A DNA stretch of 64,000 bases, taken from positions 62,001 through 126,000 of the forward strand of contig NZ_CP038637.1 of NCBI RefSeq assembly GCF_004768545.1. Reading direction: 5' to 3'. The translations under genes and the position numbers were made by a program. Source of the DNA: Cupriavidus oxalaticus. GTDB taxonomy: Bacteria > Pseudomonadota > Gammaproteobacteria > Burkholderiales > Burkholderiaceae. Below are positions 1 to 64,000 of this stretch, piece by piece. Every line of letters begins with the position of its first letter. Position 1 is the first letter of the stretch. The notes under the pieces are model-generated. The model was given only the letters and a program-made list of their open reading frames with translations. It was not told the origin of the DNA and did not search any database.

Positions 1-457
1 TCTTGATTGCGTGTGTCCGCAGCAAAGTCCTCTTCTTTGCTCCAACGAGGTGAATTCGGCTATAAGCCTCAATAAGTCGCTCGACTGGCTTGCTGTAGTT
101 CCCCTCTCCAGCAAGCCAACGGTACACAGCTGCAGGCTCGCGCCCCACGAGCACTGCGAATTCCTTCTTGTCTGACGGATTTTCAGGATCGAAGCCCAGT
201 TCGATCATGAATTGCTCAATGTCGAGTTGCCGGACACTCGGCATTGATTCCGGATGAGACTCGTATATTTCCAGAAGCTGACAGACCGCCTTGTCTTCGA
301 TTGGCTCTTGCGGCCTTGATCGCATCTCGGCAAATTTAGCGCGTTGCAAGCCCAGCTGCTCACATGCCGCGCTCACGGTCAGGCCATTCTTCAAGCGCCA
401 CTTCTCGACCTCAAGATTCTTGATTGGTTCGGCCAAGGTTCGGTCTGTCTTTTTCAT
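1..457 (-). CDS. Putative HTH-type DNA-binding protein (C-terminus beyond window)
   Basis: This reading frame runs off the left edge, so only the first 152 codons are seen. It starts at ATG 457, three bases after the stop of the preceding minus-strand gene, and so belongs to the same transcript. The middle of the protein has a helix-turn-helix-like stretch (a segment reading REPAAVYRWLAGEGNYSKPV, about residues 115-135), of the kind seen in Cro/phage-type regulators. An upstream helical segment around residues 28-45 (LTVSAACEQLGLQRAKF) is also HTH-like. I do not recognise the family. It could regulate the transfer genes, but the sequence alone does not show it. Confidence 0.6.
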   Translation of the reverse strand, partial: MKKTDRTLAEPIKNLEVEKWRLKNGLTVSAACEQLGLQRAKFAEMRSRPQEPIEDKAVCQLLEIYESHPESMPSVRQLDIEQFMIELGFDPENPSDKKEFAVLVGREPAAVYRWLAGEGNYSKPVERLIEAYSRIHLVGAKKRTLLRTHAIK

Positions 458-460
458 AAT

Positions 461-1582
461 TTAGGTTGTTGGTCGGCTCCCCTTTCCAAATCCGGAAAGG
501 TCATCCGCCTGCATTTCCATCTCAAACAGGTCGTCGTTGCCCACCAGGGCTGCGTGTTGGGCGGCAACGCGCTCGATTCCTGCTTTTTCAGCCGGGGGCA
601 AATGCCCAGCGGCTTCGAGTTTGCTCAATACATCCTGCACCGCCGCTGGCGGCTCCGAGACAGGGCGCAGCTGTCGAAACGGCTTCAATTCCACTACGTT
701 TTCCGGCAGTTCCTTCGTGGCCTGATGCTTCAGGGCAAGCGCGTTCCTGAGCGCATCCTGCCCCACCCCGTACTTGTCAAGCAGGCCTGCCAACTCAGCT
801 TCGCTGTAGCCGGCTTCTAGTGCGGTCGCGCAGATCTGCTCTCGCGCCCGACGCTGCGCTGCCAACGCAGAATCGAGCCGGTCCAGCTCAACAACGTAGG
901 GCGTCATCTCGCCCTGCGGGTCGAATTCGCGAGCTAGCGTTCCGCCGCCGCGGCGAATGTCGCTGGCAAACACCGCTAGTGCATCCTCTGCGCTGACGTC
1001 CAGTCGGGCAGCAGCCGGCGAAATGTGGACCAGGATTCGCGATTCCAGATCAGAGACCACGCCATTCATTTGTCGATCCAGGTCGCAATTTGACTGGAGC
1101 AGTACCCGCAGAGCAATCTTCGGATCCGCGAGTTCCGGCGTGCTAAGCGCGGCCCGCAGGGAAGCAGACAAATTTTGTCCAGTAGCCGACTCCACCAGGC
1201 CGGACACCATGGTCTGGACCCGGTCAAGGATTTCCTGTGGCCCCTTGACTTGGAAGCCCTCGGGGGATTCCGTTGCCATCAAGGGAGGACCGTCATCGTA
1301 GCCACCGCCCTTGATCGGATCGGCCTGACCCTCGGCACTGGGACCGCTCGCGGCTTCCGGCCTGCCAGTAAAGAAACTCACGATTCGGCGCAGCAAGGCG
1401 CGAATGGCTTCGATCAAGTGACGCAGCGTGATGCCTTCGGCCTCCTGACCTTGCACGGGAGATTTCTTCACCCGGCTTGCCAGCGCGGCTTTGTCCAGCC
1501 AAAGCTCGCCGTTACCGGCTGTGGCCACCTCCTTCTCTGCGGGACTTCCAAAGTAACTTTCCGACATTACGCCCGGGGTCAT
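461..1582 (-). CDS. Hypothetical protein of the transfer region
   Basis: An open frame of 373 codons that I cannot assign to a family. ATG 1582 is chosen as start because a GGAG motif lies six bases before it; a TTG 33 bases further upstream lies inside the operator palindrome and is less likely. The protein has a short hydrophobic/basic stretch near residue 65 (LLRRIVSFFTG) that could be a membrane-binding segment. The rest is soluble and rich in Ala, Glu and Leu, with helical segments from about residue 130 on. It has its own promoter/operator (1602-1623) and is followed three bases later by the HTH-like gene. Its place next to the coupling protein operon suggests a role in conjugation or its control, which is inference. 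Confidence 0.6.
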   Translation of the reverse strand: MTPGVMSESYFGSPAEKEVATAGNGELWLDKAALASRVKKSPVQGQEAEGITLRHLIEAIRALLRRIVSFFTGRPEAASGPSAEGQADPIKGGGYDDGPPLMATESPEGFQVKGPQEILDRVQTMVSGLVESATGQNLSASLRAALSTPELADPKIALRVLLQSNCDLDRQMNGVVSDLESRILVHISPAAARLDVSAEDALAVFASDIRRGGGTLAREFDPQGEMTPYVVELDRLDSALAAQRRAREQICATALEAGYSEAELAGLLDKYGVGQDALRNALALKHQATKELPENVVELKPFRQLRPVSEPPAAVQDVLSKLEAAGHLPPAEKAGIERVAAQHAALVGNDDLFEMEMQADDLSGFGKGSRPTT

Positions 1583-1601
1583 AGAGTGCTCCAGCGCGAT
1601 T

Positions 1602-1623
1602 CTGTATCGCTTCAATTATACGG
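1602..1623 (-). promoter_or_regulatory. Shared operator site overlapping a promoter (copy 1)
   Basis: Seen on the plus strand as CTGTAT, ten bases, ATACGG. On the minus strand the right half reads CCGTATAAT, so it includes a perfect TATAAT -10 element. A start about 8 bases downstream would give a leader of roughly 25 bases before ATG 1582. The same palindrome with the same 10-bp gap occurs at seven other places in the window. Confidence 0.75.
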
Positions 1624-1698
1624 GGTTGCAAACAGGGAGAGCCTAAAACAGCCTCATCCAAAAGAGTGAGAAGAAATTACGGAGTGCTTTCTAGATCA

Positions 1699-2235
1699 CT
1701 ATCGTGCCCTCCATGTCCTCACACGCTCATCGACGTCGTTGTGTACGAAGTCCCTCTGGGTGTAGAACCCAACCCCGCCCTGCCGCGCCAGATAGGCCAA
1801 GCGCCCCAGATATTCAGCAGAGATCTCGCGGGTGCTGAAATCTACGGCCCGGAACACTCCCATCTGATTCGGCAAGTGCCGCGAATTCTGAACCCCACCT
1901 TCGCGGCTATTGGTGGAAACCACGCGGCATCCGGAGTGGACGACAAACGGGATCGTGTAACCGTAGGCCGACAGCCACGCCTGCTCCCAGGCCAGCAGCC
2001 GAAGCAGCGCAGGATGCGGGCTACCAGTAAAGCCGGCCTGGACGTCCCGGAGTAGGTACGCCGCAGCACGATATCCCTCAGGCGTAGCGAAGTCGATGCG
2101 CGCCTGGTCCTTGCCGCGGCGCAGCCACAGAACAGAAGGCATCGCGGCCTCCTGCCCCAATGCCTCATGCACCCCCACAGAAGGGGCAATCGCGGCTGCC
2201 GCCACGGCTGCGCGGAGGAAGTCTCGCCTCAACAT
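1699..2235 (-). CDS. Tat-exported M15-like (DUF882/YcbK-type) murein peptidase
   Basis: A 178-residue protein that begins MLRRDFLRAAV, a twin-arginine signal followed by an Ala-rich hydrophobic stretch and a likely cleavage after AlaLeuGly near residue 28. The mature part matches the zinc peptidase M15/DUF882 pattern. The first zinc motif is SRHLPNQMGVFRAVDF (Ser-x-His then Asp seven residues on), and the C-terminal motif is FVHNDVDERVRTW with the second His/Asp. Such enzymes cut peptide crosslinks in murein, so it probably opens the cell wall locally for the transfer apparatus. ATG 2235 overlaps the TGA of trbC by one base (TGATG), showing translational coupling; the GTG just upstream is not needed. 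Confidence 0.8.
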   Translation of the reverse strand: MLRRDFLRAAVAAAAIAPSVGVHEALGQEAAMPSVLWLRRGKDQARIDFATPEGYRAAAYLLRDVQAGFTGSPHPALLRLLAWEQAWLSAYGYTIPFVVHSGCRVVSTNSREGGVQNSRHLPNQMGVFRAVDFSTREISAEYLGRLAYLARQGGVGFYTQRDFVHNDVDERVRTWRAR

Positions 2236-5096
2236 CACCGCGCCTTGTTCGCCGATTTCTCGATGTTCGCCTGCATGCTTCCGAAGAGTTGCTCAATGTC
2301 TTCGATGCTCATGTCTTCAGCAGGCTGACTCCACTTCAACTGCGCTGAGATCTCGCTCTCGGTGGCCTTCACCGCCTCCTGTGGCTGCTCGCTACCGAGT
2401 GCCTCTTCCATGCGCACCAGCATGTCTGCCGCCTCCTGCGTAAAGCCGATGACGACTGGATTGGTCTCGACCTGGTGCGCGGTTCTCTGCGGCGGCTCCG
2501 GGTTCACGAGATCAACCTGTGCAGGGGTCAGATTGTGCTCGCGCTCCATAGTGCGCTCACTGGACGTGTCGCCATCAGCCTGTGGGCTGTCTTGATACTG
2601 GGCGAGCCATTCGTTCAGGCCACCATCTGAACTGTCGCTCGCGCTGCTGGCTGGACTACTGCCGCCTTCCGCACCGCGGACCTGCGCACTCGCCGCTTGG
2701 GCTTCTGGCAACGTGTCATAGTCATCCGGCACAGTAGCACTGACCGTCTTCTCCTTGATGCTCGACAGCACCGATGCAGGTCGCTGTGTAGACTCGGCAA
2801 ACTCACGCACCAACTCTGCAAACGCATTCGACGCGGCTTTCTCCTGCAGCGGGGGATTGTGGTACGGCTCCGTACGGACAGCCGCCTCCTGGTTCGGTGC
2901 GGCAGGCACGATAGCAGGTGCTTCAGCCGCGAAATCAACACCTTCATACTGCTCGATGGCAGAGGGCTCCGGAGCCTGCTCTTCCTCGCCACCGGTTGCC
3001 TTCCAGTAGCGGCCTTGCTCATCGGGCTGGTGCGCGCGCAAAGCTGCCACCGCAGCCTGGTAATAGGCAATGCCGCGATTCACAGCGCCTTCGTTCGGAT
3101 TCGCATCCTCGATCCTTAGCCACGTCTCACGGACCGCTGCGACGATGGGGTCATCGTTGGCTGGGTACTTCTTTGCGGTGCCCTCTCGGATTTTCTGCAG
3201 GATATGGGCAATGGTTGTGAAGCGACGGTCCGTCGCCTTGATTGGCTTCACCTTGCCTTTCAACTCGAAGAACTGCGGACGGTCTACCTGCAGGAAGCGG
3301 TTCAGACGGAAAGGCAGTTTGGTCTTCTTGAACGAGTGGAACCAGGTGAAGCTCCGTGCTCGCGTCACCTGGTCCTTGAAGATCAAGATGCCCTCCATCT
3401 CCTTGAGGGCCTTCAACTCCTGCAGCTCGATGCGATCTCGGCGCTGGATGGACCCCGTTAGCGCCTGATTGAAGTTCGTTGGAAAGAGGTTTCCAACACT
3501 CCCCTCATAGGAGCCCGTCTCGACGGTGATCGCCTGGCCAGCAACCTTCTTGAAGACCTCTAGCGTCTTGTCTGGATCCTCCAATGCCAACGTGTACTTG
3601 ATCTTCGTGTTGGCAATCATCGAATCCACTTCTTCCTTGTTCTCTCCCTTTGCCATAGCCGCCACGTCTTGGCCCGCGGCGATCATCATGAAACCAAGGC
3701 TTCGCGCCTGAGCGAACATGAGCGCGATGCCCTCGGCAAAGTAGTAGCCCAGTTCGTCCATCGTGATGATGTACGGGGCCGGAGAGTTCGTTGCCTTGGT
3801 GTCGATGATCTCTGCGTAGGTACCTTCGAGTCTGTGACCAAGGTTCATCGCCATCATGAGGCGAATACTCGCGACCACGAGCTTGCCAAGGTTGGCCGCT
3901 TCCTGCGCGGACTTCTCCAATGTCGGGATCATGACCACCAGGATGCGCCGGTTCAGCAGCACATCCATCATGTCCACTTCGGAGTATTTGTCCTTGAAGA
4001 TGTAGCCATACGTATCCATCAGCATGGAAAGCGTTCGCGCATATTGGCCGGTCAGGTACCCGTGCTGGTCATAGACACCCTGATCCCACTTGTCTGGCTT
4101 GTCCGCGAGATCTGGGCGGAAGCCAGGCAGGCCTGTCTCAAGGTAGGCCTTGATCGGCAGGAAGGCATACTCCGGAATTTCGCCTTTTTTACCTTTCAGG
4201 TAGAGCTTCACCAAGTTCGGAAGCGCCAGGTATTCCCGGATGACGCCGATGGATAGGGTTAGATTGCCAACTGCTCGCTCGTAACACAGCGTACGCAGCA
4301 CGGCGTCCATCATGTTCACCGCCTTTTGCTGCCACTGCGCCCCATCCCCGCCCGCCTTTGGCAACAACGACGACGAGAGCTGCGACAGGAAATCTGGCGT
4401 GCCCTCGTACCACGGGTTCATGCTGTTCGAATGCTTCTCCGTGGATTTCTTGCGCTTGTACGGATCCGCACCGCCAGTCATGAAGTTGAGGACAAGGTAA
4501 TCGTCCTCCCGACCGGTTCTGCGGCACATGCTCCACACCGCAGCGTGAAGGCTGGAATCAGCCTTGCCGTCCGAGTAGAAGAAGCCCGACCCCCACGCCA
4601 GGGCATTGAAGCAGATCGAGAGCAGCGTGACAGTCTTACCGGAGCCTGTCGTGCCCATCAGCAGCATATGCGTGCGAGCATCCGAGTTCGTGACCCAAAG
4701 CTCTTTGAGATGCTCTGCCTGATCGACGGAACGCTGATTGCCGAGGTGCAGGATGCCGTCTGCTTCCTTGCGTTTGATCACCTCCCCGGTACCATCCTTG
4801 TTCGGCTCCGCCGCTTCCAGCGTAGGGTCAATACCGCCGAGATGCTTTGGCATTCGCATCGGCAGCTGGAAACGCTGCCACGAATACCAGAGCTGCGTAA
4901 GCAGCATCACTACTGTGATCGGAAGCCATAGAAATGACAGTGCTATGGAAGCAACGGCGGCTCCCAGCTGGAATTTTGCATAGTTCCGTGGCTGCTTGAG
5001 CCAATCCCCAATCTTTTGCGCGATGGGGCGAGGGTCGAGCGTGATCCCCTGCTGGGATAGCTCCCGATTAGGCGCGGTCTGGTATGGATTGTTCAC
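2235..5096 (-). CDS. trbC: Type IVB coupling ATPase TrbC (DotL/IcmO family)
   Basis: A 953-residue inner-membrane ATPase that recruits the relaxase-DNA complex to the secretion channel. The N-terminus is cytoplasmic, with a hydrophobic hairpin around residues 43-72. The Walker A motif GTTGSGKT is at about 148-155 and the Walker B-like IITMDELGYY near 450. The flanking sequences (DGKADSSLH, GQDVAAMAKG) are typical of IcmO/DotL and the R64 TrbC group rather than VirD4. From about residue 690 the protein becomes long, acidic and Pro/Gln/Ser-rich, resembling in position the DotL tail that binds adaptors. It lies in an operon with TrbB and TrbA, as in IncI plasmids, and its stop overlaps the next gene. 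Confidence 0.9.
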   Translation of the reverse strand: MNNPYQTAPNRELSQQGITLDPRPIAQKIGDWLKQPRNYAKFQLGAAVASIALSFLWLPITVVMLLTQLWYSWQRFQLPMRMPKHLGGIDPTLEAAEPNKDGTGEVIKRKEADGILHLGNQRSVDQAEHLKELWVTNSDARTHMLLMGTTGSGKTVTLLSICFNALAWGSGFFYSDGKADSSLHAAVWSMCRRTGREDDYLVLNFMTGGADPYKRKKSTEKHSNSMNPWYEGTPDFLSQLSSSLLPKAGGDGAQWQQKAVNMMDAVLRTLCYERAVGNLTLSIGVIREYLALPNLVKLYLKGKKGEIPEYAFLPIKAYLETGLPGFRPDLADKPDKWDQGVYDQHGYLTGQYARTLSMLMDTYGYIFKDKYSEVDMMDVLLNRRILVVMIPTLEKSAQEAANLGKLVVASIRLMMAMNLGHRLEGTYAEIIDTKATNSPAPYIITMDELGYYFAEGIALMFAQARSLGFMMIAAGQDVAAMAKGENKEEVDSMIANTKIKYTLALEDPDKTLEVFKKVAGQAITVETGSYEGSVGNLFPTNFNQALTGSIQRRDRIELQELKALKEMEGILIFKDQVTRARSFTWFHSFKKTKLPFRLNRFLQVDRPQFFELKGKVKPIKATDRRFTTIAHILQKIREGTAKKYPANDDPIVAAVRETWLRIEDANPNEGAVNRGIAYYQAAVAALRAHQPDEQGRYWKATGGEEEQAPEPSAIEQYEGVDFAAEAPAIVPAAPNQEAAVRTEPYHNPPLQEKAASNAFAELVREFAESTQRPASVLSSIKEKTVSATVPDDYDTLPEAQAASAQVRGAEGGSSPASSASDSSDGGLNEWLAQYQDSPQADGDTSSERTMEREHNLTPAQVDLVNPEPPQRTAHQVETNPVVIGFTQEAADMLVRMEEALGSEQPQEAVKATESEISAQLKWSQPAEDMSIEDIEQLFGSMQANIEKSANKAR

Positions 5097-5110
5097 GGTC
5101 GTTCACCGCA

Positions 5111-6109
5111 TCATCGATACTGCTTCACCAGGTCATTCAGATCCAGCAGCTGACCGTCTGCGTTGACCACCGATGGCGTTTGCGTGAGTCCCATCGCTTC
5201 AAACGCCTGGCGGTTCTTTTCAAGCCATTCCTTCCCCTTTGCGCACAACTCGGGGGCACGACCCTGCTTCTGAAACAGCTCTTCGTTCAACGTGCTTTCC
5301 TTACCGCGAACGTCGACCGCCATCGCGTCCCCCCATGCCGCTGCCTGCTGCTTCGAATCCCCCCGGCACAGCGCATCGACAGCCACTTCATCCGACCCGG
5401 GCTTGTAGGCAACGGGTAGGACGACAACCGGTTGATGCCGGGCAAGCTCCTGGATAGCGGGCTCAACCGCTCTGCATGCGGGGCATTTCGGGTCGGAAAA
5501 GACGTAGATCGATGGCGTGCCTTTCGTAAAGAGGACCGGGCTTACAGAAATCTGCCCGTCCGTGCTCGCAACGGGCGAGGCATGGGAAGTCGGCGTAGAA
5601 GGCAGCGCGGTAGGCGCGGCGATTCGGTTTGCTTCGGCAAGGATCGCGGCAGTCAGCTCTGGTGATTGAGATTTCGCGGTAGCGAGAGTTGCGATACTGC
5701 TGTACATGCCAAGGACAAGCAGCGGAACACCGACGTATAGCCCCAGCGTGCGCAGCCTTGCTTTCAGCCGCTCCACGAACGAGCGGCGATGGAATGCTCT
5801 GACGATGAGTCCATGTGCACGCTCGGCGTCCTCGTGCGATTGGAACCTTTCGAGAATGCGCAGCTTTTCGCCCGCATCCTCCGTAACGAAAACGATGGCG
5901 TAAGGCGCGGTAGCTGCATCGTCTTGCGAAGTGTCCCCGGGCCTGGCGGAAGCGACAGAGAAGGCATTCAGCGACGCTTCATTCGCCGAGGTCAACCGAA
6001 CACGCGACAACGCCTTCATATGCCCGGTACCGGCGAAGAATGATGAGAGGGAGCCATCCGGCTCGATGCGCACAAAATCCTTCGGCTTTCGCTCAAACGA
6101 GATCTTCAT
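5111..6109 (-). CDS. trbB: TrbB-like disulfide isomerase with cytoplasmic N-terminal domain
   Basis: 332 residues. The first 110 or so form a soluble domain without a signal peptide. A transmembrane helix follows at about 122-143 (LGLYVGVPLLVLGMYSSIA), then a periplasmic thioredoxin-fold domain with the redox motif CPAC at 209-212 (preceded by YVFSDPK) and a cis-Pro region TPSV near 312. This is the DsbC/DsbG type. In IncI plasmids trbB sits between trbA and trbC, as here. It probably forms or shuffles disulfides in periplasmic transfer proteins. The extra N-terminal domain is not something I recognise from DsbC. Confidence 0.8.
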   Translation of the reverse strand: MKISFERKPKDFVRIEPDGSLSSFFAGTGHMKALSRVRLTSANEASLNAFSVASARPGDTSQDDAATAPYAIVFVTEDAGEKLRILERFQSHEDAERAHGLIVRAFHRRSFVERLKARLRTLGLYVGVPLLVLGMYSSIATLATAKSQSPELTAAILAEANRIAAPTALPSTPTSHASPVASTDGQISVSPVLFTKGTPSIYVFSDPKCPACRAVEPAIQELARHQPVVVLPVAYKPGSDEVAVDALCRGDSKQQAAAWGDAMAVDVRGKESTLNEELFQKQGRAPELCAKGKEWLEKNRQAFEAMGLTQTPSVVNADGQLLDLNDLVKQYR

Positions 6110-6119
6110 TTCCTTTCCT

Positions 6120-7238
6120 TCACGGTCGGTTCAATAGCGAGAATTCTTCTTGCTTGCTGGACTGTTCGATGACGCCTGTGTCCTCGAGATACTTCCGAAG
6201 GCCTGCCAGGGCGTTGTCGACGTGTGGCTCCAACAGGACGCACCCGGCATCCCAAGCCACCTCTTCGGCTTGCATGTGATTGAAGACCCCAGCCGACTCC
6301 ATCATTGGGGCCTTCCGGCCAGCGGTGTTGAGTGGATACCAGAGTGCCCGGTCGTGCGGTTTGAGCCAGATGAACTCCGAGGATGGCAGCGTGCCTAGTT
6401 CGCGTGCTTGAATGAGCATCGCCATCAGTAAAGTGCGCGGATACCTGTGCCTCTTGATCCAGACATCTACTTCTTTGCATTTCATGCAACGCTGGAACGC
6501 AGGTGTGGCCAAGGAGAAGTCAGGCCGCGAGCCTTCATTTGACGCGCTGTAGTTCAGTGCATCCATGAGTGCGCGACATGCCTCGAGGTCCTTGAAGAAC
6601 ACGCGGAGGCCGAGCACGGCGAATAATGCGCGTTCGGTGGGAGCCAGTTTCGCCAGCTGACGACGGTCCGCGACAGGTTGCCCGAGCTGCCGCGCGAGCA
6701 GCTCTCTAGTCCGGTCCTCGTCCAGGTGGTCTGAATAGATCAGCCCGTGCTCAGCAACCCATTCTTCCGGATGCACAGACGATGCCCACTCTGGCGGGTC
6801 TTCCTGAGAAAGATCCCGGTGCAGGATCGGAGCAACCGCAGAAAAGTTCTGGCTCTGCGCTTCCAGCAGGCTTTGAATGGTGTAGACGCTTTTTGATTTG
6901 AGGATCGGGTTGCGCAAGGCCTTAATGGAAAACCAGATGCCGAGTGAAACAGGAACAAAGGCCCAGAGATACCCCACTGCTGACCCAGCTACCCAGATCT
7001 CTTTGAACGTCACGACACGTGCATACTTGAAGTATGTGATCAGCTGCCACTGACGATCCCTTGCGAAGTCGAAGAGCTTGGCCCATGGGTAGATCTCGTA
7101 GCCCTTCCAGATCAGCAGTCGCTGCGCCATGGCCTCATGCCGGAAGGTCCACAGGAACCAGAAGAGCGCGACCGCGATCAGAATGCACATGCCGACCAGC
7201 GGGGCTGCCGAGCGGTCGTTCTTTATTTGATCTGACAT
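6120..7238 (-). CDS. trbA: Coupling complex subunit TrbA (DotM/IcmP family)
   Basis: 372 residues with two N-terminal transmembrane helices (about 13-31 and 83-101) and a large cytoplasmic domain. The diagnostic DotM signature is present near residues 295-330: FIWLKPHDRALWYPLNTAGR followed by an acidic/His segment (VFNHMQAEE). DotM works with DotL as part of the type IVB coupling complex that delivers substrates to the channel. The gene order trbA-trbB-trbC matches R64-type plasmids. Its start overlaps the end of the lytic transglycosylase gene by 16 bases. Confidence 0.87.
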   Translation of the reverse strand: MSDQIKNDRSAAPLVGMCILIAVALFWFLWTFRHEAMAQRLLIWKGYEIYPWAKLFDFARDRQWQLITYFKYARVVTFKEIWVAGSAVGYLWAFVPVSLGIWFSIKALRNPILKSKSVYTIQSLLEAQSQNFSAVAPILHRDLSQEDPPEWASSVHPEEWVAEHGLIYSDHLDEDRTRELLARQLGQPVADRRQLAKLAPTERALFAVLGLRVFFKDLEACRALMDALNYSASNEGSRPDFSLATPAFQRCMKCKEVDVWIKRHRYPRTLLMAMLIQARELGTLPSSEFIWLKPHDRALWYPLNTAGRKAPMMESAGVFNHMQAEEVAWDAGCVLLEPHVDNALAGLRKYLEDTGVIEQSSKQEEFSLLNRP

Positions 7239-7699
7239 CCGAACCTCTTTGCCGCGTTAGCCACCCGCAAGACATAGCCATAACCGATGACGGGGTCTGG
7301 GTTGTGATACTTCGCTACCCCAGTCCAGAAATCACGCGCGCGGTTCATTTCGTATCGCAGGACGTAACCAGCGCCGCGGATAGCAAGACACCGGTCTTGG
7401 ACGATCTGTTGCGCCGTAATGCCGAAGTTGCGCTGGAAATAGCGGATCCAGAAGTCGTTGTGTTGCATGATTCCGTAATCGCGCGATCCGTCCCGATTTG
7501 GCCGGGACACCATATTGGTGCTCTTCGACCCAGAGGTTTCCACCTGGTGGATGCCGCGGAGGATGCAAGACGGCACCTGGTACTCCGCCTCTGCTGCGGC
7601 AAAGCACGCCTCCAGTTCTACGTCGTCCGAAGCAGCAGCGGTGGTTGCGATCAGTGCCGTCGCCGCAGCGACAAGTAGCTTCCGCTGGGCCCCCGTCAT
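7223..7699 (-). CDS. Periplasmic lytic transglycosylase of the transfer system
   Basis: A 158-residue protein with an N-terminal signal peptide (MTGAQRKLLVAAATALIATT, cleavage after AlaAlaAla). It has the SLT-fold landmarks: the catalytic Glu in IHQVETSGS, then YGIMQHN, then the aromatic/Asn-rich YHNPDPVIGYGYV. It makes room in the murein for the channel, as VirB1-type enzymes do. ATG 7699 is preferred over upstream starts because it begins the signal peptide and overlaps the previous stop in the ATGA manner. Confidence 0.85.
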   Translation of the reverse strand: MTGAQRKLLVAAATALIATTAAASDDVELEACFAAAEAEYQVPSCILRGIHQVETSGSKSTNMVSRPNRDGSRDYGIMQHNDFWIRYFQRNFGITAQQIVQDRCLAIRGAGYVLRYEMNRARDFWTGVAKYHNPDPVIGYGYVLRVANAAKRFGCQIK

Positions 7700-8103
7700 T
7701 GCGTTTCCTCGATCTCTTGAATGCAGACCAGCAGATGGCGTAGCTTCTCGGTCGAGAACAGCAAGGCGTATTCGCCTCCCTTCCGAATGCGATCCAGGCG
7801 GCGGTTGGCTTCCGGAATGGTTTCGACGTGATGTGGCCACTTATGCTCGATGGCGATCACGACTGGTATCGCGGCGGTAAACGGCACTGCTGCGAAAAAG
7901 CGGTTCAGCTCGACATGGCATGCTTCCAGGTCATCTCGCGACATGGCTGCGACCATCTTGGCCATGCGATTGGCTGCGGCTGCGATCTGCTGCTTGGGCA
8001 TGCCTTGGTGCGGTGCATCGATCTGCCTTGCAACCATCCGGCCTAGTTCCGACTGCAGCAGCTCGATCAACGCCTCCCGTGGCTCTCCGAGCGTTGAGGC
8101 CAT
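7696..8103 (-). CDS. Hypothetical protein, first gene of the trbA-trbC operon
   Basis: 135 residues, soluble, mostly helical, with no signal peptide and no motif that I recognise. Ser, Glu and Leu are frequent, and there is a helical segment around residues 35-75 (QQIAAAANRMAKMVAAMSRD). It is the promoter-proximal gene of the operon: the shared operator lies 22 bases upstream of its ATG, and its stop overlaps the transglycosylase start (ATGA). The position suggests a transfer function that I cannot name. Confidence 0.65.
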   Translation of the reverse strand: MASTLGEPREALIELLQSELGRMVARQIDAPHQGMPKQQIAAAANRMAKMVAAMSRDDLEACHVELNRFFAAVPFTAAIPVVIAIEHKWPHHVETIPEANRRLDRIRKGGEYALLFSTEKLRHLLVCIQEIEETQ

Positions 8104-8124
8104 GTGTTAGGATCTCCTATAGTT

Positions 8125-8146
8125 CCGTATCGATATATCGATACGC
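8125..8146. promoter_or_regulatory. Shared operator (copy 2) within an 18-bp perfect palindrome
   Basis: CCGTAT, ten bases, ATACGC. The centre GTATCGATATATCGATAC is a perfect 18-bp palindrome. It lies between the divergent genes at 8103 (minus) and 8185 (plus), 22 bases before the minus-strand start, which fits the spacing at the other copies. Confidence 0.75.
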
Positions 8147-8184
8147 ATTGTAACGCCAAACCTAAAGTTGACTGGGAGGAAAAA

Positions 8185-8427
8185 TTGACTGAGTCGATGA
8201 AGCAGGAGCAACCGCGCGCCCAGACAGTTAAGCACGCGGAAGAGGAAGGCTCTACCCAGGAACTCAGCCACCTGGCGAGTCTTGCGGGTCTCGGGCTGAT
8301 CGGACACGTGGCAGACCTTGCCGAGGCCGGTTGCGAGGAAATCGTCGGCGAGCGCCCGGGCGGTTCGGTCCTTGCAACTGATCCCCGCGCAGCGGTGGAG
8401 CCGCGCAAGCGCTACACCCCCAGGTGA
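8185..8427 (+). CDS. Small hypothetical protein
   Basis: 80 codons from TTG 8185, which follows a strong GGGAGGA ribosome-binding site; an in-frame ATG at 8197 is the alternative. The product is Glu/Ala-rich and soluble, with a short hydrophobic patch (LASLAGLGLIGHVADL) in the middle. No family recognised. The reading frame is followed within 20 bases by a clear intrinsic terminator, which supports it being a real monocistronic gene. It is divergent from the trbA operon across the operator. Confidence 0.5.
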   Translation: MTESMKQEQPRAQTVKHAEEEGSTQELSHLASLAGLGLIGHVADLAEAGCEEIVGERPGGSVLATDPRAAVEPRKRYTPR

Positions 8428-8446
8428 AGTCAGACCGAGAATCGAG

Positions 8447-8476
8447 AGCCCGCCTCAAGGCGGGCTTCTTTTTTTT
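8447..8476 (+). terminator. Rho-independent terminator
   Basis: AGCCCGCCT, two-base loop, AGGCGGGCT, then a run of T. It ends the small plus-strand gene at 8185. Confidence 0.9.
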
Positions 8477-8479
8477 GTC

Positions 8480-8876
8480 ACTGCTTGCCAACTGTCGTTT
8501 GCCACCGGGGCCCAGAGTCAAAGTCCTTTTGTGTCAATAACTTAGGATGACTCTTGCCATCTCCGAATGGCAGCCTTTCGCCACAAGGTTCGAGAGTTCC
8601 TCCATTGTTTGCCAAGTGGTCCCAGAGTTCTTGAAGTCGACGCGTCCAAGGCCCTACCGATGTGTTTTCCTCCGGCCAAGTCTCCCTTGGTACACAGAGG
8701 TGGCTAAAGTAGCTACTTTGACTAATGTGGCTGGAGTGACTAGAATAGGCTTGGGGCAACCCCATGATAGCGGTCGAACGGGTAGCAACTTGGGGCGGGT
8801 AGGCCCCTTATCTAGGACTATTCATCGCCATACTTCGTTTACGTGATGTCTAGGTCGCACCAGCGGCCAAAATGTT
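8480..8876. other. Intergenic stretch without a supported gene
   Basis: About 400 bases. The only possible frames have no ribosome-binding site or recognisable protein features. It contains a short palindrome AAGTAGCTACTT near 8706 and must hold the promoter of the toxin-antitoxin pair in its right part. Confidence 0.5.
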
Positions 8877-9176
8877 ATGACTAATATTGCACTCGAGAAG
8901 ACGGTCACGGCTAAGGAGGCGAAGAATCGCCTCGGAGAAGTGATCGACGAGAGCATTGCCCATCCAGTTGGCATTTCTCGCAATGGCCGGCTTGTCAGCG
9001 TCTTGGTCTCGGAGCGCCTGTTTCAGTCGATGCAGGCGCGTCTTGAGGAATTGGAAGATGCTGATTGGCTGCGTCGCGCGCGAGAAGCCCGGGCGGGGGG
9101 CTTTGCACCGGCCACGGAAGTCGCTGCCTTAATCGGCCGACTGGAACAGGATGCTGACGCTAAACCTAACGAATGA
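8877..9176 (+). CDS. Phd/YefM-type antitoxin
   Basis: 99 residues. The N-terminus (VTAKEAKNRLGEVIDESIAHP, then ISRNGRLVSVLVSE) is the typical Phd/YefM dimer and DNA-binding fold. The C-terminal part is acidic and probably disordered until it binds the toxin. It overlaps the toxin gene by 26 bases, the usual antitoxin-first order. It should neutralise the RelE-like toxin and repress the operon. A plasmid addiction role is the likely purpose. Confidence 0.85.
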   Translation: MTNIALEKTVTAKEAKNRLGEVIDESIAHPVGISRNGRLVSVLVSERLFQSMQARLEELEDADWLRRAREARAGGFAPATEVAALIGRLEQDADAKPNE

Positions 9177-9408
9177 CGCCGTAAAGTTTGTAAATGGGCT
9201 TCCGCCCAAGCAGTACACGCAGGTAATGCGCAAGGTCATTGACCTACTGCGCAATCCCCGGCCCAACGACTCAATCCAGTTGAAGGGTGCAACAGATGGC
9301 GAGCGGCGAACCGATATTGGTGAGTACCGCATCATCTACCGCCACGACGAGGGTGCTTTGTATATTGACGTAATTGGCAAGCGAAATGATGGAGCCGTAT
9401 ATCGCTAG
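9151..9408 (+). CDS. RelE/ParE-superfamily toxin
   Basis: 85 residues with the compact RelE/ParE pattern: an N-terminal helix pair (VKFVNGLPPKQYTQVMRKVI), a central LKGA segment and the strand-rich end ERRTDIGEYRIIYRHDEGALYIDVIGKR. RelE-type members cleave mRNA on the ribosome and ParE-type members target gyrase; the sequence alone does not decide which. It is co-expressed with the antitoxin and followed by a terminator. Confidence 0.85.
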   Translation: MLTLNLTNDAVKFVNGLPPKQYTQVMRKVIDLLRNPRPNDSIQLKGATDGERRTDIGEYRIIYRHDEGALYIDVIGKRNDGAVYR

Positions 9409-9416
9409 CAATCCCA

Positions 9417-9439
9417 AGGCGCCCCAGGCGCCTTTTCTT
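9417..9439 (+). terminator. Rho-independent terminator of the toxin-antitoxin operon
   Basis: AGGCGCC, loop CCA, GGCGCCTTTTCTT, nine bases after the toxin stop codon. Confidence 0.8.
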
Positions 9440-9541
9440 AACCCGGGGCAAGCTGATAACCGCTTCTAGGCATGCGTTTGGATCCTATAAAGGACACTTC
9501 GGATTTGGCTCTGACCACCTAGTCAGGTCAGACACTTCACC

Positions 9542-10873
9542 ATGCTTACCACCGACATCTATGCGGCCGACACACCGCGCGTATACCAGGATTTCGCCGC
9601 ATTGGTGGGCGAGAAGTCGTGGCGCAAGCCCGCAGAGGACCTGCTAAGCCATACCCGACGCAGCCCCTTCTTGCGAGAGCACTATCGGCGCACTCACGCA
9701 ATCACCTTTGCGATGCAACAGTGCAGTACGCTCGCGCACCGCCACGGCGTGCTACTGCCGCACCGGGTGAGCGAGCACGGACTGGAGAGAGCTGTCGCGT
9801 TCATGGCGCAGGTGGTCTCGCTGCACGCGGGCCTGTCCGCGCCGATGCGCCCACGCTTCCTGGCTCGCGTGCGCAATGCGCTGCGCAAGTCTGAAGAGAT
9901 GCGTGGACTGCAGCTAGAGCTGAGTGCCGCGACGCATTTCGCCCGGCAAGGCAGGGCAGTTCGCTGGCCGGAACTGGAGCCCGACGCGCCGGCGATGGCC
10001 GGCGCCACCTACGATCTACTCGTCGAAGATCTCGGCAGCGCTGGGCTGGAAGTCGAGTGCAAGGCCGTGTCGCATGACAAGGGACGCGTCCTAGTGCGCG
10101 AATCGCTGACTGCGTTCTCGGAGGCATTGCGGCACGTGTGCGGCGCCGTTTCGCATGACCTGCGAGGCGGCCTGATGGTCGTGGTGACGGTCCCCGATCA
10201 GTTGCCCGCGTCCAGCCAGGACCAGCAGGCGCTGGCGCGCGACATCCATGCGGCAGTGCTTGCCAATCAGTCGCAGACCCGGGACGACGGCGTGCAAGTG
10301 CGCATCGAAGCTTTCGACATGGCGGCACTGCGCGATGTCGACTTGATTCACGACGGAGCCGCTGCTCGCGCGGTGGCTGAGGCGCTCACCGGCACCCGCA
10401 ACCGGCACGTCGTCGTGATGGGCCGGCGAAATCGGGGCGCCCTATTGATTGTGGTGCAGAGCGCCAGGGCCGACAGCCTGCGCGATGCAATCCAAGCCAC
10501 GCTGCGCACGGCACGGCGTCAGCTTACCGGACACCGCCCCGGCATGGTGCTGCTGGGGTTCGATGGCATTGAGGCTGAGCAGCTTATGCAGATCGCCCGT
10601 CAGGACCACACGCCCGGATTGCCGCCGACCGTATTAGCACTCGCGGCCAGCGCGGCACTTGGCGGCCCGGACCGCGAACACCTAGTCTGCGTGGGGTTCC
10701 TAAGCAACACCCATCAACGGGAGTGCGACGATCAGGGGCGGCTCGCCTACACTGGCGCGGCTTACCACTTTACCAATCGACATTCCCCATACTGGCACGT
10801 CGACTTCGGCCTAATGTTCGGCGGTGCTCAAGGACAGCCGGGGGCGAGCACGCAGAACACGCGAGCGGCCTGA
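9542..10873 (+). CDS. Hypothetical protein with PD-(D/E)xK nuclease-like core
   Basis: 443 residues, no signal peptide or membrane segment. Residues about 120-185 read like a restriction-endonuclease fold. There is an acidic helix residue (LQLELSAATHFARQG), then YDLLVEDLG with a candidate Asp, then EVECKAVSHDKGR with the Glu-x-Lys pair (ECK). The C-terminal half (about 290-420) has alternating strands and helices that I do not recognise. It stands alone between the toxin-antitoxin pair and the gene at 10964. The upstream CTGACC/GGTCAG inverted repeat (about 9516-9535) may be an operator. A defence or DNA-processing role is only a guess. Confidence 0.6.
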   Translation: MLTTDIYAADTPRVYQDFAALVGEKSWRKPAEDLLSHTRRSPFLREHYRRTHAITFAMQQCSTLAHRHGVLLPHRVSEHGLERAVAFMAQVVSLHAGLSAPMRPRFLARVRNALRKSEEMRGLQLELSAATHFARQGRAVRWPELEPDAPAMAGATYDLLVEDLGSAGLEVECKAVSHDKGRVLVRESLTAFSEALRHVCGAVSHDLRGGLMVVVTVPDQLPASSQDQQALARDIHAAVLANQSQTRDDGVQVRIEAFDMAALRDVDLIHDGAAARAVAEALTGTRNRHVVVMGRRNRGALLIVVQSARADSLRDAIQATLRTARRQLTGHRPGMVLLGFDGIEAEQLMQIARQDHTPGLPPTVLALAASAALGGPDREHLVCVGFLSNTHQRECDDQGRLAYTGAAYHFTNRHSPYWHVDFGLMFGGAQGQPGASTQNTRAA

Positions 10874-10963
10874 GCGCGAGGGCGATTTCACCCTCCTGTG
10901 AGGGTCGGATAAAACGCCCCGAGTTGGCGACTAAGGCTAATCAAGGCAATTGGAGAAAGGCCA

Positions 10964-11587
10964 ATGAGCAGCAGTGAAGTGCGAGTGAGAATTTTACTCA
11001 GACGAGCTGTGGACGATCCTGCAGTGGATTCGTCCGAATTTCAGGCTGAACTGCGCACCTTCAGCGGCGCGTTAAAGTCCGCGGGAGTCGCTTACTCCCA
11101 AACGGCAATGGCATTCGATTCTGCCGCGGTTATGGGTTATCCGCTGGCCGAGTTCGCCATCAAGGAATTGGCGCCATATGCAGCTTCAGTTGCGGCAGCG
11201 TTGACAGCGTGGATCGCGGGACGCTACGGGCGCAAAGTGCGACTCAAGGTCGGGGACCTGGAACTAGAAGCTAAAAGCCCGGAGGAGATTAAACAACTCC
11301 TACATCTGGCTCAGGAATATCAAACAAAGCGGATGCACCAAGATGTCGCGGTGGCAGGCTCAGATGAGCGAGTCGCGACGTATCGGCTATGGGTTGGAGT
11401 CCCAGGGAGCCGTCACGTTGAGATCGAAGATAATGACGCACGAAACTTTGCGAGAAAGGTACTATTGAAATACCCAGATGGCCTACCAAATTTCTCGACC
11501 AACACCGCACACACCATAGCGATAGTCGGGCAGGTGCCGCTGCAAGGGATTCGGGCACAACGCTGGCTCCTTAATAACGGAAAGTAG
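10964..11587 (+). CDS. Hypothetical protein with EACC1-like N-terminal half
   Basis: 207 residues, preceded by a good ribosome-binding site (GGAGAAAGG). The first half has a hydrophobic helix at about 70-90 (LAPYAASVAAALTAWIAGRYG), then a short beta unit (KVRLKVGDLELEAKSPEEIKQ). That arrangement resembles the effector-associated constant component 1 (EACC1) family found beside bacterial conflict effectors. The second half is unfamiliar. No obvious effector protease lies next to it; the nuclease-like gene upstream is the only candidate partner. The family assignment is tentative. Confidence 0.55.
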   Translation: MSSSEVRVRILLRRAVDDPAVDSSEFQAELRTFSGALKSAGVAYSQTAMAFDSAAVMGYPLAEFAIKELAPYAASVAAALTAWIAGRYGRKVRLKVGDLELEAKSPEEIKQLLHLAQEYQTKRMHQDVAVAGSDERVATYRLWVGVPGSRHVEIEDNDARNFARKVLLKYPDGLPNFSTNTAHTIAIVGQVPLQGIRAQRWLLNNGK

Positions 11588-11632
11588 CCATCCAGCTGCA
11601 CCAGGTGCGTGTTCAGACGCATCCGAGAGTTA

Positions 11633-12091
11633 TCATTTCGGCTCGATCTCCATATGGGTAGCCATCCATGCCTGCAGCGATGACGCGTCGCGAGCCATCA
11701 CAACATCCCACACGACCGGATCCCAACGCGGATCCGGCCAGTCGGTGAAGCGGATATGAAACGTCCTCGCTCCCTTGCTTCGGTCCCGCTCCGAAACGCT
11801 GTCAAACTGAACTGCAGCCACCGATGCAAGCGGCAGGACAAAAGTCATGTCGTTGGATGACAGGTGTGGTGGTCGAACAGATGTCGTATGGAGATGAATC
11901 AGTGCGATCTTTTTCCGCGGGGCGTCAACGGCTAAATGCCAATCGTCACCGTGGAAGGTGGCGGTCGCGGTGAACGGTTCCGCCTGATTGCGTTGCACTC
12001 CATCAAGGGAGTCGTTGGCCCGCTTTGAATCTCTGGACAGCACCCACAGGAGCGCGGAGAGCGCCACACAGAATCCTAGTATCAACCACAT
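11633..12091 (-). CDS. Membrane-anchored hypothetical protein
   Basis: 152 residues starting at ATG 12091, just after GGGAGGGGAAT. An N-terminal transmembrane helix (MWLILGFCVALSALLWVLS) anchors a soluble domain of about 125 residues. That domain has two likely beta-strand regions (TATATFHGDDWHLAVDAPRKKIALIHL and TFVLPLASVAAVQFD joined by a loop) and Trp-rich motifs near the end (FTDWPDPRWDPVVWDV). No family recognised. It faces the gene at 10964 (convergent, 45 bases apart). Confidence 0.6.
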   Translation of the reverse strand: MWLILGFCVALSALLWVLSRDSKRANDSLDGVQRNQAEPFTATATFHGDDWHLAVDAPRKKIALIHLHTTSVRPPHLSSNDMTFVLPLASVAAVQFDSVSERDRSKGARTFHIRFTDWPDPRWDPVVWDVVMARDASSLQAWMATHMEIEPK

Positions 12092-12322
12092 ATTCCCCTC
12101 CCGCCGCGCGGTGGTTTTCCAGTTTTTGCCTTGAAGCGTCATTTTCAACTGACCACCGTCGCGCGATCAACCCTGTAGCGGTACAAGAATCAAGAGAGAC
12201 CAAAAGCGATCCTATGCCCTACCGAAGGGGGGTGCACAGGTAGCGCGGAGCCGTGCGGAAATCTGCAGAAAGCCGGAAGGAAACGGAATCGATGGGCCAG
12301 AAACGTGGTTGGATCCTGCGCG

Positions 12323-12475
12323 GATGGCAATGCCTATCTGTACCCCGCTGTGAGCGACGTCGGCTTCACCACCGAGCTGAGCGAGGCCGGTGCCTTCGAT
12401 TCGCGCGGGCAGGCAGAAATGGCGGCGCAGGACCACTGCAACCCGGGCTACGTCATCCTGCGCGAATCGCGCTGA
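12323..12475 (+). pseudogene. C-terminal fragment of a lost gene
   Basis: A 50-codon open stretch ending in TGA reads like real protein (DGNAYLYPAVSDVGFTTELS, then QDHCNPGYVILRES) but has no start codon or ribosome-binding site. Upstream sequence does not continue it convincingly. It is probably the end of a truncated gene of unknown function. Confidence 0.4.
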
Positions 12476-12577
12476 GGTGAGGTGAGCTTCTGACATCCGA
12501 ACAAGGCGTTCTGATATCAGAATTCCGACTGACAAGCAGCAAGAGTCGACAACATTACTCCTCAGGATTGGAGCCGC

Positions 12578-12859
12578 ATGAAACGAATCACCGCATTGCT
12601 TTCGATACTCTGGCTAACGGGATGCCAAACGCAACCGGTCGACACGCAGCTTGCCGGAGACGCCGCAATCAGTCGTGTGGAAAACTGCGTGTGTTATGCC
12701 AGCGTCGAGGGCCAAAAGCTCAAGCCCTGGGAGTATGGCTGGAATGATCCTGCGAAGCTGCGGACCCAAATAGCGCGATGTACTTGCCAGGCAGATATTG
12801 ATGTCAAGAATGTCCGCGATCCTAGCCGCTACGTTACCCCAGGCACCGTGCTCAAGTAG
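12578..12859 (+). CDS. Small lipoprotein
   Basis: 93 residues with a lipoprotein signal peptide: MKRITALLSILWLTGC, lipobox LTGC at 13-16. The mature part has further Cys residues (ENCVCYAS and ARCTCQAD), so disulfides or a bound metal are possible. A GGAG site lies five bases before the ATG. Small Cys-rich lipoproteins on conjugative plasmids sometimes act in entry exclusion (TrbK-like), but there is no sequence match here to prove it. Confidence 0.7.
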   Translation: MKRITALLSILWLTGCQTQPVDTQLAGDAAISRVENCVCYASVEGQKLKPWEYGWNDPAKLRTQIARCTCQADIDVKNVRDPSRYVTPGTVLK

Positions 12860-13539
12860 CGATTTTGCTGATTCAGCCGTCCGTCCGGACATCGAGGAGG
12901 GTGTTGCCGCAACTCTTTCCTTCCAGATACAGTGTGTCTTTCCCCTGCAAACCATTGGAATATGTCGGTATGGCCGATAACGCCCTGCACCTAGTCGATG
13001 CCCTCCACGGAGAAAAGGCCGCCGCTCCTGCAGAGATGGACCCTGCGGAGAAAAAGCGCCTCAAACTGGAGAATGAGAAGAAGAGCCTCCTCGCCTCGTT
13101 GGCTGGTGGCGACTTCTCCGACCAGCGCACGCGGGTCGCGATGATTCTCAACTTGTACCCACAGTCAAGAAACAGCGATGTCGTACTGGCACTAAAGTAT
13201 TGGGAAACTTTCAACGCGGACGTCTACAACCCAGCCGGCATCCTGCCAGCTGACTTGTTCAAGCTTGAACGCATCCCGCTCCTCGCCCGCGCACGTGCGA
13301 AGATCCAGAACGAGTATGGCTTGTTTCAGGCCGACGACGGCGTGCGAAAACGTCGCAAGAACCGCGAGGAAGAGATGTTCGCCGCGGTGATCAACGACGT
13401 GGCTCCAACGCCGACTATGAACGTCTATGCCGATGAGACTGGGAAAACTGCGGCGTACGTCATTGTTGGCGCGGTATGGGTCCTCAATGGACGCGCGGTT
13501 TGGGAGGTGACCGACGCCATTGAGAAGTGGCGTAAGACC

Positions 13540-13547
13540 TCGGCATG
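13540..13547. repeat. Target-site duplication, left copy
   Basis: TCGGCATG directly before the IS21 element, repeated exactly at 16243-16250 directly after it. Confidence 0.9.
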
Positions 13548-13832
13548 TGCGTATTTCGGGGCGCGTGATCAGCGATTTCGGGGGAACGTGATCACCTGTT
13601 TCGGTGGGAAGCTGATCGCTGATTTCGGCGGAACGTGATCACTTCGGCGACGCCGCCGAAATCGATGATCACGATCCCGAAACGAGTGATCACGTTGCCG
13701 AAATAGGTGATCAAGCAGCCGAAACGGGTGATCACGCACCGTAATGGGGCCGGGCAAGGGCTGGGGGGTGGGACTGCGCATGGACTAGAACGCCGGCGAT
13801 ACGCTGCATCCTTTTTCCAAGGAAGCAAGCTG

Positions 13833-15386
13833 ATGCCGGCCAACCGGATGACCATGCGCAAGATCAAGGAAGTGCTTCGCCTGAAGTGGGCGTGTGGCCT
13901 TTCGCACCGGCAGATCGCTAGGGCGACGGGTGTGAGTGTTGGCGCCGTTTCGCAGTACGCGGCGATGGCGAAGGCAGCGGGGCTGGATTGGCCGCTGGCG
14001 GACAGCCTGAACGAGGATACGCTGGAGCAGCGGCTGTTCGGCGCGCAGAAGCCGGCCAACACCCCGGGCGGGCGGGTGACGCCGGACTTCCCCCATCTGC
14101 ATCGCGAGCTGCGCCGCAAGGGCGTGACCCTGCAGTTGCTGTGGGAGGAATACCTGGAGGCGAATCCAGGGGTTCCCATTTACCAATACACGCAGTTTTG
14201 CTGCCGTTACCGGGACTGGGCAGCGACACTCAAGCGGTCCATGCGCCAGCAGCACCGCGCCGGCGAAAAGCTGTTCACCGACTTCGCCGGTCAGATGGTG
14301 CCGATTCTGGATGCAGAGGGCGGCCTTGCCTTCGAAGCCAGCATCTTCGTCGCCGTGCTTGGCGCGTCGAATTACACATACGCGTGCGCCACCCGGGGGC
14401 AGACCACCGCCGACTGGATCGGGGGAATGGTCTGCGCGATGGAATTCGCCGGCGGCGTGCCCGAGCTGCTTGTGCCGGACAACCCGCGCGCGCTGGTGGC
14501 TCGCCCTGACCGATACGAGCCAGTGCTGTCCCGAACTGCAGAAGACTTCGTTCATCACTACGGCACGGCCATGCTGCCGGCACGGCCGCGCAAACCGCAA
14601 GACAAGGCCAAGGTCGAGACCGGCGTGCTGATCGTCGAGCGGTGGATCCTGGCGCGGCTGCGCAACCACCGCTTTTACAGCTTGGGCGAGCTCAACAAGG
14701 CTATCAAGAAGCTCGTCGCCGACCTGAACGACCGACCGTTCAAGAAGCTGCCCGGCACGCGCCGGGAGTGGTTCGAGCGGTTGGACCGGCCAGTGCTGCG
14801 ACCGCTGCCGCCGCGGCGCTACGAAGTTGCAACATTCAAGCAGTGCCGCGTCAACGTCGATTACCACGTCGAGATCGACGGCCACTACTACAGCGTGCCG
14901 CATGCCCTGGTGCGCAAGGCGGTGGAGGCCCGCGTGACCCGCCACACCATCGAGATCTTGTACGGTGGCAAGCGCGTGGCGCTGCACGCGCGCAATACCC
15001 GCAAGGGCAGCCACAGCACAGTCAAGGAACATATGCCGGTGGCGCACCGAGCCCACCTCGAATGGACGCCAGGCCGGCTGCTCAACTGGGCAGCCTCGAT
15101 CGGGCCCAGCGTCGCCGTCATCGTCCAATACCAGCTCACCCACAAGAGCCATCCTGAGATGGGCTATCGCGCCTGCCTGGGTCTGCTAAGTCTGGCCAAG
15201 AAGTACGGCAACGACCGACTCGAAGCCGCTTGCGCCCGCGCCGTTGCCATTGGCTCGCTCACGCGTAAGTCGGTGGTCTCCATCCTTGAAAACCATCTGG
15301 ACCGGCAAGCCACTCTGCCGGTATCCCAAACCGAGTGGCATTCCCCCATGCACGACAACGTGCGCGGACCCGACTACTACCATTAG
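13833..15386 (+). CDS. istA: IS21 transposase IstA
   Basis: 517 residues from ATG 13833. The N-terminal HTH ([20 protein letters not shown], then [12 protein letters not shown]) recognises the IS ends. The rve/DDE core shows FTDFAGQ with the first Asp, [10 protein letters not shown] with the second, and KAKVETGV with the Glu. The length is normal for the family. It performs strand cutting and joining together with the ATPase IstB, whose gene starts eight bases downstream. Confidence 0.93.
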
Positions 15387-15393
15387 GAAAACT

Positions 15394-16149
15394 ATGCTGA
15401 TGCAACACACAGTCGGCCAGCTCAAGGCCCTCAAGCTCGACGGGATGGCACGGGCCTTCGAGGAACAGTCTGTCCTGACTGCCAGCTCCAGCCTGCCGTT
15501 CGAGGAACGCTTCTCCATGCTGGTCGACCGGGAGATTGCTTGGCGCGACACCCGGCGCCTGGAGCGGCTGCTGCGCACTGCCAAGCTCAAGCACACCCAG
15601 GCATGCCTTGAGGATGTGGTCTATGACGGCAGCCGCGGCCTTGATCAGCGGCTGGTCGCTACCCTGGCCAGTTGCGACTGGATCCGCAACGCTCAGAGCC
15701 TCATCCTGACCGGGGCGACCGGTGCCGGCAAGTCCTGGTTGGCCTGTGCGTTTGCCCAGCAGGCCTGTCGGCAGGGATTCTCTGCTCTCTATCTGCGGGT
15801 GCCTCGACTGTTCGAGGAGCTGCAGATCGCCCACGGCGACGGGAGCTTCACCCGCCGCCTGGCACAACTCGCGCGCATCGATGTCCTGGTGCTGGACGAC
15901 TGGGGCCTACAGGAGCCTTCTGAAAGCGCTCGCGGCGATCTGCTGGAAGTTCTGGACGATCGCGTCGGCACCCGCTCGACCATCGTGACAAGCCAGCTCC
16001 CGATCGAGCATTGGCACCAGTGGCTGAATGATCCGACGCTGGCTGACGCCATCCTGGACCGGCTGGTCCACCAGGCGCACAAGGTGTCGCTCAAAGGCGA
16101 ATCCATGCGCAAGCGCACGGCAACCGACGCCAATAAACGGGCATCGTGA
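15394..16149 (+). CDS. istB: IS21 helper ATPase IstB
   Basis: 251 residues. AAA+ family with Walker A GATGAGKS (about residues 107-114) and Walker B VLVLDDWG (about 165-172). The N-terminal [17 protein letters not shown] is the usual IstB helical start. IstB is the DnaC-like regulator that selects targets for IstA. The gene follows istA closely and is intact. Confidence 0.93.
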
Positions 16150-16242
16150 TCACCTACGCTACAATCTCCTGACCGCGCAGTACCACCTTCCTTCCCTGAT
16201 CACGTTCGCCGAAACCGCTGATCACCTTCACCGAAATCCGCA

Positions 16243-16250
16243 TCGGCATG
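16243..16250. repeat. Target-site duplication, right copy
   Basis: TCGGCATG, identical to 13540-13547; after it the DUF3800 gene resumes. Confidence 0.9.
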
Positions 16251-16894
16251 GGCGGCGCGGGAAATCCACTTTGCCCGGTTTGGCAAGGGTGACATGGCCA
16301 CGCTTCTCGAATACCTCGACACCATCCAGGCCCACCGAGAATTCCTAAGCTTCAAACTCATCGCCTTTGAGCGAGCCCGCACGAGACGAAGCATCGAAGA
16401 AGTGGTCGCGAAATTGCACGAGCACATGCTGTCGCAGGGTCTCCGACATGAAGTTGAGAATCGACGCGTTGCCCTACCACGCGATGTGCGCGTGACGCTT
16501 GATGAGGAACAGTCGCTGGACGGCATTGCGCTGGCGGAAATGAAGAATACCCTCGCCGCACACTTCCAGCGCGACTTCCCGGAGCAAGCAACCATCTCCG
16601 AGATCGCCACCATCTCGTCGCGCAAGAGTCCGCTGGTGCAGTTGGCCGATTTGATCGCCGGCGCGGCTAATCGTCGGCTCAATCCGCAGCCGGAGCGGAA
16701 CCATAAGGACGAGATGGCGGATGCAGTGCTAGAACGCCTCGGCCTGGTGATGCGACAGGACGAGATTCCTGGCCTCGATGCTGCTGCTATGTTCGTCCTC
16801 TAGCTTCGCCGCTCACCACGGATTTGTGGCCTGGGGCGCGCGACTCGCCGCAGATCCAATTCGGTAACATCGTGGACTTGATGGCTGAGCGAGG

Positions 16895-17107
16895 ATGGTT
16901 CTACCCACTCCTGAATCCATAAGAGCCAGCATGGGGTTTCCGGAGTCATGCAAGTTCGTGGGATATGTCGTGCATCTTCCCGACAGCGACGAATTTGTCG
17001 TAAGTGCTAGTGAACCACAGCCCGGCGTCATGTTCTACGAGTACGCGGTCACCCCGGGCCTTGCCAAGGTATATCCAAATCTCCGCTTGGCCCTCAAGGG
17101 TAGTTGA
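16895..17107 (+). CDS. Small hypothetical protein
   Basis: 70 codons from ATG 16895 after a GCGAGG motif. The sequence from MGFPESCKFVGYVVHLPDSD on has the composition of a real folded protein, and the frame then ends at TAG 17105. It could also be the start of a longer gene that lost its 3' part. No family recognised, and no operon partner. Confidence 0.35.
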   Translation: MVLPTPESIRASMGFPESCKFVGYVVHLPDSDEFVVSASEPQPGVMFYEYAVTPGLAKVYPNLRLALKGS

Positions 17108-17215
17108 CGGCATCCAGAAACATCGAACGCTCGTCGGATACCTCTTTGATCACGGCACGCAGTGGCTGGTTGGCTCCCAGGGCGGGGAGGTCGAACGGCA
17201 AATAGCCATCAATAC

Positions 17216-20200
17216 CTATGCCTGCGCTGTCGGCGATCCACCAGATCTGGCACGCAGCGCCTCGTATAGCTGTGCGGGCCCGAGCAGAATATCTCTCAGC
17301 CCTTCGCGGACTCGTTCCGAGCTGAGTGCCTGTGTACTCATGGCGGTATGCGCATCCAACGCGTCCATAACGGCGTGCATCAGCGCGTCCTTCAGGTCGG
17401 GGGAGTTGGCAAACTGCTCCTTGCTATTGCTCATGGCCTGCCGCACGAGCGTCTCGTTCTCTAGCAGCTTACCCTTGAGCACGCCATTCACATACACGAG
17501 TTGGTCGTCATCGGTGAGGTCGCCCTCAAACAGGCCATTGACCTTCTGGATGATCTCGTCAAGGAAGTCCTTCTGCTTGTCCTGCACGGCTCCACTGCCG
17601 ACGGCATCCATTGGCGGCAGCTTTGGCGCTTCGCCATAATTCAGGCTCAACGGCTGGCGGCCCGCATTCCTCAGGCTGTGATGGGTCAGCACCACTTTGG
17701 ACAGGTCGACGGTATCGCGCTCGCGGCCGAATTCCAGCAGCGGGATGAGCCGTTTGAAGAACAGGAAGCGCTTTTCGATATCGGTATTACCGTAGTCGAA
17801 AATCTGCGATAGGAAAGCATATAGGCGCACAAACGCACCCATGTCGTTCTTGAAGAGTACCAGCGCATCGAGCGTGTCCTTGGCCGCCTGGGCGGCCTTG
17901 TCGTCGTGCTGAGCCTCGGTGGCGGTCTTGTCCTGCTGTGCCGCCTTGTAACGCTTGAGTAGGCGGTCCGCCACCGGTGCAATGGCGGTGCTCAATTGTC
18001 CCTGCGTCCCCTTCGGGTCCAGTTCCACCTTCGCCACTCGGTCGACCTCGAACTCATCGTAGTAGCCAGTGGCGTCGAGCTTGGCCCGTAGGTCATAGAC
18101 GTGATGCGGGTCGGTGGTGGCCTCCAATTCGGCGGTCTCGTAGTACGTCTTAAATGCCTTCAGAACTTCGCCAGCCTCGTTGACGAAATCGAGGATATAG
18201 GTAGTGTCCTTGCCGGGATGGGCGCGGTTCAGGCGCGAAAGCGTCTGCACGGCCTGGATGCCGCCGAGCATCTTGTCGATGTACATGCCACATAGCAACG
18301 GCTGGTCAAAACCGGTCTGGAACTTGTTGGCGACGAGCAGCAAGTGATACTCCGGCTCAGCAAAAGCATCGCGAATGTCGCGCCCCTTGAGGCCGGGGTT
18401 CAACTCCTTGCTGGTCTCGGACACCGGTGCCGGGAAGCTCTCAGGGTCGTCGATTTCACCGGAGAATGCCACCAGCACGCCCAAGGGATAGTTGCGCTTC
18501 TCAATGTAGGCGCGAATGGCCTTCTGCCAGCGTACGGCCTCTTTGCGACTGGCCACGACGACCATGGCCTTCGCTTTGCCCTCCAGCAGGGGCTGCACAT
18601 TCTCGCGATAGTGCTCGACGACGATTTGCACCTTCTGCGCGATGTTGTATGGGTGCAGTCGTACCCATTGCATGATGCCTTTCATCGCAGCACTACGCTC
18701 GACCTCTTTCTCGTCATATTCCTGGCCATCATGGGCCAGCTTGAACGCGAGCTTGTAGGTCGTGTAGTTCTTCAGCACATCGAGAATGAAGCCTTCTTCG
18801 ATGGCCTGGCGCATCGAATACACGTGGAAGGGCTGCGGCAGCCCGTCAGGGCCAGGTCGACCAAATAACTCCAACGTCTTCTGCTTGGGCGTGGCAGTGA
18901 AGGCTACATAGGTCAGACCCTTGGCCCCGGCGCGTGCCTCCATTTGGGCGGCCAATACCACCTCGGTGTCGATTTCACCGCCATCCTGCAGCTCGGCCCA
19001 TTCTTCAGCCGACAGCAGCTGCTTAAGCTTGGCCGCCGCTTCGCCGGTCTGTGAGCTGTGGGCCTCGTCGGCGATGACCGCGAAGCGCTTGCCTTCGGTT
19101 GCCGCCAGCTCCTGCACCGCCTGCAAGGCGAACGGAAAGGTCTGGATGGTGCAGACGATGATTTTCTTACCATCCTTGAGCGCCTGACCCAGTTGTGCGC
19201 TCTTGCTGCCGTGCTCGTTGGTGATGGTAGCCACCACGCCTGTCGTGCGCTCGAAATCGAAGATAGCTTCCTGCAGCTGCGCGTCGAGCACCGTGCGGTC
19301 CGACACCACTAGCACGCTGTCGAACATCTTCTGGTGTTCGGCGTTGTGCAGGTCGGCGAGGAAGTGTGCGGTCCAGGCAATCGAATTGGTCTTACCCGAG
19401 CCCGCCGAATGTTGAATCAGGTAACGCTGGCCAGGACCCTGCGCCAGCACATCGGCCACTAGCTTGCGTGTTGCATCGAGCTGGTGATAGCGCGGGAAGA
19501 TGACGGTCTTTGGCTGCTTCCTCTCGTCGCGCTTGCTAATCAGGTAGCGGTGCAAGATGTCGAGCCAGCTCTCGCGCGCCCATACCTCTTCCCACAGGTA
19601 GGCCGTGGCGAAGCCGTCGGGGTTCGGCGCGTTGCCCGCCGCGCCGACATTGCCCCGATTGAACGGCAGGAAGTGCGTGGCCGGACCGGCCAGTCGCGTC
19701 GTCATCATGACCTCGGCCTGGCTCACGGCGAAGTGCACCAGTGCCCCGCCAGGGAAGCTCAGTAGTGGCTCCGCCTGCCCGCCCTTGGGCTGGGGATGAC
19801 GGTCAAAGCGATATTGGTCCACCGCATCCTGCACGCTTTGCGTGAAGTCCGACTTCAGCTCAGCGGTGGCGACCGGGATGCCGTTGACGAACAGCACCAA
19901 GTCCAGTGCGTCCTGCGCGTGGTTCGGCGAATGCCGCACCTGCCGAACCACGCGCAGGCGGTTGGCGGCGTAATGCTGCTGGATGGCCGGGTTGATGGCG
20001 AGCGCCGGTTTGAACTGCACCAGCGAGAGCGGTTCCTTCAACCCCAGCATTTCTACGCCACGGCGCAGCACGTCCAATGTGCCGCGCTCGTTCAGGCTCT
20101 TGCGCACCCGTTCAGCCAAGCGCTCCTTCATGGCCGGGCCGTGAGTTTTTACTAGGCGCTGCCACGTGTCGGGCTGAGTCGCCTCAATCCACGCCAGCAG

Positions 20201-20329
20201 GTCAGGCAGGTAAAGCGCGTTAGCGCGGTCATAGTGCGCGGCATCGCCGTCGGCGTAGAGCCAACCGTTGGCCGCCAGGGACTGGCAGATTTCCGCTTCG
20301 AAGTGGTGTTCCTGGTGCAGGTTGCTCAT
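17216..20329 (-). CDS. hsdR: Type I restriction enzyme, R (restriction/translocase) subunit
   Basis: 1037 residues from ATG 20329. The N-terminal nuclease domain has the PD-(D/E)xK residues as DLVLFVNG and ATAELKSD (Asp about 143, Glu/Lys about 157-159). The SF2 helicase motor follows, with Walker A AGSGKT (about 309-314), VIADEAH as the DEAH box, and FTATPKQKT as motif III. A long helical C-terminal region binds the methylase. HsdR translocates DNA and cuts unmodified DNA at a distance. The gene is last in the locus hsdM-hsdS-accessory gene-hsdR, and it looks full length and intact. Confidence 0.93.
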   Translation of the reverse strand: MSNLHQEHHFEAEICQSLAANGWLYADGDAAHYDRANALYLPDLLAWIEATQPDTWQRLVKTHGPAMKERLAERVRKSLNERGTLDVLRRGVEMLGLKEPLSLVQFKPALAINPAIQQHYAANRLRVVRQVRHSPNHAQDALDLVLFVNGIPVATAELKSDFTQSVQDAVDQYRFDRHPQPKGGQAEPLLSFPGGALVHFAVSQAEVMMTTRLAGPATHFLPFNRGNVGAAGNAPNPDGFATAYLWEEVWARESWLDILHRYLISKRDERKQPKTVIFPRYHQLDATRKLVADVLAQGPGQRYLIQHSAGSGKTNSIAWTAHFLADLHNAEHQKMFDSVLVVSDRTVLDAQLQEAIFDFERTTGVVATITNEHGSKSAQLGQALKDGKKIIVCTIQTFPFALQAVQELAATEGKRFAVIADEAHSSQTGEAAAKLKQLLSAEEWAELQDGGEIDTEVVLAAQMEARAGAKGLTYVAFTATPKQKTLELFGRPGPDGLPQPFHVYSMRQAIEEGFILDVLKNYTTYKLAFKLAHDGQEYDEKEVERSAAMKGIMQWVRLHPYNIAQKVQIVVEHYRENVQPLLEGKAKAMVVVASRKEAVRWQKAIRAYIEKRNYPLGVLVAFSGEIDDPESFPAPVSETSKELNPGLKGRDIRDAFAEPEYHLLLVANKFQTGFDQPLLCGMYIDKMLGGIQAVQTLSRLNRAHPGKDTTYILDFVNEAGEVLKAFKTYYETAELEATTDPHHVYDLRAKLDATGYYDEFEVDRVAKVELDPKGTQGQLSTAIAPVADRLLKRYKAAQQDKTATEAQHDDKAAQAAKDTLDALVLFKNDMGAFVRLYAFLSQIFDYGNTDIEKRFLFFKRLIPLLEFGRERDTVDLSKVVLTHHSLRNAGRQPLSLNYGEAPKLPPMDAVGSGAVQDKQKDFLDEIIQKVNGLFEGDLTDDDQLVYVNGVLKGKLLENETLVRQAMSNSKEQFANSPDLKDALMHAVMDALDAHTAMSTQALSSERVREGLRDILLGPAQLYEALRARSGGSPTAQA

Positions 20330-20384
20330 GCTTGACCCGTATGCATTCGATAATGTTCTTGGAATGGCAGGCAAGGGCCGCCTC

Positions 20385-21317
20385 TTAGCCTTCGGCGTAA
20401 CTGCGCTCTATCAATGGTTTGGCTCGTTCGAGGTCCGCCAGTCTATAGAGGGTCAATTCGAGGTCACCGGTCCCCCAGTGACCGACCTGGCTGACATCGC
20501 GACTGAAGCCTTCCTCAAGCACAACCGACGCCGGGTCGAGCTTGAGCGTAATGAGTAGGCGATTCGGGTAGGCAATCACGCAGGCGAAGTTCTTCAGCCG
20601 CCGGAAGGCGGTATAGAGTTTCAGGCGCTTTTCCTGCACGTCGTCGCCGAACGCAGTCATGAAGCTAGTTGTTTGCGCGTACAACTCGCGAATCTCGGAC
20701 GTGGCCAGCGCAAGCTGCTCTTCCAGGGACTTGTCTTTGCCTGTCGGCTTTGGCTTGTCCACCTCGGAAACTACTGCAGCTGCTGCCGGCTTAGCCGCCG
20801 TAGCGTCCGGAACACTCTGGGCGTTCACCAGTTCCAGCAGGAGCAGGTCGTCACCAAACAGCTTGTAGCGAATCAGCTCGATATTGCGCGGAATCTGCTG
20901 CACAGAATGCTGGTCATAGCGTGTGAAGTCGGCCGCAATACACAGCAGACGCGTGCCGGCCCACTCGATTTGCTCGGCCACGTCCTTGCCAAGCTTTTCC
21001 ATCACCAGCCAGCGGAACTCCGCCTGGTGATCCAGCAGCCAATCCAAGTAGAAGAGACCCTGATTGATAACGTTCTCGTTGCTGTGGCGCTTGTACTCGA
21101 TGATGACGGGGCAGCCGTTCTCATCGATACCCAGCGAGTCAATACGGCCCCTGTGGGTCTTGCCCGTAGCGTATTCGCTGGCCAGAAAACGCACGCCGAG
21201 AAAAGTCGGCATGTTCGTCTCAATGAGGCCTTGCAGTTGCTTCTCCAGCTTCGCTGCTTGGCTCGATAGCTCGTTTGCAGTGCCATTTGACAGGTGGAAC
21301 AACTGGATGTCGCTCAT
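20385..21317 (-). CDS. Nuclease-like accessory protein of the type I RM locus (DUF5655-like)
   Basis: 310 residues. The middle has a NucS/PD-(D/E)xK-like core: GRIDSLGIDENG with an Asp, then CPVIIEYKRHSNENVINQG with Glu-x-Lys (EYK). The C-terminal part (from about residue 215) resembles the DUF5655 domain. ATG 21317 overlaps the hsdS stop (ATGA), so it is translated with the RM genes. Proteins of this type often sit in type I loci, but their role is not established; it may assist DNA binding or cutting. Confidence 0.75.
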   Translation of the reverse strand: MSDIQLFHLSNGTANELSSQAAKLEKQLQGLIETNMPTFLGVRFLASEYATGKTHRGRIDSLGIDENGCPVIIEYKRHSNENVINQGLFYLDWLLDHQAEFRWLVMEKLGKDVAEQIEWAGTRLLCIAADFTRYDQHSVQQIPRNIELIRYKLFGDDLLLLELVNAQSVPDATAAKPAAAAVVSEVDKPKPTGKDKSLEEQLALATSEIRELYAQTTSFMTAFGDDVQEKRLKLYTAFRRLKNFACVIAYPNRLLITLKLDPASVVLEEGFSRDVSQVGHWGTGDLELTLYRLADLERAKPLIERSYAEG

Positions 21318-22624
21318 GCGGCCAGCTCCTGCAACACCACGTCGCGCACGTGGATTTTGCCCGTGACGGCGGCGGCAATCAGGGCGCTGCGACGTTCCTT
21401 GAGCAGGTCGATGGCGCGCTCGGCTTCAGCTTTCAACGCATCGAGCCTGGAGGTTTCGGCGTCGAGAAACGCGGCAATGGAATCCTGCTCTTGCGTGTCG
21501 GGCAATGGGATTGCTAAGCGTCCGAGTTGCTCACATGTGATTGCGCCTTTAGTGCTACCCGCACCATCGCTCTCTGTGCGCAAATGCCCATAGGCCTTCT
21601 CAAGGACGCGAAGCAAGAACGGAACGATGAGTTCACGCTCTGGCTTGATATAGGCAAGATGCTGATTTACGGTGGCTTCAAACATGAGCTTCGTCGCCAT
21701 ACCCCGTGTTTTGCCCTGACCTGTGATGCCAACTAAAACGGCGGGGGGTTCAATAATCGGCAAATGGCATTCATCCAAGGCGAGGCGTGTAACGAATTGG
21801 TCAGCCTGCGTTACTTCATCGAGGTTAGCCACGGAGCTATTTAGCCACGGATAACCTTCCTCTGCCCAGTAGTCAGGGTTGTCGCGATTTGGTGTCGAGC
21901 CGTTGCCAATTCGAGCAAGATGCTTGATGGGACAAACTCGCCAATGTGCCGGAACCTCCCCCAGCCAAGCCACGCCGGAATCCCTCATCGGCGCGTTCGG
22001 GTTGAGGCCTCGTGCGATGGCGTGGGAGATGGTCGCCAAGCGCTTTTCCGCCAGCAGGGCGAGAAGCTTTTCCTGCTCCGCAATCAGCGTGTCAATTTTG
22101 CCGATCTCACGGTCGAGGAAGGTGGCGATGGCGGATTGTTCTTCTGGGCGTGGAAGCGCCAACACGATGTTGCGCATCTCCGAGTAATTGGTGCTCCACA
22201 GGTCGGCAACTATGCCCTTGCCGTACCGGTAGAATTCCTCCTGAAAGGGAATGCTTCTGAGTAAATGGTGAGCGAACTCAATATCAATGCCACCCGTTGG
22301 TTGAAGGACCGTGTTGATGAGCGAGACTGACCCTTCGAGCCTTGAGGCGCCCGCCGAGCCTTTTCGGTCGGAGCGGCTGTTGATTACAAAATCGCCTGTA
22401 CAGACTCTCCTTCGGTTATCGCCATCGTCCGTCTTGGCAGCAGTCTCGAGTTGAGGGACGACCCCGGCTTTAGTAACCGAAAGGGCTGGATAGTCCTTGT
22501 CGCTGACTTTTTCGCGACGCTCATCGAAATAGAAGCCAAGCCGTCGCACTTGCCAATGGGCCGGCACCTGACCCAGCCAGGCCACCCCGCTGTCCTTGTA
22601 TTGGGGATATCTCGGCAAGCTCAT
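21314..22624 (-). CDS. hsdS: Type I RM specificity subunit
   Basis: 436 residues with the two-fold arrangement of HsdS: two target recognition domains separated by helical repeats. The repeat unit [17 protein letters not shown] at the start recurs as [16 protein letters not shown] near residue 215. Helical spacers end each half ([20 protein letters not shown] and [19 protein letters not shown]). It determines the DNA sequence recognised by the methylase and nuclease. It overlaps hsdM by four bases at its start. Confidence 0.93.
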
Positions 22625-24459
22625 TCTGCAAGCTCCTCGAGCATCTTCATGATGTTGGCCGAAACAGCCTTCAACTCTTCATCGATGGTATGCAAGTCGC
22701 GGGGCGGCTCGAACACGTAGAAATGCCGGTTGAACGGTATTTCGTAGCCAATCTTGCTCCTTTCTTCGTCTATCCAGGCATCCGACGCATGTGGCAACAC
22801 TTCGCGCTTGAAGTAGGCGTGGATGTCCTCAGTCAGCGGCACATTCTCGGTATCTCGCAAGGCGCTGTCAGGCTGCGGTTTGCCCTTTTGCTTGCCTTTG
22901 ACACCAAGTACCACCTGGCCTTGCTCGTCGCGCAGTGGTCGCTCAACAGTTATTGTGGTGTAGCCAAAGTTTTCGTTGCTAAAAATGCGAGAGATAGGCG
23001 TCAGCTTGACCTGGCCTCCAGCAGGCACCCCAGGTGCGTCTGCTGTGGCCGGCACTACATAACGGCCGACTTCCTTGCCCTCAGCGTCCAGCACTGTTGC
23101 GAGATCAGCCTCAAGGAAATCGCCAAACAGCCTGGTCACCATGGCGATATGGTCGTCGCCAAGCTCCTTGCGCTTGCTGCCCAGGCTCTTGCGCATCTTC
23201 TGCCAAAAACTAGAGGCATCGATGAGCTGAACGTAGCCCTTGCGGTCATCAGGTTTCTTGTTCGACAGAATCCACACGTACGTAGAAATACCCGTGTTGT
23301 AGAACATGTCAGTCGGTAGACCGACGATGGCTTCCACCAGGTCGTTCTCCAGCACGTAACGGCGGATTTCGCTCTCGCCGCTGCCCGCGCCTCCAGTGAA
23401 CAGCGGAGAGCCATTCAATACAATGCCGAAGCGGCTGCCGCCCTCCTGCGCGGGGCGCATCTTCGAAAGCAGGTGCATCAGGAACAGCATCGAGCCATCT
23501 GACACACGCGGCAGGCCCGGCCCGAAGCGCCCGTCGAAGCCTTTTTGTTCGTGCTCCGTGCGCACGGCCTTCTCGACCTTCTTCCACTCGACACCAAACG
23601 GCGGATTAGACAGCATGTAGTCGAACTTATGTCCGCCATGCCCGTCATCTGACAGCGTGTTGCCTGCAACGATGTTCGCGACGTCTTGGCCCTTGATGAG
23701 CATGTCTGCCTTGCAGATGGCGTAGGACTCGTCGTTGAGTTCTTGGCCGAACATGGTCAGGCGCGCGGCCGGGTTGTGTTCCAGCAGGTACTCGCCGGCC
23801 ACCGAGAGCATGCCGCCCGTGCCGGCCGTGGGGTCGTAGATGGTACGGACAACGGCATTGCCAGGCGTGAGCACATCGTCGTCTTCGATGAACAGCAAGT
23901 TCACCATGAGCCGGATGACTTCCCGCGGCGTGAAGTGCTCCCCGGCGGTCTCATTGGAAATTTCGGCAAACTTGCGAATCAGCTCTTCGAAAACCAGCCC
24001 CATCTGGGCATTGTCCACGGTGGCCGGATGCAGGTCGATATTGGCGAATTTCTCGGTCACCAGATAAAGCAAGTTGGCCTTGGCGAGCCGTTCGACCTGG
24101 GTATAGAAATCGAAGCGTTCAAAGATGTCGCGCGCGGCTGGCGAGAACGCCTGGATATAGGCGTAGAGGTTCTGCCGGATGTGGTCCTGATCGCCCAGCA
24201 GTTTGACGAGATCGAGCGGGGATGTGTTGTAGAAGGACTGTCCGGCCTTGCGGGTCAGGAATGCGTCTGGATTCAGGCCGGCCTTGGTTTTGGCATCGAA
24301 CTCGGTTAGTACCGCCGTCTTGGTGGACTCGAGAACACAGTCCAGTCGACGTAGCACGGTAAAAGGCAGGATGACTCGGCCGTACTCGGATTGTTTGTAG
24401 TCGCCACGCAGCAGGTCAGCTACGGACCAGATGAAAGATGAGAGAGCTTGGTGGTTCAT
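22621..24459 (-). CDS. hsdM: Type I RM adenine methyltransferase subunit
   Basis: 612 residues. The N-terminal helical domain is followed by the methylase core with the SAM-binding motif DPTAGTGGM (209-217) and the catalytic NPPFG (285-289), the N6-adenine type. The C-terminal part contacts HsdS. It is the first gene of the operon. About 250 bases upstream, before the TPR-like gene, probably hold the promoter. Confidence 0.95.
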
Positions 24460-24710
24460 GACGTCAGTGGATGTGCCTATCTCTGGATTCCGAACCGTTC
24501 AGACGTGCAGAGGGGAGCCAATCAGAAGGTGTCTTGCAGCAAAAAAAATGTTACGGCATTTTACCTTGGTAGCCGACACGGCCGAGCCATTGCTCCCGCC
24601 GCTACTTTGCCAATTCAATGGCCGAAGCTACCCATGAGCCGCCCGGCCAGCAGCTATCGAACGACGGGGTTGAGGCTCGCCAGTGCAACGGCTTTCAAGC
24701 TGACCGCGAA

Positions 24711-25805
24711 TCACTGAGTGCTCCGGTACCGTTTGTCATTCACCCAGCGGTATCGGTTCGGATCTTCCGTCAGCAGGAAAGCCTTCATGGCTTCGCGCTT
24801 CGCCTTGTCCCCTCTTAGGAAGATGCCTCGCAGATCTGAGTCGATGGTTCGCTCGCTAGCGCCGCGCTCCTCAGCCTGGGCATACCAGTTGCGGGCTTCG
24901 CCAAAATTACCCATTTCCATATGCACGGCGCCAAGCAGGGTGCATGGACGGAAGTCCTGCGGCTGTAACGCATGTCCCTGCTCGCCCAGCTGGCAAGCGT
25001 CGTTCAGCCGGCCCATGTCGCGCATGACGCCGCCGCGCGTGGTGCACATGGCTGCCTTGGTCTTAGGGTTTTTGAGACGGTTGGCCGGCACGCTGTCGAG
25101 CAGTTCGAGCGCCGCATCCGTCTGATTGCATTTACGATAGTGGCCGCTGGCATTGACCGCGTTCCACGGGTCTTGGGTGCGACGGTACTCGTCAGCGAAG
25201 AACTCGGCCTCGCGCAGGTGGTAGGTAAACTGCAACTCTTCCGTGAAGTGCTCCGTTGCCGCGGTAGTGAGCCAGATGAAGTCGTCGACGGTCAGGCGAC
25301 TGCCAGAGTCGATACGCTTGAGGATGTCCATCATCCGTGCGAACAGAGGCTGTTCAATGAAGTCCATCCCGTACCTTCTGCGTAGGGCTTGACTCTTCAT
25401 CTTGGCGATGTATTTGGGATCGCTCTCGCGGACTTTGCGGGCGAGTTCCGCTGCTTCGCACTCGCGCTTGTATTTTGCTGCCCACTCCGCCTCTCGAGCC
25501 ACAAGTTCGGCTTCCTTGGTCTGGCGTTCTGTTTCGGCGGCTTGAATCCGGGCCTGCAGCTCGAGGCTGGAGGCCGCAATGAACGCCTCATAGGTGATCT
25601 GGCCGGTCGCCAACAGGTGCAATCCGACGAGGTTCTGCTCCTGCAGGAACTTCAGGGACAGTTCCGTGAGCGGTCGCCCATGATGCATGCTGTTTAGGAT
25701 ATTGCTGAGGCGGGTTGCCGGGATGGTCGCGCTGGCGATGTCGCTCACGCAGAAGTGACGGGCGATGTCGAGGAGGGTCGAATTGCTCATAGTGGTGGTT
25801 GACAC
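24711..25805 (-). CDS. Tetratricopeptide-like protein beside the RM locus
   Basis: 364 residues. A coiled coil rich in Glu/Lys/Arg spans about 88-130 (ETERQTKEAELVAREAEWAA). The C-terminal half has TPR-like helical repeats (ASGHYRKCNQTDAALELLDS; GGVMRDMGRLNDACQLGEQ; GAVHMEMGNFGEARNWYAQA). No enzyme motif. GTG 25805 is the longest start and follows GAGGGA closely; ATG 25790 is an alternative. It lies upstream of hsdM on the same strand, with about 250 bases between. It may be a scaffold or regulatory protein; its link to the RM system is only by position. Confidence 0.7.
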   Translation of the reverse strand: MSTTTMSNSTLLDIARHFCVSDIASATIPATRLSNILNSMHHGRPLTELSLKFLQEQNLVGLHLLATGQITYEAFIAASSLELQARIQAAETERQTKEAELVAREAEWAAKYKRECEAAELARKVRESDPKYIAKMKSQALRRRYGMDFIEQPLFARMMDILKRIDSGSRLTVDDFIWLTTAATEHFTEELQFTYHLREAEFFADEYRRTQDPWNAVNASGHYRKCNQTDAALELLDSVPANRLKNPKTKAAMCTTRGGVMRDMGRLNDACQLGEQGHALQPQDFRPCTLLGAVHMEMGNFGEARNWYAQAEERGASERTIDSDLRGIFLRGDKAKREAMKAFLLTEDPNRYRWVNDKRYRSTQ

Positions 25806-26063
25806 GTCCCTCAGTCCCTAGTGGTTCCGAGAAGGCACTTGTGTCTTCGACCCATACTCTCTGGCGGGAAGATGCCACGCCTACCCAACTTTGGTGGGGT
25901 AGGCTCTTCAACGCACGCGTGCGTGTGTAAGTGCTTGATCCCTAAAGTATCTGCCTCTGACGTGCCTGGCAAAGCTCTAGGATGAAATGGCAAACGACAC
26001 CAACACCCGGCCAAGCCGTGAAAGCACAGTATTTGACATATCGCCTCCCTCCCTCTATCGTTT

Positions 26064-26085
26064 ACGTGTCATAGCATCGATACGG
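26064..26085 (+). promoter_or_regulatory. Shared operator in front of repA (copy 3)
   Basis: ACGTGT, ten bases, ATACGG, then AATT. It has the same 10-bp gap as the transfer-gene copies and ends nine bases before repA ATG 26094. It is one of the weaker copies on its left arm. Confidence 0.6.
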
Positions 26086-26093
26086 AATTCAGT

Positions 26094-27098
26094 ATGGTCG
26101 AACTGGAACTGGTTGCGCCCGCCGCCAAAGCGAGAACAAAGGTCTGTGCGGGCGAAAAGATCATTCAAGCGTCAAGCGTAATCGCTGCTCGCAAGCCCGG
26201 AAGTGATGAGGTGGGGTTCGGCGCGAAATGCCTCGTCTCTGCTTCTCTGCCATACCGAAATCCGAAGCCGGAGCAGTTGATCAACGGCGCCTGGCTCAGG
26301 CACAACGGAAACTACGCTCTTTGGATACAGGGCGGCATCAACGGGATTCCCTACGGCATCTACCCGCGCCTGTTTGTCATGTGGCTGACTTCAGAGGCGC
26401 TTCGGACGGGCAGCCGGAAGATTCATACCGGTGGTACGTTCGCCGAGTTTTGCCGCAAGCTGAACATTGATCGGAGTCGAGGCAAGCGCGGTGCGGGCAA
26501 AGCCTTGATCGAACAAGCGGATCGCTTTTTGCAGAGCCGTGCTGCGTTTGTAACGCTTCCAGCCCATCTTGCCACGGGCAAGCGAGCGGACATTCTCAGT
26601 GCAAAGCTCAAGCACACCGATCTTCTCAACTTTGCAGACGAATACTCCCTCTTTTTTGACCCGGATGAGCAGGCGTCGCAACAGGGTTCGTTGTTCGGGT
26701 CCGAAATCACCCTCACGGAAAATTTCTTCAACGAGATCACGACTCACTGCATTCCAGTGGATCTGCGAGCTGTTTCCGCCCTCCAGCGCTCGCCGATGGA
26801 TCTCGATATTTATCAGTGGCTGGCTTACCGGATGTTCAAGCTGACCAAGCCGGCTCGCCCGACCTGGGAACAGCTGTATCAGCAGTTCGGGTCTAACTAC
26901 GGTCGACTTCGAGACTTCCGAAGCGAGTTCATCGAATCCCTCAAACGTGTCGAACTCGTCTACCCCGGGCTTCGCGTATGCGAAGCGGAGGGTGGCAGTG
27001 GGCTGGTGCTCTATCCCTCGCCGACTCCGGTGGCTCCGACTTCCCTCCCCTCTGGCCGTAGCGGTGACGAATTGCCTCAGCTCCTACTCGCGAGTTAA
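26094..27098 (+). CDS. repA: Plasmid replication initiator, RepA_C family
   Basis: 334 residues. The central block NGIPYGIYPRLFVMWLTSEA followed by LRTGSRKIHTGGTFAEFCRKL (about residues 83-125) is the conserved core of the 'plasmid encoded RepA' family. The C-terminal half contains winged-helix-like segments (WEQLYQQFGSNYGRLRDFRSE). It would bind iterons and start replication. The iterons at 37935-38314 are the probable target, and single copies of the same iteron lie at 27143 just downstream and at 35345. The shared operator directly before the start suggests coordinated control with transfer. Confidence 0.88.
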   Translation: MVELELVAPAAKARTKVCAGEKIIQASSVIAARKPGSDEVGFGAKCLVSASLPYRNPKPEQLINGAWLRHNGNYALWIQGGINGIPYGIYPRLFVMWLTSEALRTGSRKIHTGGTFAEFCRKLNIDRSRGKRGAGKALIEQADRFLQSRAAFVTLPAHLATGKRADILSAKLKHTDLLNFADEYSLFFDPDEQASQQGSLFGSEITLTENFFNEITTHCIPVDLRAVSALQRSPMDLDIYQWLAYRMFKLTKPARPTWEQLYQQFGSNYGRLRDFRSEFIESLKRVELVYPGLRVCEAEGGSGLVLYPSPTPVAPTSLPSGRSGDELPQLLLAS

Positions 27099-27142
27099 TT
27101 TTCAGCCAGCGTCCGGGAGTGGGCCGCACGAATCCCATCCGG

Positions 27143-27157
27143 GGTGAAATGGTCGCG
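27143..27157 (+). repeat. Single RepA-type iteron
   Basis: GGTGAAATGGTCGCG, identical to the core of the origin iterons, 45 bases after the repA stop. Confidence 0.8.
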
Positions 27158-27188
27158 CTTGGCGATGCATAGTCGATTTATATAGGCC

Positions 27189-27662
27189 CTACTCCGCCGC
27201 GCCCCGAATCCTTGCCGCTTGTTGGGTGGACCAGTCCGCCAGAATGGCCAGGCGCTCCGGCGAGTCGCGCCATGCGCTAGCTATTCCGTCCTTTGCGGCA
27301 TCGATATCGTCGCCCAAGGCTTCGAGTTCCGCCGCCAGCTCCTGCTCCAAGGCGGCGAGATGCACGGCTGTCACGGCGCTCTTGTCGGACGCTGTGCGCC
27401 CCGGTGTTCCGAACGCTGCCCGCGCGGCCCGCCTGGCGATGCCGCGCCCGAGGAGACGCTGCGCGCAGCGCAGCGCCACCGTTGGTGTGATATCCAGTGT
27501 GCAGCCCGCCAGGCGCACCACTATCTGTCGCCGCTTCGCACGCTTCACAGCCGCGGAGACCATAGCCCCACAGCGGCGCGCCGCCTGCCGCATCACTCGA
27601 TCAACCTCCGATGGCTCGGGCAGCACCGGCCTGCCCTCGCTGTCGCGGCCAAGGCGTCGCAT
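27189..27662 (-). CDS. Hypothetical Arg/Ala-rich protein
   Basis: 157 residues, strongly basic in the first half (SAAVKRAKRRQIVVRLAG) and Glu/Ala-rich in the second (ALEQELAAELEALGDDIDA), so helical throughout. No family recognised. It lies just downstream of the group II intron and overlaps the short interrupted frame that the intron splits, so its original promoter was separated from it by the intron. Expression may now depend on intron splicing or read-through. Confidence 0.5.
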   Translation of the reverse strand: MRRLGRDSEGRPVLPEPSEVDRVMRQAARRCGAMVSAAVKRAKRRQIVVRLAGCTLDITPTVALRCAQRLLGRGIARRAARAAFGTPGRTASDKSAVTAVHLAALEQELAAELEALGDDIDAAKDGIASAWRDSPERLAILADWSTQQAARIRGAAE

Positions 27663-27727
27663 GGGTCGCAGTCAGGAGAACATACACGCCGCGCGAACGA
27701 ACCCCAGCAATCGGTTGGCCCTCTAAT

Positions 27728-29646
27728 GTCGCGGTAGGAATGCCCATTACTGAGCACCCCCCGCACAGATCCCGGCGTGCGCAATTCACGCACCGGGCTC
27801 CTGCCTCGGGTATTTGGCGGTGAACCGCACAACGGGCCATGGGTGAAGGACTCGGGGTGGGGGCAGCCAGTCCCTTGCCAGCCTTTTCATCAGAGCCCAC
27901 GTGGTGCCGTCTTTCTGGCTGCGACGCCGTAGCGCCCGCCGCCAGAGGTCGGTCACGTGTGCCCGGAAGGCGTGAAGGGTTGGGGTGTTTGTCGGCACGG
28001 CGTGGTAGTTGAAGTACCCTTGCACCACACGCCGCAGCCAGCGCCCTTGCTCCGAGATCGGCTGATGCCATCTGCGTCTCAACTCCTCTTTGATTTCCCC
28101 TAGCTTGGCCTGCATCCGGTCTCGCCGGGAGCGCCGCCTGAGCATGAACTTGCCGTCTTTGGCCCGTCCACAGATGTGGGTGAACCCCAGGAAGTTGAAG
28201 GTCTCGGGCTTGCCCGCCCCACGCCTAGCTCGGTTCTCGGCTGCAAAGCGACCGAATTCGATCAGGCGGGTTTTCTCCGGGTGTAGCTCAAGCGCAAACT
28301 GCTCCAGCCTTTGCTGCATGTCACGCTTAAAGCGCTTGGCGTCATAAGCCTTGGCGACACCGACAACGATGTCGTCGGCATATCGCACGATGATGATGTT
28401 CCCCTCGGCACGGCGGTTTCGCCACCGGTTCGCCCAGAGGTCGAAGACGTAATGCAGGTAGATATTGGCCAGCAAGGGTGAGATGACCGACCCCTGTGGC
28501 GTACCTTCCTCGGTGGCTGACACCACCCCATCTTCCATCGCACCAGCCTTTAGCCATTTGCTAATCAGGCGCAACACGCGCCGGTCGCCGATGCGGTGCT
28601 CCAAGAACCGGATTAGCCAGTCATGGCTGACGGTATCGAAGAACCGGCTGATGTCGGCGTCCAGTATCCAGCTCACATTGGTACGCGCTATTCCGGTGGC
28701 CAGTGCATCCAGCGCATCGTGCTGACTGCGCTTTGGCCGGAACCCATACGAGAACCCAAGGAAGTCCGTCTCATAGACCGCGTTGAGAACCTCCACCACC
28801 GCGCGCTGGACGATCTTGTCCTCCAGCGCGGCAATGCCCAGTGGGCGCAGCTTGCCATCCGCCTTCGGTATGTACTGCCGGCGGCTGGGCTGTGCCCGGT
28901 AGGCTTGGCGGTGAAGGCGCCCGTGCAAGTCGCTCAGGTTTGCCTCTAGGTCTTGCTCGTAGTCGCTCCATGTCACCCCATCGACCCCCGCCGCCGCCTT
29001 CCGTTTCAGCCAGAAGAACGACGTCTGCAATAACTCAAGGTCGATCAGGTGGAACAGCGCTGTGAACCGCTCCTTCTTCCTTTGCCTTGCGGCTTCCCGC
29101 ACACGGACCAATCGCTGGGACACGCTTAACCGGCTCAGCGTCCGGGACGTGCGTGACCAGTCCATGTTCCCCTTGGCCTCCCCCCTTGGCTCCACCGACT
29201 CCGCCTCCGGTTGCCCGGACTTGTTCGCCAGCTTCGTCGCTACTATGGGGAAGTCCGACTTCTCCTGACCGTTCATCATCGGCTTCGGCTCCTCGCCTTC
29301 CCGATGCGGACCGCGCAGCAATACCACCACCGCGGGCCAGTCAGGAGATCTCCCGGTTCCCGCACAAGGAGCGTACGTACATGCCAGGGTCTCAGACCGC
29401 GCCGAGTCGAGTGGACGCTCGCGCAAGCGCGCCCACCCGTGTTGCCTTCCGCATACAGTAGTACGTCGGCACTCGGGACTGAATATGCTTTTCGCGGCTC
29501 AATGGCTGGCCTATACGCACCCCTGTCAACGCTTCGCTGCGTGCCTCGCGGCCCGCAACGCATGACTCGGGGACAGTGTGATTCGCTAAATCTTCTGCTG
29601 TCAGGGACTTTCACCCTTTACTCCTTGCCGGTTAGCCGGCGCACAC
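27728..29646 (-). mobile_element. Group II intron with encoded reverse transcriptase
   Basis: About 1.9 kb on the minus strand. The 5' end reads GTGTGCGCCGG at 29646, followed soon by the typical GGGTGAAAGTCCCT segment. Near the 3' end the domain V hairpin (GAGCCCGGTGCG...CGCACGCCGGGATC, about 27760-27803) is present, then a domain VI stem with a bulged A. The intron is predicted to end ...CCGCGAC at 27728. The boundaries are estimated from motifs; splicing was not tested. The intron-encoded protein is complete, so it may still move. Confidence 0.85.
27786..29279 (-). CDS. ltrA: Group II intron reverse transcriptase/maturase
   Basis: 497 residues from ATG 29279 (ATG 29276 is the next codon). 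The RT core is complete: AAAGVDGVTW, IPKADGKLRPLGI, FLGFSYGFRPKRS, DADISRFFDTV, GTPQGSVISPLLANIYL and the catalytic VRYADD. The maturase (X) domain follows, and the end (WLPPPRVLHPWP...RF) lacks an HNH endonuclease, as in RmInt1-like introns. It binds its own intron RNA, helps splicing and drives retrohoming. Confidence 0.93.
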   Translation of the reverse strand: MMNGQEKSDFPIVATKLANKSGQPEAESVEPRGEAKGNMDWSRTSRTLSRLSVSQRLVRVREAARQRKKERFTALFHLIDLELLQTSFFWLKRKAAAGVDGVTWSDYEQDLEANLSDLHGRLHRQAYRAQPSRRQYIPKADGKLRPLGIAALEDKIVQRAVVEVLNAVYETDFLGFSYGFRPKRSQHDALDALATGIARTNVSWILDADISRFFDTVSHDWLIRFLEHRIGDRRVLRLISKWLKAGAMEDGVVSATEEGTPQGSVISPLLANIYLHYVFDLWANRWRNRRAEGNIIIVRYADDIVVGVAKAYDAKRFKRDMQQRLEQFALELHPEKTRLIEFGRFAAENRARRGAGKPETFNFLGFTHICGRAKDGKFMLRRRSRRDRMQAKLGEIKEELRRRWHQPISEQGRWLRRVVQGYFNYHAVPTNTPTLHAFRAHVTDLWRRALRRRSQKDGTTWALMKRLARDWLPPPRVLHPWPVVRFTAKYPRQEPGA

Positions 29647-29714
29647 TGTATATTCATACAGTTATGCCTAAGAAGAAATTCCCTATCGGGCCGGACGGAA
29701 AATACTGTAGGAAA

Positions 29715-29774
29715 CCGGAATTAGCTGGACTACAGATCAGTTTGCTGGACTGGAAATCCGGAATTAGCTGGACT
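29715..29774. repeat. Left-end internal repeats of the 5.3-kb element
   Basis: CCGGAATTAGCTGGACT at 29715-29731 and again at 29758-29774, with a shorter GCTGGACTGG copy between them. The same motif occurs in opposite orientation at the right end. Confidence 0.8.
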
Positions 29775-29897
29775 GCCGTGCAATTCTCGCCGACGCTGAG
29801 CCAGGATCTGTTGGTCGGTTCGCCCTTTGCTCACTGGGCGTGGCTCAAGAAGTCGGCGAGGCGGCCGTCAATACGGAACTCCATTCCGTGTCTTGCC

Positions 29898-30125
29898 ATG
29901 CGTTACATCCCGATCCGCGACCAGCACCTTACTATCCTCGCCCGCAACCGCGACGCCTGGCGGGCTCGGGCGGAACGACGCTTTGACGTCGAAGATCTCA
30001 TTCAGGCATGCGTTCCGGATGCCGCCACTTGCGATCCAAGCATTGTGGCCGACGCGATCCGGGAGTGGTTCGATAGTTTTGACGACGGAATTCCGGCATG
30101 GCGGCTGGCATCGCAAGATCGATAA
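29898..30125 (+). CDS. Possible small protein
   Basis: 75 codons (MRYIPIRDQHLTILARNRD...) with a protein-like composition and an acidic C-terminal half (DPSIVADAIREWFDSFDDG). There is no clear ribosome-binding site. It is inside the 5.3-kb element, near its left end. It may be a small gene or the remains of a larger one. Confidence 0.3.
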   Translation: MRYIPIRDQHLTILARNRDAWRARAERRFDVEDLIQACVPDAATCDPSIVADAIREWFDSFDDGIPAWRLASQDR

Positions 30126-30372
30126 GATGCCGGCCCAAACGGCTCCAGCCCGAGGTTCGGCGCGCCAGGGAGGACCGTTGTCGGCCACGAGGCGACATTC
30201 GCTCCTACCGTCGACCGGATGCTCAGGCGTCAGTTCCTCGCCGCAAACCGGTCCTCGGAGCGCCGAAGGCCCGCCCCATTGGTAGGCGTGATCATCAGCA
30301 TGAAGCGCCGTGGGGAGCCGGGAATAGCCGGACTACCCCCAGCTCGTCCCACACGGAACTGCAGAAGGCGCT

Positions 30373-31620
30373 CTAATCTCCGTAGCAATGAATCGTACTG
30401 CCGGTTCTGCCGGTAACGGAGGTCGCCAATATGCCCTGGTCGATTGATGAAAAGAATCTATTGATCAGCATTCCATCAGCCCCCCGAGGCGCGTACGCTT
30501 TGTAGGGAATGGCTTCAGGCGACTCACGGAACGAGACGGCAAGGAACAGTGGTGGCGATGTTCCAGGGCCGCGAGAGAAGGGATCGGCGACTTTGCCATT
30601 GGCCTCAAACTGCCAACCGGCCAAGTAGGTAACGCGCCTCCCAAAGACGGTAAGCGGCCCGGATGGCTCGAAGACCGGGATGCCATCATAACCGTCGACA
30701 TACTTGAGAAGGCCGGCCTTCAGCATCCCTCGAATAATGTCTCCAGGATTTGGCGGTCTCCTGCACGCCAACTGCTCCTCCAATGCTTTGCCGGCGACGT
30801 CAAGGCGATGTTCTGGTTCACTTGCAGAAATGACAGAGCCGGTTATTTGGAACGGTCGCGTGTTTTCCGCGCTGTCGTACGCTACTGGGGAATTGACGGT
30901 ATTGGCACCCGCGACGCCGAGTCGATCTTCCCCTTGGGAGGGGGCATTCGCCACTTCCGTTGCTTGGGCGAGTAGCGTCGGCGGAATGGTCACCGGCTGC
31001 GAGCCGGATGCCCCTACGGGGTCATATGCGTTTCTCTTGCTTGATGGCATAAAACAGATCGCGATTAGCAAAGAAATGCCAATCAAGCAAGCAGAGACGC
31101 TTCCGCTGATTCCCTGACTTTCTTCCTTCGGCTTCGGGTTGTATCGCGGCTCATACGCCGGCGCTGCTCGCATGCCAGCAGCGGCAGCTTCCCTGCGTTC
31201 GCGCTCGGATTCCTCCCGCATGCGAGCAGCGGCCTCTTCCCTACGCCGTTCACGCTCGGCGTCCTCCTGCATGCGAGTAGCGGTCTCTTCCCTGCGCTTA
31301 CGTGCGGCTTCCTCTCGCGCATGACGCGCTTCTGCTTCCTGTTCTTGCTGCGGGGCAGGCCTTGGCGGTTGCTGTGACTTAGCTGAACTGTGGTGCCTCA
31401 TCGATGCCTCTTCGGCAGCCAGTTTGCGATCGTATTCCGCACGCGCCACTTCGTTGCCAAGGACCGCGAATGCAGCGTTAAGGTCCTTCATGATTCGATC
31501 CGCATCCGGGTGAGTGCTCTTGTCCGGGTGATACTGCTGACTCAGTGCGCGATAGGCGGCCTTAATGACAGCCAGCGGCGCATTGCGCGCTACCTTCAGG
31601 TTGTCGTAGTGCGTGTGCAT
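30373..31620 (-). CDS. Membrane-anchored J-domain (DnaJ-like) protein
   Basis: 415 residues. A J domain occupies residues 1-65, with the HPD motif at 31-33 needed to stimulate an Hsp70. A charged Glu/Arg repeat coiled coil follows (about 85-160; units like EERERREEAAARMREE), then a transmembrane helix near 180-197 (VSACLIGISLLIAICFM). The C-terminal domain (about 220-415) has no recognised family and would lie on the far side of the membrane. The coding DNA for the coiled coil is internally repetitive. It may localise DnaK activity at the membrane; it is cargo of the element. Confidence 0.75.
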   Translation of the reverse strand: MHTHYDNLKVARNAPLAVIKAAYRALSQQYHPDKSTHPDADRIMKDLNAAFAVLGNEVARAEYDRKLAAEEASMRHHSSAKSQQPPRPAPQQEQEAEARHAREEAARKRREETATRMQEDAERERRREEAAARMREESERERREAAAAGMRAAPAYEPRYNPKPKEESQGISGSVSACLIGISLLIAICFMPSSKRNAYDPVGASGSQPVTIPPTLLAQATEVANAPSQGEDRLGVAGANTVNSPVAYDSAENTRPFQITGSVISASEPEHRLDVAGKALEEQLACRRPPNPGDIIRGMLKAGLLKYVDGYDGIPVFEPSGPLTVFGRRVTYLAGWQFEANGKVADPFSRGPGTSPPLFLAVSFRESPEAIPYKAYAPRGADGMLINRFFSSIDQGILATSVTGRTGSTIHCYGD

Positions 31621-31872
31621 TCTGTACCAGCGCTCCCCTGATTATGTGGACCTGTTCTCGTTATTCTTTCGAAAAGTCTTGCAGACCTACCAAACTAGGT
31701 CGAGAATTCTACTGGATTCCGTCGATTACTAATTATCGCAGGGCGGCTCATCGGCCAAGCGTGCTCGAGACTCTACGACAGTCGAGCTTGCAGGGCGCGG
31801 ATACGTAGACCGTATTATAAGTTTCACCGTTGCGACAGTATATGTGTCAATCCACCTGGCGAAGGCAGTTTC

Positions 31873-32036
31873 AGTCATCCCTGGGTTCTGGAACACATCC
31901 CGATGGATAAGACGGTTCTGCGCAAATGGCTGGAGGCCGGGTACATCGATGAGGGATCTCTGTTCGAGACACGGGCGGGTACACCCCAGGGGGGCATCAT
32001 CTCACCTGTGATCGCGAATATGGCGCTGGAACTGAA
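31873..32036 (+). pseudogene. Fragment of a group II intron reverse transcriptase
   Basis: An open segment reads SHPWVLEHIPMDKTVLRKWL, then RAGTPQGGIISPVIANMALE, which is RT motif 4 of an intron-encoded protein of a different type from the one at 27786. The rest of the gene is missing on both sides. It shows an older intron was destroyed inside this element. Confidence 0.7.
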
Positions 32037-32150
32037 TGTGTCACCGGCAAGCTGGGGTCAATGGGCCAGGCCCCTGCCGGGCCCCGACCGAAGGCAGAGA
32101 TCGGCCACGAGCTGTCGTCGCAAGCGTGGCCGCCTGCGTCATTCGAATGA

Positions 32151-32447
32151 CCGCTTCTTCGGGAGCCGACCGTCAACAAGGACGGATTCCTGGTTGGCAC
32201 CCTTGTCAACCGCAACTCGGTGGCATGCAGGGTTGCCCTCGACGTGAGCTCGTTCGACAAAAACGGCACACTGGTCGATACCAATGGGGGGATGGCTTGG
32301 CCCGCCAGTACCAGCAACATCGAGCCGGAAACGCCCTACAACTTCTCACTCAATAGAACAGGGAGGAAAAGTCCCATCTTCCTTTCGGGAGCTCTCCTGG
32401 CGACGAAGCCGCTTGGCGAGTTCGTGCGTTCCATCGCGCAGCAGTGA
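32151..32447 (+). pseudogene. C-terminal remnant of an unknown protein
   Basis: 99 codons open from just after a stop at 32148, ending in TGA 32445. The middle (DGFLVGTLVNRNSVACRVAL, then SSFDKNGTLVDTNG) looks like a beta-rich domain. No start codon with a ribosome-binding site precedes it, and it follows directly on the RT fragment, so it is probably truncated at its 5' side. It converges on the ClpP-like gene. Confidence 0.4.
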
Positions 32448-32473
32448 GCCCTTCGCCGCCAGTCCTCCACTAC

Positions 32474-33535
32474 TCACCGCCTGGCGGTGTAGCAGTTCTT
32501 CGCGTAGTCCTGAATCTTTCCCTTGACGCCGCTGATGTCGACTGCGGCCGTGTATCCCACGGCCCCGTCCGCGGCAATCCAGGCGGTAATGGTCTTGGAT
32601 GATAACAAGGTCCGCATTTCGGCGGATAGCAATTCCCGATGTACCCACACGACGGACTCCCTGCGCTGGAGCCCCTGCGCAGTGGCCCCCTTTCTCTGAG
32701 GCTGAATCTCTGTTCCGTCGAACGTAAAATACGAGTTTGTGGCCCACTCGAATTTACCTTTGGCATCCGCTTCAGTGGTGACCAGCCCACCGCCCAACCC
32801 CATTTTTCCATCAAAGCACGTGAACAGGAAACGGGCACTCCAGTTTGTATACTCCTGCTCCACTTTCAAATAGGTTGCACCTTGCGCCTGTTTCAGCTCC
32901 GCGGTTGCCGGCTGTGTCCCGTTATTCGAGAATCGCAGCTTCGCCGCATCTTGCGCGGTCAACCAAAGAATGCCCTCAGGACGCACTGAGGCTGACGCAG
33001 AAAATGCCAAGGCATCGACGCCCATATTCTGTAGATATGCCACGATGAGACCGCTCGTTTCCTGGCTCGTGCCATTGTCTATCGTTGTGCTTTTGGCCGA
33101 AAACTGATGAAGCCCGAGCTTTGTCTCCTTGCCTGAGAAGTATCGCCCACGACCGCCCGCAAATGCGTAGGCGCACGCGCTCGCACAATATCCCCGTTCA
33201 ACCATCTGGCCTTGCGAATACGTCGCGATGCCCGTGTCGAATCCGAGGCTGCGGATTTTGGTGCCGAGTTGTATGCCACCAAACAGGGATCCGCCCGGGG
33301 AATTAAACAGCACGGTCGCGGAGGTTATATTGTTTGCCTTGACGAACCGCTCAAAGTCCATCGCCGTGGACGAGGCAATCTCACCGTCCGCGTAGATTCT
33401 CGTTTCGCCGCCCCCGCGATTGATCCATGACAGGACGTCATACGCCTCATGCTTCGGAGCGGAGAATGTCATGGCATCGGCATTACCCACCAACATGGCA
33501 ATGGCTAATAACGAAGCCTTAGCGAAGATTTTCAT
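32474..33535 (-). CDS. Periplasmic ClpP-like serine protease (COG3904 type)
   Basis: 353 residues from ATG 33535, which begins a signal peptide (MKIFAKASLLAIAMLVGNADA). The ClpP/crotonase fold is seen in residues 40-180: LFNSPGGSLFGGIQLG (oxyanion loop), YCASACAYAFAGGRGRYF (with the nucleophilic Ser in CASAC) and LGLHQFSA with the candidate His. The C-terminal domain (about 215-353) is unfamiliar. It is probably a secreted peptidase of the outer envelope. It is cargo of the element and is not linked to an operon. Confidence 0.75.
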   Translation of the reverse strand: MKIFAKASLLAIAMLVGNADAMTFSAPKHEAYDVLSWINRGGGETRIYADGEIASSTAMDFERFVKANNITSATVLFNSPGGSLFGGIQLGTKIRSLGFDTGIATYSQGQMVERGYCASACAYAFAGGRGRYFSGKETKLGLHQFSAKSTTIDNGTSQETSGLIVAYLQNMGVDALAFSASASVRPEGILWLTAQDAAKLRFSNNGTQPATAELKQAQGATYLKVEQEYTNWSARFLFTCFDGKMGLGGGLVTTEADAKGKFEWATNSYFTFDGTEIQPQRKGATAQGLQRRESVVWVHRELLSAEMRTLLSSKTITAWIAADGAVGYTAAVDISGVKGKIQDYAKNCYTARR

Positions 33536-34077
33536 TTTGGTTACCTGGCGAGCTAGATTCGCAACGACTGGCAGTGTAGCTGAACTGCCTTCCCTTTTTG
33601 CACCCCTCTCTGCGCGGGCTGACGGCCGCATCCACCGGCTTGACAGCCCTCTTGCGAACGGGCGATATGAACAAGGCTGAGAATTTCACCTGCTCGGCCA
33701 GTTAAGCGAAAGCCGTTCCGTGGAGAGGCGACGCCGACTGGCGTCGTCGCCTCCGACGACCGGTAAACGCTCAAGAGCGGCCACAGTTGGCTTACATGTT
33801 CACCGGCAGTTAAGGGTCGTGGACGGCCCGTACGATCTCCGCCACCGAGTTGTGGAAGCCTCGAACGGCACAGAAGGATCGGGCAACAGGATGTCGAGAG
33901 GGTGTAGCGCCAGCCCGCATGCCGTAAAACGGCGGGAGTGCGGCGTGCGTCAAGGTACCTGTCGCCTCGTCATGCCGCCCCGCGCTGCAATCGCGCGCCG
34001 GGACCTGACCGCCTGTTGGCGCGCACACCACCAAATTGCCGGTATCCTTTAGCCCCGGAAGCGGCAGGAGGCAATTG
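33536..34077. other. Long intergenic stretch without a supported gene
   Basis: About 540 bases inside the 5.3-kb element, between the ClpP-like gene and the HNH gene, which are divergent. Frames present lack start signals. The end (34060-34071) carries the GGCAGGAGG ribosome-binding site of the HNH gene. Confidence 0.5.
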
Positions 34078-34620
34078 ATGAGCGAAGCAAAGAAATGTAA
34101 AGACTGCGGGAAGATGCTGCCCGTCACGCGCGAGTATTTCGGTCAGTTCAAGAACCGCAAGGCAAACGGCGAAGTCGTCATTGGATTTCGCAACTCTTGC
34201 CGCACCTGTATGGCCGCGAACACAGCCCGACACTCGGCCAACAATCCTGACCTAGTGCAAGAAAGGAATAGGCTTCGCCGGGAGCGCAATCTGCAAGGGG
34301 GTGGAGACTATACCGTCGAGGACATCGAGGCAATTCGCCGGGAGCTTGCGGACGCCTGTCGATTTTGTGCTTTGCCTCTCAACAGGCAAGGCGAAGTCGA
34401 ACACCTTACGCCAGTTGCACGAGGGGGCACAAGCAATCCAAATAACCTCACGCTGGCATGTTCCCGCTGCAATCTTGCAAAAGGAAACAAGACGTTGACC
34501 GAGTTCAACGAATGGAGGAAGGAACGGGGATTGTCAGTACGCCAGATTTCGCCTAAAGGTGAGGCCCCTGACTTTCCGGTGGGACTTCCTGGGAAGGGCA
34601 GCAAGGCGGAGAGAAGATAG
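34078..34620 (+). CDS. HNH endonuclease with N-terminal zinc finger
   Basis: 180 residues from ATG 34078, seven bases after GGAGG. The N-terminal part has two Cys pairs (KCKDCGKML and SCRTCMA) that form a zinc ribbon often seen with HNH proteins. The catalytic domain is at about 110-155: CRFCALPL, EVEHLTPVARGGTSNPNNLT, then CSRCNLAKGN, the complete His-Asn-His pattern with the zinc Cys. It cuts DNA; whether it defends, homes or helps the element is not clear. Confidence 0.9.
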   Translation: MSEAKKCKDCGKMLPVTREYFGQFKNRKANGEVVIGFRNSCRTCMAANTARHSANNPDLVQERNRLRRERNLQGGGDYTVEDIEAIRRELADACRFCALPLNRQGEVEHLTPVARGGTSNPNNLTLACSRCNLAKGNKTLTEFNEWRKERGLSVRQISPKGEAPDFPVGLPGKGSKAERR

Positions 34621-35046
34621 GCTGTCTAACAGCCTGGTGCACCGTCTTTTAGTTCCGGCGCGCAGAAGCAGCCAATATCCCGGGCCGGCGGTTGACTCCG
34701 TAAATTGTGTGCACGGCAGACGGCGAGCGCGCGCCAGACGGGCGCCGCTCGAGTGCAAACGTTATGAATGTCCGTTTGCATCGACGGGTTGAATCCACGG
34801 TCGGCAAGCGCCGATGAGAACCGGCAGAGGCTACCGATAACGAACGAGTTCGCACTTGGCGGCCTGGGATGGAAATCTGTGAAATATGCGCAAAACTGCG
34901 CGTGCACGGCAGTCCAGCTAATTCGCGCTTGTCGGTCACGGCAGTCCGGCTAATTCCGGTTTTAAGACGGCCGAGCGGCGACGGAATTAGCTGTTAAGTC
35001 ATTGATTTTTCGTAGAATGCAGTTCAGCTAATTCCGGTTCCTCACA
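34621..35046. other. Intergenic right end of the 5.3-kb element
   Basis: About 425 bases without a supported gene. The last 136 bases hold the right-end repeats of the element. Confidence 0.5.
34911..35046. repeat. Right-end internal repeats of the 5.3-kb element
   Basis: AGTCCAGCTAATTC at 34911, AGTCCGGCTAATTCCGG at 34943-34959, a directly oriented CGGAATTAGCTG at 34982, and AGTTCAGCTAATTCCGG at 35021. The terminal TTCCTCACA closes the element. Confidence 0.8.
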
Positions 35047-35344
35047 ATACGAATACCCCCGGCTGACCGCCGCCCAATTGCGCGCCATCTACGAACGCAA
35101 TCCGTCCGCAGAGGTGCGCGAGCTGCTATGGGAAATCCACCGGCTGCGCCTACTGATCCTGCGCGCCAATCAGCTCCAGGTGGCGTTGGACGGCGGCTGT
35201 GCGAACTCCACCGAATTCATCCTGGACATCTTTAGGCGCGAGCTGGCCGGCGAGCCATGCGTCGCCGAGAGACGCGAGTGGGAACGGCAGTTCTTTGGGC
35301 CTCCCCGCTCAGGCGGTGCGCATTGGCAGGAATGATCCCGCTGG

Positions 35345-35359
35345 GGTGAAATGGTCGCG
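35345..35359 (+). repeat. Single RepA-type iteron
   Basis: GGTGAAATGGTCGCG, same orientation as the copy at 27143 and as most origin copies. It lies ten bases after the stop of the split small gene. Confidence 0.8.
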
Positions 35360-35489
35360 GCTTCTCTGGCGGCGCTGTCTGTGGCCGGAAGTGTCGTTTG
35401 CCGTTCGGACGCGCCTTGCCGATAACAATCAGTTATCGGCATGGGCCACGGCGACGAAGAAGCCGCCCGCAGGCGGCGCTTTGCCCTCG

Positions 35490-35747
35490 TCATTCCTCGG
35501 ACGTGTAAAACGCCCGGCCGCACGCCGGGCACTGCCATATGGGGGATTTACCCGGCGGTTGCGAGGCGTCCTCGTCAGGATAGCCGCAGGTCGCACAGGT
35601 GCCAACCGTGGCGCGGATCCGCGCCTGGCGCTCCGGTGGCAGGCGCTGAAATTCGGCGCGATTCCGCCGCACCATCTCTCGGTATTCCTCGGTTGTCATA
35701 TCCGGGAACAGGGCTCGCCGGATTTCTTCTTCGTCGGCTGGTTCCAT
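35490..35747 (-). CDS. Small zinc-ribbon protein
   Basis: 85 residues, preceded by a near-perfect AAAGGAGG site. The N-terminal half is a charged helix (EEEIRRALFPDMTTEEYREM). The C-terminal half has two Cys pairs (GTCATCGYP and WQCPACGRA) for one zinc ion. It is probably a DNA- or protein-binding accessory factor. It is one of a run of small minus-strand genes between the split gene and the RepA-type origin. Confidence 0.7.
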   Translation of the reverse strand: MEPADEEEIRRALFPDMTTEEYREMVRRNRAEFQRLPPERQARIRATVGTCATCGYPDEDASQPPGKSPIWQCPACGRAFYTSEE

Positions 35748-35795
35748 AGCGACCTCCTTTTTGAGGTTGTCCCGAGGGGGCGTTTTTCAATCTAT

Positions 35796-36061
35796 CTACT
35801 GCTGCTTCAGGAAATCGCTCATGCGTGGCGGCCGGTACGGTTTCCCATACCCGACGAAGCATGCGGCATAGGCTACGGCGATGGCCACGAGCGGATAAAC
35901 ACGCGTGGCATGAAACCTTCGTACACATAGTCGTATGGAACGAGCGTTGAGCGCACCGGCCAGCTGCCGTACGTCGAAAACCAAAACCACCAGCCAAACA
36001 CCACCGCAGCTAGCCATAGGGTCGTAGCCCACCACAACAGCAGGAAGAATCGTCGCTTCAT
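35796..36061 (-). pseudogene. Small two-helix membrane protein with a probable frameshift
   Basis: From ATG 36061 (strong AAGGAGG site) the first frame gives a transmembrane helix (FFLLLWWATTLWLAAVVFGWW) and goes on to ...VPYDYVYEGF. It then stops after 62 residues. A second frame, overlapping at about 35910, continues with a second hydrophobic helix (RVYPLVAIAVAYAACFVGYG) and ends at 35796. The two halves look like one protein broken by a single-base change. The shorter form may still be made. Confidence 0.55.
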
Positions 36062-36124
36062 TGTTCGCGCCCTCCTTGGTGCTTGTTTGAGCACCCCAAT
36101 GGAGCGTAGTCAGTTATCGCCATG

Positions 36125-36418
36125 TCAAATTTTGCTGGCCAGCGCCAAGAATTCCTCAAAGGTGTCCGGCCATATCAGGCCGTCTCGCTCCACGGCCTGG
36201 CGCAGAGTTGTGGTCCCTGCCGCGCCAAAACGGTTTGCCACGTCCTTGAAGCTCAACCCATCGGCCAACAGAACGAGCGTCTCGCCCCTCCGCTGGTACA
36301 GCGCATACGCATCCGCGGTCCGCTGCAGACGCCAGCCGCGTAATGCTGCAGCGATGAAGATAGGCCGGTCCAGAGGATGCGTTTCCAGCAGTTCAGGTTC
36401 ATAACGCATAGCGTCCAT
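36125..36418 (-). CDS. Small hypothetical protein
   Basis: 97 codons from ATG 36418; a second ATG at 36409 is possible. The C-terminal half includes a helix-turn-helix-like segment (GETLVLLADGLSFKDVANRF). It follows the zinc-binding gene at 36433 by 14 bases, so the two are probably co-transcribed. No family recognised. Confidence 0.55.
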   Translation of the reverse strand: MDAMRYEPELLETHPLDRPIFIAAALRGWRLQRTADAYALYQRRGETLVLLADGLSFKDVANRFGAAGTTTLRQAVERDGLIWPDTFEEFLALASKI

Positions 36419-36432
36419 CCCATGGGAGCATT

Positions 36433-36729
36433 TCAGAGGTCGCCATCCGCGTCCTGCCGTCCCATCATTTGCGGGGGCCATTCCCATATGCCGCCGATGA
36501 CAGCAACCCGCGGAATGTCGCCACGAACAATGACCTGGCGCATTGCCTGCAATAAATCGGGCGGAACTCCGTCGCTTGTCGCGCGCTTAAACGCCGTCTT
36601 GCCAATGCTATAGCGTCCGCCGCAGGCCGGGCAGTCGTACATGTAGCCATCCGAGGCCTGCCGCAAGGCCCAGCGCGACGCCGGCATATGGCACAGCGCG
36701 CAATCGACGGATTCGGTGATTCTCTCCAC
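36433..36729 (-). CDS. Small zinc-binding protein
   Basis: 98 residues from GTG 36729 after GAGGGG. Two Cys pairs (DCALCHMPAS and YDCPACGGRYS) predict one zinc site in the first 45 residues. The end has a hydrophobic strand (RVAVIGGIWEWPP). It belongs to the small minus-strand gene group. Function unknown. Confidence 0.6.
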   Translation of the reverse strand: MERITESVDCALCHMPASRWALRQASDGYMYDCPACGGRYSIGKTAFKRATSDGVPPDLLQAMRQVIVRGDIPRVAVIGGIWEWPPQMMGRQDADGDL

Positions 36730-36807
36730 GTCGCCCCTCTCGCCTTGGTCCTAGACTGCTGGAGCTGGTTGGCTTCTTGACGCGCTGGCCAACCAGCGCA
36801 CCCAGGC

Positions 36808-37071
36808 TCAGCCTTCCAGTGCTCTGGCGATGCTCTGAAGGCTTTCCGCAATCTCTTGCAGCGCGGCCCCTTGGACCTTCCCGGTGGTGCTCGCACTCAA
36901 ATCCGCCGCCGCGGTCTGCATGAACGCTGCAACCAGGGAGGGATTCTTTTCGGCATAGCCGACACCGAACACTTCATCGATCTCCCGCTTCGCTGCGCGA
37001 AGATAGGACCCAGCCGTGGACTTGGCATCTTCCATCAGGTCGGTGAAACTGGCTTCAACGTAGTGGCTCAC
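36808..37071 (-). CDS. Small helical hypothetical protein
   Basis: 87 residues from GTG 37071, preceded by AAGGAGGGTACC. The sequence is helical (TDLMEDAKSTAGSYLRAAKREI and QEIAESLQSIARALEG) with no Cys or membrane segment. Function unknown. Its strong ribosome-binding site supports it being real. Confidence 0.65.
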   Translation of the reverse strand: MSHYVEASFTDLMEDAKSTAGSYLRAAKREIDEVFGVGYAEKNPSLVAAFMQTAAADLSASTTGKVQGAALQEIAESLQSIARALEG

Positions 37072-37203
37072 GGTACCCTCCTTGAGAAGGCTACTAGTGT
37101 GCCATCAATTCCCTTCGTACCCGGTACCCCGAACGGGGACAACTCAGTCAGCCGGGCACAGGTTGCGCTAGTCGAGATCCGGCGCAGCCGCGCCCCCAGC
37201 TTT

Positions 37204-37830
37204 CTATGCCATGTCTCGCTTGAACGCCCCATGGCCGTGCACACCCGGGCGCTTGATCTTGAGCCAGTTGTCCGAGGGGCCCGCGGTATAACAGCTGCCG
37301 GCGCGCTTGGCGACCACCCCTTCGAGTTTCAGGGCAAGAACTTGCTGGTAAAGCCAGACGCCGTCATCGACTGCCGAAACGTAGAGCAGACCACTGTCGG
37401 TGCCAAGAAGGGCATGCAGCTTTGCCTTGCGCCTCTCGATGGGCCAGCCCCGGATGTCCTTGCCGTTGAGAATCAATAGGTCAAAAGCGCCCAGCGTAAC
37501 GTGGGGAGCGCCTCGATACCAGCGCCTGCGCCTCGCCCTCTCATGCAGCGCCTCAAAGTTCGACCGTCCGATGTCATCGAGCACCACCGCCTCACAGTCC
37601 AGTGCGCACCCCGCTGGCAATTGCTTCAGTACCTCCACCACTTCTGGAAACCAAGCTGTAGCGATGGCGCCCGCGCGCGTGCGCAACGCTGGCTGATTCC
37701 CCGTGCCTGCCAGTATTCGGTATCCATCTAACTTCAGCTCGAAGTGCCAATCCCCAGTTCGCGGCAATTGAAGACTCCGCTTTGCCAGCATGAGGGGTAT
37801 GGCGGCAAGGTCCACGCTCACGGCTCCCAT
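37204..37830 (-). CDS. Minimal ATP-dependent DNA ligase (adenylation domain)
   Basis: 208 residues. Motif I is ELKLDGYR with the adenylated Lys, motif III-like ALDCEAVVLD, motif IV LEGVVAKR, and motif V DNWLKIKRP. This is the nucleotidyltransferase domain as in LigD-type ligases. The C-terminal OB-fold domain is missing, so it is either a very small ligase or depends on another protein. It lies near the RepA-type origin and may seal nicks on plasmid DNA. The Ku and polymerase partners of NHEJ are not in the window. Confidence 0.85.
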   Translation of the reverse strand: MGAVSVDLAAIPLMLAKRSLQLPRTGDWHFELKLDGYRILAGTGNQPALRTRAGAIATAWFPEVVEVLKQLPAGCALDCEAVVLDDIGRSNFEALHERARRRRWYRGAPHVTLGAFDLLILNGKDIRGWPIERRKAKLHALLGTDSGLLYVSAVDDGVWLYQQVLALKLEGVVAKRAGSCYTAGPSDNWLKIKRPGVHGHGAFKRDMA

Positions 37831-37934
37831 GACACCAGCCTTTGACGAGTTATCGCCCCATGAACATTCTTCATGTTAGTTTCCCATGATGGCGCCCGCC
37901 CCGCACTGTGCTGGGGGAGGACCTGCCGGGAAAG

Positions 37935-38314
37935 CGCGACCAAATCACCCCGCACAATTTAATGCCAGCACCCGAGGTGATTTGGTCGCGCGTCTAAAGC
38001 TTCACATGAGGTGGATTGGTCGCGCCCGCTCCAGACGTAGACTATGAATCACTTTTTTTGGGGAGGGTGATTTGGTCGCGCCCCCCTGGCGAGGTGATTT
38101 GGTCGCGCGTTTGTACACTAGGGGGTGAAATGGTCGCGCTACCAGAAAGAGGTGAAATGGTCGCGGTATTATGCTCTGGATAAGCCTGTGGATAATCAAA
38201 GTTATCCTAGGTGAAATGGTCGCGCTATTTGAGGTGAAATGGTCGCGAGCCCTTGGGTGAAATGGTCGCGCTGTGTGGGTGAAGTGGTCGCGCATGCGGG
38301 GTGAAATGGTCGCG
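37935..38314. other. oriV: RepA-type origin of replication with iterons and DnaA box
   Basis: Twelve copies of a 15-bp iteron. Eleven run forward in two forms: GGTGATTTGGTCGCG-like (first at 37976, also 38010, 38066, 38093) and GGTGAAATGGTCGCG-like (38124, 38151, 38210, 38233, 38256, 38278, 38300). One is inverted at 37935-37949. A perfect DnaA box TGTGGATAA lies at 38187-38195, between iterons. This is the layout of an iteron-controlled origin. RepA (26094) is the likely binder, because single copies of the same iteron flank its region. The origin is now 11 kb from the gene because of insertions. Confidence 0.88.
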
Positions 38315-38437
38315 CCACATCCCCGCAAAGCCAAGCTGGAGGCGGCTTGGCACGTATACCCTGTAGTACCTGTATTTTGCCTTTATGGTTTACCTATATA
38401 TCCCGGTAGCTAACCTGCCCATCGCTGTGGAAATCCT

Positions 38438-38545
38438 GTCGGGCGAAGACTTGCCCGACCAACCTATGGACAGCCCGCTTCGCGGGTTCCCGCCTAACCG
38501 CTTCGCGGTTCCCCGTGGAGAAGCACAGGACAACCCTCCGGGTTG
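38438..38545. other. Row of four short hairpins downstream of oriV
   Basis: GTCGGGC-8-GCCCGAC (38438-38459), CCCGC-TTC-GCGGG (38474-38486), AACCGC-TTC-GCGGTT (38496-38510) and CAACCC-TCC-GGGTTG (38531-38545). None is followed by a T run. They could be a single-strand initiation signal, a structured RNA, or protein sites. The stretch 38315-38754 holds no gene I can support. Confidence 0.5.
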
Positions 38546-38754
38546 CCCTGCCCTTCCCCACAGGTCGGCGGCTGCCCACAGGTTCCCCGGGCGCGATCAT
38601 CAAGGTTGATATATGGCTCTAAATGACCACTGCGGTTTGCACGAAGGAGCGTGCAGCATCCAGAAGGGCCTAGGCGAGCTGAGAAATTCGGCTTGCGAGG
38701 TGCGCTGTGAGACCTTTATAGTTTCGATGTGGAGGAAAAATTGGGAGAGTCGTG

Positions 38755-39012
38755 ATGCTAGATTCGTTGAACCTTAACCTGGCGCGTGCACAAGGCCGGC
38801 GCGCAGATGATTGGGCAGCGTATGCGCGCGAACTCGAAGCGCAGCTCCGAGAGGCTGAGGCGAACTTGCGGGGAGTCCGTGCGGTGCGGGACGCAGCGCT
38901 GGCCGAACTCAGCAAGGTAGACCCGAAGAACTACATGCTTGTCCAGGCAAATCGACAGGCTATCGGTCAAGCGGCCTACGATGACGAAATGCGTCGACGT
39001 AGAGCCTCGTAG
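38755..39012 (+). CDS. Small coiled-coil protein
   Basis: 85 residues from ATG 38755, after GGGAGAG. A long coiled coil (about 18-57: DDWAAYARELEAQLREAEAN and following) dominates it. It is followed by a strong terminator that also serves traY. No family recognised; it could be a multimeric scaffold or regulator. Confidence 0.6.
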   Translation: MLDSLNLNLARAQGRRADDWAAYARELEAQLREAEANLRGVRAVRDAALAELSKVDPKNYMLVQANRQAIGQAAYDDEMRRRRAS

Positions 39013-39032
39013 TAGCGCCCACTAACAAAGGG

Positions 39033-39059
39033 AAAAGCCCGCTGATTTGCGGGCTTTTT
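39033..39059. terminator. Bidirectional rho-independent terminator
   Basis: AAAGCCCGC, six-base loop, GCGGGCTTT, with A runs on one side and T runs on the other. It sits between the small plus-strand gene and the end of traY. Confidence 0.85.
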
Positions 39060-39079
39060 GGTTTTTGGCGGCGGAAGCC

Positions 39080-41308
39080 TCATTCCACAAAGCCTTTCGG
39101 CTTTGTGGCGACAGGAGGCTTCTTTTGACTCTTCGGATCGTCCCCCAGATTCTTCGCTCCGTTGAAGGCTGATTGCTGTACTGCCCCCTTGCCAGTTGCG
39201 ATGCCGCCCAGGAATACCTGCTTCGCGCGATCTTCGGTATCGCGGCCCAGTTGCCCGGACATATGCCCACCAATCCACGCGAAGACCTGATCGGGCACAA
39301 CGTGGATCAGGTTGAAGCAGCCGTGAATCAGTGTCAGACAGAGGGAAATGTAGATCGCGATAAAGCCAATGATGCTCACGAGGCCTGTGATGCTGTCGAA
39401 CTGAGCGTTTGCCATGGCAACACCAAACATCGTGTTTAGCAGTGTTCCAAGCACGATAACGCCCGCACCGCCGAGGGCGAATCCGATCATCATCAACGCA
39501 GGTCGAAAGAGAACATTCAAGAGGAAGATATAGCCATGCGTTGACCGCTGGCCCACACCTTCACCATCTCCGTCAAGGTGCGTAATACCCCAGAGCGGCG
39601 ACGCGATCAACGCTTCCCCGACCACTGCATACCAAGACGTAACCCCTCCAAACCAGACGATGAATGGCACCATCGGAATATAGATCGACAACATGGCGCC
39701 AAAGAAGAAGAGCGAGACAAGGGCTATGATGATGAACGGCCCAAGGGCCTCCAGGACACCCATCGCAGCCTTCTTGACCGCGCCTGCATATCCAAACGTG
39801 ACGACATCCAGTACGCCCGTCAAAGCCTTCCCAACTGGAGAGTCGGAGGCTGCCATGCCGCCCTTGACGGCTGTGTACATTCCCAGTGCGCTCCATCCCC
39901 CGATCAGGATGTAGTCGCCAAGGTTCTTCATCCCGATCATCGGGTTCGTGGTCCCGCCCCCGCCGTTGTTCCCGTTCAGATTGATGGCGGCCTTGACCCA
40001 CTCTTGCCCACTGAAGATGCTGGCGACAAAGCCTTTTGCATCCGTGGATTCCGTCTTCAATGCGGCGACAGCATTCGCAGTGCTGGATGCGTTCGACCCG
40101 TCCATCGCACGCTGCTGCTGGTATGCGCTCAAAACCTTGCGGTATAGCTGGGGGTATGCCAAGTTATTCGGGTCGGTGCCGGCCACGCCCGAGGCTGTGG
40201 CGTTTGCCAGTGCCGTGGCTTGTGCGTTGGCCTGCGCGAACGTCTGATACCACGCCCCGGTCATAATCCAGCCGTCGCGCTTGAGATTCTGCTCAATCTT
40301 GCTGGTGAGGGAATCGATAGATCCACGGGATCCGGCGATGGCCTGGCGAATCGTGTTCTCATACGCTTGTGCTGACGAGGCCAGTGCCGCGCTTACGTCG
40401 GGCGGAGAGCTACCACTGTTCACAGCATTCACGTACTGCTGGGCGAGTCCGCTGAGGGTGGATTGCATGGCAGCCAGTCCCGCCTCGTGCGCCGTCTGCA
40501 TAGGGCTAAATAGTGTCGAGGTATCGAGCCCATAGCCCGCGATACTCTCTGCCCCGGCTGTCATGGATACGGGCTGCGGAAGCTCAAGCTTAGCTCCACC
40601 GCAAGACTGACCTCGCCCATTCACGATGTTGATGCTCTTGCTGGAGAGAGAGGGCGAGAATCGTTCCGCCGCATCGGCGCTTACTCCACCCTCTGCTGGC
40701 ATCTGCGCTATAGCGGTGTTCACTGACTCGCCGCAGAGGTTCGCTTCGAATAGAGACTGGGCCAGGGTATTGACAGCTGGAGCGGCTGGCGTCGCGACCA
40801 TGGAACCGCCCGACTTGAGCACGGCGATGGTCGCGTCCTGAGTGAGGTTGGCAACGCCGACACCCATCATCGTGCCCCAGAGCATGACAACCTGCGCGCC
40901 GCAGTAGCCGCCGAAGATGGGGACCAGAGAGCAGAAGCCAATCACCATGCGGATCATGAACCACGGTGACGACTTCTTCTGCCCAAGAAATTCACCATCC
41001 TGGCCGGTGGCGATCATGCTGGATGCGAAATGGTAGATCGCCCAGATCACGCCCACCGCAAGGATGCAGGAAGTGATGACAAGGAAGATGCTCGCCAGCA
41101 TACCGCCACCCGCTCCGCCAGAAGCTGAGAGCGGGTTTCGGACAATGCTGCCGAACACCAGCTCGAGGAGCGCCATGGACTTGTCGCCGGATCGATTGGC
41201 CGCATTCTGGATCTCCCCTACCGACGTCTGCGCAAACGACGCCGAACTGGCCAGAGCAACAGCGAGAGTGCAGGCTGAGCGGATCAGTGCACGCGGGAAA
41301 AGGCTCAT
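39080..41308 (-). CDS. traY: Type IVB channel protein TraY (DotA family)
   Basis: 742 residues from ATG 41308, which begins a signal peptide (MSLFPRALIRSACTLAVALASSASFAQ). At least seven further membrane helices follow, grouped near residues 60-180 and 480-680 (for example ASIFLVITSCILAVGVIWAIY and IIIALVSLFFFGAMLSIYI). The middle (190-470) is a large periplasmic Ala/Ser-rich domain. This is the DotA/TraY plan: a polytopic protein essential for transfer. It is the last gene of the operon and has its own operator copy 15 bases upstream. Confidence 0.85.
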   Translation of the reverse strand: MSLFPRALIRSACTLAVALASSASFAQTSVGEIQNAANRSGDKSMALLELVFGSIVRNPLSASGGAGGGMLASIFLVITSCILAVGVIWAIYHFASSMIATGQDGEFLGQKKSSPWFMIRMVIGFCSLVPIFGGYCGAQVVMLWGTMMGVGVANLTQDATIAVLKSGGSMVATPAAPAVNTLAQSLFEANLCGESVNTAIAQMPAEGGVSADAAERFSPSLSSKSINIVNGRGQSCGGAKLELPQPVSMTAGAESIAGYGLDTSTLFSPMQTAHEAGLAAMQSTLSGLAQQYVNAVNSGSSPPDVSAALASSAQAYENTIRQAIAGSRGSIDSLTSKIEQNLKRDGWIMTGAWYQTFAQANAQATALANATASGVAGTDPNNLAYPQLYRKVLSAYQQQRAMDGSNASSTANAVAALKTESTDAKGFVASIFSGQEWVKAAINLNGNNGGGGTTNPMIGMKNLGDYILIGGWSALGMYTAVKGGMAASDSPVGKALTGVLDVVTFGYAGAVKKAAMGVLEALGPFIIIALVSLFFFGAMLSIYIPMVPFIVWFGGVTSWYAVVGEALIASPLWGITHLDGDGEGVGQRSTHGYIFLLNVLFRPALMMIGFALGGAGVIVLGTLLNTMFGVAMANAQFDSITGLVSIIGFIAIYISLCLTLIHGCFNLIHVVPDQVFAWIGGHMSGQLGRDTEDRAKQVFLGGIATGKGAVQQSAFNGAKNLGDDPKSQKKPPVATKPKGFVE

Positions 41309-41322
41309 TGTCTTGCCTCGTT

Positions 41323-41344
41323 CTGTATGAATGCATGGATACAT
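41323..41344 (-). promoter_or_regulatory. Shared operator before traY (copy 4)
   Basis: CTGTAT, ten bases (GAATGCATGG), ATACAT, in the 46-bp gap between the traX stop and the traY start. Confidence 0.65.
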
Positions 41345-41354
41345 AAACATACGC

Positions 41355-41852
41355 CTAGTCAAACAACTGTGGATCGAAGATCTTCCGCAAGGAGCCATCG
41401 GTGCGCAGAAAGTCGCGAACACCGCCGAGCGGCTCATCGGGAGAGGTCTGGCCCCTACCGATCTGCCAAGCTCTGTGGGCGTATCGCGTCGCCAGGATTG
41501 CGCAGAGCATCGTGAAAAGCAGGCCGGTCAGGGCCCCGAACAGATTCCCGGGCACCAGACTGGCAAGCGCATACACCAGCGCCAGGAAGCCGAACGCGAG
41601 TGCGATGCGCTTGTTTATCAGACAGGTACGTTGGATCTGTTCCAGAGGCACTGCATCCGCGGGGCGCGCTGCCATGGCCTCCCGGAAGGTTCGAATCCGA
41701 GGATTTCGACGCTGATGTGCAAGGTCGTCCTGCAGATCCTGAATCGTTTGCCAGCCGCTGCTGACCGTCCGCTTCATCGACGTCAGCGGTGAAAAAGGGT
41801 TCATGACCCGTCCAACTGTGCGCAGGACGCCCCGCTTCTTTCCTTCGCTCAT
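41355..41852 (-). CDS. traX: TraX (IcmV-like) transfer protein
   Basis: 165 residues from ATG 41852, which overlaps the traU stop (ATGA). The N-terminus (GVLRTVGRVMNPFSPLTSMK) matches the short basic start of IcmV. Two transmembrane helices follow at about 93-135 (ALAFGFLALVYALASLVPGN and LFGALTGLLFTMLCAILA). The position between traU and traY is that of traX/icmV in IncI plasmids. IcmV is needed for Dot/Icm function, but its exact role is not settled. Confidence 0.7.
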   Translation of the reverse strand: MSEGKKRGVLRTVGRVMNPFSPLTSMKRTVSSGWQTIQDLQDDLAHQRRNPRIRTFREAMAARPADAVPLEQIQRTCLINKRIALAFGFLALVYALASLVPGNLFGALTGLLFTMLCAILATRYAHRAWQIGRGQTSPDEPLGGVRDFLRTDGSLRKIFDPQLFD

Positions 41853-44800
41853 GCTGCCATCCTTTCCGCTTGAATATCTGCCTGGTACTTCGCCATCAAT
41901 TCGTTGGCGACGATGTCGATGACGCCATCCGATTCGCTTTCGCTCAACTCCTTCTGCCGCTGCTCCATATACGCTTCGGCAGTACCTGCTGGGAACTCCT
42001 TGGCGAGGATCTTCCGGGCCGTGGCGGGCATCATGTGCCGATACAGCCGTCGACGCAGCCCAGCATCCTTCGGTGTTGTGGAAAAGGCCCACAACTCAAT
42101 CGCCCCCGGCGCGTTGTGCAACACCTGGGTGACAACGCCTGACTTGACCTGGTGCCAAACTAAGAATTTACCGGGGCCGTGCACATCCCGCTTCAAGCGC
42201 TCGATAGCTGAATCAGAAAGGCCGAACAATTCTTGCGCAGCTCTCTGCGTTTCGCTGGTACCGGCATTCATGATGTAGACGGAGAATGCGGATTCCGTGA
42301 TGGACTCACCATCGGTGTTGAAGTCGTTCATGAACTGGGATGCGAGCGACACGCGGATTCCCCACTTTCGACCCTCACGCCGATCCAGCGACAGCAACTT
42401 GCGGAAAGCCTTCTTGCCGCCAGTGCGATGCAACTCATCGACACAAAGCCCCTTCATCTGATCGCGGATCTCTTCGATGCGCTCCTGGTGATAGCGCTGA
42501 TAGAGCGCCGGGCACAGCTTGAGAATCTCCTCTGAGAGGTAATACTGACGAGCCGCAATCTGCCGTGCGAATACGAACATGATGCCGGCGCGACGCTCGC
42601 CGTCCTCGCCGCCGCCGCGCGCCACTTCGTCCAGGTCCAGCGCCACAACACGCGAGTTCTCGTTGATCTCGAAGCGGCTGTGACTCGAAATGATGCGGAA
42701 GTCTCGCAGTGCAGTCGTCAGGACCTGCGCCATCTTGTCGATCAGCGTCAGCCCGGAAGCCGTGCGAGCCTGCGAATCTTCGCTAGGTGAGAAGATGGAA
42801 CGAATTGGGGCGCTGCGCACAACGTCAATGAGGTCCGACAGAACTGGCACCGCAAATCGCTGCGCCAACCTGGCCTCACGCGGCTTGCCAGCGGCCATCA
42901 GCGCATCGGTGACTTCCCACCAGGTCGTCATGTCGTCTGATGCGAACTGGATGTCAGCAAGCGCCAGATCGACGGCCTCGTCTGTCATGGCGTCGTAGCG
43001 CTTCATGGATCCCGGCGAGGCATACAGTTTGTAAGCCTCATCGATCATCATCGCCGCCAGTTCCGGGGCGCTTTCAGGTGGATCCGTATGACCTGCCGGC
43101 GTCGCAAGCATGCTGATCAGCGCAATCTGAAACTCGCGCTCGAACTGGGTTGGATAGCGGCAACCGAGTTGGGTATCAAAAGGATTGATCGCGAATTCAT
43201 CGGTATTGCGCAGACGCACGTAGATCGCCTCGTGCTTGCGGTCTTCAGGGAGTGCGCTTTGCAGAAGGTCGATGAGGCCCGCCGAACTCGGTCCCACGTC
43301 GATGATCGTGATCAGCGGGATGCGCTTCAGGCCCGGCGAGAGGATCGATCCTAGGTTGAGGGTGTTCAGCCAAACCGACTTCCCGGAGCCCATGATGGCC
43401 CAAATGAGATCGATCCAGGCGGTCTGCTTTGACGACGTCGGCTGGTAGGGGTAGAGCTTGCCATCCAGCGACCGGAGGGGAATCGAGCCACCTTCGAACC
43501 AAGGCGATGCGGGTCGCTGCCAAGGAAGCATTCGAACCACGTCGCTCAGAAGTGCAACCATCCGGGGCGCGATATTCTTCTCGCTGAACCCCGGCAGCGT
43601 TGATACCAGGCCCTGGATCGGATCTCCAGCGTCGGTGGTCACTTGTGTAATACCCCACCCCTCCAGCGCCTTCGCGATGGTCGATACCTGACGCTGGCAG
43701 TCGGCCTTACTGTTTGCCCATGTGGACGCGCAAATCTTCACGGTGACGGCATGCTCACCGTCTTCAATTGCCTCCTGCAGGGCATCGAACGAGCGCTTGA
43801 TTGCCGCATTGGTCGAACTCAGGAAGGCCGTGATATCCACGATGGTCTTCTTCATGGCCATGGAGTCAATACCGCCAGGTTCAATGGTCCACTTCACGCG
43901 CCATGGGAGTTGATCGCCCATGCGGCGGAATAGCGTCATGAAGTCGCGCGGATCTTGAGGGCCCAGCTCCATAAAGCAATAGCCATGGTACTGGCCGTTG
44001 ATGACGACAAACTCGCCATCGGTTTCGACTTTAGACTTGCACAGCTGCTGAGATAACTTCGGCAGCAACAGATTGGACGCATCATCCTTGCGCGACGAGG
44101 CCCGCGGCGTGTAGCGGTCACCTGGCAACGCTGCCTTCCAATCCAAACCAGTATTCCACCGATCAAAGGATCGGCGGATCTCGCGCAGCGCATGGTGAGT
44201 AGAGAGACGACCAACGTGCATCTTTGCCGAGCGGAGGTCCTCCTCGATGGCCTCGATGAGAGTCTCGTGCGTGTGGAGCAGCCCTTTGATCAATGCAGTT
44301 GGGGACTGCGCAAACTTCGCTGCGGGGACAGCGTGCTCCTTAATCCGCTGGCGGTGGTCAGCCATTTCACGCTTGAGTTCGTCCGATGACATGGACGACA
44401 GATGCGTATAGACGAGCAGCAGGCAGGATTCGTGCTGGCACAGAGCAGCAACGCGCGCGCATCGGTCGTCCAGCACATCACACAGACCGTCCAATCCTAG
44501 CCGCCTCGCCGTGGCATATGCAGGCTCCATCATCCCGTCGACATGGGCCCGCATAAGTGCGGGATCCCGCTCAAAGGAAATTTCGATGCTGTGACCTGGT
44601 CGCTGAAAGTAGGACGCTAGTGCGTCGTGAACCTTTTGGGTGATGGACTGGAACTCCGCCTCGCCGACCACGTCCATCGAGCCCGTCAGCTCGAATGCGG
44701 TAAGCATGGAGCATTCGCGCGTGAGAAGAATGTATGGCTTGACCCCTTCCGGGTTCTTCGCGCGCGCCGCAATAGTGCGTGGATCGTCTTCGTCCAGCCC

Positions 44801-44917
44801 GATGGCGGATTCGAGATGGCAGTACGACGGGAGATCTGCGCCAAGTCCGAAGCTGGCGAGCCACGCCAGGATCGATTCCACGCCTTCCACTACGTTTGTC
44901 GCAAGTGCCCTGCTCAT
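41849..44917 (-). CDS. traU: TraU (DotO/IcmB) energising ATPase
   Basis: 1022 residues, normal for the family. Walker A is GSGKS at 510-514 in WAIMGSGKSVWLNTL. Later motifs include RVVALDLDEVARGGG and LCVDELHRTGGKKAF, the Walker B region, around residue 820. It is the VirB4-like hexameric ATPase on the cytoplasmic face that powers the channel. ATG 44917 and the stop both overlap their neighbours (ATGA), so translation is coupled with the small protein upstream and traX downstream. Confidence 0.92.
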   Translation of the reverse strand: MSRALATNVVEGVESILAWLASFGLGADLPSYCHLESAIGLDEDDPRTIAARAKNPEGVKPYILLTRECSMLTAFELTGSMDVVGEAEFQSITQKVHDALASYFQRPGHSIEISFERDPALMRAHVDGMMEPAYATARRLGLDGLCDVLDDRCARVAALCQHESCLLLVYTHLSSMSSDELKREMADHRQRIKEHAVPAAKFAQSPTALIKGLLHTHETLIEAIEEDLRSAKMHVGRLSTHHALREIRRSFDRWNTGLDWKAALPGDRYTPRASSRKDDASNLLLPKLSQQLCKSKVETDGEFVVINGQYHGYCFMELGPQDPRDFMTLFRRMGDQLPWRVKWTIEPGGIDSMAMKKTIVDITAFLSSTNAAIKRSFDALQEAIEDGEHAVTVKICASTWANSKADCQRQVSTIAKALEGWGITQVTTDAGDPIQGLVSTLPGFSEKNIAPRMVALLSDVVRMLPWQRPASPWFEGGSIPLRSLDGKLYPYQPTSSKQTAWIDLIWAIMGSGKSVWLNTLNLGSILSPGLKRIPLITIIDVGPSSAGLIDLLQSALPEDRKHEAIYVRLRNTDEFAINPFDTQLGCRYPTQFEREFQIALISMLATPAGHTDPPESAPELAAMMIDEAYKLYASPGSMKRYDAMTDEAVDLALADIQFASDDMTTWWEVTDALMAAGKPREARLAQRFAVPVLSDLIDVVRSAPIRSIFSPSEDSQARTASGLTLIDKMAQVLTTALRDFRIISSHSRFEINENSRVVALDLDEVARGGGEDGERRAGIMFVFARQIAARQYYLSEEILKLCPALYQRYHQERIEEIRDQMKGLCVDELHRTGGKKAFRKLLSLDRREGRKWGIRVSLASQFMNDFNTDGESITESAFSVYIMNAGTSETQRAAQELFGLSDSAIERLKRDVHGPGKFLVWHQVKSGVVTQVLHNAPGAIELWAFSTTPKDAGLRRRLYRHMMPATARKILAKEFPAGTAEAYMEQRQKELSESESDGVIDIVANELMAKYQADIQAERMAA

Positions 44918-45171
44918 TGTGCGTTCCTTCTCTTCATGAATTCAACTTTCAGTAGGGGGGCTGCTTGCGTCTCGCTCAGCACCTTGGCGACCACCGGATC
45001 TGCGCTCAGGGATTCATTCGCTGTCTTCACCGCGTGCATCACCCGCTGCAAGGGCGACATCGTGGCAAGTACGTCGAGGCTAAGAAAATCACCAGCCCGA
45101 ATTGCCACCGCGCAGAGGATCTCGCTTAGGTCCTCGAGGTTGATGGAATGGTCATGCTGCTGCGGCTGCAT
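44914..45171 (-). CDS. Small protein upstream of traU
   Basis: 85 residues from ATG 45171, chosen because GGAG lies six bases before it; an earlier ATG at 45186 lacks a good site. It is helical, with an N-terminal His/Gln-rich start (MQPQQHDHSINLEDLSEILC). It overlaps the preceding gene by 20 bases and traU by four. No family recognised; its tight coupling to traU suggests a role with the ATPase. Confidence 0.55.
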   Translation of the reverse strand: MQPQQHDHSINLEDLSEILCAVAIRAGDFLSLDVLATMSPLQRVMHAVKTANESLSADPVVAKVLSETQAAPLLKVEFMKRRNAQ

Positions 45172-46435
45172 GGACGTCTCCTGCATGAATGATCCGAGAG
45201 AAATTTGGCGCAACAAGCTGGTTCTCAATGGCGAATTCCAGCGCTTGAAACAACTCGGATCGCTGGATGCGCACCCGGACAGCACCAGTTCCGTAGCCCG
45301 TCACCACGAATCCCTTGTCGACGGCCTTCTTCGCCAGCGCGAAGCACAGTGCCCGGTCTGCTGCGCGCAACCAGACAGCACGAGAGGAAAGTGCCTTTCT
45401 TTTCGTGATCTTGTTGTACTCGTCGGTGGCAAGGCTCATCCAGTGGTTCTCCGCTAGGAGTCCTGCCGAGTACGACAACTCCAGCAATGGGTCGGATGTC
45501 AGCGCCACCGGCAACTGCATTCGCTCTGGCAGGGCAACGTATCGTGATGACCGAAACACCGATTTGATCTCAAGAGGCGCGAAGCGCGACAGCCACAGCA
45601 GCTCGGGATGAGAAACCCACTCTCGCAATACCATGCGGCTGCTGGCCTTCTGACCAAATGCTGCCAGGGCCGCATACTGTGAGTCGGCTCTCGACATGTC
45701 CACCAGCACTTCGGCCAGAACAGGGTGTTCGTGGCTTAGGCAGAAGGCGAGACGCTCCCGCTGGCCGCTCGGTAGTGCCACGCCGGGGATGTACTCCCAT
45801 GCGTCTTCAGGGACCGGACAGGACATGACCCGTTTCGCATGGGCGAGACGGTTCATGCGAAGCGTGAGAAAGACCGAATCCGCGATGAAGTCTGCTTTGG
45901 AAGTGGCGGAGTCGGTCTGATAGGCCGCTTGCAGGCCCCGCTCAAGCGCGGGGTTGTTGAGATTTACATCGCGCGGAAACCGCGACTTGATGTTCTGATG
46001 GAGTTTCTCCGCGTTGGCGAGTTCGTTCGGCTTCCACTCGTAGCACTCCGCAAGCAGCTTGAACGTCCGCGCGGCGATGAGGCTTATCGTCGGCGCAACC
46101 TGGGCGGAGTTTGTCGTGCTCATGTCCAGGCCGAGATCCGCGCCGATCTGGGTGACATTGGTACGAAAGAAGTCGGAGCCCCGGAGGTTGTGAACATTGC
46201 GATGGCCTTGGACCATAAATTGGCTCCAAGCGCCATTGGTTATCCAGATGACGTTGTTTGCCAGATCGGAATGCTGACGAACGTGGGTGGCAGGCGATCC
46301 ATTGACGGACGCATGCCCGGAAGTGCATTCGTTAGGGTTGTCGTACAGGAGGACGCCTACCTCAGGGATGACGATGTCATTGTCCGCTGCAGTGGATGCC
46401 GCCTCCACTCTATTGATTGCCGACTGCACGGTCAT
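45152..46435 (-). CDS. Hypothetical protein between traT and traU
   Basis: 427 residues. It is soluble and mixed helical, with short hydrophobic segments but no signal peptide and no motif I recognise. It starts inside the end of traT (26-base overlap) and runs into the small gene before traU, so it is in the transfer operon. IncI plasmids have no protein of this size that I know at this place. It may be a lineage-specific part of the transfer apparatus. Confidence 0.6.
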   Translation of the reverse strand: MTVQSAINRVEAASTAADNDIVIPEVGVLLYDNPNECTSGHASVNGSPATHVRQHSDLANNVIWITNGAWSQFMVQGHRNVHNLRGSDFFRTNVTQIGADLGLDMSTTNSAQVAPTISLIAARTFKLLAECYEWKPNELANAEKLHQNIKSRFPRDVNLNNPALERGLQAAYQTDSATSKADFIADSVFLTLRMNRLAHAKRVMSCPVPEDAWEYIPGVALPSGQRERLAFCLSHEHPVLAEVLVDMSRADSQYAALAAFGQKASSRMVLREWVSHPELLWLSRFAPLEIKSVFRSSRYVALPERMQLPVALTSDPLLELSYSAGLLAENHWMSLATDEYNKITKRKALSSRAVWLRAADRALCFALAKKAVDKGFVVTGYGTGAVRVRIQRSELFQALEFAIENQLVAPNFSRIIHAGDVHAAAAA

Positions 46436-47186
46436 GGATGCGCTGCCAGGTGTTCGTGGGAAGCGACTTGTACAACTCGTCTATCCAACGACCGATGTAC
46501 TCGACAAAGCGAGAAGGTCGATAGAGTAGACCGAGGCCGGCGAAAGCGCTTTCCCGCTTTTCCATCTCGTGATCCTTCAGTTCGAGCATTGCATTTGCAA
46601 AGTCGGACGGGTTCGCGCTGCCCCATACCTTGATGACCAGTTCCCCTCGGCTAGCTAGATGTTGAAGAAGTGTGGACGCTTCGCGCTTTTCCGCGTCTGT
46701 GCCGATCTCCAACACCACTGCAATCGTTCGCTGCAAGTGATTCAGCTCGGCCTGCGGCAGACCACCCGCGTCAATCATCAAACCATGCCGCTTCGAGCCC
46801 ACCTGGCCGATGTGCTGGGTGCCATGACAGAGCGGGTCAGCGACAATCAGGTTCTCGCTTCGGTTATCAGCATGGTTGTCGTTCTTGTGGTGGATCTCCG
46901 TATGCTTGGAGCGGAAGCCGCAGAAGACGCACTGATAGTTGCCCTTCTGCAGGCGGGATTCTCGCTTTGCGCGGTACTCGGCGTCAGCGGCTTCCATGTT
47001 GTCGTCGTTCTTGCGCCAGAGATGGCGCTTGACGGAGAACACAATGGGCGCAAAGCGGCGCACTGCGAAGTTCGCGCCCAGCGACTCAGAGGGAGGCGAC
47101 ATCCCCTTTGTCGCCCTCTCCCACGAGATGCCTGTTGCAACGCCATCCACCGACTCGTCGCCCATGCCCTCGATGTTCTCTGTCAT
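46410..47186 (-). CDS. traT: TraT (DotN/IcmJ-like) zinc protein of the coupling complex
   Basis: 258 residues after a good AAGGAG site. The centre has a zinc/HNH-like motif: YQCVFCGFRSKHTEIHHKND, then DPLCHGTQHIGQ, which is the DotN/IcmJ signature (two Cys pairs and His). In Dot/Icm systems DotN joins DotL and DotM in the coupling complex. Here it lies in the core operon between traR and the unknown gene at 45152, the place of traT in R64. No nuclease activity should be assumed. Confidence 0.8.
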   Translation of the reverse strand: MTENIEGMGDESVDGVATGISWERATKGMSPPSESLGANFAVRRFAPIVFSVKRHLWRKNDDNMEAADAEYRAKRESRLQKGNYQCVFCGFRSKHTEIHHKNDNHADNRSENLIVADPLCHGTQHIGQVGSKRHGLMIDAGGLPQAELNHLQRTIAVVLEIGTDAEKREASTLLQHLASRGELVIKVWGSANPSDFANAMLELKDHEMEKRESAFAGLGLLYRPSRFVEYIGRWIDELYKSLPTNTWQRIHDRAVGNQ

Positions 47187-47198
47187 TAGCGGGGCTCC

Positions 47199-47750
47199 TT
47201 ACAGGCCGCCAGGCATCCGGTTCATCTGGCCGGCGCTGCCACCGACAGACTCGGCGAGGGAGTTCGCCAGGTAGCCGAGCATCATGAGTGCCACGCCGCC
47301 AAGGCCATTGCCGTAGATGCTGGCGGTCTTGATGCTTTGGTCGCCGTTCGACTTCTTCTTGCCGTTCACCACGCTGGTAATCAGGCCGACCATGCCGCCA
47401 CCGTAGGAGCCGTAGATCAGCAGGTCATAGACGTCGCCAAGTTGTGCCTTGATGGCGCGAGCCCACCCAGCAATTCCACCGGCGGCGTGCGCAACATCGG
47501 GCGAGAGCAACATCGTCAGCGTGAGCGAAGCGGCGGCGACTGCAGCCATGCTGCCTGCCTCGAACTGCAGCTTCTTGCCAGTCGAGGCGAGAACGTACAA
47601 GCAGATGGCGGTCGACAGGAGAAGCGTGCAAGCCAGAGTTGGATTGCGATACAGGAGCCCACCAAGAATGATGGCCACTGCGGTCCCATACTTCAATGCA
47701 TGGGCATGCGTCTGCGCGGCGATGTGCGCCTTGTTAATCCAGTGTTGCAT
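47199..47750 (-). CDS. traR: TraR (DotP/IcmD-like) membrane protein
   Basis: 183 residues from ATG 47750 (GGAG seven bases before; an in-frame ATG twelve bases earlier is less likely). Four hydrophobic segments: about 21-45, 48-60, 68-85, and 152-165 (LGGVALMMLGYLANS). Gly and Ala are frequent, as in DotP/IcmD. These small membrane proteins belong to the inner-membrane part of the channel. Gene order traQ-traR matches IncI plasmids. Confidence 0.65.
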   Translation of the reverse strand: MQHWINKAHIAAQTHAHALKYGTAVAIILGGLLYRNPTLACTLLLSTAICLYVLASTGKKLQFEAGSMAAVAAASLTLTMLLSPDVAHAAGGIAGWARAIKAQLGDVYDLLIYGSYGGGMVGLITSVVNGKKKSNGDQSIKTASIYGNGLGGVALMMLGYLANSLAESVGGSAGQMNRMPGGL

Positions 47751-47775
47751 TTTGATCTCCATCGGGAGGATTGAG

Positions 47776-48306
47776 TTAAAAGGTCAAGCCAACGGTTTCT
47801 TTGAACGCATCCACGGTGCTGCCGATGTTGACCATCGCGGCTCCGCCGATGGCATGGATGAATCCTTTCCAGGCGTAGTCTTCGTATCCGCCGCTTCCGT
47901 GTCCCTCCGATGCTTTCTTGAACATGGTCAGTCCCTTAAATCCGTACCACCAGCCGAATGTGGAGACGATGGTGAAGATTGCGTTGATGGCCGGCGCAAA
48001 AACACCTGCAGCGCTTGCCCCCGAATAAGACACCATTCCGAAACCAGCACCACGCTCACCGGTCATGGTTTCCCATAGATCTCCCATGGTATTGGTGAGG
48101 TTGAGCAACACCGCACCGATAAGAAGCGTCGTGAAGATCGCTGCACCAGACGTTTCCGCGCCACCCGGTTGACTGGACGCTTTGATCCCTCGATTCACCG
48201 CCTTAGCGATGTACCAGAGGCCGACTGCATAGGCAGCGGCGGCGGCAAGCGATTGGAACTCGACAATCGTGGCGCCGAGCTGGGTGACGATAGTTGTCAG
48301 GTCCAT
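47776..48306 (-). CDS. traQ: TraQ (DotE/IcmC-like) membrane protein
   Basis: 176 residues with membrane helices at about 16-34, 57-73 and 105-125 (IFTTLLIGAVLLNLTN is the middle one). The overall plan and the position before traR and after traP match IcmC/DotE. ATG 48306 overlaps the traP stop (TGATG). Role: small inner-membrane component of unknown detail. Confidence 0.65.
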   Translation of the reverse strand: MDLTTIVTQLGATIVEFQSLAAAAAYAVGLWYIAKAVNRGIKASSQPGGAETSGAAIFTTLLIGAVLLNLTNTMGDLWETMTGERGAGFGMVSYSGASAAGVFAPAINAIFTIVSTFGWWYGFKGLTMFKKASEGHGSGGYEDYAWKGFIHAIGGAAMVNIGSTVDAFKETVGLTF

Positions 48307-49229
48307 CAGCGGATGACGCCAGCAGTCGTGCGAACGATGAACTTGTCGGCGTCGATCTCAACGATTTCACTTCCGCCGAGCTTGTCACCCTTGGCTTTCA
48401 CATACTGCTTGCCCGTGTCGTCTTCGAGCCAGGCCTGTCCAGGAATGACTTGCTTGATCTTGTAGCCGAGTTGCACCTCCTCCTTCGAGTTCGTGCGAGA
48501 ACGCGTCGCCTTTGTGCGGACCACGCCGGCAGCCTTCTCTCTCGCGCGGTCCTCGTCTGAGAGAGGCTTACTAGCGCGGGCAGGCTTCGAAGCGGTCTTG
48601 GCATCAACGCGGCGAGTCTCGAGTGCGGAAAGGCGCTTTCCCATGTCCTCAAGCTGCACTGTCTGCGCCTTTAGCTGCTGCAGGATGGCAGCATCTGCGT
48701 CGCTCATCTCCTTTCGGTCCGAATTTTTGAGGCCAGGCTTGCCGGTTGCGATCTCGGCTGCGTCATTGGTTGCGCTAGCCGCCAGTGACGCGACGAAAGG
48801 GACGCTCGCCGAAGCGGAATTCACCGACTCTGACGCGGACGCCGGCAGGCTGCTATTGCTCATCGCGGGATCTGCGCCACTAGGGGCGAAACCCTGCGCT
48901 GCCGTCTCTTGCTGCGCTTGACGGACCGGAGCAAATGAGCCCGGTGCGGGGCGTTCGGGATTCGCTGCAGCGCCCATCATGCCGCCGTCGTTCATAGGCG
49001 CGCTGGCAGCAAAGCCAGCCGGACTGGATGGCTTCGTCATCTTCTTGAAGCCCCAGAAGCCCAGCACAGCCACGGCTACCGCACCGTAGATCAGATAGTT
49101 TGTCGGCAGCTTGCGCTTCGGCTTCTCCGAAGTTGAAACGTCGGTGACGTCATCCTGCGAAATATCGTGTTGGGGGTCGTCGTGCTCGCTGGTTTCGAGG
49201 TGGGCGTCAAAGTGGTTGGTCTGGCTCAT
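48306..49229 (-). CDS. traP: TraP (DotF/IcmG-like) inner-membrane protein
   Basis: 307 residues. The N-terminus is cytoplasmic and acidic (DAHLETSEHDDPQHDISQDD), followed by one transmembrane helix at about 42-59 (LPTNYLIYGAVAVAVLGFWG). Then come a low-complexity Ala/Ser/Pro stretch, a coiled coil (about 180-205: SDADAAILQQLKAQTVQLED) and a compact C-terminal beta domain (QLGYKIKQVIPGQAWLEDD). This is the DotF plan. The operator copy 5 is 14 bases upstream, so the operon can also be started here. Confidence 0.7.
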   Translation of the reverse strand: MSQTNHFDAHLETSEHDDPQHDISQDDVTDVSTSEKPKRKLPTNYLIYGAVAVAVLGFWGFKKMTKPSSPAGFAASAPMNDGGMMGAAANPERPAPGSFAPVRQAQQETAAQGFAPSGADPAMSNSSLPASASESVNSASASVPFVASLAASATNDAAEIATGKPGLKNSDRKEMSDADAAILQQLKAQTVQLEDMGKRLSALETRRVDAKTASKPARASKPLSDEDRAREKAAGVVRTKATRSRTNSKEEVQLGYKIKQVIPGQAWLEDDTGKQYVKAKGDKLGGSEIVEIDADKFIVRTTAGVIR

Positions 49230-49243
49230 CGGGTGCCCCTAGT

Positions 49244-49265
49244 GCGTATCCATGCAATTATACGT
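49244..49265 (-). promoter_or_regulatory. Shared operator before traP (copy 5)
   Basis: GCGTAT, ten bases, ATACGT. On the minus strand the right arm reads ACGTATAATTG, again with a perfect TATAAT, placed to start transcription about 21 bases before the traP ATG. Confidence 0.75.
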
Positions 49266-49284
49266 AAGAATCGGGATGCGAATT

Positions 49285-50463
49285 CTACTCTTTCAGATAG
49301 GCATCGGCCTTGAACAGCACCATGATCGGCGTGCCCCGTTTGATCCGTCCTCGACGCGGCGGGATGGTCGCATTCTCCTGCTGGATCACTTGCTGCGTAG
49401 CTTGCAGGCCGGATGAAACCGCTGCGCCGCCAAGTTGCTTTCCGCTAGGATTCGGGTTCGTCGTCGTGGTCACGCCCCCTAGCGGTGTCTGTTGCACTAT
49501 GGACCCTGCATTCTGGTAAACCGAACCTGCAGCTCCCAACGCGCCAAGAAGAGCCGGCACGCCAACTCGCTGCACGTACCGATGATCGATGTCTGCCGGC
49601 TGGGCCGTGCGCATCTCTTCCTCGTCCAGAGCCACTGCCGTGATGGAGATCATCTCGCCAGTCGGGACCTTCATCTTGGTGAAGTCAGTGACAACGACTT
49701 CGTTGGAGAGGCGCGCCGTGCCGTAGAACACGCTGCCAGCATATTTGCCGGTCTCGACGCGTGCGAGAACATCGGACGGTGCATCGGTATCGATGCTGTT
49801 TTGGTACACCGCAGGGATCTGATCCAAGCCACGAATATAGGGAACGGCCTGGCGCTTCGTGTTGGTATCGTCCGCTGCTATCGTCGTGTTTCCTCCCGCG
49901 GCGGCAGTCGCTGCAGCTGCGTTTGTGTTGCGTGCGTCACCGGCTTGCGCGGCAATGTTCAGGCTCTGCTGCGAAGACTCATCGCGTGTCCATAATGCTC
50001 GCAGCCCTTGCACTTGGTCGCCCAGACCTGTTGACGTCGGCTGTGCTTGTTGAGAATCAGCCGATGTTGTTGCCGCATAGGGTTGATTCGGGCGGGCCAT
50101 ATCGCGCGGCTGCGCCGGAGGGGTGGCCTGGGCACGCTTGGCAAGCTCGTCTTCAAGGTTTGTCGTCTTGCCACTGTTCTCCGATAGCGTAGGAATAAAC
50201 GTACCGTCCGCATGTTCGGCCTGCTGGAAGCCTTTGTCATTAGCGCGATTGAGCGCCCGCGAGTAGTTCGGTGTCTCTTCGGTCTTCTTGCCGCCTTGCG
50301 TGTCAAGTGCCGGCACCTCAACCGTTGCGGCTTGGGAGGCGCGCCCTTGCATCGCCATGTATGCGACCCCTACCCCGACCACCGCTACACCTGTAACGAC
50401 CGCCATGACTTTGGCATTCTTCTTGAATCCGGGATGCAGCTTCTTTCGTTCAGACATGGTCAT
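49285..50463 (-). CDS. traO: TraO (DotG/IcmE) core-complex protein
   Basis: 392 residues. It has a cytoplasmic basic start, a transmembrane helix at about 19-38 (KVMAVVTGVAVVGVGVAYMA), then a long Ala/Gln/Thr-rich linker, and a VirB10/TrbI-like C-terminal domain (from about 235: DVLARVETGKYAGSVFYGTA, ending in RGRIKRGTPIMVLFKADAYL). DotG spans both membranes in the core complex. The linker lacks the long pentapeptide repeats of Legionella DotG, as in IncI TraO. ATG 50463 overlaps traN (ATGA). Confidence 0.9.
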   Translation of the reverse strand: MTMSERKKLHPGFKKNAKVMAVVTGVAVVGVGVAYMAMQGRASQAATVEVPALDTQGGKKTEETPNYSRALNRANDKGFQQAEHADGTFIPTLSENSGKTTNLEDELAKRAQATPPAQPRDMARPNQPYAATTSADSQQAQPTSTGLGDQVQGLRALWTRDESSQQSLNIAAQAGDARNTNAAAATAAAGGNTTIAADDTNTKRQAVPYIRGLDQIPAVYQNSIDTDAPSDVLARVETGKYAGSVFYGTARLSNEVVVTDFTKMKVPTGEMISITAVALDEEEMRTAQPADIDHRYVQRVGVPALLGALGAAGSVYQNAGSIVQQTPLGGVTTTTNPNPSGKQLGGAAVSSGLQATQQVIQQENATIPPRRGRIKRGTPIMVLFKADAYLKE

Positions 50464-51413
50464 TCCAAGTCGAAGTAGACGTTGCGCAGCGAGCCATTCT
50501 CACTGAGCGTGGCGACGGGGGTGGGAGCCATCTCGTACACACGCGTACCGTCCGCTGCAGCAATCGTTGCCTGGTAGGCTGGGTTGTTCAGAAATAGACT
50601 CGTGCGGAGGACCATGTTGCCTCCGACCATCCATGCGCGCGTTCCAGGCGGTGCGTTTTCCACGCGGATCGACTTCGCATTCGGCGTGTCGATGCCATCC
50701 AGTAAAGTCTGCAGATAGTTGGCAGGAAGGTTGATCGATGGCGTGCCGGCAATCGGATCAATGGCATTGGGCCCACGCCGGGGAATACGGAGATCCAGCC
50801 GATAGTCGGTTTCACGCTGACCAGCGACCATGCGGAGCATCACTGGGATCGAAAGACCTTTCAGGAAGATGGCGACGTTGCCTTCCACGTAGTCGCCCAT
50901 GGCCGTGATCGTAATGGTGGGAACATCCTTGGCCGGCTGCTTCACTTCGAAAGAGCGCTTGGCGAGGTTGTTGACTTCCAAGATGTCCCACGGTGCCCCT
51001 GTGATATCGACCAGGGAAACTGCCGCGCCCTGGTTGCTCACGCGCACAATCGGCGGGGTCGAGCCAGGCGAAAGATCGACGGTGGTGGTCGAAATGACCG
51101 GCTTCGGCGGCACGCCCGGATAGGTCGCGGCGGCGCGTCGGGCGCTGTCTACACGTTTGCGCAGGTCCAAGATCTCGTTGTTCGACAGTGGCGAGACCGT
51201 GTCTACGGCGCTATTGAAGTTGGCCGAGCCAACCGGAGGCGCTTTGAGAGGCGGGAGCGCGCGCGGCGCGTTAGCATCGTCCGCTCCTGCGGCGGGCGAC
51301 GGCGTTCCGGGCCTGTTCGACTCACCGGGACTGCCTTGCGCGGCGGCGTGGCCACAGGCAGTCGTAATCGACAAGATCAACAGTGCGTAGAGCCGCGGGA
51401 TCGAAAGGCGCAT
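50460..51413 (-). CDS. traN: TraN (DotH/IcmK) core-complex protein
   Basis: 317 residues from ATG 51413. A signal peptide (MRLSIPRLYALLILSITTACGH) is present, whose TTAC may even be a lipobox. The conserved DotH domain covers about 110-315: VRVSNQGAAVSLVDITGAPW and ITAMGDYVEGNVAIFLKGLS are typical stretches. DotH forms the outer-membrane part with DotC and DotD, whose genes are at the right end of the window. Confidence 0.9.
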   Translation of the reverse strand: MRLSIPRLYALLILSITTACGHAAAQGSPGESNRPGTPSPAAGADDANAPRALPPLKAPPVGSANFNSAVDTVSPLSNNEILDLRKRVDSARRAAATYPGVPPKPVISTTTVDLSPGSTPPIVRVSNQGAAVSLVDITGAPWDILEVNNLAKRSFEVKQPAKDVPTITITAMGDYVEGNVAIFLKGLSIPVMLRMVAGQRETDYRLDLRIPRRGPNAIDPIAGTPSINLPANYLQTLLDGIDTPNAKSIRVENAPPGTRAWMVGGNMVLRTSLFLNNPAYQATIAAADGTRVYEMAPTPVATLSENGSLRNVYFDLE

Positions 51414-51415
51414 GG

Positions 51416-51682
51416 CTAGAATGGCACTCCAGTTACGGCGGCAACCATGCAGCGGGTGTCGATGATGCCTTGCAGCCAATCATGGCACCGCCGCGACGGT
51501 GCGCTCTGCTGCAACTCGGTCAGGGTATCCCGTGATGCCGCGAAGACGTCGATGAGGTCGAGCTGGGTTGCCCAGTCGGTTTGCATTGCTGTGCTGAGAG
51601 GATGACCGTGTTCCCCGCAGGCGGCGTGCTGAACGATGTCCAGCGACGTCGGCAAGGAGAATTCTTCTGCTTCTTGTGGCAT
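51416..51682 (-). CDS. Small protein between traM and traN
   Basis: 88 residues from ATG 51682 after AGGTGA. Soluble, with four Cys residues in the second half, two of them as HAACGEHG and SRRCHDWL. It sits between traM (eight bases) and traN (two bases), so it is co-translated with them. I know of no counterpart in R64. Confidence 0.55.
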   Translation of the reverse strand: MPQEAEEFSLPTSLDIVQHAACGEHGHPLSTAMQTDWATQLDLIDVFAASRDTLTELQQSAPSRRCHDWLQGIIDTRCMVAAVTGVPF

Positions 51683-51690
51683 GACTTCAC

Positions 51691-52377
51691 CTAGTTGATT
51701 TTTGTGTTGCAAGTAAGCCGCAGGGACTGGGTAGCAATGCCTGCCGGGTTGTCTTCGACCGGCAGACGCTTGACCGTTTGCTTGACCAGGCATTCGTAGG
51801 TCTTGCGCTCGCTCTGGCCGGTGATGGTGATGGCGATGGGCATCTCGGTTTCCCATGTGTACACGCCGTCCCGCTCATACTCGTTTGCGATCACCCCCGC
51901 ACCAGTGGCTACGGCTGACGTCACCAACCGGCGCGAGCGGATCTTCTCGATGAGGCCCGACGTGTCGTACTGCTCCATCAGGGAGGCGTATCCGTCGCGG
52001 GTGAACTGTGGCCGCAGCGCAACCAACTTCGCTTTGAGATTGGTGTCATCGAAGTCGAGTGAGAAGGCCCCGGTCGCAGTCTTCTGTACCTTCTGCAAGA
52101 CCGCTTCGCTACTGACGAACGGCTTCGACAGCGGGACGATTTGGATCAGACGGCCCCCTTCTGTCATGCCGACGAGGACCGGCGCGGGCCGCGTCACGAA
52201 CTGCGTAATGTTCAGGGCCACTGATCCGACCAAGGCGAAACCGATGACGAGGTTGTTTCGGAGCTGACGACTGAACCCTGACTTGTAGAAGCCGGACGTG
52301 GCCAGCATCTTCATGATGGGGTCCGTGTTCATGGCCGGACGCGCGCCGGCTGGAGACTTTTGAGCTGGCGATGTCAT
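51691..52377 (-). CDS. traM: TraM (DotI/IcmL) inner-membrane protein
   Basis: 228 residues. A transmembrane helix at about 43-60 (NNLVIGFALVGSVALNITQF) precedes a periplasmic domain of about 160 residues with the IcmL features (PLSKPFVSSEAVLQKVQKTA and a NTF2-like beta structure, RDGVYTWETEMPIAITITG). DotI and relatives form a ring that links the ATPases with the core. ATG 52377 overlaps the stop of the regulator gene (TAATG). Confidence 0.9.
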   Translation of the reverse strand: MTSPAQKSPAGARPAMNTDPIMKMLATSGFYKSGFSRQLRNNLVIGFALVGSVALNITQFVTRPAPVLVGMTEGGRLIQIVPLSKPFVSSEAVLQKVQKTATGAFSLDFDDTNLKAKLVALRPQFTRDGYASLMEQYDTSGLIEKIRSRRLVTSAVATGAGVIANEYERDGVYTWETEMPIAITITGQSERKTYECLVKQTVKRLPVEDNPAGIATQSLRLTCNTKIN

Positions 52378-52727
52378 TAGGCGGTGTCCTTCTCTGGCTG
52401 GCGAGCAGCAAATCGCTCCGGATACAGTAGGTGGATCTCGGACACGATCATGTACACGCCGCCCATGCGGTCGAGAAGCTCTTTGCAGGCGGCTAGTAGC
52501 TTCGTCTTCTGTTCCGAGGGTGCCCCGTCTTTATCGCGGCCACACGTTCCAGAGTTGAGAATGCGCGCCAGACTCGCCGCGACTTCCGGCGTCGGCACGC
52601 CGCCTTGCTCCAGGCGGGTGAAGTACGAACGGGAAATCCCAGCGGCTTCACAGAGCTTGTCTGGGCTGAGGTTGCGCGCCACGCGGATGGCCTTCAGAGC
52701 CGTCAGCGGTCTATCAGATGCGGACAT
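52377..52727 (-). CDS. XRE-family transcriptional regulator, first gene of the transfer operon
   Basis: 116 residues. An HTH of the Cro/CI type lies at about 10-60: LKAIRVARNLSPDKLCEAAG then ISRSYFTRLEQGG, with the usual TPEVAASLARIL after it. The C-terminal half is helical and may dimerise. It is the first gene of the core transfer operon, and a copy of the shared operator is 17 bases upstream, so it probably represses or activates itself. I propose that it is the regulator that binds all eight sites; this is inference. Confidence 0.8.
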   Translation of the reverse strand: MSASDRPLTALKAIRVARNLSPDKLCEAAGISRSYFTRLEQGGVPTPEVAASLARILNSGTCGRDKDGAPSEQKTKLLAACKELLDRMGGVYMIVSEIHLLYPERFAARQPEKDTA

Positions 52728-52744
52728 TGGGACGTTGCTTAATT

Positions 52745-52766
52745 ATGTATCGTGTCAATGGTACGA
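52745..52766 (-). promoter_or_regulatory. Shared operator before the XRE gene (copy 6)
   Basis: ATGTAT, ten bases, GTACGA, inside a longer inverted repeat AATTATGTAT-10-GTACGAAATT (52741-52770). Confidence 0.65.
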
Positions 52767-52770
52767 AATT

Positions 52771-53368
52771 AAACCGCGCTCAGATTTTGACTGTCAAGAA
52801 CATTCACTGAGGGGAAACAAATCTTCGGCTCGGCCATTTTGTGCGCTTGTTAATACATTTCCCCTACTTATCGGGGGGAAATGTTGCCTCCTCGCCTCTT
52901 GTGTGTGCGTAGAAGGCGCTATGGCAACGGTCGATTTGTGATGTAAACGTTGCTTTAATCTGACTTATCTGTTTTCTTAAACGGCGGATATGACAACTTT
53001 ATGGATACCCCACTAGGGGGGGATGCACCTTCGATGTTGCCATGGCGCAAATTGCGAGTGTGTCTGCCCGCGGCTTACGGTTCGCAAACCGGGATCTTGG
53101 TTGGCCAGGTCGAGCATGGCCATGTGAGCGCGTGCATTCAGGCACGGCGTCGGCAGCACGTCACACCGTGGGTGATCGTGGCTCGCCGATAATTATCGGC
53201 ATTGCATTTTGCTACACAAAACCGGCTGGTGCGGAAGGGGATGGAAATTAGTCCCTTTGAAATCAGTGACTTGCAGTCAACCTGCGGCCTCGAAGGAAAA
53301 GCCCGTTGGGCGACCTCCCATGCGTTGGTGGTGTGAGGCGTCTGATTACCGGTCCGTAAGGAACAGGG
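52771..53368. other. Intergenic region with a strong inverted repeat
   Basis: About 600 bases between the transfer operon and the recombinase. ACATTTCCCC (52855-52864) and GGGGAAATGT (52875-52884) form a 10-bp stem. A palindrome GCCGATAATTATCGGC lies near 53186. A 63-codon frame at 53001-53192 is open but has no ribosome-binding site, so I do not call it. Confidence 0.5.
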
Positions 53369-54295
53369 CTATGCGCCCTCTGGCTTCGGGGTGGGTGCAG
53401 GCTTTGTCTGGTCGCGGTACTTGGGCCAAGCGGAGCGCTTCGGCGCGTAGTGCGTCCGGGCTGTCCTCGTAGACGCGTGCCCCAGCAGGCGGGCGACTTC
53501 TTGATGATTGTGCACGGCCTTGACGTTTGCACTGAACTGGTGACGAGCTGAATAGAGCGCGTAGCGCTTGGTCGGGTCATTCCCCCAGAGGGCTTTACAC
53601 GCTCGGTTGACTGCCACTGCGCAGTTTTCGTGGATTTCCGTGAAGGACTTTCCTGCAGCAAGCATCTCGCGGACGGAGGCGATGTGCGCTCGGACGACCC
53701 CCATATCTTCGGCTGCGACAGGGACAGAGCGCGTCGGGCCGGTTCCTCTTCCATTTGTGGCCTTGGCGTTACGCGCATGCAGCAGGCCGGTGGTTTCGTC
53801 CAGTTCGGCGTACTCCCACTCGCGTGGGCGCAAGCCAGTCGCGACCGCGGCCATGAGCCATAAGCTTGCGCGCTTGGCGTAACGACCGTTCCGGGTAGGG
53901 TTCGAGAGGTTGGCGACAAGTAAATCGTAGTCAGCCTTCCGGATACCCTTGCGCTTGCGCGACGAAGTCTGGCCGACTGCATTCGGCGGCACGCAGTCAC
54001 CGTAAGGTAGGGTCCGGATCTCTTCAGCAGTCTGCGTGAAGAGAGCGTTGCCGGTCCTTTCGGCTTCGATCTCATAGCGACAGGCCAAACTGGCCTGGTA
54101 CTGCCGGAATGTCGACCACTTCCATTGGGAGGCGTTCCGCTTCATGAAGGCGACGACAGCCTCAGGCGGCGGATAGGCGTCATCAGGGAGCGCCATCTCT
54201 TTCGCCAAGCGGCTCATCAAGCCGTTTGCGCGCCGGAGGTAGCTCTCGATCGTTGCCGACGTCCGGGATTGCTCGCGTGCTCTGTTCGGATTCAT
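53369..54295 (-). CDS. Tyrosine recombinase (phage integrase family)
   Basis: 308 residues. The N-terminal SAM-like DNA-binding domain covers 1-105 and the catalytic domain about 125-300. The first Arg is in ATGLRPREWEY, the Arg-His pair in ALYSARHQFSANVK, the His in LLGHAST and the nucleophile Tyr in ARTHYAPK. It could resolve plasmid multimers or integrate DNA. The stem-loops at 54814-54867, about 520 bases upstream of its start, are a possible target. The first residue of the H-x-x-R box is changed (SARH), which is common in this family. Confidence 0.85.
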   Translation of the reverse strand: MNPNRAREQSRTSATIESYLRRANGLMSRLAKEMALPDDAYPPPEAVVAFMKRNASQWKWSTFRQYQASLACRYEIEAERTGNALFTQTAEEIRTLPYGDCVPPNAVGQTSSRKRKGIRKADYDLLVANLSNPTRNGRYAKRASLWLMAAVATGLRPREWEYAELDETTGLLHARNAKATNGRGTGPTRSVPVAAEDMGVVRAHIASVREMLAAGKSFTEIHENCAVAVNRACKALWGNDPTKRYALYSARHQFSANVKAVHNHQEVARLLGHASTRTARTHYAPKRSAWPKYRDQTKPAPTPKPEGA

Positions 54296-54813
54296 GTGCG
54301 TCGCGTTTCAATGGTTGCGGTTGGTTCCGTGGTCGGCTGACTTGAGCCTCACCCGCCCTGCTTTCTCTCAACGGCGTACCCGCCTTGTTGGCCTCGACCG
54401 TGCGCGGCTACCGCGGTGGCGGTCACTCACCAGATTGGATTCGATCCTGGCGGTTGCTGCCATGCTGCTTTCGCCCTCGGTCGGACCCTGCTTCCTCGAG
54501 CTGGCCAGCCTGACGCTGGCTCGGCGCGGCTTTGGCGGTTTCATATCCCGCGCCTTCCGCTCTCGGCTGATTCCTCCCACGTGGTTCCGGCCTGGCGGTG
54601 TCGTCTCGCTCGATTCCTTACCTGCGCGGCCATGCTGTTCGCCTTCAGACCCTGCCGGTGTCGTCCCGGAGGGGTGCTGGCCATGCGCGGCTGCTGTCGT
54701 GGCGATTGGTCACTGAGCTGTCGGTCACTTCCTGGTGGGTTGCTGTTCCTGCCGTTGCCTGCCGATGCGGGTTGCGATACTGGAAGATTCCGTTACTCGA
54801 ATTGGTATCGGCG

Positions 54814-54867
54814 GCGGCTATGTTTGCACATAGCCGCGTTACACGAGCGGTCGCTACGTCGTGTAAC
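54814..54867. repeat. Two adjacent stem-loops
   Basis: GCGGCTATG-6-CATAGCCGC (54814-54837) directly followed by GTTACACGA-12-TCGTGTAAC (54838-54867). Both are perfect 9-bp stems with no base between them. No T run follows, so they are unlikely to be terminators. Confidence 0.75.
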
Positions 54868-55279
54868 AGGCGGTCGGTGGCGGAATCCTAGCAGATACCT
54901 TGTGCGGGCGGAATCGAATGTCGTGTTTTCGGCACAGGGGTGAGGTCGGACGAGTTGCAACCGGCTCTGGCGTGACCTGAACAAGGTGAGCGCCCTGCCG
55001 AGCGGGCCCAGGTTTGCTGGCGCGATGGCTAAAACGCTCGCGCTTCACTCGACATCATGAAGTCTGTCGTGCGGCTAATCCTAGCCCTACAGCTTTGCCA
55101 GTCGCTGTCCTCGGATGCTGTCCGCCCGCATCCCGATTGCCCACCTTCTGGCCGGAATACAACGCCGTCGTGTTGTCCCTGCGGCATCGGAACGAGGCGT
55201 CAACCGGGGTTCGTCAGACACAGGAAGGCGGGCCTCCGGGAAGACGCTCTAGTGTCGCGGCAATCGAGATGCCAATGTT

Positions 55280-55316
55280 GTCCGTTACCGAGCATATCAA
55301 ATGCTCGGTAACGGAC
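55280..55316. repeat. Perfect 16-bp inverted repeat, candidate oriT element
   Basis: GTCCGTTACCGAGCAT, five-base loop, ATGCTCGGTAACGGAC. A 12-of-13 match to one arm (TCTGTTACCGAGC) recurs at 55428-55440. Large inverted repeats of this kind bind relaxases or their helpers next to nic sites. The lack of a T run argues against a terminator. No relaxase gene is in the window. Confidence 0.5.
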
Positions 55317-55484
55317 GCTGGCGCTAACACCTTATCAACGTAGCACGCTTATCCAGAGTGGAAATGCGGGCGGCACGCGGACTCTTTGCTTCGGGGCCCG
55401 CCACATTCGTCACCGGATGCAAGGATGTCTGTTACCGAGCTTTGTACCCAAGCGGGCCAATTGGACGCCGCAGCACCGCAGGTT

Positions 55485-55588
55485 CACTGCTCGATCACTA
55501 CGGGCCACTGCATGTTCACTGCCTGCTCACTGCAAGTGCACTGCGCGAGCAATGCAGAACGCTCGCAATGTCACCGTGATTGCACTGC
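55485..55588 (+). repeat. 11-bp-period repeat array before the traK-like gene
   Basis: CACTGC or a close variant starts at 55485, 55496, 55506, 55517, 55528, 55539, 55550 and 55583. The steps are 11 bp (one is 10), with degenerate units at 55561 and 55572. The period is one helical turn, so a protein would line up on one face. StbA of R388 binds 9-bp repeats spaced by 2 bp in the same place before its own operon. The protein at 55644 is therefore the likely binder. Confidence 0.75.
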
Positions 55589-55601
55589 GGAGCCGTTGAT
55601 T

Positions 55602-55623
55602 CCGTATAATGGCAATGATACGG
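55602..55623 (+). promoter_or_regulatory. Shared operator and promoter of the traKLM-like operon (copy 7)
   Basis: CCGTAT, ten bases, ATACGG, a perfect palindrome in its arms. TATAAT (55605-55610) is contained in it, with a start about 27 bases before ATG 55644. It begins 13 bases after the 11-bp repeat array ends. Confidence 0.8.
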
Positions 55624-55643
55624 ATTACAAAGGAGGCTCCGCG

Positions 55644-56099
55644 ATGGAGAGAAGCAGCGTGGCAGGCGCGCTGCGCGCATTGGCAACAGACAGCAAGGGG
55701 CGGTCCGAGACTGCGCGCCTGCGCGACGTGTTCGAGGAGGTGGAAGCAGCTCTCAGCGCTGGCGTGAAGCGCCAAGCGATCCTGGACGCTTTGAACGCGC
55801 AGGGCTTCAGGATGACCCTCAAGGGCTTCGAGAGCGCGATGTATCGAATCCGCAGACAACGAGGCAAGACGACCCGAGTGTCGTGCGCAGCCCCGTTGTC
55901 CGCTTCGCCGCCCATGCCCCCCCAGACCCAACCCACCTTTACCAGTGAGCCACCGGTGGCTAGCGCGGCTACAGCCGATACGGCCACTGAGGCAGTACGC
56001 GATGCACTGACCAATCAGCAATCGCGCGAAGAAAAATTCTCGCGTTACTCAAGCAGCACCACCCTTTCCAAACGTCTTGGACAGAAAAAGGAGTCCTAA
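55644..56099 (+). CDS. TraK/StbA-like DNA-binding protein
   Basis: 151 residues from ATG 55644, with AAAGGAGG seven bases before. The N-terminal 70 residues (SETARLRDVFEEVEAALSAG, then ILDALNAQGFRMTLKGFESA) match the short helical DNA-binding domain of StbA/TraK-type plasmid proteins. The rest is Pro/Thr-rich and flexible. The operon traK-traL-traM-like order and size (151, 229, 146 residues) resemble both RP4 traKLM and R388 stbABC. It probably binds the 11-bp array, controls its operon and keeps plasmids apart or the oriT ready. Confidence 0.65.
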   Translation: MERSSVAGALRALATDSKGRSETARLRDVFEEVEAALSAGVKRQAILDALNAQGFRMTLKGFESAMYRIRRQRGKTTRVSCAAPLSASPPMPPQTQPTFTSEPPVASAATADTATEAVRDALTNQQSREEKFSRYSSSTTLSKRLGQKKES

Positions 56100-56789
56100 A
56101 TGCGTGTCGCCGTTATCAACTTTTCAGGCAACGTTGGCAAGTCCACGCTCGCCCGCCATCTTCTCGCGCCGCGACTGAACACCGAGCTGATCACCGTCGA
56201 AACGATCAACGCAGACGAAGGCGGCGAGAGCATCAAGGCCAGCCAGTACGACGAGTTGCAAAGCCATCTGCTTACGAACGACGTTGCTGTGATCGATATT
56301 GGAGCCTCCAACATCGAGGCCTTCATCCATGCGATGACGCAATACCGCAGATCCCACGAGGACTTTGACTGTTTCGTTGTTCCGGTCGTGAAGGAATCCA
56401 AGCAGCAGAAAGACACTATCGCCACCATTGACGCGCTGTCAGCTCTTGGTGTGCCAGCTAAGAAGATCCGCGTGGTGTTCAACAAATTGGCCATCGATGA
56501 CGATGTGCATAGCGAGTTTGGGGCGATCTTCGGCTACGCCACTGAGGAAAAGAAATGCGTTGTGAGGCCTGAGGCCGCCGTCTTCGAGAACGATGTCTTT
56601 GAGAGAAGCAAGGCACTCAGCAAGACGATTTCCGAGATTCTGGCGGACACCACCGATTTCCGCGCCAAACTTAAGGAGGCCAAGGACGACCACGAGAAGG
56701 AACACTGCGTGCAAATGATCCTCGCCAAACGCCTGGCGGACTCGGCCAACGAAAACCTGGACGCGGTCTATAAGGTGTTGTTCAAGTAG
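56100..56789 (+). CDS. TraL/StbB-like ParA-family ATPase
   Basis: 229 residues starting one base after the previous stop, with AAAAGGAG before it. The P-loop is NFSGNVGKSTLARHL, a deviant Walker A with Asn/Val where ParA has Gly-Gly. Later VAVIDIGASNIEA and CFVVPVVKESKQQKDT give the Walker B region and the switch. The group is known in StbB of IncW and TraL of IncP plasmids, where it affects plasmid location or transfer. It is different from the true ParA at 59774. Confidence 0.75.
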   Translation: MRVAVINFSGNVGKSTLARHLLAPRLNTELITVETINADEGGESIKASQYDELQSHLLTNDVAVIDIGASNIEAFIHAMTQYRRSHEDFDCFVVPVVKESKQQKDTIATIDALSALGVPAKKIRVVFNKLAIDDDVHSEFGAIFGYATEEKKCVVRPEAAVFENDVFERSKALSKTISEILADTTDFRAKLKEAKDDHEKEHCVQMILAKRLADSANENLDAVYKVLFK

Positions 56790-56800
56790 AGCCCGCGGCT

Positions 56801-57241
56801 ATGCGTGATATCCGAAAGGTCCACGAAGCTCTCCTGGCGCAGCACTTCGAGGACGTCGACCAACTCGCAGACAAGATCTCAGACGCGGCCAAGAAGGTCG
56901 AGCTGGCCACGGCCACGCTAACCGCAATGAACGGCACGCCACGTCCTGCAATCTCGAAGCCAGCCCCTCACCGCACAACGCCGCATACGCGGGCAAGCTG
57001 GGAGAGGCGTGGAATGTGGGCCGCTGCAGTGATTGCAGGCGTCATCGTATCGGCTGGCGTGGGTGCCCTGGTTAGTCACCATCAGCCCGTGCAGACGCCC
57101 GAGCAGGCGCAGGCCACGGATATCGGTCGCGCCATTGTGCGAGCCTGGCCTAGGCTCGATAACGCAACGCAGACGACGATCTGGAACGCGCTCGACTCGC
57201 AAGCACAAGAGGCTCTAGCCTACTCCGTTCGACGCAGATAG
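56801..57241 (+). CDS. TraM/StbC-like membrane protein
   Basis: 146 residues. The first 45 are a coiled coil (EDVDQLADKISDAAKKVELA). A single transmembrane helix lies at about 72-92 (MWAAAVIAGVIVSAGVGALV). The end is a small periplasmic domain. It is the last gene of the traKLM-like operon and is followed by an inverted repeat. The size matches RP4 TraM. No sequence match can be claimed. Confidence 0.6.
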   Translation: MRDIRKVHEALLAQHFEDVDQLADKISDAAKKVELATATLTAMNGTPRPAISKPAPHRTTPHTRASWERRGMWAAAVIAGVIVSAGVGALVSHHQPVQTPEQAQATDIGRAIVRAWPRLDNATQTTIWNALDSQAQEALAYSVRRR

Positions 57242-57275
57242 TTCTGCGCCGGCCTTCCTTGGTTGGCTAGTAAGT

Positions 57276-57320
57276 CCTTGGCATTTCTTCCCGCCCTTTC
57301 TGAGGGGAAGGATGCCAAGG
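57276..57320. repeat. Imperfect inverted repeat, likely terminator
   Basis: CCTTGGCAT ... ATGCCAAGG with a further CTTCCC/GGGGAAG pair inside. The stem is long but no T run follows on either strand. It lies between the convergent genes at 56801 and 57358 and probably separates them. Confidence 0.5.
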
Positions 57321-57357
57321 CGCCGTAGTAGAGGTGGGCCGCACCTCAGGCACAGCA

Positions 57358-58599
57358 TCACGTCCCTGACGAAACGTCACTCAGCACGTATCCCTGCCCT
57401 ACCCTTTGGATTTCCCCGCTGGCCTCCATTGCGGCTAAATACCGTCGCGCCACAGCCTGCGTTGCCCCGTGCGCAGCATACACGGCACGCAGCGAAGGCT
57501 TGAGCCTGCCAGCCAGAATGTCGGCGCGTACACGCTGAAACCTTGCGCCATCGTCCTCACCAGTGCCGGAGTCTTGCACAGCCCGATGCGTAACGACTGC
57601 ACGATGCTGGGTCTGCTGCGGATCGGTTTCCACTGCATCGGCCCGCCGCATCATCGTTGATGCGGTCGACTGCATCGGGGTTGCTACAGTTGGCCGCTCG
57701 GCGGGCGCAGTCGTTTGTACAGTGACCTGCGGTTGGGCGAACGCTGCAGGTGCTGCGGCCAATGCAGCAAGTGGTGCCGCGGCGAACCGGCCTCCAGCAG
57801 AGCGCATCGTTGGGAGTGGCTGTGACACAGGTTCAGCCACGACTTCTGGCTCGCATAGGCCAACTGCATTGATGACGGTACGGCGGGCACGCAGTAGTGC
57901 ACCGGCCACAGCGAACAGAACGACCCCCATCAAGACGATCAGCAACGACCGGCACACTGCATAGGCGATCATGCCTTGTTCGCCCAGCGTATCCGTCAAG
58001 GTCGGCGCGGATGCGGCCTCGAGGCGAGCAAGCTCTGTCACTTGGCCAGAGAGCTTAGCTTCCACGTCCAGCGCCTGGCGGGCCTGCTTTGCGGCAGCCT
58101 CGCGAATCCATACGTTGCTGCTCTGCGCCTGCCTTGCAGACGTCTCGCGCAGGGAAGATGCCGCTTCACGCTGCGCCACGATTGATGCGCGCAGCTCTTG
58201 GATTCTCGTGTTTTGGCTATGTGAGGCGGCTTGGGACGTGCGCACCATAGCCACCTGGGTGACATAGAGCGTGCCGGCCTCAAAGGCGAGTAGGGCAAGG
58301 CCCAACGCTACAAGCTTGAAACGGGCGGCGCGCAACGCTGTGCGAGGCAGGAGAGCGGCCAAGCCAAAGGCGAGCAATTCAACGACGACCATTAGCGCAC
58401 CCGCGGCCATCAGTGCTTGGCGCGCAGGTTCATCAGCTTCGGTGCGCTCAAGGCCGAGCACGAAAAAGCGCGTGGTAATTACTGCGGCGGCCACGCCCCC
58501 AGCGCCTGAAATCAAGGCGAGGGCAACGTAAGCCCACGGACGCAAATGACGGTCGTTTGCCTCCCGGCCGGCTCGGGCAGGGTATGATTGAGTCAGCAT
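57358..58599 (-). CDS. Membrane protein with coiled coil and DNA-binding-like tail
   Basis: 413 residues. Three transmembrane helices lie in the first 115 residues (about 23-48, 63-85, 92-115), then a coiled coil (about 128-195: SQNTRIQELRASIVAQREAA), a fourth helix (about 212-238), a Pro/Thr/Gln-rich linker, and a winged-helix-like end (about 350-410: RADILAGRLKPSLRAVYAA, then QAVARRYLAAMEASGEIQRV). A membrane protein whose tail may bind DNA, sitting next to the parS-like sites and parB, could anchor the plasmid. This is inference; no family recognised. Confidence 0.65.
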   Translation of the reverse strand: MLTQSYPARAGREANDRHLRPWAYVALALISGAGGVAAAVITTRFFVLGLERTEADEPARQALMAAGALMVVVELLAFGLAALLPRTALRAARFKLVALGLALLAFEAGTLYVTQVAMVRTSQAASHSQNTRIQELRASIVAQREAASSLRETSARQAQSSNVWIREAAAKQARQALDVEAKLSGQVTELARLEAASAPTLTDTLGEQGMIAYAVCRSLLIVLMGVVLFAVAGALLRARRTVINAVGLCEPEVVAEPVSQPLPTMRSAGGRFAAAPLAALAAAPAAFAQPQVTVQTTAPAERPTVATPMQSTASTMMRRADAVETDPQQTQHRAVVTHRAVQDSGTGEDDGARFQRVRADILAGRLKPSLRAVYAAHGATQAVARRYLAAMEASGEIQRVGQGYVLSDVSSGT

Positions 58600-58704
58600 T
58601 CCAATTTCCTGGTTTGGGTTGGGGTGTCAGGTGCCGGGTAGGGGGCCTAATCCCTATCCCGGCACTGCTTCTACTGCGAGTCTGTGTAAGGCGCCAAGGG
58701 CGGC

Positions 58705-58757
58705 TTATACATGATGTATAACCCTCCAACTTTCGCGCGCTTATACATGATGTATAA
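58705..58757. repeat. parS: Twin palindromes, candidate parS
   Basis: TTATACATGATGTATAA at 58705-58721 and again at 58741-58757. The second copy extends to a 21-bp palindrome (GC on the left and GC on the right). They are 36 bp apart, about three and a half turns, and lie directly downstream of parB. They are the only copies I found, so they are the best candidates for the ParB-binding centromere. Confidence 0.7.
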
Positions 58758-58763
58758 GCGGCG

Positions 58764-59765
58764 TTAAGCGGTCGGCTTCACGCCCAGTTGTGCCTGGATG
58801 AAGTCGTCCACGAGTTCGGCCAATTTCTGTTGCTGTTCCTCGGTCAGGACAGTTTTCTTGCACACAACCTTCGTGTCCTTGCCGCTTACACTGACAGATA
58901 CCAAGCCCGTGTTATTCCTAGCCGATTTGGGGGCCTCCGCCTCCCGCGGGCCGTCGTCCATCAGCGCAGCAAAGACCTTCTTCGGCGTGCGCTCAGTGAC
59001 TTCCTTAGCTTGACGCAACCGCTCTGCGAGAACGCGCGGCTCCAGCTTCGATAAGCCGGTTAAGTCTTTCACCCACGGAAACTGGATATCGTTTGGACTA
59101 TCGAACGCCTCCACCAAGGTAGAGGGCAGGGCAAACGCCGCAATCGAACGGGAAACGTGCGCTTGACTCACTCCGACATCCGACGCCATAGCGTTCTGCG
59201 AAGGCCACAGCCCTGCGTCCAGAGCCATTTGGTATGACCGGCCTTGCTCCCAGGCACTAGGGTTCTTGCGCTCCCGGTTCTCGTGCTCCATCTGCATAAA
59301 CAGATCACGATCGGTCAGTTGCTCATCGATCTGCGCCAACACCGGAAGATTGTCGACCAGGCATGCGTGATGACGCCGGTTTCCAAACACCAACTCGTAT
59401 TCGCCGTCTTCGCGCGGACGAACCTTGATCGGAACCACGTTGCCCTGAGTGCTCTTAATGGCCTCCCGCAACTCCTGGAAGGCTCCATCCGAATAGCTGT
59501 CCTCATGCCGGTTAGCCCAGCGCGAGCGATGCACCAGCTTCGGGTCGAGCTTGCGAACTGGCTGAGCACCGTCAAACTTCTCAAGCTCGCTTTTCAGTGA
59601 CTCAACCTGCTTGGTGTGTTCCAGCATCTGCTGACGGAACGCAAGCATCTGTCCCGGCCCTGTCTTCGGCGCGCTATCCCGCTCTCTGGACTGCGGCTCT
59701 TCGGACGCAGGCCGCGCCACGCCAATATTGCCGGACTTGGCCAGCAAACGATCCTTGATCGACAT
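58764..59765 (-). CDS. parB: Partition protein ParB
   Basis: 333 residues from ATG 59765 with AAGGAGG before it. The ParB/Srx domain has VPIKVRPREDGEYELVFGNR then RHHACLVDNLP (about 118-145) and the HTH SQNAMASDVGVSQAHVSRSI (about 200-225). The N-terminus has a basic/coiled stretch for ParA contact, and the C-terminus a dimerisation part. It follows parA by eight bases. It binds parS and spreads to drive segregation. Confidence 0.93.
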   Translation of the reverse strand: MSIKDRLLAKSGNIGVARPASEEPQSRERDSAPKTGPGQMLAFRQQMLEHTKQVESLKSELEKFDGAQPVRKLDPKLVHRSRWANRHEDSYSDGAFQELREAIKSTQGNVVPIKVRPREDGEYELVFGNRRHHACLVDNLPVLAQIDEQLTDRDLFMQMEHENRERKNPSAWEQGRSYQMALDAGLWPSQNAMASDVGVSQAHVSRSIAAFALPSTLVEAFDSPNDIQFPWVKDLTGLSKLEPRVLAERLRQAKEVTERTPKKVFAALMDDGPREAEAPKSARNNTGLVSVSVSGKDTKVVCKKTVLTEEQQQKLAELVDDFIQAQLGVKPTA

Positions 59766-59773
59766 ATACCTCC

Positions 59774-60928
59774 TTACTGAGCGGTCTTGGCCCAATAGGC
59801 CTGGATGGATTGCTCGACCAATTCTGTGACTCGGTCATAGGCCTCGCGGGCCCGCCGATAGGTGCTTGCGCTACCGTCATAGCGCGACACGTCATAGACC
59901 GTACCGAACTCCGCGGAGGAATTGGAAGTGACCGTCGTCTTCGGGATCTCCACCGGCAAAACCTTCTCTGCGTAGGTCGCGGAGATCCACTGGCGCACCA
60001 CGCTGGCCGCGGCATCGTTGTGGTCCACTCGCGCGAGCAGTACGTGAATGAACTCGAAAGTCTTATCCACGCCCGTAGTCTGAGTCAGGTTCAGCGCCAG
60101 GTCGCTGAAAAGAGTCCAGAACTGTGCAGAGCTGGCAAAATCCAAAGCATTTGGCGGCGTAGGCACGATCAAGCCATCAGCCGCCATGAAGGCGTTGACC
60201 GTGCCGTAGCTCAGCGCGGGCGGGGTGTCGATCAGAATCACGTCGTAGGCCTCGCGCGTAGCGGCAAGCCCCCCGTTCAGGACATTCCAAAACTGAAACT
60301 CCGGGTCCTTCATCTGTCGTGCAGGCAGACCAAATTCGCAGGTGAACAGGGTAGGGGAAGCAGGTACTAGGTCAATGCCGTCCCAATAGGTAGAGCGGAT
60401 GGCATAGTCCAGCGAGTCCTCATCCCCATTGGCCAGCGGGACAAACGTGTCTTCTTCGCGAACTTCGGTGTCAGGCAGGATGCCGAATAGCGTGGTCAGC
60501 GAGCCTTGTGGGTCCATGTCGATCACGAGCACGCGATGACCCCGCAGGCTAAGTCCTTGCGCGAGAGTCATCGTCGTGGTGGTCTTGCTCACACCACCTT
60601 TGAAATTGCACACGGCGATGGTCATCGCCTTCGCACCCTTCGGCTTGGCCATCTTTGCGCGAAAGACGCGGACCCACTCCCGGGCCTCTGCCAACGTGAA
60701 TTCCCGACGACGGCCTGTGTCGTTCACCACGCCACTCGGCAACTCGTTGCGAGTCAATCGATAAGCGATGGCGGTCTTTTCCGCGCCGCACAGACCGGCG
60801 AGTTGGACCATGTTGAAGACAGGCGGTTGCTTTCGAGCCTCTGGCGCCAGCATTCGCCCCCGCACGTCCCTAACAGTGCTGGCGGCTTTTAGTGCCTGTT
60901 CCGCAATGTCGTAGATAGAAATCGCCAT
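59774..60928 (-). CDS. parA: Partition ATPase ParA (type Ia with N-terminal HTH)
   Basis: 384 residues from ATG 60928. An N-terminal DNA-binding domain (about 35-95: FNMVQLAGLCGAEKTAIAYR, TGRRREFTLAEAREWVRVF) is typical of type Ia ParA proteins that also repress their own operon. The deviant Walker A KGGVSKTTT is at 110-118, with VLVIDMDPQGS and VILIDTPPALSYG after it. ParA moves plasmids along the nucleoid with ParB. The inverted repeat upstream (60941-61013) is its likely operator. Confidence 0.95.
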   Translation of the reverse strand: MAISIYDIAEQALKAASTVRDVRGRMLAPEARKQPPVFNMVQLAGLCGAEKTAIAYRLTRNELPSGVVNDTGRRREFTLAEAREWVRVFRAKMAKPKGAKAMTIAVCNFKGGVSKTTTTMTLAQGLSLRGHRVLVIDMDPQGSLTTLFGILPDTEVREEDTFVPLANGDEDSLDYAIRSTYWDGIDLVPASPTLFTCEFGLPARQMKDPEFQFWNVLNGGLAATREAYDVILIDTPPALSYGTVNAFMAADGLIVPTPPNALDFASSAQFWTLFSDLALNLTQTTGVDKTFEFIHVLLARVDHNDAAASVVRQWISATYAEKVLPVEIPKTTVTSNSSAEFGTVYDVSRYDGSASTYRRAREAYDRVTELVEQSIQAYWAKTAQ

Positions 60929-60940
60929 GAGCAAGCCCTT

Positions 60941-61013
60941 CATCAATTTGAGATGAAGGCATCATATCTTGCCCCGACACAGAGAAGCAAACAAATTTGA
61001 ACCTAAATTGATG
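60941..61013. promoter_or_regulatory. Putative ParA operator and promoter region
   Basis: CATCAATTT (60941-60949) and AAATTGATG (61005-61013) form an inverted repeat around an AT-rich stretch with a second CAAATTTGAA element. It lies between rep and parA, where the autoregulatory site of type Ia systems is expected. Confidence 0.5.
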
Positions 61014-61024
61014 CTTTCAACCAA

Positions 61025-62326
61025 TTAGGTATGAATCGTCTTTGTTCGTTCGGCCAGCCACACCGCAAAAGCGTCGTCGCCGAGATCCAAGCCTACTTGA
61101 CTCGGTAGCCATCGGCGAAAGGCAACACGGGCAGCACCGCCCGGAAAATGATCCGTCTTCGTTTCCGAGAAGTCGTTGGCGTAAGGCTTCCCGGCATCGG
61201 TAGTGATAAACACGCGAGCCAGGCCTAGCAATTCAGAAGGGGTCAAGGCTTGCACCGACTTTGCCTTGGTGCCGCGTTCAAACTCAGATCTCAGGTCTGC
61301 TAGCGCTTCAATCTCGCGCTGGGACTTGGCCTTTTGGCTGGCGTCTTCTTTTCGTCGCAGCTGCGTGGGCTTTTGCACGTCAGCGCCGCTGTCCATCAAT
61401 GAACGGATAAATCCACCCGTGCTGCTACGAATCTCACCCTTGCCATCCTTCTCTTCGGCCAGTTCGACAATACGGGCTGCTCGCTCAGGGTCCTCGGCAA
61501 GGAAACTCAGCGCCAGCTTCTCTCCGATGCCATGTTTGCGCAAGCGCGCAAACAGAGGCGATTCCCGCAAGCGAGAAACTTCATCCAACTCGTCAGGCGG
61601 CAACAGAGACGCCTGACGATTCGGATCCACCTGGAAGCGCACCGCAGTCACCTTCGGACCCACCTTGATCAGATGCAACGTCAGCTCGATGTCTGCGACT
61701 CGGTTGATCTCTTTGATCGCAGGCGTCAGGACCTTTTGTCGCAGGCGGCCAAAGTCGCTGTAGTGGTCGGAAGTCGCCCCTAGCAGCTTACGCAACGTCC
61801 CTACGTCCCATTCACCTGTTGAGCCCACCTTCAGGTACCGCAAGCAGTTCTCATAGAGAGCCAAGGCGTAGCTGCCGTTGAAACGGGTCTGCACGCCAAT
61901 ATGCACCTTGGCGTAGATGGCGGGGTCATACAGCTTCTCGGCCAGAGCTTCATCGTATCGGTAAGTGCAGGCGCCGCCGTGTATGCGCCCGTATGAGATG
62001 ATGGAGGTCGCGCTCCAGTCCTCTCCGCCTTTGAAGTTATCTCCCATCAGATTGAATTCGATGGGAGTGGACATGAGCCGAAGTAGGGCGTCCTTCAGCT
62101 TGCGCTGACTGGTGCTAGTCTCCCAGCCCAGGATCACACACAGTGCAGCGACCGGAATCCTATGAGTACGCGCCGTTGGCAAGTCATCGTACGCGTTCAA
62201 CAGAAGCACGTTCGACAACTTCCTCTCGAGCAGGCTCAATTCGCCGCTGGTATGGATGGCGGCAACATGCTTTTTGAGGTGATTCTTGCGCGGCTCCTGG
62301 CCGCCGTCATGTGATGTGGCTTGCAT
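61025..62326 (-). CDS. Replication initiator, Rep_3 family
   Basis: 433 residues from ATG 62326. Upstream codons in the same frame are translated iterons and so not part of the gene. Two winged-helix domains fit the Rep_3/RepB type: the first with LSLLERKLSNVLLLNAYDDL and GWETSTSQRKLKDALLRL, the second with NGSYALALYENCLRYLKVG and WDVGTLRKLLGATSDHYSDF (about 190-240). It binds the iterons just upstream. It is next to parAB, forming a complete second replicon beside the RepA one. Confidence 0.88.
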   Translation of the reverse strand: MQATSHDGGQEPRKNHLKKHVAAIHTSGELSLLERKLSNVLLLNAYDDLPTARTHRIPVAALCVILGWETSTSQRKLKDALLRLMSTPIEFNLMGDNFKGGEDWSATSIISYGRIHGGACTYRYDEALAEKLYDPAIYAKVHIGVQTRFNGSYALALYENCLRYLKVGSTGEWDVGTLRKLLGATSDHYSDFGRLRQKVLTPAIKEINRVADIELTLHLIKVGPKVTAVRFQVDPNRQASLLPPDELDEVSRLRESPLFARLRKHGIGEKLALSFLAEDPERAARIVELAEEKDGKGEIRSSTGGFIRSLMDSGADVQKPTQLRRKEDASQKAKSQREIEALADLRSEFERGTKAKSVQALTPSELLGLARVFITTDAGKPYANDFSETKTDHFPGGAARVAFRRWLPSQVGLDLGDDAFAVWLAERTKTIHT

Positions 62327-62413
62327 GGCGCCTATGTTGCACCATTTCACCCAATGCAACAAGGTCAGAAAGGGCGAAAGGTCGCCTGTATCTCCACACT
62401 CCTTCTCTATCAG

Positions 62414-62642
62414 ATTCCAGATTGGGTGAAACCAACCGGCTACCCATTCCAGACTGGGTGAACAGTCATTCCAGATTGGGCGATATCTACCCGCGCATCG
62501 ATTCCATTTTGGGTGAAACGCCATTCTAGATCGGGTGAAAGGTGCTCGCTAAGCCGCCTCCAGCAACACTTCTAGCGGCGTAAACGCTTTTAAAGCTGTA
62601 TACGTAAACGTAAACCCAAACACACATTCCAAACTGGGTGAA
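62414..62642 (+). repeat. oriV2: Rep_3 iterons (second origin)
   Basis: Six 17-bp copies with consensus ATTCCAGATTGGGTGAA start at 62414, 62446, 62468 (last bases differ), 62501, 62523 and 62626. Spacings are 22, 32-33 and a longer gap, that is, near whole numbers of helical turns. A half copy in inverted orientation lies at 62344-62355. They are directly upstream of the Rep_3 gene. Confidence 0.88.
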
Positions 62643-62924
62643 ACGTCGCATCGGCTCTAGGAAGCTCTATGTTGTTGCTTCTTTGATCACGATTTCAACG
62701 AAACTCCGCTGGACGCTGATGCGCCGAAGTCGGTAGCGACCAGCACTCGGATTAGATATCCGCCCCTGCTCGGATCCAGGCACCACCGCAAGCTTCGTCC
62801 GGGCGATGCCGCCCACGAAAGGGACGCCTGACCAGCAACGCCAACCCCAACCCCAACCCCATCGTGCCAGGCTTAACCGCCATGGCAGCTCATGCATACC
62901 GGGCACATTTTTGTTTGAGAGTAA

Positions 62925-62954
62925 AATTCCGTATGATATTATCGATACGAAATT
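62925..62954 (+). promoter_or_regulatory. Shared operator before traH (copy 8)
   Basis: AATTCCGTAT, ten bases, ATACGAAATT, the longest copy: nine of ten arm positions pair. A TATGAT -10 element (62932-62937) overlaps it. It ends 20 bases before ATG 62975. Confidence 0.8.
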
Positions 62955-62974
62955 TTCCGGACAAGCATAACCGT

Positions 62975-63424
62975 ATGATGTTCAAGCGTTCTCACATGCT
63001 TTCGTTGCCCGTAGCGGCCTGCCTGGCAGCGTGCGCGACGCCTCCGGCACCTGTTGACGAAACCGCCCGCATGCTCGACAGCAGGCTGACTGCGTCCGCT
63101 CAGAAGATCGACGCCATGCTGGTTGATATCGCGCGCGCTGGTGCGTTGACGTCGCCCGCCCAGAAGCCAAGCAAAGTCGAAATCAACGGCGACCTCATCA
63201 CCGTCATATGGCATGGCGACGCTCCGGATGTCATCAAGAAGATGGCCGAGGCGAAAGGGCTTACCTTCGATATCAAGGGCCGTCGCGTGCCGTCCCCCGT
63301 AGCGATTGAAGCAGTCAACGCGCCTTTTGTCGCGGTGCTGGAGAACATCGGCGTCCAGCTCGGCGGGCGAGGGGACGTTGTCCTTCGTCAGCAGTCCTTG
63401 GAAGTTCATTACCGTGCGAATTGA
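62975..63424 (+). CDS. traH: TraH (DotD) outer-membrane lipoprotein
   Basis: 149 residues from ATG 62975 (the next codon is also ATG). The signal peptide ends in a lipobox LAAC (MFKRSHMLSLPVAACLAACA). The mature protein has a DotD plan: a helical start (ARMLDSRLTASAQKIDAMLV) and a secretin-like N0 fold (GDLITVIWHGDAPDVIKKMA, then RVPSPVAIEAVNAPFVAVL). DotD and DotC hold DotH at the outer membrane. It overlaps traI by 11 bases. Confidence 0.88.
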   Translation: MMFKRSHMLSLPVAACLAACATPPAPVDETARMLDSRLTASAQKIDAMLVDIARAGALTSPAQKPSKVEINGDLITVIWHGDAPDVIKKMAEAKGLTFDIKGRRVPSPVAIEAVNAPFVAVLENIGVQLGGRGDVVLRQQSLEVHYRAN

Positions 63425-64000
63425 CCGCAAGGCGCTCTTGCCGCTTGCTGCCGCGCTGGTCTTTGCAAGCGAGGCAGCCATTGCGCAAATGTCGCTGGAC
63501 CAGATTTCCGCACTTTCGGCGGACACCATGCCCGCAGACGTTGAGGTGACGCCTGTTCGCGCCGCGATCTTGCGCGAGGCCGCACTGAGCATGGGATCCA
63601 AGGCCGGTCTGGCTGACCGTTGCGCCGTGTTGATGGCCGACCTGGAAAAGCGAGCCTATGTGCTTGACAGGCAATATCGCTTCGCCGCGTACGTCACCAA
63701 GAACGGGCTCCTGCCGCCAGTGATTACCGAAGCCCGGGACGCCGTTCAGACGTCCGACGAGCAGGTCCGCGTAGCCGACCGTATCTACAAGATCGTGGTC
63801 AAGGCGAAGCCTGTAACGACTCCGCCTTCCTGGCGCGACTACCTCTTCGTGGGCTTGCGCCTGACCAAGGACGTGCCGATGCCTGTGTCGTCGGCACTGC
63901 CAAAAACTGCCGCCGAAAAGGCCTTTTGGAAGAAGACCGTCGCGGATGGTTGGGCTCATGGTCAAAAGCTGGCGGACGAGATTCTTGAGCGGAACCTCGC
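63414..64000 (+). CDS. traI: TraI (DotC) outer-membrane protein, 5' part
   Basis: 195 codons to the window edge, from GTG 63414. A signal peptide (RKALLPLAAALVFASEAAIA) is present. The conserved DotC features are seen: AAILREAALSMGSKAGLADR near residue 45-65, DRQYRFAAYVTKNGLLPPVI at 85-105, and WKKTVADGWAHGQKLADEIL at the end. In IncI plasmids traH-traI-traJ (DotD, DotC, DotB) are consecutive, so the DotB ATPase is expected next, outside the window. Confidence 0.88.
   Translation, partial: MRIDRKALLPLAAALVFASEAAIAQMSLDQISALSADTMPADVEVTPVRAAILREAALSMGSKAGLADRCAVLMADLEKRAYVLDRQYRFAAYVTKNGLLPPVITEARDAVQTSDEQVRVADRIYKIVVKAKPVTTPPSWRDYLFVGLRLTKDVPMPVSSALPKTAAEKAFWKKTVADGWAHGQKLADEILERNL

Follow-up and report, generated by a model that had tools for sequence, protein, structure and literature searches.

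Eight copies of one palindrome lie close before genes for conjugative transfer, stability and replication on a contig of Cupriavidus oxalaticus, which raises the question of what protein would act at all of these sites. The stretch of DNA analyzed (64,000 bp, referred to here as the window) comprises bases 62001-126000 of contig C4 (134,509 bp), one of the seven contigs of a 7.97-Mb genome. The best reading of the results presented below is that an uncharacterized protein with two tandem helix-turn-helix (HTH) domains, for which the name HTH2 was coined in this analysis, would be a master repressor that controls its own gene along with the plasmid backbone, repA being among its targets in the Burkholderiaceae branch. 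Coordinates are collected in Table 1.

The Plasmid and Its Predicted Transfer System

The pilR gene spans the ends of the contig, and C4 is therefore probably a circular Cupriavidus plasmid. The window DNA matches plasmid pMTS3 of Cupriavidus sp. P-10 (94.6%) and a plasmid of C. gilardii WM2 (83.5% over matched pieces). Relatives of DotI/TraM, DotM/TrbA, DotD/TraH, DotA/TraY and the coupling protein, the components by which an MPF_I (type IVB) conjugative plasmid is recognized, are encoded on C4. The Pfam matches (DotM_C, T4BSS_DotI_IcmL, DotD and T4SS-DNA_transf) are backed by WM2 orthologues, and the transfer system is assigned by homology to the IncI/Dot-Icm-like (MPF_I) type. Type IVB (IncI-like) systems spread catabolic and other cargo genes among relatives of Burkholderia, Cupriavidus and Pseudomonas.

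Two replication initiators are present on C4, namely RepA (PF04796, 26094-27098), which has an operator, and a Rep3-type protein (61025-62524), which has none; the annotation of WM2 lists RepA as its sole initiator. The ParA of C4 (window 58764-60946, compared with WM2) is only 42% identical to that of WM2, unlike the rest of the backbone, and no relative of the WM2 ParB was found on C4 at E 1e-5. For these reasons the partition cassette is judged, from sequence comparison, to have been exchanged.

Table 1. Operators and associated genes of the window (positions are those of the window unless stated otherwise; operator scores are from the second matrix)
Feature	Position	Strand	Remarks
HTH2, proposed master repressor	1..457	-	first 152 of 170 residues in window; two tandem HTH domains
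HTH2, whole gene	C4:61948-62457 (window -52 to 457)
First gene of HTH2-containing operon, no assigned function	464..1615	-	start likelier near 1582, as in pMTS3
Operator of operon of HTH2 and its constant neighbour hyp60820	1598..1627	-	27.5 bits; counterparts in WM2, pMTS3, G606
Peptidase adjoining trb operon	1702-2235
trb operon: hyp69198, lytic transglycosylase, TrbA/DotM, TrbB, TrbC coupling protein	2235..8103	-
Operator of trb operon	8121..8150	-	33.2 bits; counterparts in WM2, pMTS3, G606
Operator of repA	26060..26089	+	left arm GTGT; 33.5 bits; counterparts in WM2, pMTS3, G606
repA, replication initiator	26094..27098	+	PF04796
traY/dotA	39080..41314	-	start as in pMTS3
Operator of traY	41319..41348	-	27.1 bits; counterparts in WM2, pMTS3, G606
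traP, first of the traP-traQ-... run	48306..49229	-
Operator of traP	49240..49269	-	28.9 bits; counterparts in all ten aligned elements
traM/dotI	51691..52377	-	downstream of XRE gene; followed by traN/dotH, traO/dotG
XRE-family regulator	52377..52727	-	Burkholderiaceae branch only; regulated gene, second-rank candidate regulator
Operator of XRE-traM-traN-traO operon	52741..52770	-	34.8 bits
Operator of stbABC-like operon	55598..55627	+	34.7 bits; counterparts in WM2, pMTS3, G416
stbABC-like operon	55644..57241	+	StbA-like 55644-56099, StbB 56100-56789, third gene 56801-57241
Operator of traH-traI-traJ-traK operon	62925..62954	+	34.7 bits; in all ten aligned elements and four named plasmids
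traH/dotD	62975..63424	+

A Dyad of Fixed Spacing Recurs across the Plasmid

The original prediction held that palindromes of the form CCGTAT-N10-ATACGG, or close variants, lie at eight places 9-24 bases before start codons. Palindromes are present at all eight, with arms 10 bases apart in each. The constant core is GTAT-N10-ATAC, exact in six of the eight, with GTGT in place of GTAT at 26064 and GTAC in place of GTAT at 52745 (in the direction of its gene); the predicted six-base arms occur unchanged at 55602 alone, and the other copies are variants. Seven of the predicted positions stand, whereas the last 22-mer spans 62929-62950, 62925 being the start of the wider 30-bp dyad. The distance from 22-mer to start codon is 8-24 bases, the 8 being that of repA. 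The operon at 55602 is stbABC-like and not traK-like as had been thought. The operator in its full length of ~30 bp reads AATTCCGTATC-N8-GATACGGAATT and is kept before the same genes in related plasmids.

The core occurs 11 times on C4 (6 in the window), whereas 200 first-order Markov sequences contained 0.25 on average and never more than 4. When spacings of 0 to 30 were compared, none but 10 exceeded 3 occurrences. Genome-wide (7.97 Mb) there are 29 occurrences, 11 of them on C4, which makes up 1.7% of the DNA. A looser pattern of six-base arms with up to 3 mismatches gave 24 window matches against 14.2 expected and is weak by itself because 3 of 100 shuffles reached 24. The CCGTAT arms were also tried as a genus-wide pattern, MCGTATM-N8-KATACGK, which matched 24 of 60 genomes and its own genome once; its outer bases are too strict, and it was discarded.

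A first matrix, built from 43 sites of three Cupriavidus plasmids, gave the consensus AATTCCGTATCGTTGCAACGATACGGAATT (30 bp, 27 bits); its training set omitted the site at C4:36763 (BamE) and three sites internal to pilQ and retained 32547 and 35246, the two lowest scorers (13.3 and 14.4 bits). The 49 training sites of a second matrix, taken from five other elements, were picked by the first, so that the second matrix is independent of the letters of C4 but not of the first matrix. On C4 it found 17 sites that score 14 bits or more. Those in the window are exactly the eight, at 27.1-34.8 bits, and nine more lie outside it, contrary to the earlier statement that no other member of the regulon was known. 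By comparison, the best second-matrix score among 18 dyad loci on the other contigs was at most 11.0 bits; the refuting outcome, equally many hits at random places, did not arise. De novo ranking of dyads placed the motif at the top in C4 and in the G606 contig only, the Pseudomonas-type plasmids being led by other dyads. The palindromes are, as far as such comparisons reach, a real, ancient and plasmid-wide operator regulon, to which a protein would presumably bind.

Operator Positions Are Conserved in Related Plasmids

In WM2 and pMTS3, all eight window sites have a counterpart before the same gene, with middle bases that vary. The G606 contig (112,690 bp, from another genus of the same family) holds 22 sites that score 20 bits or more. 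A site precedes seven of the eight window genes there, among them repA, traY, traP, traH, the trb operon and the XRE operon; the eighth, the stb operon, was not found on that contig. The predicted placing of transfer and replication genes under one operator is borne out by these counterparts. The repA operator is present in all four of C4, WM2, pMTS3 and G606, and the site in the promoter of the XRE gene ends 18-28 bp before the start codon in seven of seven further elements.

Four named plasmids that were annotated by others, pGRT1 (Pseudomonas putida), pEMT1 (Paraburkholderia hospita) and those of Stutzerimonas frequens and Stenotrophomonas rhizophila, hold 33 sites of at least 16 bits. A gene start is no more than 50 bp away from 21 of these and no more than 200 bp away from 29, the gene-start lists having been copied by hand around the sites rather than taken as whole gene tables. 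From core to start codon, these plasmids show 17-23 bp for traH, 14-15 bp for those traP genes that have a site, and 19-25 bp for traM (that of Stenotrophomonas is annotated as hypothetical and was read as traM by position); the values on C4 are 26, 16 and, for the XRE-traM operon, 19. The site scans covered pMTS3 except for its middle 256 kb, pEMT1 up to its last 133 bases and the Enterobacter plasmid up to its last 9 kb.

Two traH operators 45-46 bp apart were seen in five Burkholderiaceae elements (L040, 9527/9572; L041, 9802/9847; L042, 10263/10308; L043, 4827/4873; L046, 10444/10489), and the pair of L045 is spaced more widely. The transfer system was also encountered on very large contigs, at L039 (G416 contig C1, 4.6 Mb) and L044/L045 (G724 contig C2, 3.3 Mb). 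These copies are each an integrated element or part of a big replicon; the same region stands at both ends of the G724 contig, probably as an untrimmed overlap.

HTH2 Co-occurs with the Sites

HTH2 occurs with every site-rich element examined. A census yielded 17 elements with both HTH2 and an MPF_I system, and 16 of these hold 2-22 sites of at least 20 bits, three of the HTH2- and site-positive elements being the matrix training set; shuffling of 15 of these elements gave 0.00 sites. None of eight MPF_I elements that lack HTH2 has a site of at least 20 bits, six of the eight having been read over 20 kb only, and HTH2-free G469 has one single site at 16 bits, with 0.25 expected. The exception in the census is the distant Enterobacter plasmid pKM98_p3, the HTH2 of which is 35% identical and which has no site at 20 bits and two at 16. 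G477 and G456 are intermediate: each has 2 sites at 20 bits, the counts at 16 bits are 3 and 6, and their palindrome is visibly altered. Upstream of DotI and of the trb operon of pKM98_p3 (L108 and L109), a changed palindrome of the TTACAYATAATACGCAC type can be seen by eye, and it could represent the operator in the form that goes with this distant HTH2.

In a screen of WM2 proteins, HTH2, hyp60820, hyp56325, DUF87 and TraQ were found in seven of seven site-bearing and in neither of two site-free whole plasmids. Only HTH2 among these five gave a Pfam HTH match, which was below cut-off (17-24 bits against HTH_3/HTH_31, cut-off 27; 14.7 in P0010). The AlphaFold model of P0006, 92% identical to HTH2, is HTH-like with a pLDDT of 91.6, and Foldseek, run with HTH2 against the pdb and viral libraries, returned nothing at E 0.001. 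The HTH2 gene lies directly under an operator in Pseudomonas, Stutzerimonas, Stenotrophomonas, Paraburkholderia and G456/G477, and on C4 it does so via the upstream gene of its operon.

Of the three proteins that had been put forward as binders, the 1-457 protein, that is HTH2, appears to fit best by its co-occurrence with the sites. From the computed sites, their conserved positions, their joint occurrence with HTH2 and the two-domain HTH prediction, we infer with a probability of about 0.68 that HTH2 is the regulator of the regulon and that the palindromes are its operators, at which it would dimerize, bind and repress.

The chances are even for a wider reading when its three parts are taken jointly. 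HTH2 would found an undescribed two-headed repressor family, the master switch of a large MPF_I branch in Beta- and Gammaproteobacteria; operator and protein would change together, as in the forms of Burkholderiaceae and Pseudomonas, of G456/G477 and of Enterobacter; and in the Burkholderiaceae branch the switch would have captured repA and a second regulator, XRE, so that genes for transfer, replication and stability would be freed in a single pulse when the plasmid enters a new cell.

Other Candidate Regulators

The XRE protein (52377-52727) could act as a classic Cro/CI-type dimer, with its own traM operon and the other promoters as targets of repression. Its HTH domain scores above the Pfam cut-offs (38.9 bits against 27 for HTH_3, 35.8 against 23 for HTH_31), and it matched one HTH protein of the PDB (E 0.00084). 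Its copies in WM2 and pMTS3 show no difference over 114-116 residues, even though the DNA of WM2 is 83.5% identical over matched pieces; both the helix around S-R-S/P-Y-x-T-R and the site persist where overall identity is 40%; and the promoter carries a site in eight of eight Burkholderiaceae elements examined. This last point is no proof, because every regulated gene has such a site. The XRE protein fitted as regulator while Burkholderiaceae alone were in view and fell when plasmids free of it showed the same sites: no relative was found by tblastn (E 1e-4) on pGRT1, pEMT1 or the Stutzerimonas and Stenotrophomonas plasmids, each with 5-9 sites of at least 20 bits, nor by profile search in the whole genomes of G477 and G456, both of which hold sites. 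It occurs in 9 of 398 genomes of the family, and searches of the genome-contig and viral-contig collections returned no relatives. As regulator of the whole set it is improbable; within its own branch it could be a second protein on the same sites.

Equally improbable is that hyp60820, hyp56325 or the DUF87 ATPase is the regulator, alone or in complex with HTH2. These three pass the same presence screen as HTH2, and hyp60820 always adjoins it; however, neither hyp60820 nor hyp56325 has a Pfam DNA-binding domain at E 0.5, and DUF87 is by annotation the name of an ATPase family. Any of the three may still play a part alongside HTH2.

StbA binds sites on the IncW plasmid R388. The 55644 protein had been put forward as one possible binder of the palindromes, and the stb operon does carry a site. 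The protein matches NCBIfam StbA_2 weakly (29.5 bits, below the curated cut-off of 100), although the order stbA-stbB-third gene agrees with stbABC. Against this, no relative of StbA, StbB or StbC was found at E 1e-4 on the G606 contig with its 22 sites, a contig that may not be the whole element, and the StbA-like protein is very unlikely to be the binder. Just as unlikely is that the palindromes, close before start codons as they are, form RNA hairpins in 5' leaders or arose by chance or recombination, given that they are far above chance with fixed spacing, that their extended AATT arms and varying middle bases at kept positions resemble a protein operator, and that the XRE site would not be transcribed whole because a TTGACA-N17-TTTAAT promoter ends just before it.

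Proposed Mechanism and Its Reach to Replication

With HTH2 as the regulator, a dimer would bind the 30-bp dyad over or beside the transcription start. Its targets would be traH-K, the (XRE-)traM-O operon, traP, traY, the trb operon, stbABC and repA, along with several genes of the leading region and the pilus, all of them repressed. Since its own gene stands under the same operator, HTH2 would limit its own expression, like that of the backbone, to a low set point, and entry of the plasmid into a repressor-free cell would release all genes of the regulon together. Repression with negative feedback is proposed because the sites are where repressors sit, and the burst on entry is proposed by analogy with the IncP-1 network (PMC4889941).

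For the majority of sites, the start codon follows after anything from a few bases to a few tens. The site of the XRE gene directly follows its TTGACA-N17-TTTAAT promoter, and an arm contains TATAAT at traP (49244), stb (55602) and the HTH2 operon (1602), or TATGAT at 62925, as had been described. That a bound protein would cover the promoter finds weak statistical support: sigma-70-like matches (at least 9 of 12) overlap 38% of 80 sites and 28% of controls, a weak excess.

Control of copy number through RepA, part of the earlier proposal, appears possible only where repA has an operator, that is in C4, WM2, pMTS3 and G606, in all four of which it is kept. The Rep3 gene has none, and no site was seen before the RepA genes of pGRT1 and the Stutzerimonas and Stenotrophomonas plasmids; for pEMT1, the region ahead of repA was covered in part. 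Coupling of transfer and replication is for these reasons suggested by position only in the Cupriavidus/G606 branch.

If the proposal is true, a protein family mostly listed as hypothetical would gain a function, ~20 promoters per plasmid would gain one operator that can be found with a matrix, and the coupling of transfer and replication would become testable.

Relation to Known Plasmid Regulators

In the IncP-1 plasmids, KorA, KorB, TrbA and KorC are, like the protein proposed here, global repressors encoded by the plasmid itself, their palindromic operators being spread over many promoters of the backbone, and the network likewise includes an HTH protein under its own control (PMC4889941). 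It has four cooperating repressors, in contrast to the one operator type found here, and a different transfer system. By position, the operator of C4 has a KorA/KorB-like distribution, at transfer, stability and replication promoters and at the operon of HTH2 itself; no KorA/KorB-type Pfam family matched HTH2 at E 0.5 or 0.1. The best reading of this likeness is that the HTH2 circuit would work as KorA/KorB do in IncP-1, through a protein unrelated to them.

MtvT/MtvA of the Pseudomonas MPF_I plasmid pPAD8 represses the dotA, dotD, icmP and icmL promoters and its own gene, and so acts on dot/icm promoters of a type IVB conjugation system like those proposed as targets of HTH2; unlike HTH2, MtvA is of the AbrB/MazE type with the motif TAACATTGTTA (PMC11826091). 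The pPAD8 relative pND6-2 has no HTH2 and 0 sites. TraN of pIP501 is one protein with two HTH units that represses a tra operon and its own promoter, but these are winged HTH units of a different fold, the protein sits as a monomer on a 34-bp site, and the system is a Gram-positive type IV secretion system (PMC10877727). Orf35/Orf36 of the IncM plasmid pCTX-M3 exert negative control on an MPF_I tra region and have no known DNA-binding motif; by contrast with the present case, no operator is described for them in the part of PMC6112013 consulted. The HTH proteins HigA2, MqsA and Aca2 were set beside HTH2 in a VIA-align comparison concerning its second HTH unit. Neither a description of the GTAT-N10-ATAC operator or of HTH2 nor one of a master regulator for this MPF_I branch was found in the open-access literature, and the proposed HTH2 regulon would be a further case of plasmid global repressor circuits.

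Additional Dyads

All three Cupriavidus plasmids retain a dyad within the reading frame of pilQ (C4:132202, window 70202; WM2, 4332; pMTS3, 348017). The palindrome ACGTA-N2-TACGT is strongly enriched in pGRT1 and in the Stutzerimonas and Stenotrophomonas plasmids (6, 12 and 7 occurrences, compared with 0.04-0.06 expected) and is perhaps a second operator, of another plasmid regulator. An identical operator-like sequence of 19.4 bits stands at 78180 and 102941 of pGRT1, where a transposon region is present twice in opposite orientation. The lists show no gene start close by, and both copies of the sequence probably lie outside the regulon.
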